30,948 nt of DNA from a virus (IMGVR_UViG_3300009104_000078:1-30948), one strand, 5' to 3'. Counted from the stretch's first letter, positions 1 to 30,948 are shown. Translations and numbers: made by a program. The notes: generated by a model from the letters alone, not told the origin.

Positions 1-179
1 TTTTTTGTTGTGTTGAAATTTATATTTCTATCTACCAGATACTTCCTTACTGCCCGACCCTCTTTAGTTCTTCCGTCCAAATTAGGATTGTTAAACAACT
101 TTCTGGTTAATTGTATTAAATCGGGAGTAGACTCGTGATTATCTACAATAAACTGTTTTTGCTCATCACTTAAATTCAT
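1..179 (-). CDS. Truncated small phage protein (N-terminal part)
   Basis: The start codon is at 177-179 and the frame runs off the left edge after 59 codons, so only the N-terminal part is visible. It begins MNLSDEQKQFIVDNHE and contains a charged segment LDGRTKEGRAVRKYL. Its ATG overlaps the TGA of the sigma-factor gene (ATGA), so the two are translationally coupled. I recognise a conserved-looking helical phage protein next to a sigma factor but cannot assign a function. Confidence 0.7.
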   Translation of the reverse strand, partial: MNLSDEQKQFIVDNHESTPDLIQLTRKLFNNPNLDGRTKEGRAVRKYLVDRNINFNTTK

Positions 180-934
180 ACAACATCTTCTTCGTCTAGA
201 ATTTTCTTTGCGGTTTCTTTAAATATCTTTTCAAAATTCTTAATTTGTTTATAGCCAGCCTTTCTCCCTTTTTCATTACTTTTGTAACCCAGCTTTAAGG
301 CTACGTCCTCTGTATTTAAATTTTTAATGTATAACATATCATAAACCATAAATTGTTTTTCATTTAAATATTTTTTCATTAAAATATTCAATTTCTCCCT
401 AGATCTTTCAATATCAAATCCAGTTGATGCGGTACATTTTTTAATTTGAGGGATATAATCCTCTATATTAACCGCCATATTAATATGATAGGCATTTTTT
501 TTGCTCTTTTCCCACTTTGCATACAAAGGACAGGTAGAGTCTTGTTTTCCTGTTTTTGTCCACGTGCAATAATTCTCGTCAGAATAATGATCTATACCCC
601 CTGACATATTAAACGGGCAACTAGTACAGGGTCTAACGAAATTGCTATAATGATTCCTTAGGATATTTTTAATCTGATTAGAAATAATTCTATTCAGCCA
701 TGGTTCCAGTGGCCTTTTTTGGTCCCACTGCTTCCATTTTTTATAAATATGAGTTCGAATTATTTGCTCTACATCTTCCCAACTAATCCATGAAATGGCA
801 TTAAGGTACCATTTGCCTCTTCGCTTTTTAATCTGAGAATCAATAATTTCATATCTCTCTTCAAATCTTATTTTCCTTGGTCTGCCTCGTTTACGTTTTT
901 TCGGTTGGTCTTTCGACATTAGGCAGATCTTCAT
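176..934 (-). CDS. Sigma-70-like RNA polymerase sigma factor with AT-hook and Cys insert
   Basis: Probable phage sigma factor, 252 aa, redirecting host RNA polymerase to phage (probably late) promoters. A basic AT-hook-like tail (KRGRPRK, residues 16-22) is followed by a region-2-like helix pair (about 45-96, with WEDVEQ, WDQKRPLEPWLNRIISNQIKN). An insert carries four cysteines (C103, C106, C123, C135) that could bind zinc. A region-4-like helix-turn-helix lies at about 185-240 (LNTEDVALKLGY). ATG 917-919 (residue 6) is an alternative start and would shorten the overlap with the upstream gene. The region 2/4 assignment rests on pattern resemblance; promoter specificity is unknown. Confidence 0.72.
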   Translation of the reverse strand: MKICLMSKDQPKKRKRGRPRKIRFEERYEIIDSQIKKRRGKWYLNAISWISWEDVEQIIRTHIYKKWKQWDQKRPLEPWLNRIISNQIKNILRNHYSNFVRPCTSCPFNMSGGIDHYSDENYCTWTKTGKQDSTCPLYAKWEKSKKNAYHINMAVNIEDYIPQIKKCTASTGFDIERSREKLNILMKKYLNEKQFMVYDMLYIKNLNTEDVALKLGYKSNEKGRKAGYKQIKNFEKIFKETAKKILDEEDVV

Positions 935-1211
935 GGCCCTGGGCGGAGGATGGATCCCGTCCCACTACATCCATTAAATTAAAGGTTCTTGCGTCCATAG
1001 GCTCTACCTCGTACTGCAATCGACTAATACTTGGAACTCGCATCACATCGGTTTCATCTTCCTTTAGTGAAGTCTTCTTATTAGCTATAGACCCCTTGAC
1101 TACTCTTTTGACGGCGTCCCCAAGGACTTTTCCGCAATCGGAACAAAATTTAGGCAAGGAGCCGACATACTCAACCCTGCTGCCACAATCCGTACAATAT
1201 TTATATGCCAT
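891..1211 (-). CDS. Zinc-ribbon protein
   Basis: 106-aa protein with an N-terminal zinc ribbon: CTDC at residues 6-9 and CSDC at 23-26, the classic pair of CxxC knuckles. The remainder is charged and low in recognisable features. Its 3' end overlaps the sigma-factor gene and its ATG touches the stop of the membrane protein upstream, so it is part of one operon. Nucleic-acid or RNA-polymerase contact is plausible for a ribbon beside a sigma factor, but that is inference. Confidence 0.75.
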   Translation of the reverse strand: MAYKYCTDCGSRVEYVGSLPKFCSDCGKVLGDAVKRVVKGSIANKKTSLKEDETDVMRVPSISRLQYEVEPMDARTFNLMDVVGRDPSSAQGHEDLPNVERPTEKT

Positions 1212-1459
1212 TATTTTAGTATGATTAATAATTTGTCTTTATTTAAATTTCCCTCAGACTCAAATTTAAAAGGTTTCTCCATTTCAGACTTAGATACATT
1301 TAATATATAGACGTTTGAATCTTTTATATTCAAATCTTGACAGAATTTTTCAATAAAATCATTTTGTTTCTGATTTTTGACTTTATCCTGCCTCTTTATA
1401 ACTATATACGTTGTGAATAAAGTGGCGCAGGCACCAATAATGGCAGCAATGACCTCCAT
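1211..1459 (-). CDS. Small single-pass membrane protein
   Basis: 82-aa protein with an N-terminal hydrophobic helix (about residues 3-21, VIAAIIGACATLFTTYIVI) followed by a basic stretch (KRQDKVKNQK), predicting a cytoplasmic C-terminal domain. The ATG overlaps the stop codon of the protease gene. No family recognised; a spanin- or holin-like role cannot be claimed from the sequence. Confidence 0.7.
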   Translation of the reverse strand: MEVIAAIIGACATLFTTYIVIKRQDKVKNQKQNDFIEKFCQDLNIKDSNVYILNVSKSEMEKPFKFESEGNLNKDKLLIILK

Positions 1460-2406
1460 TACTTTTCAGTAAAAGGGTTAACCGGAGGAATTATCAATAA
1501 GGGAACAATCTCTTTTATAGGTTCTACCTTAATGAGAAATGGGAAGCTTTTTTCGTCGTCACTACCCTTACTTGTCTTTAATCCGCTATCTTCTACGGAT
1601 ATTTTTTCAATTTCTTTTAATGATGGCATGGGGACCGAGGGGTCAAGCGCCCACATGAGGTCATTCCCTTTTGCCCAATCCGCCATTCTCCTAATTGGAA
1701 CCATTAAATTAAATCCTTCTCCTGCTCCCCTAACCAACATTCCTACATATCTGCCGTCGGTTAAGAAAACTCCACCCCCACTAGAACCCGGAAAAGCGGT
1801 TACTGTGGTTTGGTCAAATTCCACTTTTCCCAATGTTCTTCCAACTTGAGAGACAATACCAGTAGTCATGGAGTTTGCTCCCATTTGTCCAAGCAGAGAT
1901 CCAACATGGAAAAGGTTTGTTCCGATTGGAACTATATCTTCATCTTTATCTAGGTAAAATTTTGAACTTGCTTTACCGTAGTTTTTAGCCCGAACCATTA
2001 ATAGCGCCAAATCATGCCCGTGATCTGCGTTGCTGTACTTAATTATGGAGGCGTCCATTTTAATTTCACCTACCCGCCTTCCTGACTCAACAAGCTCTTT
2101 AACGATTTGAGCGTCTTTAAATTCTACTAATTTTCTAGAATTACCTTTCTCATCAACAATGTTTCTAACATTCCTTAAATTATCAACCACATGTGCAGCA
2201 GTCCAGACAAACGTCACATCCTCCCCACCTATCTTCCTGACAACCAAAACACCAGAACCTTCCGATTTTTGGTAATTATCCTCCGCTTTTATTGTAACGG
2301 AAATGTCCTGCAGGTGGTTAGCCACCGCTTTTCTCTTTTTTACGTCCTCCGCAGGTAATGCGGGGATAATCATTAATGCAGCCAGTAATATAAGTAGTTT
2401 CTTCAT
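1459..2406 (-). CDS. Exported trypsin-like serine protease
   Basis: 315-aa S1-type protease. A signal peptide is clear (MKKLLILLAALMIIPALPA, probable cleavage after residue 19), so it acts outside the cytoplasm. The triad is visible: His72 in WTAAHVV, Asp132 in HDLALL, and Ser209 in PGSSGGGVF. No PDZ domain is seen; the last 70 residues are low complexity and charged. It lies between PhoH and the zinc-ribbon/sigma genes in one gene string. A secreted protease is unusual among phage genes; possible roles are virion processing or attack on envelope proteins (inference). Confidence 0.85.
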   Translation of the reverse strand: MKKLLILLAALMIIPALPAEDVKKRKAVANHLQDISVTIKAEDNYQKSEGSGVLVVRKIGGEDVTFVWTAAHVVDNLRNVRNIVDEKGNSRKLVEFKDAQIVKELVESGRRVGEIKMDASIIKYSNADHGHDLALLMVRAKNYGKASSKFYLDKDEDIVPIGTNLFHVGSLLGQMGANSMTTGIVSQVGRTLGKVEFDQTTVTAFPGSSGGGVFLTDGRYVGMLVRGAGEGFNLMVPIRRMADWAKGNDLMWALDPSVPMPSLKEIEKISVEDSGLKTSKGSDDEKSFPFLIKVEPIKEIVPLLIIPPVNPFTEK

Positions 2407-2451
2407 ATATAGGTATTAGTCATTACACATAAAATATAAACAATTTATTTT

Positions 2452-2655
2452 TTAATCTAATATTTTAATTTCAGATATATGGTATACTACTTCTCTATCA
2501 AATAAAGTTAAATCCTTATCATCTAATACAACTACAACAAATTTTTTATTATGTTCGGGCCCACCAGTACCAATAAACTCGCTTATAACCTTTCCGGTTC
2601 TAACGCCCCTTGGGGTTATTACCTCTACCCTTTTGCCTACCCTTGTCTTTTTCAT
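2452..2655 (-). CDS. Small beta-rich protein downstream of PhoH
   Basis: 67-aa protein beginning MKKTRVGKRVEVITPRGV, predicted mostly beta strand, resembling a small SH3/KOW-like barrel (VEVITPRGVRTGKVI, FVVVVLDD). Its 5' end overlaps the last 56 bases of the PhoH gene in another frame, so translation is probably coupled. No specific family recognised. Confidence 0.6.
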   Translation of the reverse strand: MKKTRVGKRVEVITPRGVRTGKVISEFIGTGGPEHNKKFVVVVLDDKDLTLFDREVVYHISEIKILD

Positions 2656-3370
2656 CTAGCTTTTTAATTATAAATTTTAATATTTCACTTCTTTTAATAT
2701 CTTCGGTTTTAAACTCGAAGGAATGAATCCCCTGTTTAGCACTCTCTGCATCATTAAATATACTGCGGATTTGATTAAATCCCGACTTACCATTAATATC
2801 ACTCTGCATCGGATCCCCACAAATAAATAATTTTGTGTTATTTCCTATTCTAGTAATTAAGGTAATTAATTCCTTTGCACTAAAATTTTGAGATTCATCA
2901 GCTATTACTATTTGATCAGTCCAATTTGCCCCTCTCAAGAAATTTATAGGCATTGCGGAGATAACCTTGGAATCTTTCAAAAAAGAAATGTCACTTGATG
3001 CGGCCAATTCAAACAGCTTATCATTCAAGGGCATCATGAATGGATCAAACTTCTCATCTATATCTCCCGGAAGCGCTCCCATACCCCTGTCTGCGCTTTC
3101 TATGATAGTTCTGACATAACTAAGCGAATAGCTGTTATCCATATTGAATAACTGTAGAGCCCCGTAAATAGCCATAAAGGTTTTACTTGTACCTGCTGGC
3201 CCACTAATAAAGATAATCTTGGTATTTCTATCAAATATTAGTTTTAATAATTCTTTTTGTTTTGCACTAAAGTTTATATTCTTTAGCTTTATCTTTGTTT
3301 TGCCGACAGAGCTTACGATATCTACTATATCTTTTTCATTATTAATGTCTGCCTTTTTCCGTCTAGCCAT
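2600..3370 (-). CDS. phoH: PhoH-family ATPase
   Basis: 256-aa PhoH-like P-loop protein. Walker A is GPAGTSKT (57-64), Walker B IVIADESQ (154-161), and the GDPMQSD motif (185-191) matches the sensor region of PhoH/helicase-superfamily-1-like ATPases. Phage PhoH proteins are widespread, notably in marine phages; their role (RNA metabolism or stress) is unsettled. The C-terminal tail is strongly basic (GRQKGRGNNPKGR). A promoter at 3391-3419 gives a leader of about 14 nt. It is the first gene of the leftward block that leads to protease and sigma factor. Confidence 0.92.
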   Translation of the reverse strand: MARRKKADINNEKDIVDIVSSVGKTKIKLKNINFSAKQKELLKLIFDRNTKIIFISGPAGTSKTFMAIYGALQLFNMDNSYSLSYVRTIIESADRGMGALPGDIDEKFDPFMMPLNDKLFELAASSDISFLKDSKVISAMPINFLRGANWTDQIVIADESQNFSAKELITLITRIGNNTKLFICGDPMQSDINGKSGFNQIRSIFNDAESAKQGIHSFEFKTEDIKRSEILKFIIKKLDEKDKGRQKGRGNNPKGR

Positions 3371-3390
3371 AGTAAATTTATTACTATATT

Positions 3391-3419
3391 ATATTACAGC
3401 TAAAATCACATAATGTCGG
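3391..3419 (-). promoter_or_regulatory. Sigma-70-like promoter of phoH
   Basis: On the minus strand: -35 CCGACA (3414-3419), 17-bp spacer, -10 TAATAT (3391-3396). The predicted start near 3384 gives a short leader before the ATG at 3370. Confidence 0.5.
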
Positions 3420-3569
3420 ATATTTTTTTAGTTTTTGTATAATATATAAGTCCCCAACGAATCGGATATTGAGAAAAGGTACCCCCCGCCTATCCGCTGA
3501 CTTTACAATTGACTTAAAATTCAAAAAAACGGGGTGGGGTCTTTTCAAATTAATTGGGGCGGGTGCAAC
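3420..3569. other. Intergenic boundary with GC-rich hairpin
   Basis: 150 bp without a gene between the phoH block and the array of small operons. It holds an inverted repeat CGGATA/TATCCG (3463-3468 and 3491-3496) and runs of C and G with adjacent A/T tracts (3524-3545). It probably contains the terminator for the unit ending at 3570, but I could not draw a clean stem. Confidence 0.35.
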
Positions 3570-3773
3570 CTAGGCAACCACTGGCTTAATCCATCTTGCC
3601 CATTGGTTAACTTCAAGAAGTCGGGCGTTTGGGTAGTTGGTTCGCCATGAAGCAAGCACACTCTCGGCATGAAGCAAAGAAGTAAACTTGAAAGCGTGTT
3701 CTTGGCTTGCGAGTTGCCCGCACGCTTCGCCTACAAAATGAAAACCATCGTTTAAACTGATAATGTAATACAT
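3570..3773 (-). CDS. Small hypothetical protein
   Basis: 67 aa, begins MYYIISLNDGFHFVGEACGQ. Last gene of the unit started by the promoter at 4450. The short beta-strand opening followed by a basic/aromatic helix (ASWRTNYPNARLLE) is reminiscent of the MQFII family (3795-3986 and 6597-6794), so a distant relationship is possible. It starts 21 nt after the preceding stop with no Shine-Dalgarno site. Confidence 0.7.
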   Translation of the reverse strand: MYYIISLNDGFHFVGEACGQLASQEHAFKFTSLLHAESVLASWRTNYPNARLLEVNQWARWIKPVVA

Positions 3774-3794
3774 AACTTGTTGATGCCTAAGGGT

Positions 3795-3986
3795 TTACGC
3801 CCAGATTACATGGACAGGGTGACCATGTGCGGCATGGTCGAGCTTTTCCATTCGTGCGGTGTACTCGCGAATGACTCGCTTGATGTACTGCTTCGACTCG
3901 GAGTTGTGAAGCCCGATCTGGAAGCCGCGATTGAAAACTTGGAGCTTGTAAAGCCCCGACCTGGTTGTTGCTATAATGAATTGCAT
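3795..3986 (-). CDS. Small MQFII-family protein, copy 1
   Basis: 63 aa. Clear paralogue of 6597-6794: both begin MQFIIA, share LQVFNRGF, a basic helix YIKRVIREY versus YLRKVIRGY, and end DHAAxGHxxHxIWA. The conserved histidines near the C terminus could bind metal, but no family is recognised. The start is preceded by an A-rich leader (AACAGAAAAAATT) instead of a Shine-Dalgarno site, the same leader as the next gene upstream. Confidence 0.78.
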   Translation of the reverse strand: MQFIIATTRSGLYKLQVFNRGFQIGLHNSESKQYIKRVIREYTARMEKLDHAAHGHPVHVIWA

Positions 3987-4019
3987 AATTTTTTCTGTTT
4001 TTTTTGGTTAAATTGTGTT

Positions 4020-4187
4020 TTAAGCTAATGCAACCGCAAGAAACTTCGAGCGGTTGAAGTTAGGATTGAACTCCTCGAAATCGTCAGCAAGGCTAATTGC
4101 TAGCTTTTCGATGCGGGCGAAATCGTCAGAAAGCCGCAGGGCTTCGTTGAGCCGTTCGGCTACTGCTTGGAAGTGTTGTCTAGTCAT
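4020..4187 (-). CDS. DUF6900-like small protein
   Basis: 55 aa, opening MTRQHFQAVAERLNEAL and closing FNPNFNRSKFLAVALA. This layout (TRxHF start, helix, NPxFxRxxFL end) matches a small family common in phages and mobile elements, annotated DUF6900; function unknown. It is second in the unit transcribed from 4450. The intergenic leader contains TTTAACCAC and AACAGAAAAAAAA before the ATG and lacks a Shine-Dalgarno site. Confidence 0.75.
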   Translation of the reverse strand: MTRQHFQAVAERLNEALRLSDDFARIEKLAISLADDFEEFNPNFNRSKFLAVALA

Positions 4188-4227
4188 AATTTTTTTTCTG
4201 TTTTGTGGTTAAATTGTGTTTTTGGGA

Positions 4228-4443
4228 TTAAAGCCTTGTTTGGCTTCTGCCCCAAGGCAAAGGGCGTTTGCCTTCGTCTATGTGCTTGCATAGACCGCCA
4301 AGGTAAGCAACGGCTTTTTCAAGCTCAAGCTTTTGCTCAAGCTCGGCAATCTGCCGATGGATTGACTGCCGCTCGGCAGGAGTGAGGTCGGAGTCCACAA
4401 GGACTTCCCGAAGGATGGAGATCTCTTTCTCAATTTTAATCAT
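4228..4443 (-). CDS. Small coiled-coil protein
   Basis: 71 aa, begins MIKIEKEISILREVLVDSDL; residues 1-45 are a predicted amphipathic/coiled-coil helix rich in E, K, Q and L, followed by a short Gly/Pro-containing tail. First gene of its unit. The -10 box CATTAT ends 6 bp before the ATG, predicting a leaderless message. Function unknown. Confidence 0.72.
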   Translation of the reverse strand: MIKIEKEISILREVLVDSDLTPAERQSIHRQIAELEQKLELEKAVAYLGGLCKHIDEGKRPLPWGRSQTRL

Positions 4444-4449
4444 ACCTTT

Positions 4450-4477
4450 ATAATGACAGAAAATGCGAAAAGAGCGA
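4450..4477 (-). promoter_or_regulatory. Promoter of 4443 gene (leaderless)
   Basis: Minus-strand motif TCTGT-CATTAT; the -10 CATTAT (4450-4455) ends exactly 6 bp before the ATG. The -35 (TCGCTC at 4472-4477) is poor, so an activator may be needed. Confidence 0.55.
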
Positions 4478-4603
4478 GCTTTTTTTCATAAAGTAATCTT
4501 TTTGTTTGTAAAACACTGTTTAACAATGAGATACGAAACAACTTTTTTTTCACTTTTTTCGGAGACTTTTGTGAGTTTGGGCAAGTTCGACTTTTTTTGT
4601 GTC

Positions 4604-4630
4604 ATAAGTGCTTGACCGGTAATGACTTAC
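4604..4630. repeat. Single 27-bp palindrome (half element)
   Basis: Degenerate copy of one half of the 75-bp element (ATAAGTGCTTGA, 3-nt centre, GTAATGACTTAC). It follows the conserved string AAGTTCGACTTTTTTT (4583-4598), which also occurs near 6038 and 7030. Confidence 0.55.
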
Positions 4631-4684
4631 GCAGAAAATGAACTACTCAAAAACAGATTGGCATGGCATTTGTACAGGGCTTTT

Positions 4685-4759
4685 GTAAGTGCCTGACGGT
4701 CAACGACTTAGGTGGCCGGGCGGCCCTATAGCGTAAGTCGTTGGTAATCAATGGCTTAG
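4685..4759. repeat. 75-bp bipartite palindromic element, copy 1
   Basis: Two 27-bp palindromes (half-sites close to GTAAGTCGTTGA) begin at 4685 and 4733, exactly 48 bp apart, around the GC-rich core GGCCGGGCGGCC. It is preceded on the left by a conserved block TTGGCATG...TGTACAG. Confidence 0.85.
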
Positions 4760-4765
4760 AACACC

Positions 4766-4881
4766 CTTAAATAAAGCTTAGCATAGAAACGCTTTTTTAG
4801 GAATTCGTTAAATAAAGCTTAGCATAGGAAGCACTTTTTAGGAATTTGACTTTAAAAGCTTAGCATAGAAACGCTGTTTTT
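4766..4881. repeat. Three 41-bp-spaced direct repeats (iteron-like)
   Basis: The 13-mer AAGCTTAGCATAG starts at 4774, 4815 and 4856, an exact 41-bp period. Much of each unit is conserved (TTAAATAAAGCTTAGCATAG ... TTTTTAGGAATT). The block lies between two palindromic elements in a gene-free stretch (4444-4944). It could be a replication-initiator or regulator binding array. Confidence 0.75.
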
Positions 4882-4957
4882 CTATCTCGTTCTATACCAA
4901 CGAGTTACAAATGTCCGTGGCCGCCCGGCGTAAGTCGTTGATAATCAACTACTTACG
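4882..4957. repeat. 75-bp bipartite palindromic element, copy 2
   Basis: The right palindrome begins at 4930 and is well preserved. The left one (from 4882) is diverged but keeps CTCGTT...AACGAG, at the same 48-bp offset, with core GGCCGCCCGG. The stop codon of the 39-aa gene (4945-5064) lies inside the right palindrome. Confidence 0.75.
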
Positions 4958-5064
4958 AAGCGAATCCAGTCCATTAGTACGATGCTTACAATGTATAAGC
5001 TCACCGAATAGGCGAGAACCTTAACAGGCATTGCAAGAATTTCTAAGCGTTCGATAATGTGCAT
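4945..5064 (-). CDS. 39-aa membrane peptide, end of operon
   Basis: Begins MHIIERLEILAMPVKVLAYS and carries one hydrophobic helix (about residues 14-31, VKVLAYSVSLYIVSIVLM). Last gene of the unit from 5898; its TGA falls inside palindromic element copy 2. The start follows the A-rich leader AACCAAAGAAACACA, nearly identical to the leader at 6370-6384. Function unknown; one of a series of operon-terminal membrane micro-proteins. Confidence 0.65.
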   Translation of the reverse strand: MHIIERLEILAMPVKVLAYSVSLYIVSIVLMDWIRFVSS

Positions 5065-5110
5065 TGTGTTTCTTTGGTTAGCTTGTGTTTTTGTGGTGAG
5101 AAAATGTTTT

Positions 5111-5395
5111 TTACCATGGGGCTGAGTCTTGAGCTTGCCCGACAAGCAAATCCCCTGCTTGCCCTGTTTGAGTGTCTGCACAAGTATAGACTGCGACAAT
5201 CTTGACACATTGACGCTTCCAAGTGTCGTTGCCATCAAGCCCACGATACCAACGCTTGACCGCATCGACTGGGGTCTTACCATACGCTTGCACCCTGAAG
5301 GCGTGGCTACTGGTGCGGTTCTGCATGTATAGCATGTAAGCGTTTCCGCTAGTGTACTGCTCCCATGTGCTGAGCCTCTTGTTCTTCTTACTCAT
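5111..5395 (-). CDS. Small hypothetical protein
   Basis: 94 aa, begins MSKKNKRLSTWEQYTSGNAY. A central segment HAFRVQAYGKTPVDAVKRWYRGLDG resembles small phage proteins with a strand-helix layout, but no family is named. The ATG overlaps the stop of the 35-aa basic peptide gene (ATGAGTAA). Confidence 0.72.
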   Translation of the reverse strand: MSKKNKRLSTWEQYTSGNAYMLYMQNRTSSHAFRVQAYGKTPVDAVKRWYRGLDGNDTWKRQCVKIVAVYTCADTQTGQAGDLLVGQAQDSAPW

Positions 5396-5495
5396 GGCGT
5401 TGCTTGTGCTTACTCTTGCGATTGTACTTGGTCTTGACCTTGTGAGGCTGTGACTTCATCAAGGTAAAAGGGATTCTGACTTTTGGCTGTCTCAT
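5388..5495 (-). CDS. 35-aa basic peptide, paralogue of 16267-16380
   Basis: Begins MRQPKVRIPFTLMKSQPHKV and ends KSKHKQRHE; about a third of residues are basic. It aligns with the 37-aa product of 16267-16380 through VRxP...TKSxPxKxK and a terminal KxKHKxx. A short, highly basic peptide may bind nucleic acid or RNA polymerase (inference). It overlaps both neighbours: ATGA with the upstream gene and ATGAGTAA with the downstream one. Confidence 0.68.
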   Translation of the reverse strand: MRQPKVRIPFTLMKSQPHKVKTKYNRKSKHKQRHE

Positions 5496-5641
5496 GCCTT
5501 CACCAATCGAAAGCGACGATTGCCTGTCGAGTTCGCCAAGCGAACCCGAATAAGCTTGTCAGCCTTTGCCTGTGGCATTGGCAGCGTTTCAGTTTGCCAA
5601 ACTGCGTTGGCGTGAGATGCGATTGATTGTAGTATGTACAT
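5492..5641 (-). CDS. Small hypothetical protein
   Basis: 49 aa, starting MYILQSIASHANAVWQTETL and ending NRRFRLVKA. I chose the MYIL start because it lies downstream of the 5667 stop with an AT-rich leader; a longer in-frame start would overlap that gene. Its short strand opening and length recall the MQFII-type proteins, but homology is unproven. Confidence 0.6.
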   Translation of the reverse strand: MYILQSIASHANAVWQTETLPMPQAKADKLIRVRLANSTGNRRFRLVKA

Positions 5642-5666
5642 AATTCTAATTTTTAATGGGTTGCGG

Positions 5667-5891
5667 TTAACTGGTGAACATGTCACGCATGGCAGGACTT
5701 ACAGCGTCCATGTCAACGAGGTTTTCGTCTGAGTCGAAATCGACTTCCTCGGACGGAGTCCATCCGTTGACTTCGTCCTCGATGTCCTCGGTGGAAGCGT
5801 GGACAACGCCCTCTAGTTCGATGTCGCCCTTTTCAGCTAGGGCAACGGCATGAGCCTTGCGGATGAGTTCAATTCTATCTTTGATTGTCAT
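5667..5891 (-). CDS. Small acidic protein, paralogue of 8695-8928
   Basis: 74 aa, helical N terminus DRIELIRKAHAVALAEKGD then an acidic tail EEVDFDSDENLVDMDAVSPA ending MRDMFTS. The 77-aa protein at 8695-8928 has the same plan (IREAHARVLAEK, EEVDFDQDE-like, MDTISPQMRGIF). The acidic C terminus could mimic DNA or bind a basic partner (inference). First gene of its unit, predicted leaderless from the promoter at 5898. Confidence 0.8.
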   Translation of the reverse strand: MTIKDRIELIRKAHAVALAEKGDIELEGVVHASTEDIEDEVNGWTPSEEVDFDSDENLVDMDAVSPAMRDMFTS

Positions 5892-5897
5892 AACTAC

Positions 5898-5925
5898 ATA
5901 ATGACAGAAATCTGATAAAAGACGA
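5898..5925 (-). promoter_or_regulatory. Promoter of 5891 gene (leaderless)
   Basis: Minus strand: weak -35 TCGTCT (5920-5925), 16-bp spacer ending TCTGT, -10 CATTAT (5898-5903), then 6 bp to the ATG. Confidence 0.6.
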
Positions 5926-6103
5926 GCTTTTTCTTTCTAACTAAGTTTTTTGTTCATAAGTAGCTGTGTATCAGTAAGATAAAAATGCACTTTTTTTCAT
6001 CTTTTTTCCACGAGTTGCGGAGAGTTTTTGAAGTTCGACTTTTTTTGGTGCATAAAGTGTTGAACAACAAAGGGTTAGAAAGTTTTTTTTTGTTTCAGTT
6101 TCT

Positions 6104-6145
6104 ATAAGTAACTAGTAGTCAATGACTTAGGGAACCGGCCCTCTG
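6104..6145. repeat. Half palindromic element with GC core
   Basis: Left palindrome (ATAAGTAACTAG...GTCAATGACTTAG) plus GGAACCGGCCCTCTGGG; the expected right palindrome 48 bp on is decayed. Confidence 0.5.
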
Positions 6146-6178
6146 GGTAGTGTGGTAGAGTATAAGTGGTTACATTCT

Positions 6179-6210
6179 CACCATGTGGTGCGTTTGTCAC
6201 CATGTGGTGC
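6179..6210. promoter_or_regulatory. Twin CACCATGTGGTGC operator-like repeats
   Basis: Two identical 13-mers with 5-bp inverted arms (CACCA-TG-TGGTG) at 6179 and 6198, 19 bp apart. A third copy (CACCAAGTGGTGC) is at 8218-8230 in the same position relative to an element. Likely protein-binding sites. Confidence 0.5.
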
Positions 6211-6230
6211 ACTGCGGTGCAGGGTGTTGC

Positions 6231-6306
6231 GTAAGTGCCTGATAGTCAACGACTTAGGCCGGCGGGCCGCCCTGATTCGTAAGTCGTTGATAATCAACGA
6301 GTTGCG
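6231..6306. repeat. 75-bp bipartite palindromic element, copy 3
   Basis: Palindromes begin at 6231 and 6279 (48 bp apart) around GGCCGGCGGGCCGCC. It abuts the stop of the 20-aa membrane peptide at 6307. Confidence 0.88.
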
Positions 6307-6369
6307 TTACTTAGTTTTCGCAAGCACGACAAGCACGCCCACGCACATCAAAATAATTAAAGTGTCCAT
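6307..6369 (-). CDS. 20-aa single-helix membrane peptide
   Basis: MDTLIILMCVGVLVVLAKTK: one hydrophobic helix (residues 4-17) with a basic end. Last gene of its unit; the stop directly abuts element copy 3. The ATG follows the A-rich leader AACCAAAAAAACACA. Too short to assign, but eight similar peptides occupy equivalent positions in this window. Confidence 0.5.
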   Translation of the reverse strand: MDTLIILMCVGVLVVLAKTK

Positions 6370-6398
6370 TGTGTTTTTTTGGTTAAAAAATGTTTTTT

Positions 6399-6575
6399 TC
6401 AATCTTCCTGCAACGAGGAAACAATTCCGCAAATAGCGTTAGCGATAAAAATCAAAGGCACGAAGCCGAACGGGAAAAGAATCCCAATTTCCCAAAACCA
6501 TTTAAGGGAGAAAATCGCAATAGCAAACTGAGCGAAAATGAAAGGAACAAATAAGAATAGGTTTGTGATTGTCAT
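6399..6575 (-). CDS. 58-aa membrane protein with two helices
   Basis: Begins MTITNLFLFVPFIFAQFAIA; hydrophobic segments at about residues 5-22 and 28-51 (ILFPFGFVPLIFIANAICGIV) separated by a short KWFWE loop. Located 21 nt after the MQFII paralogue. Holin-like topology is possible but unsupported by motif. Confidence 0.65.
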   Translation of the reverse strand: MTITNLFLFVPFIFAQFAIAIFSLKWFWEIGILFPFGFVPLIFIANAICGIVSSLQED

Positions 6576-6596
6576 AAGTGGTTGATAGGTAAGGGT

Positions 6597-6794
6597 TTAC
6601 GCCCAGATGATATGGGCATCGTGACCATAAGCGGCATGGTCGGGATTGGTTGCCATTGCTGACTTGTAGCCACGAATGACTTTTCGCAAGTAGCGTTTGG
6701 AAACGCTTACATGGGTGGCAATCAGGAAGCCACGATTGAATACTTGAAGGCGAAAATTGCCTTGGCGAGTTTGGTTTGCTATAATGAACTGCAT
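6597..6794 (-). CDS. Small MQFII-family protein, copy 2
   Basis: 65 aa, paralogue of 3795-3986: shared MQFIIA, LQVFNRGF, basic helix RYLRKVIRGYKSAM, and the C-terminal DHAAYGHDAHIIWA. The two copies are in different transcription units, consistent with cassette duplication. The leader is A-rich without a Shine-Dalgarno site (ACAAAAAACAT before ATG). Function unknown. Confidence 0.78.
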   Translation of the reverse strand: MQFIIANQTRQGNFRLQVFNRGFLIATHVSVSKRYLRKVIRGYKSAMATNPDHAAYGHDAHIIWA

Positions 6795-6860
6795 ATGTTT
6801 TTTGTGTTTTTTGTTTTAGGTTTGAGAATCGTTGGGGGAGCCACTGCCCATTTACGGCTC

Positions 6861-6887
6861 TTAATTCAGTGCTTTTCTCATTCTCAT
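6861..6887 (-). CDS. 8-codon leaderless leader peptide (MRMRKALN)
   Basis: The -10 CATTAT at 6894-6899 ends 6 bp before this ATG, exactly as for genuine genes, but the frame stops after MRMRKALN. It is either a leader peptide for the unit containing 6597-6794 or the remnant of a lost first gene. A further 11-codon frame (MGSGSPNDSQT) follows before the next gene. Confidence 0.35.
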   Translation of the reverse strand: MRMRKALN

Positions 6888-6893
6888 ATATAC

Positions 6894-6921
6894 ATAATGA
6901 CAGAAATCTGAGAAATTGCAA
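6894..6921 (-). promoter_or_regulatory. Promoter of the 6887 unit
   Basis: Minus strand: -35 TTGCAA (6916-6921), 16-bp spacer ending TCTGT, -10 CATTAT (6894-6899). Confidence 0.6.
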
Positions 6922-7191
6922 ACTAATTCGTTTTCAGCTAACTTTTTGGTGCGTAACTTACTGATAATCAAAGAAATAAAAAAGAAGAAAAAAACATCTG
7001 TCTGCGGAGCAAAATCTGCGTTTTTGTGAAGTTCGACTTTTTTTGGTTCGTAAGTGGTTGAGTAACAACCGGTTGTGAAGTTTTTTTTCTTGCAATTTTT
7101 ATAAGTGCCTGATGGTCAACAACTTAGGCCGCCGGGCGGCCCCGCCCCGTAAGTCGTTGATAGTCAACGAGTTACGAAACGCTTTAGGTAC
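6922..7191. other. Gene-free regulatory stretch
   Basis: Holds AAGTTCGACTTTTTTT (about 7028-7043), a degenerate palindrome (about 7050-7078) and the complete element at 7101-7176. No supported gene. Confidence 0.5.
7101..7176. repeat. 75-bp bipartite palindromic element, copy 4
   Basis: Palindromes begin at 7101 and 7149 (48 bp apart) around GGCCGCCGGGCGGCC. A terminator lies immediately to the right (7192-7227). Confidence 0.88.
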
Positions 7192-7227
7192 AAAAAAACC
7201 CCGCCACGAATTCCGGGTGTGACGAGG
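7192..7227 (-). terminator. Rho-independent terminator
   Basis: Minus-strand stem CCTCGTCAC/GTGGCGGGG (9 bp with G-T wobbles, 7199-7207 with 7219-7227) followed by seven T. It ends the unit whose last gene is 7269-7322. Confidence 0.75.
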
Positions 7228-7268
7228 TTTTCTGGTGAGAAAATGTTTTTTTGGTTAAAAAATGTTTT

Positions 7269-7322
7269 TTAGATTAGAATGCCACCAATCACGGCAAAAA
7301 GAATAATTGTAATTGGGCACAT
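7269..7322 (-). CDS. 17-aa membrane peptide
   Basis: MCPITIILFAVIGGILI, almost entirely one hydrophobic helix. It starts three bases after the stop of 7325-7612, with AGGA from that stop region acting as a possible Shine-Dalgarno site. It is the last frame before the terminator. Shares position and character with the other operon-terminal membrane peptides. Confidence 0.42.
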   Translation of the reverse strand: MCPITIILFAVIGGILI

Positions 7323-7324
7323 TT

Positions 7325-7612
7325 TTATCCTATGTTGCAAAGAGCTTTTTCTCGCTCGGCTTCCACTTCAGCGTTGCCATTGGCAACCAAAAGAGCAACG
7401 GCTTCCTCGGCGAGCTTGGCAAACCTTCGCAAATCGCTTGCATAATGGGTAGCGTAAACCTTAGCACAATCTCCGTCTTGCTCGACTTTTTCGTCAGCGA
7501 ATTTCGCTAGAGAGTTGCATTCCAAGGCAATATCTCTCAGCTTGTCACCGACAGCAAAGTTGTCCCCAAGTTGGGCGTTGAATAAATCTCCTAATGTAGT
7601 TTTGTTTTCCAT
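7325..7612 (-). CDS. Small helical protein, paralogue of 9201-9464
   Basis: 95 aa, opening MENKTTLGDLFNAQLGDNFA. It aligns along its length with the 87-aa protein at 9201-9464: LGDNFxVGDKLxDI, a long helix with DxDGxxAKVYAxxxxxxL, and AVALLxxN. Both are first genes behind near-identical promoters (AAATTTGAGA). The fold looks all-helical; no known family recognised. Confidence 0.8.
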   Translation of the reverse strand: MENKTTLGDLFNAQLGDNFAVGDKLRDIALECNSLAKFADEKVEQDGDCAKVYATHYASDLRRFAKLAEEAVALLVANGNAEVEAEREKALCNIG

Positions 7613-7618
7613 TTTATA

Positions 7619-7647
7619 ATTGTCTCAAATTTTCGGTTAAAAGTCAA
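7619..7647 (-). promoter_or_regulatory. Promoter of 7612 gene (leaderless)
   Basis: Minus strand: -35 TTGACT (7642-7647), 17-bp spacer, -10 GACAAT (7619-7624), 6 bp to ATG. Confidence 0.7.
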
Positions 7648-7862
7648 GCATCTTCTCGCTCAATTCCCCAGTTGCGTTCCCTTGAACGCCAAGCGTGGTC
7701 TTGGTTATCCATTGAGGCAGAGCGAACTGCCCGACTCCATTCCCATTTTATCCGTTCAATATCGGACTGGGCGTTTACGATAATACCTTGAGCAACTCCG
7801 CAACCGCCTTCAGCCGCTTCGGTGTTGTCATCGATAATTTTTTCTAGTTGTGTGATTGTCAT
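7644..7862 (-). CDS. Small hypothetical protein
   Basis: 72 aa, begins MTITQLEKIIDDNTEAAEGG; predicted helical with a C-terminal Trp/Arg-rich stretch (WRSRERNWGIERED). A single-gene unit with its own leaderless promoter; its last codons overlap the -35 box of the next unit. Function unknown. Confidence 0.72.
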   Translation of the reverse strand: MTITQLEKIIDDNTEAAEGGCGVAQGIIVNAQSDIERIKWEWSRAVRSASMDNQDHAWRSRERNWGIEREDA

Positions 7863-7868
7863 AATAAT

Positions 7869-7897
7869 AATATACTCCAGTTATGCGTGAAAGTCAA
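7869..7897 (-). promoter_or_regulatory. Promoter of 7862 gene (leaderless)
   Basis: Minus strand: -35 TTGACT (7892-7897), 17-bp spacer, -10 TATATT (7869-7874), 6 bp to ATG. Confidence 0.7.
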
Positions 7898-7903
7898 ACT
7901 CTT

Positions 7904-8077
7904 TTATGCAAAGAAAGGGTGAATCTTTACTTGCCAAGGCATGAAGGCAACACGCTTTTGCGAGCGATACAAACGGCAAAGGATTTGCTTGCCTAGTCGG
8001 TCAGTCCGATAATCTGCATCGACAACTTGGAAAATACGACCTTGGCGGTCTACTACTACATCATTCTTTTTAATCAT
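7904..8077 (-). CDS. 57-aa KOW/SH3-like protein
   Basis: Begins MIKKNDVVVDRQGRIFQVVD and reads as a small beta barrel (VVVDRQGRIFQVVDADYR, ILCRLYRSQKRVAFM). One of the few genes here with a visible Shine-Dalgarno site (AAGGA, 7 nt from ATG) and a normal leader of about 26 nt from the promoter at 8110. It resembles 9509-9712 in size and opening (KxNDxV). Confidence 0.68.
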   Translation of the reverse strand: MIKKNDVVVDRQGRIFQVVDADYRTDRLGKQILCRLYRSQKRVAFMPWQVKIHPFFA

Positions 8078-8109
8078 TTTTTTATCCTTTTTAATCTTAC
8101 TATACTAAT

Positions 8110-8138
8110 ACAATAAACCCAAAACGCCAAAAAGTCAA
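8110..8138 (-). promoter_or_regulatory. Promoter of 8077 gene (with leader)
   Basis: Minus strand: -35 TTGACT (8133-8138), 17-bp spacer, -10 TATTGT (8110-8115). The start should be near 8103, leaving a leader with an AAGGA site. Confidence 0.65.
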
Positions 8139-8217
8139 GCCTCCAGAGCAAGTTTTTTCGTGAAAGTTTTTAATGGGTTTCAGTAGTTGAACTGATAGGT
8201 GCAAATGGTTGCAATCT

Positions 8218-8230
8218 CACCAAGTGGTGC
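8218..8230. promoter_or_regulatory. CACCAAGTGGTGC operator-like inverted repeat
   Basis: Third copy of the motif seen twice at 6179-6210, with matching flank (ATGGTTGCAATCT versus GTGGTTACATTCT). It lies between the promoter at 8110 and the element at 8288. Confidence 0.45.
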
Positions 8231-8287
8231 AAAAATGTTTTTTATGTTCAATCGGGGCAACCGGTGCATTGTGGTTTTTGTTGTTGC

Positions 8288-8363
8288 GTAAGTGCCTGAC
8301 AGTCAACGACTTAGGCCGGCGGGCCGCCCCGGCCCGCAAGTCGTTGATAGTCAACGAGTTACG
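8288..8363. repeat. 75-bp bipartite palindromic element, copy 5
   Basis: Palindromes begin at 8288 and 8336 (48 bp apart) around GGCCGGCGGGCCGCC. A terminator lies to the right at 8403. Confidence 0.88.
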
Positions 8364-8402
8364 AATCTGGTGAGAAAATGTTTTTCTGGTGAGTTTTGGT
8401 GC

Positions 8403-8432
8403 AAAAAAATACACCGCACTCAGGCGGTGTAT
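8403..8432 (-). terminator. Rho-independent terminator
   Basis: Perfect 9-bp stem ATACACCGC/GCGGTGTAT with a 6-nt loop, followed on the minus strand by a run of T. Confidence 0.85.
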
Positions 8433-8453
8433 TTGAGGGGTATTTGATTCTAT

Positions 8454-8630
8454 TTAATTTATCTTGACCATTTCACCCAAATGGTTGACATGGGTTTGTT
8501 TGTGTTCTTTTGCTATTTGTGTAGCAAGTCGAACCGCTTTAGCTCTACCCTCCACCTCATCAATAAGTTTGCCAAAAGCAAAAACTTGAATCCAAGAAGG
8601 GAAATTAGGGTTTTTCTTTGTTGATATCAT
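8454..8630 (-). CDS. 58-aa hypothetical protein
   Basis: Begins MISTKKNPNFPSWIQVFAFG; mainly helical with basic residues (EGRAKAVRLATQIAKEHKQ). Starts 2 nt after the stop of the membrane peptide at 8633; last gene before the terminator. No family recognised. Confidence 0.65.
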   Translation of the reverse strand: MISTKKNPNFPSWIQVFAFGKLIDEVEGRAKAVRLATQIAKEHKQTHVNHLGEMVKIN

Positions 8631-8632
8631 TT

Positions 8633-8698
8633 TTAGTCAAATGTGTAAGATAGAAGTCCTGCGAGTAAAATAAGAAGAATTACAATTCCAATACTCAT
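8633..8698 (-). CDS. 21-aa membrane peptide
   Basis: MSIGIVILLILLAGLLSYTFD: a single strongly hydrophobic helix. Its ATG overlaps the TGA of 8695-8928 (ATGA), which supports real translation. Near the end of its unit, like its counterparts elsewhere. Confidence 0.55.
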   Translation of the reverse strand: MSIGIVILLILLAGLLSYTFD

Positions 8699-8928
8699 GA
8701 AAATATTCCTCTCATTTGTGGTGAGATTGTGTCCATGTTGACCTCGCTTTCGTCTTGGTCGAAATCAACCTCTTGCTCGTGGTCGAGAGCGTCAAGATGT
8801 TGGGCTTCGTCCTCCACATCTTCTTGCGTTGCAGGTAGAAGCTCCTCAATAGACGCACCTTCTTCGGCTCGTTTCTCGGCAAGGACTCTTGCGTGGGCTT
8901 CACGAATCATTTGTATTCTGTTAATCAT
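8695..8928 (-). CDS. Small acidic protein, paralogue of 5667-5891
   Basis: 77 aa: helix MINRIQMIREAHARVLAEKR, then an acidic region (EQEVDFDQDESEVNMD) and SPQMRGIF end. Same architecture as 5667-5891. First gene of its unit, with the -10 ending 7 bp before ATG. The acidic tail suggests a DNA mimic or protein-interaction role, unproven. Confidence 0.8.
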   Translation of the reverse strand: MINRIQMIREAHARVLAEKRAEEGASIEELLPATQEDVEDEAQHLDALDHEQEVDFDQDESEVNMDTISPQMRGIFS

Positions 8929-8935
8929 GGGTGGA

Positions 8936-8964
8936 ATTTTAGTCTAAAATTGCGATTCTGTCAA
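8936..8964 (-). promoter_or_regulatory. Promoter of 8928 gene (leaderless)
   Basis: Minus strand: -35 TTGACA (8959-8964), 17-bp spacer, -10 TAAAAT (8936-8941), 7 bp to ATG. Confidence 0.72.
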
Positions 8965-8967
8965 GGG

Positions 8968-9204
8968 TTAAATAATTGCCTCAGAGTCAAATTGATTTAA
9001 TTCTTTTTGGAGTAAATAAACTTTTTCCAAGTGTTTGCGATAAGTGTTGTCTGTATACTTTTTGTAATACTCACGCTCGGAATCGGTATACTTTTCCTTG
9101 TTGTAATACAATTCAAGAAAGTAATGCAACTGCTGTTGATGGTGATGAAGTTGTTTGATTTTCTTCTCGGTGTTTTCACTATCCTTTTTGTAAGTAACGC
9201 TCAC
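8968..9204 (-). CDS. Small coiled-coil protein
   Basis: 78 aa, begins MSVTYKKDSENTEKKIKQLH with a His/Gln-rich run (LHHHQQQLH) and long charged helices; likely coiled coil. Its ATG overlaps the stop of 9201-9464. Function unknown. Confidence 0.7.
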   Translation of the reverse strand: MSVTYKKDSENTEKKIKQLHHHQQQLHYFLELYYNKEKYTDSEREYYKKYTDNTYRKHLEKVYLLQKELNQFDSEAII

Positions 9205-9464
9205 GACTTGACCTCATTTTCTTTCTTTTGGTTTTCAATTAACAAAGCGACCGCATCGTTGGCTAGGTTGGCAATTTCCCCTAGCCACCCAACAATGCTT
9301 TCAGCGTAAACTTTAGCAAACTCGCCATCTTCATCGACTTGTTTTTGTGCCATGCTAGCAATCGAATTTGCATTCCTGCGAATATCAAGGAGCTTGTCGC
9401 CCACTCGAAAGTTGTCGCCCAGTCGGGCATTTATAATTTCTACAATATCAATTTTTTCTTTCAT
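9201..9464 (-). CDS. Small helical protein, paralogue of 7325-7612
   Basis: 87 aa, opening MKEKIDIVEIINARLGDNFR. Shares LGDNFxVGDKLxDI, DEDGEFAKVYAES and AVALLIENQ with 7325-7612, clearly the same family. First gene behind promoter 9471, whose last 25 bp are almost identical to the promoter at 10376. Confidence 0.8.
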   Translation of the reverse strand: MKEKIDIVEIINARLGDNFRVGDKLLDIRRNANSIASMAQKQVDEDGEFAKVYAESIVGWLGEIANLANDAVALLIENQKKENEVKS

Positions 9465-9470
9465 AATATA

Positions 9471-9499
9471 ATTCTCTCAAATTTTGCGTTAAATGTCAA
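9471..9499 (-). promoter_or_regulatory. Promoter of 9464 gene (leaderless)
   Basis: Minus strand: -35 TTGACA (9494-9499), 17-bp spacer ending AAATTTGA, -10 GAGAAT (9471-9476), 6 bp to ATG. Confidence 0.72.
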
Positions 9500-9508
9500 C
9501 ACTTAATT

Positions 9509-9712
9509 TCAGTCATTAAGCCAATCGATTGGAGTCAATCGGGCAATGTCGAGCCAAACTTTGTGGTTCGTTCCCATGAGGCGAACAAGAGCCAAGCCAT
9601 CAGGATGAATGGCGTTGCCATCGCGGAGGGCGACAACATTTCCGTGCATACCCCTGACGGAGTAGGCATTGCGTTTCAGTGGAGTGCAGACTATATCATT
9701 AACTTTAACCAT
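9509..9712 (-). CDS. Small SH3/KOW-like protein
   Basis: 67 aa, begins MVKVNDIVCTPLKRNAYSVR; a beta-rich barrel-like pattern (GNVVALRDGNAIHPDGLALVR) ending in WLDIARLTPIDWLND. Single-gene unit with its own leaderless promoter. It may be related to 7904-8077. Function unknown. Confidence 0.72.
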   Translation of the reverse strand: MVKVNDIVCTPLKRNAYSVRGMHGNVVALRDGNAIHPDGLALVRLMGTNHKVWLDIARLTPIDWLND

Positions 9713-9718
9713 ATATAT

Positions 9719-9747
9719 ACAATAAGCTATAAACCCCTTTTTGTCAA
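9719..9747 (-). promoter_or_regulatory. Promoter of 9712 gene (leaderless)
   Basis: Minus strand: -35 TTGACA (9742-9747), 17-bp spacer, -10 TATTGT (9719-9724), 6 bp to ATG. Confidence 0.7.
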
Positions 9748-9857
9748 ATTAAATCGTCAGGCTGTAGCCCGCTTATAGCCTCATTCTTAAAAATAAATCA
9801 AAAAAAAATCAATAAAATTAACTTTTCAGATTGGCACGAAACTTGTACAGCAGTTTC

Positions 9858-9932
9858 GTAAGTACCTGATAGTCAACGACTTAGGCCGCCGGGCCGCCGC
9901 CCGCCGTAAGTCGTTGATATACAACAACTTAG
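9858..9932. repeat. 75-bp bipartite palindromic element, copy 6
   Basis: Palindromes begin at 9858 and 9906 (48 bp apart), core GGCCGCCGGGCCGCC. The left flank (9828-9857) holds TTGGCACG...TTGTACAG and an 8-bp inverted repeat ACGAAACT/AGTTTCGT. The stop of the 22-aa peptide lies inside the right palindrome. Confidence 0.88.
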
Positions 9933-9997
9933 GGAACTAAGTTAATCACAGCGACAAGCATAAAAAAAATGCTAAAAATTACAAAAAACTCAATCAT
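9929..9997 (-). CDS. 22-aa membrane peptide
   Basis: MIEFFVIFSIFFMLVAVINL plus VP: one hydrophobic helix. Last gene of its unit, with its TAA inside element copy 6. The ATG is preceded by TTAACCAAGTACC, a variant of the recurring A-rich leader. Confidence 0.5.
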   Translation of the reverse strand: MIEFFVIFSIFFMLVAVINLVP

Positions 9998-10011
9998 GGT
10001 ACTTGGTTAAA

Positions 10012-10128
10012 TTATAACACTTCTACCCACCAGTAGCCTTCGGACTCGGTGACGATGGTGTCCCACCCATTTTGCCCTTGCTGATAAGCAAAGGTGCGGG
10101 CAGCGTGTTCATAAACGAATTTATACAT
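10012..10128 (-). CDS. 38-aa hypothetical protein
   Basis: Begins MYKFVYEHAARTFAYQQGQN and ends GYWWVEVL; the strand-turn-strand character and opening resemble the MYYII/MQFII group. It starts 13 nt after the stop of 10142-10369. Function unknown. Confidence 0.55.
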   Translation of the reverse strand: MYKFVYEHAARTFAYQQGQNGWDTIVTESEGYWWVEVL

Positions 10129-10141
10129 TGCTTTGGATATG

Positions 10142-10369
10142 TTAAAGGGTGGTGGGCATATCGGGATGCGTGGGTTGATACACATCATAACACTCCATAA
10201 TTTCTCCAACCGCATTTTGTTGAACATAAACGAGCTGTAACTGCTCGGTGGGAGTGCCTTCGAGAAGCAACGCTTCAACACGCTCAATAGCTTCCTCTAA
10301 GCCCTCGCGAGATTTTTCAAAAGACTCGAATGGCCAGCAGTCGAGTAGGATTTCGTAGTTTTCTTTCAT
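10142..10369 (-). CDS. Small hypothetical protein
   Basis: 75 aa, begins MKENYEILLDCWPFESFEKS; helical middle (REGLEEAIERVEALL) then a strand QLVYVQQNAVGEIMECYDVY. First gene behind promoter 10376 (leaderless). No family recognised. Confidence 0.75.
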   Translation of the reverse strand: MKENYEILLDCWPFESFEKSREGLEEAIERVEALLLEGTPTEQLQLVYVQQNAVGEIMECYDVYQPTHPDMPTTL

Positions 10370-10375
10370 GATATA

Positions 10376-10404
10376 ATTCTCTCAAATTTTAGGTTGAATG
10401 TCAA
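10376..10404 (-). promoter_or_regulatory. Promoter of 10369 gene (leaderless)
   Basis: Minus strand: -35 TTGACA (10399-10404), 17-bp spacer ending AAATTTGA, -10 GAGAAT (10376-10381), 6 bp to ATG. Confidence 0.72.
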
Positions 10405-10676
10405 CCCCTAAGTTTGTCGGCACAATCGTCACAGAAAAGGAAATCTGGTTCAACGGCACAAGGATTAAGTTCCTTAGTAGGGAAAATTTCGTCACAATGG
10501 TCGCACTCAGATGCTTCGGCTTCGCGAATGATAATCCATTCGGGCTGAACATCGCCAACGAAATCGTCAGCGTCTTTTTGACTCGGAGCGGTCACGCTAG
10601 CGAATTGTGGCTCACCAGTATCCCGATGAATAGCCACGACTTGAAAATGAGAGAGAGGTTCAATTTGATTGTGCAT
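10401..10676 (-). CDS. Small zinc-finger-like protein
   Basis: 91 aa, begins MHNQIEPLSHFQVVAIHRDT. The C-terminal half has two CxxC knuckles (C58/C61 and C82/C85, CDHCDE and CDDC), suggesting one zinc site; the N-terminal half looks like a small alpha/beta domain. Single-gene unit with a leaderless promoter; its stop overlaps the next -35 box. Specific target unknown. Confidence 0.75.
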   Translation of the reverse strand: MHNQIEPLSHFQVVAIHRDTGEPQFASVTAPSQKDADDFVGDVQPEWIIIREAEASECDHCDEIFPTKELNPCAVEPDFLFCDDCADKLRG

Positions 10677-10682
10677 AATAAT

Positions 10683-10711
10683 ACATTAAGCTAGTTTTCC
10701 CCAAAAGTCAA
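10683..10711 (-). promoter_or_regulatory. Promoter of 10676 gene (leaderless)
   Basis: Minus strand: -35 TTGACT (10706-10711), 17-bp spacer, -10 TAATGT (10683-10688), 6 bp to ATG. Confidence 0.7.
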
Positions 10712-10767
10712 CTCCCAAATACAAGAAAAAATAAAAAAGTTTGGCATGCAATCTGTACAGTAGTTTC

Positions 10768-10842
10768 GTAAGTTGCTCATAGTCAACGACTTAGGGCGCC
10801 GGGCGGCGGCCTTGCGTAAGTCGTTGATACTCAGTGGTTTAA
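10768..10842. repeat. 75-bp bipartite palindromic element, copy 7
   Basis: Palindromes begin at 10768 and 10816 (48 bp apart), core GGGCGCCGGGCGGC; the far right half-site is diverged. The left flank again contains TTGGCATG...CTGTACAG. It contains the stop of the 19-aa peptide. Confidence 0.82.
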
Positions 10843-10890
10843 ATGGCTAAAAACCATAAGAATATAAACAACTAAAAGTACTTCAAACAT
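10831..10890 (-). CDS. 19-aa membrane peptide
   Basis: MFEVLLVVYILMVFSHLNH: one hydrophobic helix. Last frame of the unit from 11704, with its TGA inside element copy 7. Position and composition match the other terminal micro-proteins. Confidence 0.45.
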   Translation of the reverse strand: MFEVLLVVYILMVFSHLNH

Positions 10891-10920
10891 GTTATTTGTG
10901 TCCCATTTACTTCTCTATTT

Positions 10921-11247
10921 TCACACCTCATTGCTTGAGTCAAGCCCAAGTCGCTCTTTGATGGAAGTCAAGTCGTTGATTATGTCAAGCAAGATTCCCT
11001 CGGCAGACTCAAGAGAGTAAGGAGGCGAACCATACCCAATATTCAATGAAACTACTTGCTCGATTTCCCTAATCAAGAGTTCTTGTTGAGGCTCTCTTTC
11101 AAAGTCATCACCATTGGCGTTTTTTTCAAGCCACTCAGTCCAAGTTTCTTGAGCGTCCATGTGACGACCCGCGTTTTCTTCGTTGCGTTGCTGTCTGCGG
11201 TGGTCTAGTATCTCGTCCATTGTAACTACAGGTTTTTCTTTATCCAT
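10921..11247 (-). CDS. Acidic helical protein
   Basis: 108 aa, begins MDKEKPVVTMDEILDHRRQQ; acidic and helical, with a C-terminal helix ILLDIINDLTSIKERLGLD. Overlaps the upstream gene by 8 nt. No family recognised. Confidence 0.75.
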   Translation of the reverse strand: MDKEKPVVTMDEILDHRRQQRNEENAGRHMDAQETWTEWLEKNANGDDFEREPQQELLIREIEQVVSLNIGYGSPPYSLESAEGILLDIINDLTSIKERLGLDSSNEV

Positions 11248-11485
11248 TATACTTTTCCTCGAATTGTTGAATGTCTTTGTCTAGTTGTTGAAAATGAGCC
11301 TCGTATGCTTGCCAGTCATCACCGAAGCCCGCCTCGTATACCTTTTGCATATACTCGCAATGTTCTCGCTCGGACTCTGCCCATATCTCTAGGTCTCGCA
11401 TCTCGGAGGCATAGCGTTCTCGGATGTCATCATACTGAGCACCAAATACATGGTCTGCGTGTTCTTGTGCTTGTGAATAAAACAT
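11240..11485 (-). CDS. Small acidic helical protein
   Basis: 81 aa, begins MFYSQAQEHADHVFGAQYDD; nearly all helix, rich in E, Q and aromatic residues. Starts 4 nt after the preceding stop and overlaps the next gene by 8 nt. Function unknown. Confidence 0.75.
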   Translation of the reverse strand: MFYSQAQEHADHVFGAQYDDIRERYASEMRDLEIWAESEREHCEYMQKVYEAGFGDDWQAYEAHFQQLDKDIQQFEEKYNG

Positions 11486-11489
11486 AATT

Positions 11490-11696
11490 TTAGAATTTTA
11501 AGGATTGAATGCGTGTGTTCTTTTTAAGCCAACGCCTTAATGGGTGAAATGCTTTTGCTGACAAATGTGCTAGATACTGCTGTCCATTAGACGCTTTAAT
11601 CATGTGTCCATGCTGTGTCTGAGAAACCTCTACAATATCAGGGCATTTCTTCAGTTGTTTTAAGACTTTGCGTGTTCCGCTTTCTGAGTGTTTCAT
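11490..11696 (-). CDS. HicA-like small basic protein
   Basis: 68 aa, begins MKHSESGTRKVLKQLKKCPD. The layout (helix KVLKQLKKC, strand HGHMIKASNGQQYLAHL, then AFHPLRRWLKK) resembles HicA/dsRBD-like small RNA-binding folds with a GH-containing strand pair; this is fold-level resemblance only, and no HicB partner is evident. I chose the MKHSE start because the promoter at 11704 places its -10 just 7 bp upstream; a longer frame would read through that promoter. Confidence 0.68.
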   Translation of the reverse strand: MKHSESGTRKVLKQLKKCPDIVEVSQTQHGHMIKASNGQQYLAHLSAKAFHPLRRWLKKNTRIQSLKF

Positions 11697-11703
11697 AGTA
11701 TAT

Positions 11704-11731
11704 AGTTTGACAGATTGTGTTGTGAAGTCAA
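11704..11731 (-). promoter_or_regulatory. Promoter of 11696 gene (leaderless)
   Basis: Minus strand: -35 TTGACT (11726-11731), 16-bp spacer ending TCTGT, -10 CAAACT (11704-11709), 7 bp to ATG. Confidence 0.68.
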
Positions 11732-11739
11732 GGGTTAAA

Positions 11740-11825
11740 TTGTGTACCTCTTTCTCTCTCCCTTTCGGGTTGTAGGCGTGTACTGACGCCTCGTTGTTCA
11801 ATGCTTTCGCATCTACAAAAAGAGC
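11740..11825 (-). other. Hairpin-rich trailer after the tRNA-like RNA
   Basis: On the minus strand, three small hairpins: ATGC-GAAA-GCAT, GGCGT-CAGTAC-ACGCC and CCC-GAAA-GGG, two with GNRA loops. No gene fits. They may be part of the tRNA-like transcript or of its 3' processing/termination. Confidence 0.4.
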
Positions 11826-11945
11826 AGGGCTTTAAGGGATTCGAACCCATTTTCTCCATTCAATAAAAGTAGCTAACTTTCCCAAGGCTTATCTAGAATA
11901 CTTGGCGAGGAATGACGCTTTAAACCTATCCTAAGCTAAAAGCCC
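11826..11945 (-). tRNA. tRNA-like RNA with expanded anticodon domain
   Basis: 120-nt minus-strand RNA. The acceptor stem pairs 7/7 (GGGCTTT with AAAGCCC), followed by U8-A9, a 4-bp D stem (GCTT/AAGC) with A14 and GG in the loop, G26, a 5-bp stem in the anticodon-stem position (TCATT/AATGG), a 5-nt variable loop (AGAAA) and a T arm with TTCGAAT (one mismatch in its stem). The 7-nt anticodon loop is replaced by 50 nt that can form two hairpins (CCAAG/CTTGG and AAAGT/ACTTT). No CCA is encoded and no anticodon can be assigned. It has its own promoter (11974-12001). It could be an intron-bearing tRNA, a degenerate tRNA or a tRNA mimic. Confidence 0.6.
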
Positions 11946-11973
11946 ACAATTAAATTTTAAAGAACTGAATACA

Positions 11974-12001
11974 ATTATGACAGGTTGCCAACTAAACGCA
12001 A
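11974..12001 (-). promoter_or_regulatory. Promoter of the tRNA-like RNA
   Basis: Minus strand: -35 TTGCGT (11996-12001), 16-bp spacer ending CTGT, -10 CATAAT (11974-11979). The predicted start, 11967, leaves a 22-nt 5' extension. The -35 lies exactly 30 bp from the palindromic element, as at 13400 and 14813. Confidence 0.65.
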
Positions 12002-12031
12002 GCCTTTTTTTCACGAATACGCATTTTGTTC

Positions 12032-12107
12032 GTAAGTCTTTGATAGTCAACGAGTTGCGCCGCCGGGCCACGCCGATTCGCAAGTCGTTGATGCTCAACA
12101 GCTTGTA
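12032..12107. repeat. 75-bp bipartite palindromic element, copy 8
   Basis: Palindromes begin at 12032 and 12080 (48 bp apart), core GCGCCGCCGGGCCACGCC. Confidence 0.85.
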
Positions 12108-12137
12108 AATCTTGGTGGGTTTATGTTTAAACACACC

Positions 12138-12167
12138 AAACCCCCCACCTTTCCGAAGGGTGGGAGG
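12138..12167 (-). terminator. Rho-independent terminator
   Basis: Minus-strand stem CCTCCCACCCTT/AAAGGTGGGGGG followed by a short T-rich tail (TTTGGTGTGTTT). It ends the unit whose last gene is 12196-12261. Confidence 0.6.
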
Positions 12168-12195
12168 TATTTGGCGGATTATATGACAACCCTAT

Positions 12196-12261
12196 TTAGT
12201 CCACGATATACAAAAAGACGAACATAAAAATCCAAGGCAATAGTAATAACCAATCTCCCAT
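12196..12261 (-). CDS. 21-aa membrane peptide
   Basis: MGDWLLLLPWIFMFVFLYIV plus D: one long hydrophobic helix. Its ATG overlaps the TAA of 12261-12521 (TAATG), supporting translation. Last gene before the terminator. Confidence 0.55.
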   Translation of the reverse strand: MGDWLLLLPWIFMFVFLYIVD

Positions 12262-12521
12262 TATCCCAAAATTCCCTCTATGACTGGGCGAGCGACAAGA
12301 TTGCGAACGGCATAGCCGCTCTTGCCATACTGCGACCCACGAACGACCGATTTAAAGGTGCGACTCTTGGCATCGTAATAAGCCGATACCGCAGAACCTT
12401 CCTTGTTTACATAAGTGAACCAAGTTTTGTCGCCAATAAGCTCAACGCCCTGTGGTTCGTAGTTTTTGATAGTGTCCAAGGCTTTTACCTTGTCCATGAA
12501 TGAGAATAATGATTGTTTCAT
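12261..12521 (-). CDS. Small hypothetical protein
   Basis: 86 aa, begins MKQSLFSFMDKVKALDTIKN; beta-rich centre (KTWFTYVNKEGSAVSAYYDA) with Gly/Ser and basic residues after it (VVRGSQYGKSGYAVRNLVARP). The start is preceded by AAACAGAAAAAACT, the A-rich leader type. No family recognised. Confidence 0.75.
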   Translation of the reverse strand: MKQSLFSFMDKVKALDTIKNYEPQGVELIGDKTWFTYVNKEGSAVSAYYDAKSRTFKSVVRGSQYGKSGYAVRNLVARPVIEGILG

Positions 12522-12533
12522 AGTTTTTTCTGT

Positions 12534-12779
12534 TTAGTTTAGTTCTTGTATAAGTTCGTCAAGTCTTTCAATATCTAGTGCAGAGTCGCTCCAAGAGACA
12601 CCATCGGGTGTTTGATAACCGATTGAGCTATCGCCCGACATTTCTCTCATTGATGTTTTGAATACATAATAGTCTGTCATGCCCTTGGCGAAGTTGTAAA
12701 TCCCTTCATCGTTTTGAATCCAGAGAGCAACATTCCAAGTTGCGTGATTTTTCCATCCGTTATAAGTTGTATCAGTCAT
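12534..12779 (-). CDS. DUF7249-like protein
   Basis: 81 aa, opening MTDTTYNGWKNHATWNVALW. The YNGWxNxxTWNVALWIxNDEG signature matches a small family common in phages (DUF7249); its function is not known. The ATG overlaps the stop of 12776-12931 (ATGA). Confidence 0.82.
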   Translation of the reverse strand: MTDTTYNGWKNHATWNVALWIQNDEGIYNFAKGMTDYYVFKTSMREMSGDSSIGYQTPDGVSWSDSALDIERLDELIQELN

Positions 12780-12931
12780 TTTCTTGCAATTGTATATGGT
12801 GAGTGGTGAAGTAGTCGGTCAATCTTCTGTTCTAGAATCCTAACCGCTTGAACGCATTTCTCAAGAGTCATGGCAGGTGAAATTGCCTTTCCGTTCTTGA
12901 GAACTTGATAGTTGTTTAGTTGAGTGTCCAT
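12776..12931 (-). CDS. 51-aa hypothetical protein
   Basis: Begins MDTQLNNYQVLKNGKAISPA, with a helix MTLEKCVQAVRILEQKIDRL. First gene behind the promoter at 12938 (leaderless, 6 bp). Function unknown. Confidence 0.7.
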   Translation of the reverse strand: MDTQLNNYQVLKNGKAISPAMTLEKCVQAVRILEQKIDRLLHHSPYTIARK

Positions 12932-12937
12932 TTTAAT

Positions 12938-12966
12938 ATTCTCCCATTTTTGGGGTGATTAGTCAA
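12938..12966 (-). promoter_or_regulatory. Promoter of 12931 gene (leaderless)
   Basis: Minus strand: -35 TTGACT (12961-12966), 17-bp spacer, -10 GAGAAT (12938-12943), 6 bp to ATG. Confidence 0.7.
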
Positions 12967-13366
12967 GCCCTAAATCCAACCTTTTTTCGCTCTTTTTAAG
13001 GTAAAGTTCGTCAATAACATTACTGACCTTAATTAAGCTTCCTTGAAAGTTTGCCATAAGCTCGTTCAACTCATCCTCGGTTTGCCAACCTAGAACATCA
13101 TCAAAAGCACCAAGAGGAAGCATGGTATTCTTGCGAAACATGGCAACCTCATAAGTACCTGCCGAAGCATCGCCATAAAGTCCATATCCTTCCTTCTTCA
13201 TCGAGACTACGGAAATCTCTAGGTCATTGCCCAAGTCAAGCTTTGCTTGAATGCCACCATTAACATTGGCGTGGTCGGTGAATACTAAATCACGAAAGGT
13301 TAGTGTGCGAGAGAATACGCTCTTAATCTTTGCGATAAACCAGTTGATGAATTTTTTGATTGTCAT
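12959..13366 (-). CDS. Hypothetical protein
   Basis: 135 aa, begins MTIKKFINWFIAKIKSVFSR, an amphipathic basic helix that could associate with membrane, followed by a beta-rich body (LEISVVSMKKEGYGLYGDAS, TYEVAMFRKN) and an acidic helical end. I chose the MTIKK start because the -10 box at 13373 ends 6 bp upstream; a longer frame exists but crosses the promoter. No family recognised. Confidence 0.78.
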   Translation of the reverse strand: MTIKKFINWFIAKIKSVFSRTLTFRDLVFTDHANVNGGIQAKLDLGNDLEISVVSMKKEGYGLYGDASAGTYEVAMFRKNTMLPLGAFDDVLGWQTEDELNELMANFQGSLIKVSNVIDELYLKKSEKRLDLGLD

Positions 13367-13372
13367 ACCTAT

Positions 13373-13400
13373 ATAATGACAGATTGAGCGGAAAACACAA
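13373..13400 (-). promoter_or_regulatory. Promoter of 13366 gene (leaderless)
   Basis: Minus strand: -35 TTGTGT (13395-13400), 16-bp spacer ending TCTGT, -10 CATTAT (13373-13378), 6 bp to ATG; 30 bp from element copy 9. Confidence 0.68.
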
Positions 13401-13430
13401 GCTTTTTTTTGCATTTGGGGCATTTTGTTT

Positions 13431-13506
13431 GTAAACCCTTGACCGGCAACAACTTACAAAACGCGGTGGCCGCCCGACGTAAGTCGTTGACTACCAACGA
13501 CTTACG
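13431..13506. repeat. 75-bp bipartite palindromic element, copy 9
   Basis: Palindromes begin at 13431 and 13479 (48 bp apart), core GCGGTGGCCGCCCG. Includes the stop codon of the 24-aa peptide at 13502. Confidence 0.82.
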
Positions 13507-13576
13507 AAGGCCAGAACCAGACGACCAGAAGCAACGCCAAAAATGGCAATCCAATAGCTGTTATTAGTTCAATCAT
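13502..13576 (-). CDS. 24-aa membrane peptide
   Basis: Begins MIELITAIGLPFLALLLVVW and ends FWPS: a single hydrophobic helix. Last gene of the unit from 14786; its stop lies inside element copy 9. The ATG is preceded by TAACCAAATAAA. Confidence 0.52.
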   Translation of the reverse strand: MIELITAIGLPFLALLLVVWFWPS

Positions 13577-13597
13577 TTTATTTGGTTAGTTAATGTT

Positions 13598-13780
13598 TTA
13601 TTGGTATTCATCGGTGAAAGCATAGCCCGCCTCATGGAGCAAGTCCACAAACTGCAAGTAATGCTCTATTTTCGAAAAGCGTATTTCCTTGTCTATTTTT
13701 AGGCTGGGACAGTAAGCAATATCATAAAAATGCTTGCCGTCTTCAAATCCCTCGCTAACTGAATAAGTTTTTCTTTTCAT
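13598..13780 (-). CDS. 60-aa hypothetical protein
   Basis: Begins MKRKTYSVSEGFEDGKHFYD; alternates strands and a helix (KIEHYLQFVDLLHEAGY). It starts 4 nt after the stop of 13785-14060; a longer in-frame start would overlap that gene. Function unknown. Confidence 0.7.
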   Translation of the reverse strand: MKRKTYSVSEGFEDGKHFYDIAYCPSLKIDKEIRFSKIEHYLQFVDLLHEAGYAFTDEYQ

Positions 13781-13784
13781 TTGA

Positions 13785-14060
13785 TTAATAAAGGTAATCG
13801 GGTTCGTCTGGAATATGAGAAACATCTTTAAGGTCTTTGTCCATAAAGGTGGAACCCCACGAGGTTTCCCCATCGGAACCGACCAACTCGGGATGAGCCG
13901 CAACCGCGTCTTGCTCGGTGGCGTAACTATCGAGAAAGCTAATTTTAGTCATGCCGTAGCACACGCTGCTTTCTGGGTAGCCGTCAGGCTCGTAAAGCTT
14001 TACGCTGTAAGGCTCGGAGCCTAATTCCTCGTTATAATGCAATTGCTTGTAACTTGTCAT
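13785..14060 (-). CDS. Small acidic hypothetical protein
   Basis: 91 aa, begins MTSYKQLHYNEELGSEPYSV; acidic, Tyr-rich, with a short helix YATEQDAVAAHPEL. ATG overlaps the stop of the gp88-like gene (ATGA). No family recognised. Confidence 0.75.
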   Translation of the reverse strand: MTSYKQLHYNEELGSEPYSVKLYEPDGYPESSVCYGMTKISFLDSYATEQDAVAAHPELVGSDGETSWGSTFMDKDLKDVSHIPDEPDYLY

Positions 14061-14779
14061 GAGTTTATTCCTTCTTGGACGAATCCAGTTTCATCTTGCT
14101 TGGCAAGACCTTTTTCAATTAGCCCGACGACATAGCCGCCTTGCTTGTCTAGAAAACGCAAATCGTTTTCGTCACCATTGATGACTTCAAAACCTTTCCA
14201 AGTCTTTGGCAACTGGTCACGGAAGACCACCGCAACATTGCCGCCCATTTCTAAAACCATTTCGCACAACTTGTCGTTATGTTCGGAGCGTGAGAATGTC
14301 AAATGGTAATTGCTAGGTTCATGCCCATTGAGAAACTTTGCCATGCGACCAAAGCTCTTGGTGTAGTCATAAAATTGGGTGTCAGGAAACTTTTGCATGA
14401 GAGTTTGCCCATCGGCATTTTCTATCTCTTCAAACATTAAGTCGCTTGTGAGGTTTGGACGGAAGACCGCCTTCATGCCTTTTTTAGCCGCTGACTTAAT
14501 AGTGGAAGCGATTTCCTTTTCGAGCTTGGCAAGAAACGCAAGCGTGTCTTCAAAGAAAAGTTTTGTTTTCTTAATGCGTGAGTCTTGCGTGTTTTGCATA
14601 CGCCCACGCCCTGCCGTGTTGAGGCAAGCCATCGTGCAACCTTTTGATCTCCAACGGCAAACTTCATGCCCCGACAAATCAGCGGGAGCAAAATGAATGC
14701 CTTTTGTGAGGTAACCTAATTCCTCGCCTTTTACGATTTTGGCATTTCCTGCCGTGAGAAGAGTTTGTTTGATTGTCAT
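14057..14779 (-). CDS. gp88-like phage protein
   Basis: 240 aa, begins MTIKQTLLTAGNAKIVKGEE. A cysteine cluster near the N terminus (C41-x6-C48-x3-C52, in CRWRSKGCTMACLNTAGRG) followed by an Arg/Lys helix and a long alpha/beta body matches the phage gp88 family (Pfam Gene product 88) as I know it; the function is not established, though the cysteines suggest a metal site. The -10 box ends 6 bp before this ATG, which decides against a longer in-frame start. First gene of a four-gene unit. Confidence 0.75.
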   Translation of the reverse strand: MTIKQTLLTAGNAKIVKGEELGYLTKGIHFAPADLSGHEVCRWRSKGCTMACLNTAGRGRMQNTQDSRIKKTKLFFEDTLAFLAKLEKEIASTIKSAAKKGMKAVFRPNLTSDLMFEEIENADGQTLMQKFPDTQFYDYTKSFGRMAKFLNGHEPSNYHLTFSRSEHNDKLCEMVLEMGGNVAVVFRDQLPKTWKGFEVINGDENDLRFLDKQGGYVVGLIEKGLAKQDETGFVQEGINS

Positions 14780-14785
14780 GCTTAT

Positions 14786-14813
14786 ATAATGACAGATTAG
14801 GGCGAAAACACAA
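14786..14813 (-). promoter_or_regulatory. Promoter of 14779 gene (leaderless)
   Basis: Minus strand: -35 TTGTGT (14808-14813), 16-bp spacer ending TCTGT, -10 CATTAT (14786-14791), 6 bp to ATG; 30 bp from element copy 10. Confidence 0.68.
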
Positions 14814-14843
14814 GCAAAAAATGCATCAATTAGCATTTTAGTT

Positions 14844-14918
14844 GTAAGTCCTTGATGGTCAACGACTTGCGCGGCGGGGCGGCCGGCCTGCCTAAGTCGT
14901 TGATAGCCAACAACTTAT
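14844..14918. repeat. 75-bp bipartite palindromic element, copy 10
   Basis: Palindromes begin at 14844 and 14892 (48 bp apart), core GCGCGGCGGGGCGGCCGGCC. Confidence 0.86.
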
Positions 14919-14983
14919 GTAACGCCCGAGACCAAAAAAACATAGTTGCATTGAAAAAACATTTTATCACCATGTTTAACCAC

Positions 14984-15012
14984 AAAAAAACCCCCACCCT
15001 ATTTGGTGGAGG
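14984..15012 (-). terminator. Rho-independent terminator
   Basis: Minus-strand stem CCTCCACC/GGTGGGGG with a 6-nt loop followed by seven T; ends the DUF932 unit. Confidence 0.82.
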
Positions 15013-15048
15013 AAAGGTTCTTGTACCTTTTTTGTTTTTATTTAAGGG

Positions 15049-15972
15049 TTAACGCTCAGCTTGGTCCCAGTCGGCATAGAGGGAAGCAGGGACTTCGCCA
15101 TCTATTTGACTGACTATTTCGAGTTCGTTGGCAGGTTCAACTGCAACCGCCTCGACTAGCTCAGCTTCTTCCGTTGCATCGAAAGCGGAGAGGTCGAAAC
15201 CGACTTCCGCATCGAGAACGGAGTGCAAAGCGTCAGAGCGTTGAGGCAATGCAACCAAGTTCCCCTTGTACACCTCGGTGAAGGCATTGTAAAGGGAGTT
15301 CATGTTTCTGTCACGAAACGCATCGTGGTCGCTTGACTCCCATTGGTTGACGACATCGACAACCTTGGTCTTGCTGATTGCCCCTGCCTTGTAAGAGCGA
15401 ATCACAAGGTCATTGACTTGAGCGTTTGTCAAATCGAAATCCTTGTAAGACTCGATGCGATTATCTTGTCCATGCCAAAAGGTGAACAACTTGCCCAAGG
15501 TGCGAGCGATGACAGAATCAAGCTCGGCTAAAATGTGGCGAGTGTGCCTTCTTGCAAGTTTCACATTGTTAGTGAAAATGAGGTTGTCGCAAACAAACGG
15601 AGCGTCACCTGCACAGAGTCCTGCGGGGAAGCATTTGTCGTGAGCGTTACGCAATCCAATGATTGTTCCTCGCTCGGTGTTTTCCCTTTGAGGGTGCGAC
15701 ACTTCAAACAAGCCAAAATAGCGTTGTCCACCTCTTGCGAGGTTGTGGCACTCATCGACAATATCGAAACCGCCTTGCTCAAGATGGTTACGAGTCTTGT
15801 CAATCAAGAGGTCGTGACTGATGGGTTGATAAGAAACCGAAAGACTGCCGTCCTTGTTTCTTTCCTTGCGGTACTCCACTTGTGGAGTGTTGACAGCCTT
15901 AACTTCGTCAAGGTCAACGATGGTGGATTGATTTCCGCAGATGCGGAGGTTTACTTTCTTTTGATTTTCCAT
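15049..15972 (-). CDS. DUF932 family phage/plasmid-like protein
   Basis: 307 aa. The core (LIDKTRNHLEQGGFDIVDEC, YFGLFEV, IIGLRNAHDKCFPAGLCAGD, FVCDNLIFTNNVKLARRHT) is typical of DUF932 proteins found in phages and plasmids, where a nucleic-acid-related role is suspected but unproven. The last 60 residues are acidic and family-atypical. It is transcribed from one of the best promoters in the window (TTGACA, 17 bp, GATAAT) whose -10 ends 6 bp before the ATG, so the message should be leaderless. Confidence 0.88.
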   Translation of the reverse strand: MENQKKVNLRICGNQSTIVDLDEVKAVNTPQVEYRKERNKDGSLSVSYQPISHDLLIDKTRNHLEQGGFDIVDECHNLARGGQRYFGLFEVSHPQRENTERGTIIGLRNAHDKCFPAGLCAGDAPFVCDNLIFTNNVKLARRHTRHILAELDSVIARTLGKLFTFWHGQDNRIESYKDFDLTNAQVNDLVIRSYKAGAISKTKVVDVVNQWESSDHDAFRDRNMNSLYNAFTEVYKGNLVALPQRSDALHSVLDAEVGFDLSAFDATEEAELVEAVAVEPANELEIVSQIDGEVPASLYADWDQAER

Positions 15973-15978
15973 GATATG

Positions 15979-16007
15979 ATTATCTCAATTTTTGTGTGTT
16001 TTGTCAA
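15979..16007 (-). promoter_or_regulatory. Promoter of DUF932 gene (leaderless)
   Basis: Minus strand: -35 TTGACA (16002-16007), 17-bp spacer, -10 GATAAT (15979-15984), 6 bp to ATG. Confidence 0.8.
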
Positions 16008-16010
16008 GGA

Positions 16011-16265
16011 TTAATTGCGATTAAAATCGCCTTCGTTTATAAAGTTGCCTTGGAAGCCTTCTTCGAGCTTTTCAAGTTGAGTTGCCTTTTCTGCCATAAT
16101 CTTAAAGGTCAATCCAATGAGGGCGAGAACTGCGTCTTGCTCTTGGGTTAGCTTGCCTTGCATTGGCTCGATAAGTATATCGTGAATTTCGCCCATTGCC
16201 ATAGTCATGACTTCATTAGAAGAAGGGTTCTTGTCAGAGGAGGAGAAGTTTTCGTCAATATTCAT
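16011..16265 (-). CDS. Small helical hypothetical protein
   Basis: 84 aa, begins MNIDENFSSSDKNPSSNEVM; a Ser/Asn-rich start, then helices (AVLALIGLTFKIMAEKATQL). Starts 1 nt after the stop of the 37-aa basic peptide gene. Function unknown. Confidence 0.72.
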   Translation of the reverse strand: MNIDENFSSSDKNPSSNEVMTMAMGEIHDILIEPMQGKLTQEQDAVLALIGLTFKIMAEKATQLEKLEEGFQGNFINEGDFNRN

Positions 16266-16266
16266 T

Positions 16267-16380
16267 TTAGTATTGTTCCTTGTGCTTGAGTTTGCGTGGG
16301 AGAGTTTTGTTTTTCATTTTGAAGGGGCGAGACTTCGTGAAAAGAATCGGCTTTCTAACTTTTAGTTCCCTTACTTTCAT
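16267..16380 (-). CDS. 37-aa basic peptide, paralogue of 5388-5495
   Basis: Begins MKVRELKVRKPILFTKSRPF and ends RKLKHKEQY; strongly basic. Shares VRxP, the TKSxP segment and the KxKHK ending with the 35-aa peptide at 5388-5495. First gene of its unit with a leaderless promoter, which supports its reality despite its size. A nucleic-acid or polymerase-binding role is inference. Confidence 0.65.
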   Translation of the reverse strand: MKVRELKVRKPILFTKSRPFKMKNKTLPRKLKHKEQY

Positions 16381-16387
16381 AAATACA

Positions 16388-16415
16388 AGTATGACAGATT
16401 GAGTGAAAACCGCAA
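16388..16415 (-). promoter_or_regulatory. Promoter of 16380 gene (leaderless)
   Basis: Minus strand: -35 TTGCGG (16410-16415), 16-bp spacer ending TCTGT, -10 CATACT (16388-16393), 7 bp to ATG. Confidence 0.6.
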
Positions 16416-16487
16416 GCAAAAAAAAATCTTTTTTTGCAGTTTAGTTGTCAGCTTATGATACACATAAGCGGAGCTAATGTCGGTTTC

Positions 16488-16562
16488 ATAACCCTTTGAT
16501 AACCAACGACTTAGGGCGCCGGGCCACGAAGTTTTGCAAGTCGTTGATACTCAACACCTTAG
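16488..16562. repeat. 75-bp bipartite palindromic element, copy 11
   Basis: Palindromes begin at 16488 and 16536 (48 bp apart), core GGGCGCCGGGCCACG. Confidence 0.82.
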
Positions 16563-16578
16563 GTAAGCGAACAATAAA

Positions 16579-16612
16579 TAAAAAACCCCACCCGCCCTAC
16601 AGACGGATGGGG
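16579..16612 (-). terminator. Rho-independent terminator
   Basis: Minus-strand stem CCCCATCCG/CGGGTGGGG followed by six T; ends the ten-gene unit that begins at 18647. Confidence 0.82.
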
Positions 16613-16637
16613 CTCCAGGAACCACCTAACCAAGGTT

Positions 16638-16811
16638 TTATTTAATCCTTATTTGACTAGTTTTCTTTTCTAACTGATAAAGTTTTCGGAGTAAATTATC
16701 GTGCTCCTTTTTTCTACCCCACCAACCTTTAAATTTATGCTCAGACTCTTCCTCGTAAGCAAGCAAGTGAGCTAACTCTCTAATTTTTCCCTTGAGGTTA
16801 TCGTACGCCAT
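16638..16811 (-). CDS. 57-aa basic helical protein
   Basis: Begins MAYDNLKGKIRELAHLLAYE; long charged helices (HKFKGWWGRKKEHDNLLRKL), coiled-coil-like. I chose ATG 16809-16811, one base after the preceding stop. A longer in-frame start would overlap the conserved-looking gene 16813-17049 by over 100 bp. Confidence 0.62.
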   Translation of the reverse strand: MAYDNLKGKIRELAHLLAYEEESEHKFKGWWGRKKEHDNLLRKLYQLEKKTSQIRIK

Positions 16812-16812
16812 G

Positions 16813-17049
16813 TTACGCCCTATTGAGTGAGATAATTCTGTCATAACGAAAGGAGCGAAAATCCCCACGATTATGACAGAAAGCACGAAACCCTGCGGTA
16901 CGAATACCTTCCTTTTGATTACCAAACTCGCGAGAGTGCTCGGGCTTACTTATGGTGTACATTTCTGTGCGACCATCTTGCGTTTGATATACGACGCTGT
17001 AAAGGCGACTGTCGAGTAGGTTCTTAATCTTCTTTAGTATCTTCTTCAT
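16813..17049 (-). CDS. Conserved-type small phage protein (WYL-like C-terminal pattern)
   Basis: 78 aa, begins MKKILKKIKNLLDSRLYSVV. A strand pair YSVVYQTQDGRTEMYTISKP, then FGNQKEGIRTAGFRAFC and the ending RGDFRSFRYDRIISL. The RSFRYDRI ending recalls the domain that closes WYL-type proteins and is seen in small phage proteins; function unknown. Its start overlaps the end of 17024-17254 by 26 nt. Confidence 0.7.
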   Translation of the reverse strand: MKKILKKIKNLLDSRLYSVVYQTQDGRTEMYTISKPEHSREFGNQKEGIRTAGFRAFCHNRGDFRSFRYDRIISLNRA

Positions 17050-17254
17050 TGTAATATACTTCCAATGCCTGTTTTAGTGTTTCGTTAGCTTCTTCGAGAG
17101 TTTCAAAAGAAAGGCAGATAAGCTCTTTCTCAAGGTTATAAGGATTTCCGTATTCCTTTTCCTCAAAGTAGAGGTCATATGTCTCCGTGTCCGAATCGTA
17201 TTCGGGACGATTAAGTGGCGGTAACTGACAATTTTCTTCTATGTAATCAAGCAT
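17024..17254 (-). CDS. Small acidic hypothetical protein
   Basis: 76 aa, begins MLDYIEENCQLPPLNRPEYD; very acidic with a C-terminal helix (ETLEEANETLKQALEVYYNE). Overlaps the stop of 17247-17402 and the start of 16813-17049. Function unknown. Confidence 0.72.
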   Translation of the reverse strand: MLDYIEENCQLPPLNRPEYDSDTETYDLYFEEKEYGNPYNLEKELICLSFETLEEANETLKQALEVYYNEEDTKED

Positions 17255-17402
17255 TGCGTTTTGCCTCCTGTGCTTTTCGTACTTTTTGCGTGACCATCAC
17301 ACCTTTGTTCGTTAATGATTCCACCAAGGGCTTGTTGCCAGTATGGGAATACTTCTTCCCAAACTTGGAGGCGTTACGATGTTCTATGTTTCGTTTTCCC
17401 AT
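17247..17402 (-). CDS. 51-aa basic protein
   Basis: Begins MGKRNIEHRNASKFGKKYSH and ends KVRKAQEAKRNA; strongly basic, possibly nucleic-acid binding. It has its own promoter (17412-17440), 9 bp upstream, so a 2-3 nt leader is predicted. Overlaps the next gene by 8 nt. Confidence 0.68.
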   Translation of the reverse strand: MGKRNIEHRNASKFGKKYSHTGNKPLVESLTNKGVMVTQKVRKAQEAKRNA

Positions 17403-17411
17403 TGTGATATA

Positions 17412-17440
17412 ATTATCTCAAATTTAAGCGTCCAAGTCAA
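17412..17440 (-). promoter_or_regulatory. Promoter of 17402 gene
   Basis: Minus strand: -35 TTGACT (17435-17440), 17-bp spacer ending AAATTTGA, -10 GATAAT (17412-17417), 9 bp to ATG. Confidence 0.75.
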
Positions 17441-17642
17441 CCATAAAAAATGTGGCTAACTCTTTTATCATAGCATCTTGACCAAAGAAGTTGTAAGCAT
17501 AGCTGACCACCTCTTGCCTGTCCCAGGATGGCATCTCTTTGACTTCATCGTAGATTTCAAAGATGCTAGCATTCCAGTTCCAGCTCTCAACCTTTTGTTT
17601 AACTTCGTCTGGTGTCATTCCGATTCTTGTGTTTATCAACAT
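17424..17642 (-). CDS. Small hypothetical protein
   Basis: 72 aa, begins MLINTRIGMTPDEVKQKVES; helical, Trp-containing (WNWNASIFEIYDEVKEMPSW). Its stop lies within the promoter of the next gene. No family recognised. Confidence 0.74.
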   Translation of the reverse strand: MLINTRIGMTPDEVKQKVESWNWNASIFEIYDEVKEMPSWDRQEVVSYAYNFFGQDAMIKELATFFMVDLDA

Positions 17643-17643
17643 T

Positions 17644-17886
17644 TTAGTTCCCTTCTTTTTGTTGTGCGATTATATCACAGAGTTTCCCTAATGTAAAGGT
17701 TATATCTGCAAGGTTGGTGTTTATGCAATCAAGTAGGCGAGTGTTGTCGCTTTCTTGGAGTTCTCTCTTTACTCCATAAAGTTCATCGCTCAACCCATCG
17801 ATGGCTAGGCGAATCAAGCGTACTTCTTCAACCCCTCGATTTGCTTGGGCGGTCTTGGCGGCAATTTTCTCAGATAGTGTTGTCAT
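17644..17886 (-). CDS. Small helical protein
   Basis: 80 aa, begins MTTLSEKIAAKTAQANRGVE; continuous predicted helix/coiled coil. Overlaps the upstream gene by 4 nt (ATGA). Function unknown. Confidence 0.74.
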   Translation of the reverse strand: MTTLSEKIAAKTAQANRGVEEVRLIRLAIDGLSDELYGVKRELQESDNTRLLDCINTNLADITFTLGKLCDIIAQQKEGN

Positions 17887-18104
17887 TCTTTTTCTTTTAT
17901 AATTACTTTATCAGAAAGTTCTTCAAATTCTTTATCGTCACTCACCTTGAGCATGAGTTCTCTCAAGGACGACCACAAAGGAGCCCAAGGGTCAGAAAAG
18001 TCCAACTCTCCACCCATTTCCGAATAACGGATGTACTCTTGCACTTCTTGAATAGCACACAACACTTTGTCGTGGTAATTGTTCTTTGGGTCAGGACTTG
18101 GCAT
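17883..18104 (-). CDS. Small acidic helical protein
   Basis: 73 aa, begins MPSPDPKNNYHDKVLCAIQE; helical, acidic C terminus. Overlaps the 38-aa gene upstream by 14 nt. Function unknown. Confidence 0.72.
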   Translation of the reverse strand: MPSPDPKNNYHDKVLCAIQEVQEYIRYSEMGGELDFSDPWAPLWSSLRELMLKVSDDKEFEELSDKVIIKEKE

Positions 18105-18207
18105 CGAGCTTAATGGTAAAGTTTTTGTCTGTAATTATAATCTCTCCACCACCACAATTCTTGAGGCGTTGTTGGAGAGCTTCGATGAGTTCAGTTACTT
18201 CTCGCAT
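18091..18207 (-). CDS. 38-aa hypothetical protein
   Basis: Begins MREVTELIEALQQRLKNCGG and ends IIITDKNFTIKLDAKS: helix then a strand pair. Overlaps both neighbours by about 13 nt, consistent with a tightly coupled operon. Confidence 0.58.
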   Translation of the reverse strand: MREVTELIEALQQRLKNCGGGEIIITDKNFTIKLDAKS

Positions 18208-18380
18208 TTCTGTTTTCTTTCTTCGTTTACTTCATCAACCCACTTGCCAAGGCTAATGAGTTCTTCCCTCATCGATTGCTTGGACTCGGCAGATGCCTTT
18301 GGATTTTCAAGTACGGCAAGCATGACTCGCATCATTCCTTCCCACTTCGGAGTTATATCTATGAATTTTTGATTTTCCAT
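18195..18380 (-). CDS. Small helical protein
   Basis: 61 aa, begins MENQKFIDITPKWEGMMRVM. Its opening MENQK is shared with the DUF932 protein. Two helices with charged ends. Leaderless promoter directly upstream. Function unknown. Confidence 0.72.
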   Translation of the reverse strand: MENQKFIDITPKWEGMMRVMLAVLENPKASAESKQSMREELISLGKWVDEVNEERKQKCEK

Positions 18381-18386
18381 GCCTTA

Positions 18387-18414
18387 ATTATGACAGATTG
18401 TGCGTTTATGTCAA
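18387..18414 (-). promoter_or_regulatory. Promoter of 18380 gene (leaderless)
   Basis: Minus strand: -35 TTGACA (18409-18414), 16-bp spacer ending TCTGT, -10 CATAAT (18387-18392), 6 bp to ATG. Confidence 0.78.
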
Positions 18415-18422
18415 GGGTTTTC

Positions 18423-18647
18423 TTATATAATATTCTTGTGAGAATCGAGAAAGTGGTCACCTTGCCACTCCATGCCGAAAGTTTCCTCTAAAAAATCTTC
18501 AATTACGATGCAGTCATCGTCAATCTTCTGAGACTTGGCGAAATCTCCCATACCACCACGGAGCGATAACTCAATGCTTTGGTCACGCAATTCTTCGTGA
18601 TGTTTTACGAGGATGTCGATTATATCTTTTCTTTCCCATGTTCTCAT
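18423..18647 (-). CDS. Small acidic hypothetical protein
   Basis: 74 aa, begins MRTWERKDIIDILVKHHEEL; helical, with an acidic middle (KIDDDCIVIEDFLEETFG). First gene of a long unit; leaderless promoter. Function unknown. Confidence 0.74.
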   Translation of the reverse strand: MRTWERKDIIDILVKHHEELRDQSIELSLRGGMGDFAKSQKIDDDCIVIEDFLEETFGMEWQGDHFLDSHKNII

Positions 18648-18654
18648 AAATATA

Positions 18655-18682
18655 AGTCTGACAGATTCGGGGCAAAAGTCAA
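18655..18682 (-). promoter_or_regulatory. Promoter of 18647 gene (leaderless)
   Basis: Minus strand: -35 TTGACT (18677-18682), 16-bp spacer ending TCTGT, -10 CAGACT (18655-18660), 7 bp to ATG. Confidence 0.62.
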
Positions 18683-18807
18683 GAGTTTTTTTGTGAACTA
18701 AAGGTAATAAATTCTCTCACCTACATCTCCCCTTCTCTCTTCTCTATATATATAAAGGCGGCATGTTCTTGTTTTTCCGGATTTAATTTCATAAATTGCA
18801 AACTTTT

Positions 18808-18882
18808 TTAAATCGCTGACTGTCAACGAGTTATGAAACGGGGTGGCAAAATTCCGTAAGTCGTTGATATACAACAAGTTAT
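18808..18882. repeat. 75-bp bipartite palindromic element, copy 12
   Basis: Palindromes begin at 18808 and 18856 (48 bp apart). The core (AAACGGGGTGGCAAAATTCC) has lost most of its GC palindrome, so this is the most diverged complete copy and the rightmost one. Confidence 0.75.
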
Positions 18883-18936
18883 GAATCTTCAATAACCATT
18901 AATGTTTAAAGCAACCAGTTGCGTACTATAGGGGCA

Positions 18937-18970
18937 TAAAAAAACACCCCCCGAAGGAGGTGTAAAAAAT
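18937..18970. terminator. Rho-independent terminator (possibly bidirectional)
   Basis: Stem ACACCTCC/GGGGGTGT with loop TTCG on the minus strand, a T run on one side and an A run on the other; ends the 19790 unit. Confidence 0.85.
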
Positions 18971-19041
18971 ATTTTATATATTTATTTTATTTGTTAAATT
19001 CTTATTTCTTATTTGTCAAGCTTATATTTCATTATTATATA

Positions 19042-19110
19042 TTATGCTTGAAGCATTAACATTATTCCAAATATAGTTGTCATGATTATTATTAATAGCG
19101 GGTCTACCAT
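19042..19110 (-). CDS. 22-aa membrane peptide
   Basis: Begins MVDPLLIIIMTTIFGIMLML and ends QA: one hydrophobic helix. It starts 30 nt after the stop of 19141-19539 and is the last frame before the terminator, the position held by similar peptides in other units. Confidence 0.45.
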   Translation of the reverse strand: MVDPLLIIIMTTIFGIMLMLQA

Positions 19111-19140
19111 ATATTATTATATTTTACAGTTGATTATTCA

Positions 19141-19539
19141 TTAAGCCGCAAGCACTTGCTTTTGGTTGAGTTTTGCGAATTGTGAACAGTATACAGGTTC
19201 TTCTGTCGTCTTGTCAACAAAAGAATCATACTTGTAAGGATTATATGTTACTGAGTTCCAGTCCTTGGCAAGGGGACGCTCTATAGCGGAAACGCCATGT
19301 TCGTCAATGTACCCCTTGACACCTGCGTGGACATTCTTACGCTTCTCTTCAAGCACCTTGGCTCTGCCCTTGGCATTGACATGGAACGCGCAATCCCACA
19401 TCTCTAGGTCGTGTGTATGAGCCTTGACTAGACCGTCTTGCTTGACTGACCAACAGTCTTTGTGCAAATTCTTATAAACAAAAACTTTGCGTGAAGTATC
19501 TATATGATATCTTTTATCTTCTTGTTTTAATAGCTCCAT
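19141..19539 (-). CDS. Conserved-type phage protein
   Basis: 132 aa, begins MELLKQEDKRYHIDTSRKVF. The pattern FVYKNLHKDCWSVKQDGLVK, then FHVNAKGRAKVLEEKRKNVH resembles a small protein I have seen in many phages (HKxCWS...GRxRVLxEKRKNVHA), function unknown. I chose ATG 19537-19539, which overlaps the upstream TAA (TAATG); a longer in-frame start overlaps that gene. Confidence 0.78.
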   Translation of the reverse strand: MELLKQEDKRYHIDTSRKVFVYKNLHKDCWSVKQDGLVKAHTHDLEMWDCAFHVNAKGRAKVLEEKRKNVHAGVKGYIDEHGVSAIERPLAKDWNSVTYNPYKYDSFVDKTTEEPVYCSQFAKLNQKQVLAA

Positions 19540-19790
19540 TACTTTACCCCCAATACTTCTTTTAATTTTTGGAAGCTCGCAGATTGTATAAAAACTTCTC
19601 TGCAATAATCTCCGTGCAATCTCTCAACTGCCTCGATGCGATGAGCAACTCGGGATGCAGGACAGGCTTCTCTTGGAAGGTAACCCCATTTAATAATCAA
19701 TGGAGTATCGGGAAAGTAACAAGCAAGCTCTTGGCATTGCTCGGCATCCACATTACCCCATTGGGCGACAATCTCTTTTAGTAGTTTCAT
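19539..19790 (-). CDS. Small hypothetical protein
   Basis: 83 aa, begins MKLLKEIVAQWGNVDAEQCQ; helix-rich with several cysteines (C19, C24, C43, C63). The start is fixed by the promoter, whose -10 ends 7 bp upstream; longer in-frame starts reach into the structured RNA. Function unknown. Confidence 0.74.
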   Translation of the reverse strand: MKLLKEIVAQWGNVDAEQCQELACYFPDTPLIIKWGYLPREACPASRVAHRIEAVERLHGDYCREVFIQSASFQKLKEVLGVK

Positions 19791-19797
19791 GCTTACA

Positions 19798-19825
19798 ATA
19801 ATGACAGAATATACACCAAAGTCAA
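19798..19825 (-). promoter_or_regulatory. Promoter of 19790 gene (leaderless)
   Basis: Minus strand: -35 TTGACT (19820-19825), 16-bp spacer ending TCTGT, -10 CATTAT (19798-19803), 7 bp to ATG. Confidence 0.72.
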
Positions 19826-19826
19826 C

Positions 19827-19870
19827 AAAAAAATGACCCCCACCCTGCGAAAGGTAACAGGATGAGGGTC
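19827..19870 (-). terminator. Strong terminator of the 480-nt RNA
   Basis: 13-bp minus-strand stem GACCCTCATCCTG/CAGGGTGGGGGTC (two G-T wobbles), 10-nt loop, then seven T. Confidence 0.88.
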
Positions 19871-20312
19871 GGAGGGAGGAAAGCTCTACGACAGAGGTGG
19901 AAAAGTCCAACAAGTTTATTTGATTAATATTTAGTTGTAACTCTGTCGTAGATAAATTAGGTGTGGGGAGGGATTTCTGATAGACCCTCAACTTTCGGTG
20001 CAAACTACAGGTCAGTAGTTCCTACTCGCACTCCGCTCTCTCTGCTTATCCATTTGGACATCACTCAAGAAACAGATACCTTATCCCGCTTGCAGAAGGA
20101 TTATTCGAGTCACCCACAGAGGCTCTCCGTCGAGAACCTCAAAATTTTCGCCCACCATTTTTACATTCCCTTTTCCTGCCGTCATCGGGACGAGGTTGGT
20201 TAACGCTCCCTTAGAGGAATCGAACCCCTAAGTTATTAGAGTGGTGTTGGGCGATTAAAATGTAAAGAACATGGGGTTTTTTTACGAGAACCCTAACTCA
20301 AATTGTTATTGT
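19833..20312 (-). ncRNA. Candidate ~480-nt structured non-coding RNA
   Basis: No credible gene on either strand, yet a consensus promoter (20319-20347) and a strong terminator (19827-19870) frame it. Minus-strand helices in order: TTTACATT (20259-20266) pairs with AATGTAAA (20160-20167); CGCCC..ACCA (20242-20253) pairs with TGGTGGGCG (20149-20157), so the two would form a pseudoknot; a T-arm-like hairpin with an 8-bp stem and loop TTCGATT (20210-20232); hairpins at 20175-20195, 20119-20140 (9 bp), 19998-20031, 19968-19989; and an 11-bp perfect stem CTACGACAGAG (19886-19896 with 19941-19951). It is not a canonical tmRNA: no acceptor partner or tag frame found. Possibly a GOLLD/ROOL-like phage RNA or a new class. 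Confidence 0.62.
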
Positions 20313-20318
20313 GTATAT

Positions 20319-20347
20319 ATATTACTATAAAATATATTATTTGTCAA
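20319..20347 (-). promoter_or_regulatory. Promoter of the structured RNA
   Basis: Minus strand: -35 TTGACA (20342-20347, overlapping the end of the 20337 gene), 17-bp spacer, -10 TAATAT (20319-20324); predicted start about 20312. Confidence 0.78.
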
Positions 20348-20570
20348 CCTTTTTTTCATTTATTTTATATTTTCTTATTGCATCACTATAATTATCGCTT
20401 TGATGCCTCATTTTATTTTTAATTCTTTTTGCTAGATTTAAATCATTATGTTTAATAGCTTTATTTAAATCTTTATTATTCTTATTTGCCCATTTTTTAA
20501 ATGCAACTTCAATAGCTTCGGGCATATGTATTTCGGGTACTCTATCTGTTCTATTCCATATATAAGTCAT
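20337..20570 (-). CDS. Small basic hypothetical protein
   Basis: 77 aa, begins MTYIWNRTDRVPEIHMPEAI; Lys/Asn-rich helices (KKWANKNNKDLNKAIKHNDL). ATG adjoins the stop of 20570-20752. AT-rich, unlike the preceding block. Function unknown. Confidence 0.72.
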   Translation of the reverse strand: MTYIWNRTDRVPEIHMPEAIEVAFKKWANKNNKDLNKAIKHNDLNLAKRIKNKMRHQSDNYSDAIRKYKINEKKVDK

Positions 20571-20752
20571 TATTTAGACCCTCCGTTTATTTCATCCAAC
20601 ATATTTTGCTTTCTTTGTCGAACTCTTGCCATTTTCTTTTCTGCATCTATCATTCGTTGGATGTGAGTTAAATCTTCTATTTCTGTTTCTAGATATTCGT
20701 CTAATAACTTAGCAATTTTTTCTGCTAATTCATTTTCCATCGAGATATTCAT
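20570..20752 (-). CDS. 60-aa coiled-coil protein
   Basis: Begins MNISMENELAEKIAKLLDEY; one long charged helix through RQRKQNML. Residue 5 is a second possible start. Follows the 53-aa gene by 3 nt. Function unknown. Confidence 0.66.
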   Translation of the reverse strand: MNISMENELAEKIAKLLDEYLETEIEDLTHIQRMIDAEKKMARVRQRKQNMLDEINGGSK

Positions 20753-20755
20753 TAT

Positions 20756-20917
20756 TTAAGCCTTTTTCTTTTGTATTTTAGGAAGAACTCTAAAATCCCA
20801 TGATGGTCTATCTTCCTCAATAGTTCCATATCCCCTCCATTTACTAGGAGAATGGTACTGACCCTTCTTCATATTTTTAACTATTTGTGATGCTCTTGCG
20901 TGATTTAATATACTCAT
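20756..20917 (-). CDS. 53-aa basic hypothetical protein
   Basis: Begins MSILNHARASQIVKNMKKGQ; basic, with KWRGYGTIEEDRPSWDFRVL and a Lys-rich end. The compact run of overlapping or abutting genes around it supports translation. No family recognised. Confidence 0.65.
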   Translation of the reverse strand: MSILNHARASQIVKNMKKGQYHSPSKWRGYGTIEEDRPSWDFRVLPKIQKKKA

Positions 20918-20921
20918 AATG

Positions 20922-21122
20922 TTATTTCTTAATTGTTAAGTCTATATCTTGACAGGCATCGGGCGAGTTGTCAACACTTATTTTGGAAAAACAACAAGGA
21001 CAGGCAGGGGCATGGGGAACTACTGCATAAGAAGGGGCAGTCCCAAGGTAGTCCCACTCTTTGTTTGTAGTAGTGCAACCACTCAATAGAATGAGTAAAG
21101 TGCTTATTTGTAAAAATTTCAT
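20922..21122 (-). CDS. Small lipoprotein
   Basis: 66 aa with a lipoprotein signal: MKFLQISTLLILLSGC, lipobox LSGC with Cys16 as the lipidation site. The mature part is short, with CPCCF and one more Cys. Phage-encoded lipoproteins can act as o-spanins or exclusion proteins; no inner-membrane partner is obvious next to it, so the role is open. Confidence 0.75.
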   Translation of the reverse strand: MKFLQISTLLILLSGCTTTNKEWDYLGTAPSYAVVPHAPACPCCFSKISVDNSPDACQDIDLTIKK

Positions 21123-21162
21123 TTGTAACCTAGTATTTATTAAAATTTATTATTATTTATTA

Positions 21163-21510
21163 TTAATTATTTTCGGGCTTATCTTGTTCTGCCAAAGACT
21201 TTTCTATTTTATTTAATCTTATTTCTTCTGCAATTAGCTTGTCTTGAGAAAGGTCATTAATATAATATTGATTAGTAAATAAATTTTTTACATTCTTCCC
21301 ATCATTCGTTAGCTTATTTAAATCTCCCACAAGTTGGGTATAAATCTCATTAGCTTTATTTAACACCATTTCTTTTGTAACCTTCTCGCCAGTCTTGGCA
21401 TCCTCTAAATTAAAGTTCGGGTCTTGATAGTCCTTTTCAACCATTGCCAATTCTTTATTATGGCGACTTATTTCATCTAATTTTTGATTTATTTCGCTTG
21501 CTAAGTTCAT
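21163..21510 (-). CDS. Coiled-coil hypothetical protein
   Basis: 115 aa, begins MNLASEINQKLDEISRHNKE; predicted long helices with heptad-like spacing. Promoter at 21536-21563 with a 19-nt leader lacking a Shine-Dalgarno site. Function unknown. Confidence 0.74.
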   Translation of the reverse strand: MNLASEINQKLDEISRHNKELAMVEKDYQDPNFNLEDAKTGEKVTKEMVLNKANEIYTQLVGDLNKLTNDGKNVKNLFTNQYYINDLSQDKLIAEEIRLNKIEKSLAEQDKPENN

Positions 21511-21535
21511 ATATAGTATTGATTATTTAGGAACA

Positions 21536-21563
21536 ATTAGAACAGATTTTCAACAAAAGTCAA
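21536..21563 (-). promoter_or_regulatory. Promoter of 21510 gene
   Basis: Minus strand: -35 TTGACT (21558-21563), 16-bp spacer ending TCTGT, -10 TCTAAT (21536-21541); start near 21529. Confidence 0.65.
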
Positions 21564-22190
21564 GCATTATTTTCAAAAACATTATTGTATATGATTATTT
21601 ATTTAATTATTTAAGATTATTTAATTCAATTTTTTATCAAATTCGGGGCGCATTGCGGAATCCATATGTTATTATTTGCAATATTTTTTATTATTTTATT
21701 AAATTATTTATTAATTTTTATTATTTGGCGATATTTCTTTATTTCGGGCGACTTCTCTCGAAAAAAATCCCCACTTATTTCTTGTATATTTATATTTTTT
21801 TGGTTTGTAATTAGTTTTTGCTTGTGTCTCGCTATTACCTTTAAAAAAGTTTATTATTATTTTAAATAATTTCATTTCATTCTTATTTGTATATATTTAA
21901 GTCGCTCTACCCTAGAATTTAAATTAATTATTTAATCTTTTTTATTATTTCATGTGTGAATCGGCATATTCTGTTATATACTATTTATTATGTATTCTAT
22001 ATATGCTAACATCTAATGATTAATAATGTATTGTAATTTGAAAAGCGTTATTTAGGTTGTTTGAAATTATAAGCCTCGTAAGCGTGTTTAAACTCGTTAG
22101 CGGTATCTGATATGGTTCGGGTTGCTTAATCGTTCTAAAGGGTCTGTATGCGTCTTTAAATTATGGTTCGGCTCTCTAGTGTTAAAATCA
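21564..22190. other. AT-rich gene-poor stretch downstream of an orphan promoter
   Basis: About 630 bp with no minus-strand gene although the minus-strand promoter at 22191 points into it. The left half is extremely AT-rich; the right half (22040-22190) is less so and contains two GAACCATA strings. It could be an untranslated leader, a small RNA or a replication region. Confidence 0.4.
21666..21869 (+). CDS. Doubtful small membrane protein
   Basis: 67-codon frame opening MLLFAIFFIILLNYLLIFII with a second hydrophobic segment (LISCIFIFFWFVISFCLCLA) and a basic loop (SRKK) between. Two-helix topology is plausible, but it would be the only plus-strand gene and the composition may simply reflect AT-rich DNA. 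Confidence 0.22.
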   Translation: MLLFAIFFIILLNYLLIFIIWRYFFISGDFSRKKSPLISCIFIFFWFVISFCLCLAITFKKVYYYFK

Positions 22191-22218
22191 ATTATGCACA
22201 TTATGGATGGGCTGTCAA
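22191..22218 (-). promoter_or_regulatory. Orphan sigma-70 promoter
   Basis: Minus strand: -35 TTGACA (22213-22218), 16-bp spacer ending ATGTG, -10 CATAAT (22191-22196). Very like the promoter at 24352-24379, but no gene follows for about 670 bp. Confidence 0.68.
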
Positions 22219-22325
22219 CTTCTTTCTTGAAAAAATATTTGCTCACGCTTTTATGTGGTTACGGAGCAGGGGATGAAACTAACCAGTATGACAAAACCAA
22301 TACCGCCACAATCCCTATTTGAAAA

Positions 22326-22802
22326 TTATTCGTTTCCCTTATCCTTTGCTAAGATAATATTAGAGTTTTCTATTTTATACAAAAAACTTTTAATTGCTCT
22401 TATTGAAACATCTGAAATATCTATTTCTTGTTCAGTATAATCGGGAGTAGTTAATTGCTCTATTCTTGCTTCGGCTAAATCTAAAACATTATTTAAACAA
22501 GTTACTAATTCGGAATTTTCCTCTGCTCTCATTAGGGGAAGGTTAGCCTCATCTGCTATATTTAATCCTTCATAATCTCCCATAGCATCATAAGGAAGTC
22601 TGCTACGATAGTCTATTGTTCGTTGCTTATTTAAAGCTCTATGTTCTGATTCAAAAGAAATTATTGTTGAATACGGAATGAACACTCCATCCTCATCGTA
22701 ATAAGGTTTCCTGCTAATATAATGTTTTCCTTCACTCCCCTCATTCCCCTTCTCCCCTTTTGGAACTGAATGACCAAGAAATTCGTTGTAATCATATTCC
22801 AT
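22326..22802 (-). CDS. Hypothetical protein
   Basis: 158 aa, begins MEYDYNEFLGHSVPKGEKGN; a Gly/Lys/Glu-rich start, then a mixed charged body with acidic helices (LNNVLDLAEARIEQL). ATG overlaps the 50-aa gene by 11 nt. No family recognised. Confidence 0.75.
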   Translation of the reverse strand: MEYDYNEFLGHSVPKGEKGNEGSEGKHYISRKPYYDEDGVFIPYSTIISFESEHRALNKQRTIDYRSRLPYDAMGDYEGLNIADEANLPLMRAEENSELVTCLNNVLDLAEARIEQLTTPDYTEQEIDISDVSIRAIKSFLYKIENSNIILAKDKGNE

Positions 22803-22944
22803 TTTTAACTTTCTTTTTCTTTTTGATTGTATAAGTTTTATTTGACGAAAACTTATTCCATTCTTTATTCGTTCCAGTAAAGATATTTATTTCTTTAGTC
22901 TCTGTATTTAAAAACCAAATTCTAAATTGTAAATTATCTTTCAT
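22792..22944 (-). CDS. 50-aa basic protein
   Basis: Begins MKDNLQFRIWFLNTETKEIN and ends in a Lys run (TIKKKKKVKNG). Strand-rich first half. Overlaps 22326-22802, suggesting coupling. Function unknown. Confidence 0.6.
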   Translation of the reverse strand: MKDNLQFRIWFLNTETKEINIFTGTNKEWNKFSSNKTYTIKKKKKVKNGI

Positions 22945-23066
22945 CAACAGACTAAATGTTTTATTTAGTTTTATTCTCCTACAAGTTTTAAATAATTATT
23001 ATTTATGCTAGAATCAGAAGATGAATTTTTCTTCTTCTGTAATATCTGCATACTTCATAAATTCTT

Positions 23067-24233
23067 TTAACTATTCCAAATTGGAGGCAATGAATTAGGA
23101 TTCTTGGGCAAGTGAACATCATTAGGAAGAACCTTTTTCTCACTTAAAACCTTCTCATCGTTATTCTCCAAAACGAATCCAAAATCTTCTAAAATACGAG
23201 CGACATCCTTGCAACGCAAATCATTATCACGACAAATCTTGAGAGAACGAACATTCTTGAGCGGAGGATTTTCCCCCTGCTCATGCTTATTCTCCACATA
23301 ATTGCGTATGATTAGATTAGTTGTTGTTTCGTCAGTCCAACCTTCAGTCACATCCTCGCAATCAAAATCGCAATCTTCATCGTCACAACAATCATCATAA
23401 TCTTCATCATAATCTTCATCATCCGAATTAGAATTATAGATTGGCTTATTGTACTCGTACACAGCCTTATCCAACTCTTTTTTGCAGTCAGTTATATCTG
23501 CTACAACCTTATACTTCGATACTCGCAACTTTTGGAAAGAGCAATCCGTAGGAACGGAAACAGCATCTTGAGGGTCAAACTCAACCAAGAGCAACTTGCC
23601 ATCACAACCACTCCAACTAGAGGCATAATCGAATGAACCGATATGCAATCCATGAGAGCAATGGTTGTCCTTGTTGTCATCCACGCACCTGCGTTGAACT
23701 TCAATAGTCTCCCCTACTCCATTGAAAATTTGATGATTTTCGTTGGTAGTTCCTTGGAGAACTATTGTGTCGGCATTGCCAGTAGTGGAATAAAAATCCT
23801 CTTGAACTCCCTTGTACCCCAAGATTTTACCATCGGGAGTAATCGGGAGAGAACGATACCCTAGAAAGGTATAAAGTTCTTCGATTGAATTAGAAGAAGG
23901 GTTCTCCATCAATCTTTTAATATAATTAACGAGAGGGTCAGAATCCTTCAATCCACCTCGCAACATCTCTAGCAACTTGTCTACAACGACTCCTGCAAGA
24001 CGAAACCCCTTGTAATAAACGACTTCATCCTTGATTTCTACATCACCATCGACAAAATCCTCGATAGCTTGCTTGAGGTCAAGGTATTGCCCGACATCCT
24101 CATAGCGAGCATCAAACAACGCTTTACGCAATGGTTCATAATTAGCGTTATCCTTGCGAATGGTGTAAGGCTTGCCTTCCCAAAATACGCAAATTGAATC
24201 TTCGCTTAGTGTGTATGGAACTTTCTTATTCAT
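23067..24233 (-). CDS. rIIB: rIIB-like protein
   Basis: 388 aa. The middle part carries the rIIB pattern: TPDGKILGYKGVQEDFYS (132-149), then CSHGLHIGSFDYASS (192-206), LLLVEFDPQDAVSVPTD (214-230) and QKLRVSKYKVV (234-244). In T4, rIIB works with rIIA in membrane-linked lysis inhibition and exclusion; the mechanism is unknown. After it comes an acidic Asp/Glu/Tyr/Cys-rich linker (269-294) and a C-terminal helical domain, longer than the minimal core. Two tandem promoters precede it. The leader is A-rich (ACAGAGAAAAAAATT). Confidence 0.85.
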   Translation of the reverse strand: MNKKVPYTLSEDSICVFWEGKPYTIRKDNANYEPLRKALFDARYEDVGQYLDLKQAIEDFVDGDVEIKDEVVYYKGFRLAGVVVDKLLEMLRGGLKDSDPLVNYIKRLMENPSSNSIEELYTFLGYRSLPITPDGKILGYKGVQEDFYSTTGNADTIVLQGTTNENHQIFNGVGETIEVQRRCVDDNKDNHCSHGLHIGSFDYASSWSGCDGKLLLVEFDPQDAVSVPTDCSFQKLRVSKYKVVADITDCKKELDKAVYEYNKPIYNSNSDDEDYDEDYDDCCDDEDCDFDCEDVTEGWTDETTTNLIIRNYVENKHEQGENPPLKNVRSLKICRDNDLRCKDVARILEDFGFVLENNDEKVLSEKKVLPNDVHLPKNPNSLPPIWNS

Positions 24234-24275
24234 AATTTTTTTCTCTGTTTCAGTTTTTAATTTTCAATATTATAT

Positions 24276-24304
24276 ATAATACTATTTTTAGTCTATATTG
24301 TCAA
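24276..24304 (-). promoter_or_regulatory. Proximal promoter of rIIB-like gene
   Basis: Minus strand: -35 TTGACA (24299-24304), 17-bp spacer, -10 TATTAT (24276-24281); leader about 36 nt. Confidence 0.72.
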
Positions 24305-24351
24305 GGATTAATTTTGTTTTTCTTAAAGTATTTTTCTTAATCTTGTACTCC

Positions 24352-24379
24352 ATTATGCACATCCCATTGAGCCTGTCAA
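24352..24379 (-). promoter_or_regulatory. Distal promoter of rIIB-like gene
   Basis: Minus strand: -35 TTGACA (24374-24379), 16-bp spacer ending ATGTG, -10 CATAAT (24352-24357). Confidence 0.7.
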
Positions 24380-24403
24380 GAGAAAAGATGAGGGAAGGGG
24401 AAA

Positions 24404-26746
24404 TTAATCCCCAACCCCCACTTCACACACAAGGTCACACATTAAAATGTAATCGGTCATATTTTTGCCAAAATTATTCTCCTTCATATTTTGCCAAGAA
24501 TAGACTTCGTTGTTGATATTTGTAAGTAATGGGTATTTCTCAACAATTTCTTTGCATTTAGCCTCAAACTCGTTAGGGTCATAAGTGCAAGGAATATTTT
24601 CTTTAACCCATTCCTCATCCTCTTTCTTGAGGAAATTAACTAGATTAAAAATCGTATCTAATTGCGAGTCATCATTCCTCATCAAAGTCAAGTCATCGAG
24701 AATTTGAATGAACAAATGATTGCCGTCAGTTATTTCCTTGCGAACAATTTTACGAAATTTGCTGTTCTCTACTAATTGCTGAATAGACCTATAAGAATCC
24801 ATCGAGTAACTTTCTTCCCTAAAAGCCATTGCTTTTTCGGATTCCAATACCTTGTCAAGATTATTTATAAGATATGATTTCGCAAAATCTTTTTTGTAAT
24901 CTTCCCAAGAAATCCAACGACCCTTGGTGAGTTTCTTACAATCTTTCCTGCGAATACCATAGACAACTGGCAAATCCTCATCTTCAGCGCCATTCGCCTT
25001 CATTACATTGCTTACGCCTTTTACATCACGCAAGAATGCTTCCAAGGTGAGAACTTCCTCTTGCCCTGTTCCCTTTTCATTTACAAGTTTATAGTTTGCA
25101 ATAGGCACATAGATAGAAGTATTGTCCGTTTCTTCTAACTCATCAATATTTTCTGTGCAATTAAGCCAGTAGAGAGCATTACGACTCTTATAACGATGCT
25201 TGCCTCCTGTGTCAAGCTCAAAGAGAGGAACATCAGCACGACTTTCTCCGCTTACTGCCTTGCCCCTCGATTGCAACTTGGCTTTTTCTACATCAGCAAA
25301 ACGACCAACTCTCTCCTTGTTTATGTTGTTGAACCCCATATCTTCGTAGACATGAGTCTCCCCTGCTTCGCAATTCCAATAAACAGAGACTACCTTCTCC
25401 AAGTTCTCGTCCTCGTTAAAGAGAGTCCTTGCTCGCAGATTGTTGCCATGATAAGTTTTATTATCTTGAATATAAAGTGCAGTATTCTTTTGTGGATAGA
25501 TATTTGTACTCTTGCATGAGCGCACCTTATAACCATCAGTAGCATCATAATCGTTTTGCTTGGTATATTCGGTTATAATAACTTCATCTTGATATTTGTA
25601 GTTTCTTTCTATGCGTGGACTATCAATCTTGATGCCATTCCACTCGAAAGAATTACTAAAAATATTTTGCAATCCATGTGGCAACGCATTGACAACTTGA
25701 GCATACTTCATTTTAGCATCCCATAAATCTTCCGCATCACCAAGTTTTTCCTTTGCAATAGCCTCGACATCTTCACGCACCTTTTGTAAAGTGTGTAAAA
25801 TTTCGAGTTGAGTAGTTTTATTATACTCTAAAGATTCCCTGCTGTGATGCAACTTGAGTTGACCAATATCGAAACGAATGTAAAGATTATCTTGTGAAGC
25901 TAAGTCTCGTAAATCCCTAGTATTTCGTTCGGATTCTGCGTCACCATCCACCACAAGTGCATCAAAATTGATTGAACTTGGGTCAAGAGGGTAATGTACT
26001 CTCCCCATAATTGCATGAGAATTATGATGATTTCTAGCCCAATAGTCTTGAGTATCTTCAAGGATTCTCCAAGAACCATCCTTACCCTCCATGACAACTT
26101 CAAAGTCATCAAAAAACTTTTCATCCTCTCCCACACCAATAAATTTGGGCATATCGTTATCAGAAAAGAATCGAAAGAAATTTTTGCAAATTTCTCTAAA
26201 GGTATCTACATCACCATCTGCGATTGCAACCTCTACTGATAAACCTGTTGGCTCATCAGAGGATTCTTCATGCAATTTAACGATTTTAGTGTCATCATCT
26301 TCATTAACAAAGATATTGTATGAAATCTTCTTGCCCCCATAATAAGAAACTACTGAAAAGTTGTTTCCATAAGATAGTGGAGCAAACTTGCCAATACCAA
26401 ATGCTCCAATATAATTGTTGCTCTCCCTTTTGGTTGACTTTCCGTACTTGGAGTAAAGCCCAAATATATCATCTTCGCTCAAACCTCCCCCAAAATCCCT
26501 TACAACAAAGTGAGGGTTAAGTTTGGAGGGAATAGTGACCTCTACCTTGCGTGAGGCACTTGCTTCAATGTTTGCGTCAAGGGCATTGGCGCTAATCTCA
26601 CGCACTACGGCAAGCGCAGGGTTAGAGTAATTGTTACGCAAGAGGGATGCGACATAACGCATATCCTCTGCATCAATCGTGCAAGTTACATTGTCAAAGT
26701 CATGCGATTGCACGACTCTCTTGTTTTTTTCTTGTGTGATAATCAT
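24404..26746 (-). CDS. rIIA: rIIA-like protein (GHKL ATPase)
   Basis: 780 aa. An N-terminal GHKL/HATPase fold is clear: N box REISANALDA (49-58, with E50, N54, D57), G1 DFGGGLS (84-90), lid-region GAFGIGKFAPLSY (114-126). This and the rIIB-like neighbour identify the rIIA family, whose T4 member is a peripheral membrane protein needed for lysis inhibition and sensitive to lambda exclusion. The long C-terminal part has no recognised domain. The promoter at 26790 gives a 37-nt leader with no Shine-Dalgarno site. Confidence 0.9.
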   Translation of the reverse strand: MIITQEKNKRVVQSHDFDNVTCTIDAEDMRYVASLLRNNYSNPALAVVREISANALDANIEASASRKVEVTIPSKLNPHFVVRDFGGGLSEDDIFGLYSKYGKSTKRESNNYIGAFGIGKFAPLSYGNNFSVVSYYGGKKISYNIFVNEDDDTKIVKLHEESSDEPTGLSVEVAIADGDVDTFREICKNFFRFFSDNDMPKFIGVGEDEKFFDDFEVVMEGKDGSWRILEDTQDYWARNHHNSHAIMGRVHYPLDPSSINFDALVVDGDAESERNTRDLRDLASQDNLYIRFDIGQLKLHHSRESLEYNKTTQLEILHTLQKVREDVEAIAKEKLGDAEDLWDAKMKYAQVVNALPHGLQNIFSNSFEWNGIKIDSPRIERNYKYQDEVIITEYTKQNDYDATDGYKVRSCKSTNIYPQKNTALYIQDNKTYHGNNLRARTLFNEDENLEKVVSVYWNCEAGETHVYEDMGFNNINKERVGRFADVEKAKLQSRGKAVSGESRADVPLFELDTGGKHRYKSRNALYWLNCTENIDELEETDNTSIYVPIANYKLVNEKGTGQEEVLTLEAFLRDVKGVSNVMKANGAEDEDLPVVYGIRRKDCKKLTKGRWISWEDYKKDFAKSYLINNLDKVLESEKAMAFREESYSMDSYRSIQQLVENSKFRKIVRKEITDGNHLFIQILDDLTLMRNDDSQLDTIFNLVNFLKKEDEEWVKENIPCTYDPNEFEAKCKEIVEKYPLLTNINNEVYSWQNMKENNFGKNMTDYILMCDLVCEVGVGD

Positions 26747-26789
26747 TTTCTTGTGTGTTTGTGTGCGTTATAATTTAAAGTATGATTGA

Positions 26790-26818
26790 AGTATGGCAGA
26801 TGCCGTATGTCCTGTCAA
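26790..26818 (-). promoter_or_regulatory. Promoter of rIIA-like gene
   Basis: Minus strand: -35 TTGACA (26813-26818), 17-bp spacer, -10 CATACT (26790-26795); start near 26783. Confidence 0.7.
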
Positions 26819-26871
26819 CAACTTTTTTCATTTTTTTTAAAGCTAAGTCCTAAACACTTGTAAGTCAACCA

Positions 26872-27030
26872 TTAGTCAACTAATAAATTTCTGTCTCCAA
26901 AGAGCAAAAACTTGGTTTGCATGAGGCAATTAATCTCATGGATATATCGTTCTTCGTTCTCTTGAGTGTCGATTGCATAATTTTCAATCTCCTCAATTTT
27001 TTTGTTAATTAACTCAAGTAGTTTTTCCAT
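26872..27030 (-). CDS. 52-aa helical protein
   Basis: Begins MEKLLELINKKIEEIENYAI; mostly one charged helix, ending FGDRNLLVD. Overlaps the end of 27014-27235 by 17 nt. Function unknown. Confidence 0.65.
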   Translation of the reverse strand: MEKLLELINKKIEEIENYAIDTQENEERYIHEINCLMQTKFLLFGDRNLLVD

Positions 27031-27235
27031 CTGATAATCCTTTTTGCTTATTTAAGTCTATTAAGTTGTACATATTTTCTTCAAACTCATCTCTCATAAT
27101 CTCCAAATCGTAGATTCGCTTGCCGTCCTTGTCAAGAACATAATAAGCATTCACATAAATTGCTTCATCGTCTGCCAAGGAACTAAGAATCAATTCGTTT
27201 TCTTCTTCAATAGCTTTATTTACTCTATCACTCAT
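27014..27235 (-). CDS. Small acidic helical protein
   Basis: 73 aa, begins MSDRVNKAIEEENELILSSL; I chose this ATG because it overlaps the preceding stop (ATGAGTGA), while a longer frame would run deep into that gene. Central strand YVNAYYVLDKDGKRIYDLEI, then a helix. Function unknown. Confidence 0.72.
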   Translation of the reverse strand: MSDRVNKAIEEENELILSSLADDEAIYVNAYYVLDKDGKRIYDLEIMRDEFEENMYNLIDLNKQKGLSDGKTT

Positions 27236-27476
27236 GTTTTTTTCTATTAAGTTCTCCCCATTTCTCAACATTAATCCTAGCAAAAGGGCTAGTGTCTAAA
27301 AATTCAGCTAAATTACTCAAAGAATCTCTTGCAACTGCCTTTTCGTATCGGTAAAGGTGGCTTCGTTCTTCCAACGCATCCATATAAACATCAAAAATTT
27401 CTTTGAAAGTTGTTGCGTCTTGCAACTCAAGGTTTCTAACTGCTATATCTGACATGATTTTATTTATTTGTGGCAA
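27228..27476 (-). CDS. Small hypothetical protein
   Basis: 82 aa, begins MPQINKIMSDIAVRNLELQD; helical with a C-terminal ARINVEKWGELNRKKHE. Overlaps 27464-27754 by 13 nt. Function unknown. Confidence 0.74.
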   Translation of the reverse strand: MPQINKIMSDIAVRNLELQDATTFKEIFDVYMDALEERSHLYRYEKAVARDSLSNLAEFLDTSPFARINVEKWGELNRKKHE

Positions 27477-27754
27477 TTCTTAATAAACTCACCAAATTCT
27501 TCGTTATTTAAGTGGGAAGTGTCAACAGGTTGTTTTCTATTAACCGCAATCATAAACCCTTTATCTGTCCTGCTATCGTGACCAAACAATGCTCCACCTC
27601 CATTACCTTCATAGTCGCAACTAGCAAAGATTTGGCATCCATTGTCTAGCTCAAGAACATAGACAGGATTATTTTTGTCATTAACCCAAAGCTCACGATT
27701 ATATTCAGCGTCAGTCATTGGGCGTACTTTAGTTATTTTACTTCCTTCAATCAT
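27464..27754 (-). CDS. Conserved-type small phage protein
   Basis: 96 aa, begins MIEGSKITKVRPMTDAEYNR. The pattern VRPMTxxEY, VLELDNGCQIFASCDYEGNG, GALFGHDSRT is one I have seen in small conserved phage proteins; predicted beta-rich, function unknown. Overlaps its upstream neighbour by 4 nt. Confidence 0.76.
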   Translation of the reverse strand: MIEGSKITKVRPMTDAEYNRELWVNDKNNPVYVLELDNGCQIFASCDYEGNGGGALFGHDSRTDKGFMIAVNRKQPVDTSHLNNEEFGEFIKNCHK

Positions 27755-28056
27755 AGTATTCTTCCTTCTTTTTTTTCCTTAAAAGTTCTCTTATTGTGAT
27801 GAATGTAGACTTTGTTGCCATGCTTGTCAAGTTTATTATTGCACACGGCATAGCCTAGTTGCTTGAAGGACATAAGGTCATCTTCAGTAAATTTAGTTTT
27901 CCTTTTATTCTTCTTGGGTTTTCCGCAAAGTTCTCCAAAGGTATTCTTGTGAGGATGAGAGCTTATTTCATAAAGATTTTCCAAGTCCTTATTTATCCCT
28001 GCATACTCTACAAGGATTTCATCGTTCATGTGTGATGTAAATGGTAGTTTTAACAT
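27751..28056 (-). CDS. Basic hypothetical protein
   Basis: 101 aa, begins MLKLPFTSHMNDEILVEYAG; a Lys-rich segment GKPKKNKRKTKFTEDDLMSF and a basic end (HHNKRTFKEKKEGR). Met10 is an alternative start. Abuts 28056-28262 (shared base). Function unknown. Confidence 0.72.
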   Translation of the reverse strand: MLKLPFTSHMNDEILVEYAGINKDLENLYEISSHPHKNTFGELCGKPKKNKRKTKFTEDDLMSFKQLGYAVCNNKLDKHGNKVYIHHNKRTFKEKKEGRIL

Positions 28057-28262
28057 TATTCAAAATCCTGTATAATAAATTGCATCCCAATCTTCTCTCC
28101 AATCAACATTAGTTTATCGCTTATTTGATTAAGTTCTTTTTCTTCTTGGTCGGTAACTCTTATTTCTCGTTGCGCCTTTAGTCCGTACTCCATATCTTCT
28201 TTGATAGAAGTAGCGTGACCATGAATCTCATTAATTAGGTTTTTTAGTTCTTTTTGGTTCAT
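28056..28262 (-). CDS. Small helical protein
   Basis: 68 aa, begins MNQKELKNLINEIHGHATSI; continuous charged helices ending IGMQFIIQDFE. Function unknown. Confidence 0.72.
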   Translation of the reverse strand: MNQKELKNLINEIHGHATSIKEDMEYGLKAQREIRVTDQEEKELNQISDKLMLIGEKIGMQFIIQDFE

Positions 28263-28337
28263 CTTACAATTTGCCCTACGCTTACTTAAAGGGGAGTTGT
28301 TTTTGTTTTTCCGCTTTTATTTTTAAAAAATGTGATT

Positions 28338-28565
28338 TTATTTGATATTTCCACTCCACCAATCGGGCTTTTCTATAACATCTCCACCTTCAACCTTAAC
28401 CAACTTCCTTGGGACATCAAACAAAGCGTATTGCTTGTTATGGTCTTTAGCGACTTCATCTGTAAAGTAATATCTTCTTTGAGATTCCTCAAGAGCTTTT
28501 CTAGCCTCTATATCATCTTCAGAGAAAGTCCAAACTAATTCATATTCATGCAATTTCTTCTTCAT
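28338..28565 (-). CDS. HEYEL-family protein, tandem copy 1
   Basis: 75 aa, begins MKKKLHEYELVWTFSEDDIE. Tandem paralogue of 28604-28798: shared HEYEL, RRYxxFTxxxAxDHNxQY and KxLVKVEGxD. Predicted strand-helix-strand unit; function unknown. Confidence 0.76.
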   Translation of the reverse strand: MKKKLHEYELVWTFSEDDIEARKALEESQRRYYFTDEVAKDHNKQYALFDVPRKLVKVEGGDVIEKPDWWSGNIK

Positions 28566-28603
28566 GTTATTATAAGAGATGAGTTGTTATTATTTTTTCG
28601 GTT

Positions 28604-28798
28604 TTATTTTTCACTTTTGTTAAAATCCCTGCCCTCAACTTTAACCAAACGCTTTTTTACATTATTTAAAATGTATTGTTGGTTATGGTCATGCGCCTCT
28701 TTTTCAGTAAAACGAAATATTTTATATCTTCTCGGCATTACATCAGCAAAATCGTGACCAAAGGAAATTAGCTCATATTCATGTGTTTCTTCTGTCAT
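28604..28798 (-). CDS. HEYEL-family protein, tandem copy 2
   Basis: 64 aa, begins MTEETHEYELISFGHDFADV; paralogue of the adjacent 28338-28565, presumably by tandem duplication. Promoter at 28808-28836 with its -10 ending 9 bp before ATG. Confidence 0.76.
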   Translation of the reverse strand: MTEETHEYELISFGHDFADVMPRRYKIFRFTEKEAHDHNQQYILNNVKKRLVKVEGRDFNKSEK

Positions 28799-28807
28799 GT
28801 TGATACA

Positions 28808-28836
28808 AGCATGGCAGATTAATTCCCAAGTGTCAA
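28808..28836 (-). promoter_or_regulatory. Promoter of 28798 gene
   Basis: Minus strand: -35 TTGACA (28831-28836, inside the end of the upstream gene), 17-bp spacer, -10 CATGCT (28808-28813), 9 bp to ATG. Confidence 0.6.
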
Positions 28837-29466
28837 GGTTTTTTCTCGAAAATATTCATGGCAAAGATTAAGCTCACCTCTTTTTAATGGCAACACCCTG
28901 TCAATAAGAAACCTACGAACCGCTTCAGAAATCTCGGCAATCTCAAGCAACTCAACAAAATCCATTGGATTGCTGTCTCCTTGTCCACCATAGGCAATCT
29001 TATAGCCTTCGTCATCGGGCAACGATTTGGGGTTAATTTTTACCCTTTGCCAGTTGGAGTTTGCTCCATTACCTACACCACTATTCTTCCACTCATATTT
29101 GTCGTGATAGGATTGAACATAAACTAAAGCATCCCTTCCACCCCAATGTCCACCTAGACTATCTTTCCTCTCTCTCAAGTCCACGAACTCAAGGTTAGCG
29201 CCAACGAAATCCTTCTTCACATCCACAAGTTGAACATGAACAGCAACATGGCAGTTGTTTGAGTAGACCGAATGCCCCCAATTATTCTTCGTAAGGGTTG
29301 CCCCCGATTTTACTGCCATTTGGTCGTCCCTATCCCTCTTTGTGGAATAAGATAAGATGTTTTCCTTTGGCATTAACTTCTTGGTAATATGATTACTCTT
29401 GAAGATAATGTTTTCGGGTGAAAAATTGTGCCAATGCACTCTTTGTGTTTCAAAATAATTATTCAT
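28819..29466 (-). CDS. Hypothetical protein
   Basis: 215 aa, begins MNNYFETQRVHWHNFSPENI. Aromatic- and Asn-rich, with segments such as NNCHVAVHVQLVDVKKDFVG and SLGGHWGGRDALVYVQSYHD; predicted beta-rich with a helical end (VRRFLIDRVLPLKRGELNL). No known domain recognised. Confidence 0.78.
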   Translation of the reverse strand: MNNYFETQRVHWHNFSPENIIFKSNHITKKLMPKENILSYSTKRDRDDQMAVKSGATLTKNNWGHSVYSNNCHVAVHVQLVDVKKDFVGANLEFVDLRERKDSLGGHWGGRDALVYVQSYHDKYEWKNSGVGNGANSNWQRVKINPKSLPDDEGYKIAYGGQGDSNPMDFVELLEIAEISEAVRRFLIDRVLPLKRGELNLCHEYFREKTLTLGN

Positions 29467-29492
29467 ATTTATTTTTTTAGTTTTTTATATAT

Positions 29493-29723
29493 TTATTTCT
29501 TGCAAATTCCTACGCCATGATAAGTTGAGGCTACAATATACTCTACGCCATCAACGACAATAACCTCCGCATGAAAACTTGAGCCTTTAAAGGCAATATG
29601 CCTAGCTTTTTGCTCTATTTCTCTATCTGTTGGTATTTCGGGTGCAGTTATCCATGCACAGGTAAATGCTAATATAGCACCCCCAAACAATACCGAAATC
29701 ACGGCTACTAATGGGTTTTCCAT
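29493..29723 (-). CDS. Small membrane-anchored protein
   Basis: 76 aa with an N-terminal hydrophobic helix (residues 5-26, LVAVISVLFGGAILAFTCAW) and a short soluble domain ending STYHGVGICKK. Stop and start abut 29724-29942. Function unknown. Confidence 0.74.
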   Translation of the reverse strand: MENPLVAVISVLFGGAILAFTCAWITAPEIPTDREIEQKARHIAFKGSSFHAEVIVVDGVEYIVASTYHGVGICKK

Positions 29724-29942
29724 TTATTTCTCCTTTTTTATTTTATTCCAGTTATGTTTAAGTAGATTCATCATTCTTTCAGCAAAATCATCTTGAGATT
29801 TTAATTCCTCTATATAATCATCAAAGAAAGCTAGTGCAACTACATAGTCATCGCTCTCTGCGCAATGCCCATCATTGTCAAGCTGATTCATGTGCATGGA
29901 GCAACCTTGTCGCACCATCTCAAATACTTCTAATTTATCCAT
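29724..29942 (-). CDS. Small acidic hypothetical protein
   Basis: 72 aa, begins MDKLEVFEMVRQGCSMHMNQ; helical, with a DNDGHCAESDDYV centre. Shares a base with the stop of 29942-30169. Function unknown. Confidence 0.74.
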   Translation of the reverse strand: MDKLEVFEMVRQGCSMHMNQLDNDGHCAESDDYVVALAFFDDYIEELKSQDDFAERMMNLLKHNWNKIKKEK

Positions 29943-30169
29943 TATTTATCTCCGTATTTTTTCTTATCACATTCCAAAACCTCATGGTTTCGCATATTGA
30001 CTTTATTTAATTGATATACATGACCAACATTAATATTTGCGGTAGTTAGTTTATCTATAATATCTCCTTTGACATAAGGGCAACCTTCTGCGCCAATGAC
30101 AATATCCGTAATGAGGTCATTGAGGTCTTTCTCGATGTCCATAATTCTTTCAAATATTTTATTACTCAT
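29942..30169 (-). CDS. Small hypothetical protein
   Basis: 75 aa, begins MSNKIFERIMDIEKDLNDLI; an amphipathic helix then a mixed segment (YVKGDIIDKLTTANINVGHV). Overlaps 30162-30440 by 8 nt. Function unknown. Confidence 0.73.
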   Translation of the reverse strand: MSNKIFERIMDIEKDLNDLITDIVIGAEGCPYVKGDIIDKLTTANINVGHVYQLNKVNMRNHEVLECDKKKYGDK

Positions 30170-30440
30170 TTTCTAACCCATCTACAAAATTTACAATCTC
30201 CATTGACTCATTACGAACACTATTTAATATATGTTCCTTCAACTTGTCAAGACTTTTTGTAACAAAATTTTTGTAGCACCAGTAATAATGCCCATTCTTA
30301 CGCCCATAAGGGTTCTTGCGATACCCTGCGAGCTTATATTTGCCGTTGGGCAACATAAGAATCAAGGTTCTCCACCTCTCAAGCAACTTGCTATCGTGCT
30401 TTATTAAATTCCACCCAACAGGATAATCTTTAAACTGCAT
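30162..30440 (-). CDS. Basic aromatic-rich protein
   Basis: 92 aa, begins MQFKDYPVGWNLIKHDSKLL; basic, Tyr/Trp-rich centre (YRKNPYGRKNGHYYWCYKNF), predicted beta-rich and possibly nucleic-acid binding. Overlaps 30430-30717 by 11 nt. Confidence 0.74.
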   Translation of the reverse strand: MQFKDYPVGWNLIKHDSKLLERWRTLILMLPNGKYKLAGYRKNPYGRKNGHYYWCYKNFVTKSLDKLKEHILNSVRNESMEIVNFVDGLENE

Positions 30441-30717
30441 CAGTCATTGCCTCCAATGTTTTAGCGACTTTTTCTTTATACAATTTAAATGCTTCAGCTT
30501 TTGCGCTATCCGCATCCTTAAATCTTGTTGCACACTTGTCGAAAGTCCAAACGAGGGGAGTATTATGCTCCATGTCATAGGGCATAGGACTCCCATAGAA
30601 CTTGCCGTTACAATTATCTGTCCAAGGCTCGACAACAAGAGTTTCAAGGGGAGTGGGCATTACATAGTAAGTAAACCCATGCCTGTCCTTCTTCTTTTGC
30701 CAACTTAATTTCTTCAT
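30430..30717 (-). CDS. Small hypothetical protein
   Basis: 95 aa, begins MKKLSWQKKKDRHGFTYYVM; strands in the middle, C-terminal helix DADSAKAEAFKLYKEKVAKT. Promoter at 30727-30755 with only 9 bp between -10 and ATG; those bases include GGGAGG, a Shine-Dalgarno-like string mostly upstream of the predicted start site. Confidence 0.74.
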   Translation of the reverse strand: MKKLSWQKKKDRHGFTYYVMPTPLETLVVEPWTDNCNGKFYGSPMPYDMEHNTPLVWTFDKCATRFKDADSAKAEAFKLYKEKVAKTLEAMTDAV

Positions 30718-30726
30718 TGTCCTCCC

Positions 30727-30755
30727 ACAATGACAGACCCTTATGAACTTGTCAA
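30727..30755 (-). promoter_or_regulatory. Promoter of 30717 gene
   Basis: Minus strand: -35 TTGACA (30750-30755), 17-bp spacer ending TCTGT, -10 CATTGT (30727-30732). Confidence 0.65.
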
Positions 30756-30764
30756 GGGTTTTTT

Positions 30765-30821
30765 TTAACTTCCTGCGTTCCCCTTGTCAAACTCCCACAA
30801 AAACCAATAAAATTCATCCAT
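30765..30821 (-). CDS. Possible 18-aa peptide
   Basis: MDEFYWFLWEFDKGNAGS, starting just after the stop of 30823-30948. Aromatic and acidic; supported only by position in a tight gene string. Confidence 0.25.
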   Translation of the reverse strand: MDEFYWFLWEFDKGNAGS

Positions 30822-30822
30822 G

Positions 30823-30948
30823 TTACCAATCTTTTTTACTCTCTGCAAAATCAACCAACCACTTTAAGAAGTTTCTCAATTCATAAATGAACCTATCTTG
30901 GTTTTCTTGTTTTAACCAAAAAAATCCCTGCTCTATAAGCTCAGTCAT
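30823..30948 (-). CDS. 41-aa hypothetical protein at window edge
   Basis: Begins MTELIEQGFFWLKQENQDRF at the last three bases of the window and ends FAESKKDW. It may extend upst­ream of the window if the true start lies beyond it. Helical and aromatic-rich; function unknown. Confidence 0.55.
   Translation of the reverse strand: MTELIEQGFFWLKQENQDRFIYELRNFLKWLVDFAESKKDW

Follow-up and report, generated by a model that had tools for sequence, protein, structure and literature searches.

Twin palindromes around a lineage-specific core recur at transcription-unit borders in large uncultured phages

The window analyzed here, a 30,948-nucleotide stretch of viral DNA (IMGVR_UViG_3300009104_000078:1-30948), is a fragment of a large uncultured phage in which almost all genes lie on the minus strand. 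It encodes relatives of RIIA, RIIB, PhoH, GP88, DUF932, and a trypsin-like protein, together with a weak match to a sigma factor. Arrays of the element described below are also carried by five other contigs of 105 to 148 kb; PhoH, a zinc-ribbon protein, and the sigma-like protein are common to the window and these five, and 42 protein families are present in at least four of the six. The two array-bearing contigs that were annotated encode a T4-type DNA polymerase, a DnaB-like helicase, and a ribonucleotide reductase, and one of them codes for a divergent terminase. A T4-like Gp23 capsid was rejected, being matched in 1 of 20 records. Isolate phages give distant matches only, the isolate phage collection holds no DNA similar to the element, and no array is present within the first 50 kb of Caulobacter phage Cr30.

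Twelve copies of a 75-bp element are distributed across the window (Table 1), each formed by a pair of imperfect 27-bp palindromes that begin 48 bp from one another. These copies were described in an initial annotation made from the sequence by a model, and all 12 are present at the starts given in Table 1, with a palindrome offset of exactly 48 bp in every one. A matrix built from the copies scores them at 66 to 103, compared with a best score of -11 in shuffled sequence, although the matrix was trained on the same copies and the scores thus reflect their coherence rather than an independent test. Of the arms, the inner ones (TCAACGACTTA and TAAGTCGTTGA) are well preserved and the outer ones degenerate; the core is both variable and GC-rich, as had been reported, and the copy at 4882 is partly decayed, with a poor left half. 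From 5.9 to 16.6 kb, one copy is present in each intergenic gap that reaches 245 bp, and the shorter gaps contain none. The described loss of copies to the right of 19 kb also holds, with none found in the window beyond 18,882. Single palindromes are present in the window as well, at 4605, 6105, 6575, 6954, and 7051.

Table 1. Twin-palindrome elements and promoter-like sequences in the window
Feature	Coordinates	Strand	Remarks
Twin-palindrome element 1	4685..4759	.	Offset 48; matrix match
Twin-palindrome element 2	4882..4956	.	Left half degenerate; matrix match
Twin-palindrome element 3	6231..6305	.	Palindrome offset and matrix match
Twin-palindrome element 4	7101..7175	.	Palindrome offset and matrix match
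Twin-palindrome element 5	8288..8362	.	Palindrome offset and matrix match
Twin-palindrome element 6	9858..9932	.	Palindrome offset and matrix match
Twin-palindrome element 7	10768..10842	.	Palindrome offset and matrix match
Twin-palindrome element 8	12032..12106	.	Orthologous border in L076 (9095) has L076's own version, offset 41 bp
Twin-palindrome element 9	13431..13505	.	31 bp upstream of promoter-like -35 (minus strand)
Twin-palindrome element 10	14844..14918	.	31 bp upstream of promoter-like -35 of GP88 gene
Twin-palindrome element 11	16488..16562	.	Palindrome offset and matrix match
Twin-palindrome element 12	18808..18882	.	Final copy of array
Promoter-like sequence	13364..13400	-	TTGTGT, 16 bp, CATTAT, 6 nt, ending at ATG
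Promoter-like sequence	14777..14813	-	Ends at ATG of GP88 gene

The element is widespread among viral contigs. Relatives of the GP88 gene led to a second locus (L007) with the same element at offsets of 46 to 47, and a search with a single-palindrome pattern matched at least 120 stretches of viral contigs. There are 63 loci with three or more twin elements among the matches listed, which we count as about 60, given that L106 (offset 37) is made up of palindromes in tandem and not of a spaced array, that certain loci share a contig and overlap there, and that the window is itself among the 63. Modal offsets of 40 to 43, 45 to 50, 53, 55, or 58 were obtained for the individual loci, and within most contigs the offset is constant to within one base. 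The reported invariance of the 48-bp phasing thus stands within the genome of the window but not among its relatives, whose offsets of 40 to 58 bp lead us to reject a universal 48-bp geometry. Because the offset is constant within a contig and differs between contigs, 48 bp is a trait of the lineage, and because the offsets include half-integral helical turns, a shared phase is not required. Fixed spacing had been read as a sign of selected geometry, a proposal that finds no support: related genomes differ in spacing, whole helical turns are not maintained, and at several borders the genomes that share them have kept their own cores.

In the large contigs listed in full, the copies are confined to one region of roughly 10 to 15 kb, and the clustering of at least 10 copies in one such region of contigs of 100 to 190 kb argues against the packaging role that had been suggested. 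A repeat of host chromosomes was rejected, since a stricter twin pattern has 52 matches in 84,980 species genomes, almost all of them singletons; the true arrays in species genomes (L160, L174/L185, and L183) are probably mis-binned viral contigs. Our search of the literature on intergenic phage palindromes gave no description of such an element.

The copies lie at the boundaries of transcription units, as the initial annotation proposed for the window and as is borne out across the 63 loci. None of 389 copies is within a gene. With codon-scored gene calls, an element is present in 69% of convergent gaps (36 of 52), and the counts for tandem and divergent gaps are 256 of 850 and 14 of 57, respectively; as the calls are home-made, these proportions are approximate, and the promoter, terminator, and gene calls all come from simple scripts. 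Promoter-like matches in the flanks (TTGAC, 15 to 19 bp, TANNNT) point outward in 118 instances and inward in 22, and intrinsic terminators in 64 flanks are directed toward the element, compared with 19 in which they are directed away, over a background of 1.5% per flank and strand. Many of the loci are mutually related, and the tallies therefore do not represent independent events. Of 372 elements, 114 (∼31%) have an outward promoter match by strict criteria within 160 bp, and in the window the distance from element to promoter ranges from 31 bp to ∼480 bp. The terminators directed toward the element end ∼25 bp before it; where the arrangement is complete, the end of a gene is most often followed by an intrinsic terminator, the element, a sigma70-like promoter, and an ATG. 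The first ATG is exactly 6 nt past the -10 box in 46 of the 118 outward matches, which suggests that some of these promoters give rise to leaderless messages.

Transcribed copies could in principle act as RNA hairpins with a role in stability or, as was also suggested initially, in termination or processing. Single copies can fold into long structures (about -21 to -41 kcal/mol in examples), and several elements are situated directly after stop codons and between convergent genes. However, among 347 distinct elements, shuffled inside each contig to control for relatedness, there is no arm covariation in either pairing scheme: the local hairpins have no excess of arm matching (z of 0.8 and -0.9), and for the long hairpin, matching is below expectation (inner-inner z of -6.7 and outer-outer z of -4.1). 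With 349 G-U pairs against 389 A-C mismatches on the transcribed strand, wobble pairing is not favored either, and RNA structure is therefore not what is conserved. A terminator-like sequence, with a GC hairpin and a U-tract, lies inside only 19 of 374 elements, whereas separate intrinsic terminators often adjoin the element. Rfam returned no match for the element, and the core was rejected as a hairpin, as the cores are not consistently self-pairing and exceed shuffles only slightly. We conclude that a function as RNA is very improbable.

The half-sites are conserved as sequence, in keeping with the alternative offered at the outset of a paired operator or other protein site. A mask that is blind to the middle of the half-site still yields Y-V-T-A-A-G-T-C-G-T-T-G-A, and positions 2, 3, and 9 are nearly invariant among 1,328 half-sites. 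With neither covariation nor a wobble preference, this is the behavior of a site for a dimer, and the half-sites look like those bound by a dimeric protein. Read outward from its center, the palindrome is TWA-TCAA-NNNN-TTR on both strands. The published IHF consensus is WATCAANNNNTTR (PMC5963220) and occupies one side of a 35-bp site (PMC8421141), and in both orientations the palindrome partly matches it, as if the consensus were duplicated with the W at the center in common. Detection made no use of the central triplet, which has W in the middle in 87% of cases versus 61% expected and T1 or A3 in 86% versus 52% expected, and position 1 of the half-site is T in 91% and C in 8%, which fits the R of TTR. 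A full match to the consensus is present on at least one strand in 381 of 694 palindromes and on both strands in 51, figures for which the mask is partly responsible. We note, however, that the four N positions of the consensus are moderately constrained in the palindrome (0.6 to 1.2 bits) and that two bases outside it are also conserved, so that the binder may be something other than IHF or HU; we regard the resemblance as a lead and not an identification. A phage-encoded HU/IHF was rejected because none of 28 virus records has a PF00216 protein above the cut-off; an IHF/HU binder would thus have to be a host protein.

The GC core behaves differently from the palindromes that flank it. Its median similarity is 0.78 within a contig, 0.56 between contigs, and 0.58 in composition-matched shuffles. 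At borders shared by genomes of different core type, the core is nearer to the other cores of its own genome in eight of eight pairs and the palindromes are nearer to those of the ortholog in six of eight, a comparison with small numbers that holds for genomes of unlike core type; in a pool of all orthologous pairs, closely related genomes simply have their cores in common by descent. At two borders, for example, loci L126 and L135 differ in core despite flanks of 92% identity, and the window copy at 12032 and its L076 counterpart at 9095 have flanks of 78% identity and offsets of 48 and 41. The palindromes thus usually track the locus and the cores track their genome, implying that cores are replaced in concert; they are seemingly copied as units, and this would account for the constant spacing within a genome. 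The cores occur in both orientations, and an orientation set by promoter direction was rejected, with no link seen in the few contigs that allow the comparison.

The core could be a genome-specific identity tag whose replacement stops exactly at the palindromes in every copy that a genome carries. Gene conversion, a homing-like drive, or site-specific exchange of cassettes would bring this about, and each lineage would thereby code its own early-operon borders; we consider such a tag unlikely. Alternatively, the whole could be a small palindromic element that is mobile or copies itself in the manner of REPINs or MITEs, spreads and is homogenized in each phage genome, and is tolerated only between operons. 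Dispersed similar copies, an exclusively intergenic location, and near-identical cores within a genome are all consistent with such an element, but the greater closeness of the palindromes to the ortholog than to the other copies of the genome in the six pairs noted above indicates that whole elements have not recently jumped at those borders. Neither target duplications nor a transposase of the REP-associated type came to notice, and this origin too is unlikely.

A recombination site was among the roles first proposed, but homology breakpoints are no commoner at the elements than in other noncoding DNA. Homology ends inside elements in 13.1% of instances, compared with 7.1% for random positions and 14.9% for random noncoding positions; for close pairs the values are 18.2% against 14.9% expected (at least 88% identity) and 9.8% against 15.5% (92%). 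There is thus no sign of preferred exchange beyond the location between genes, and a recombination or shuffling site was rejected. This also bears on the promoter early stem-loops (PeSLs) of T4-type phages, which are outlined as composite intergenic motifs combining a terminator with an early promoter in accounts of the work of Arbiol 2010 and Comeau 2014 (PMC4503421 and PMC3950731); the same accounts mention a similar motif in HGTV-1 with a TATA-like box and an inverted repeat. The element resembles PeSLs so outlined as a composite intergenic motif that is dense where genes are small and, for some copies, has a terminator or a promoter match beside it, and it could serve mainly as shared homology for shuffling early-gene cassettes with terminator and promoter attached. 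The order of terminator, element, and promoter fits this, as does one-sided homology that stops at some elements (L114 at 7186 versus L115 at 1891 and L040 at 539). However, conservation here resides in paired palindromes on either side of a core; these are separate from the terminator and promoter and are not themselves a stem-loop terminator, and the element is found also between convergent genes, without arm covariation and without breakpoints above the noncoding background to indicate modular shuffling. Since by these comparisons it lacks two defining features of PeSLs, the stem-loop and the shuffling, we do not file it as a PeSL, though it occupies a comparable place, and we judge a role as a shuffling module improbable.

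The main rival to a border site is a stoperator-like system, in which a phage-encoded regulator that co-evolves with the core would bind all copies, aided by the palindromes, and silence or block elongation in the small units. The stoperators of Cluster A mycobacteriophages are short, asymmetric sites, mostly in one orientation and bound by one repressor, with a motif particular to each genome (PMC6550527). Many dispersed copies in a phage, and a core sequence common within a genome (0.78) and different between genomes (0.56), are shared with that system, and the siting of the copies at unit borders in one region would suit it too. In contrast, each element is a symmetric pair of palindromes in which the arms are conserved and the core, specific to the lineage, occurs both ways round; the genome-specific core fits well, but not the symmetry and mixed orientation. 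Moreover, a change of regulator by itself leaves the length changes in all cores unexplained, and neither a repressor nor any candidate regulator or integrase was recognized among the annotated part of the proteins that array-bearing contigs share. We therefore view stoperator-like regulation as possible but doubtful.

Two bacterial systems invite comparison. The RIB/RIP elements (BIME-1) of Escherichia coli have an IHF site between inverted REP units and are located at the 3' ends of operons. The phage element is likewise a repeated intergenic palindromic element with a possible IHF-type site at the ends of transcription units, but the order is reversed, with the IHF-like palindromes outside and the GC core inside. 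The attC sites of integrons are repeated imperfect palindromes with a variable center between small one-gene cassettes, a description that suits the element also; however, GTTRRRY/RYYYAAC boxes were not noted in it, there is no integrase gene among the annotated proteins, and the arms do not covary as those of one long folded hairpin would, as the negative z scores above indicate.

The most economical model is a symmetric, paired border site with separate terminators and promoters on its two sides. The pair would comprise two symmetric sites of ∼29 to 31 bp, each for a dimeric DNA-binding protein with a half-site of roughly YV-TAAgtsgTTGA, flanking a GC-rich core specific to each phage lineage; in this clade of large uncultured phages, the copies mark where small transcription units meet within a single region. 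Once bound, the pair would most likely form an orientation-independent boundary, bending the DNA or blocking RNA polymerase so that read-through from the preceding unit is reduced and the promoter of the following unit is shaped or regulated. An architectural protein of the host, from the DNABII family (IHF/HU), is the likeliest binder, and the constant spacing within a genome would be a by-product of core copying between sites and not a geometric requirement. We favor such insulation of operon borders by paired protein sites, with a DNABII protein of the host as the likeliest partner, as a tentative explanation.

The element appears to be an undescribed punctuation mark that is widespread among the phages of a large, uncultured clade. 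By showing the limits of small takeover operons, it helps to find and delimit their genes. The uniformity of the core in each genome, set against palindromes that are bound to their locus, makes the concerted evolution of a phage regulatory repeat directly testable. Should an architectural protein of the host bind the paired sites and these act as insulators, the phages would partition dense gene regions with a nucleoid protein of their host.

The promoter-like sequences of the window fall into two sequence classes (seven minus-strand sites are listed in the table), and each ends directly at an ATG, approximately 35 nt from the -35 box, which suggests that the messages are leaderless. Shine-Dalgarno-like motifs are scarce in the array-bearing phages (10-18%). 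A gene for a trypsin-like serine protease (1459-2406, minus strand) adjoins PhoH.

Some twin elements are immediately flanked on the outside by a repeated block, in which two single palindromes lie ~100 bp apart with a GAAGTTCGACTTTTTTTG-like motif between them. Between elements 1 and 2, a 41-bp unit (AAAGCTTAGCATAG...; 4773-4896) is repeated head to tail, three times in all; two copies of the near-palindromic CACCATGTGGTGC are near element 3 (6178-6215), and the TGGTGAGAAAATGTTTTTT motif recurs at 5094-5120, 7233-7278, 8225-8251, and 8368-8394. The cores of three other array loci (L050, L134, and L057) contain GACCCC-NNNN-GGGGTC-like stems with loop bases in both orientations (TTCG/GAAG), as if the tip were inverted.

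Element arrays with offsets of 55 or 43 are also present on contigs filed in bacterial MAGs (loci L174, L185, L160, and L183); these contigs probably represent prophages or viral sequence that was binned with the bacteria by mistake.

Locations of promoter-like sequences, single-palindrome blocks, and arrays on bacterial MAG contigs
Feature	Location	Strand
Promoter-like, ending at ATG	7610-7647	minus
Promoter-like, ending at ATG	9462-9499	minus
Promoter-like, ending at ATG	10367-10404	minus
Promoter-like, ending at ATG	13364-13400	minus
Promoter-like, ending at ATG	14777-14813	minus
Promoter-like, ending at ATG	15970-16007	minus
Promoter-like, ending at ATG	18378-18414	minus
Single-palindrome block	about 4500-4632	
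Single-palindrome block	about 5955-6080	
Single-palindrome block	about 6950-7076	
Arrays L174, L185	PBOZ01000054.1	
Array L160	NZIN01000056.1	
Array L183	RFXU01000148.1
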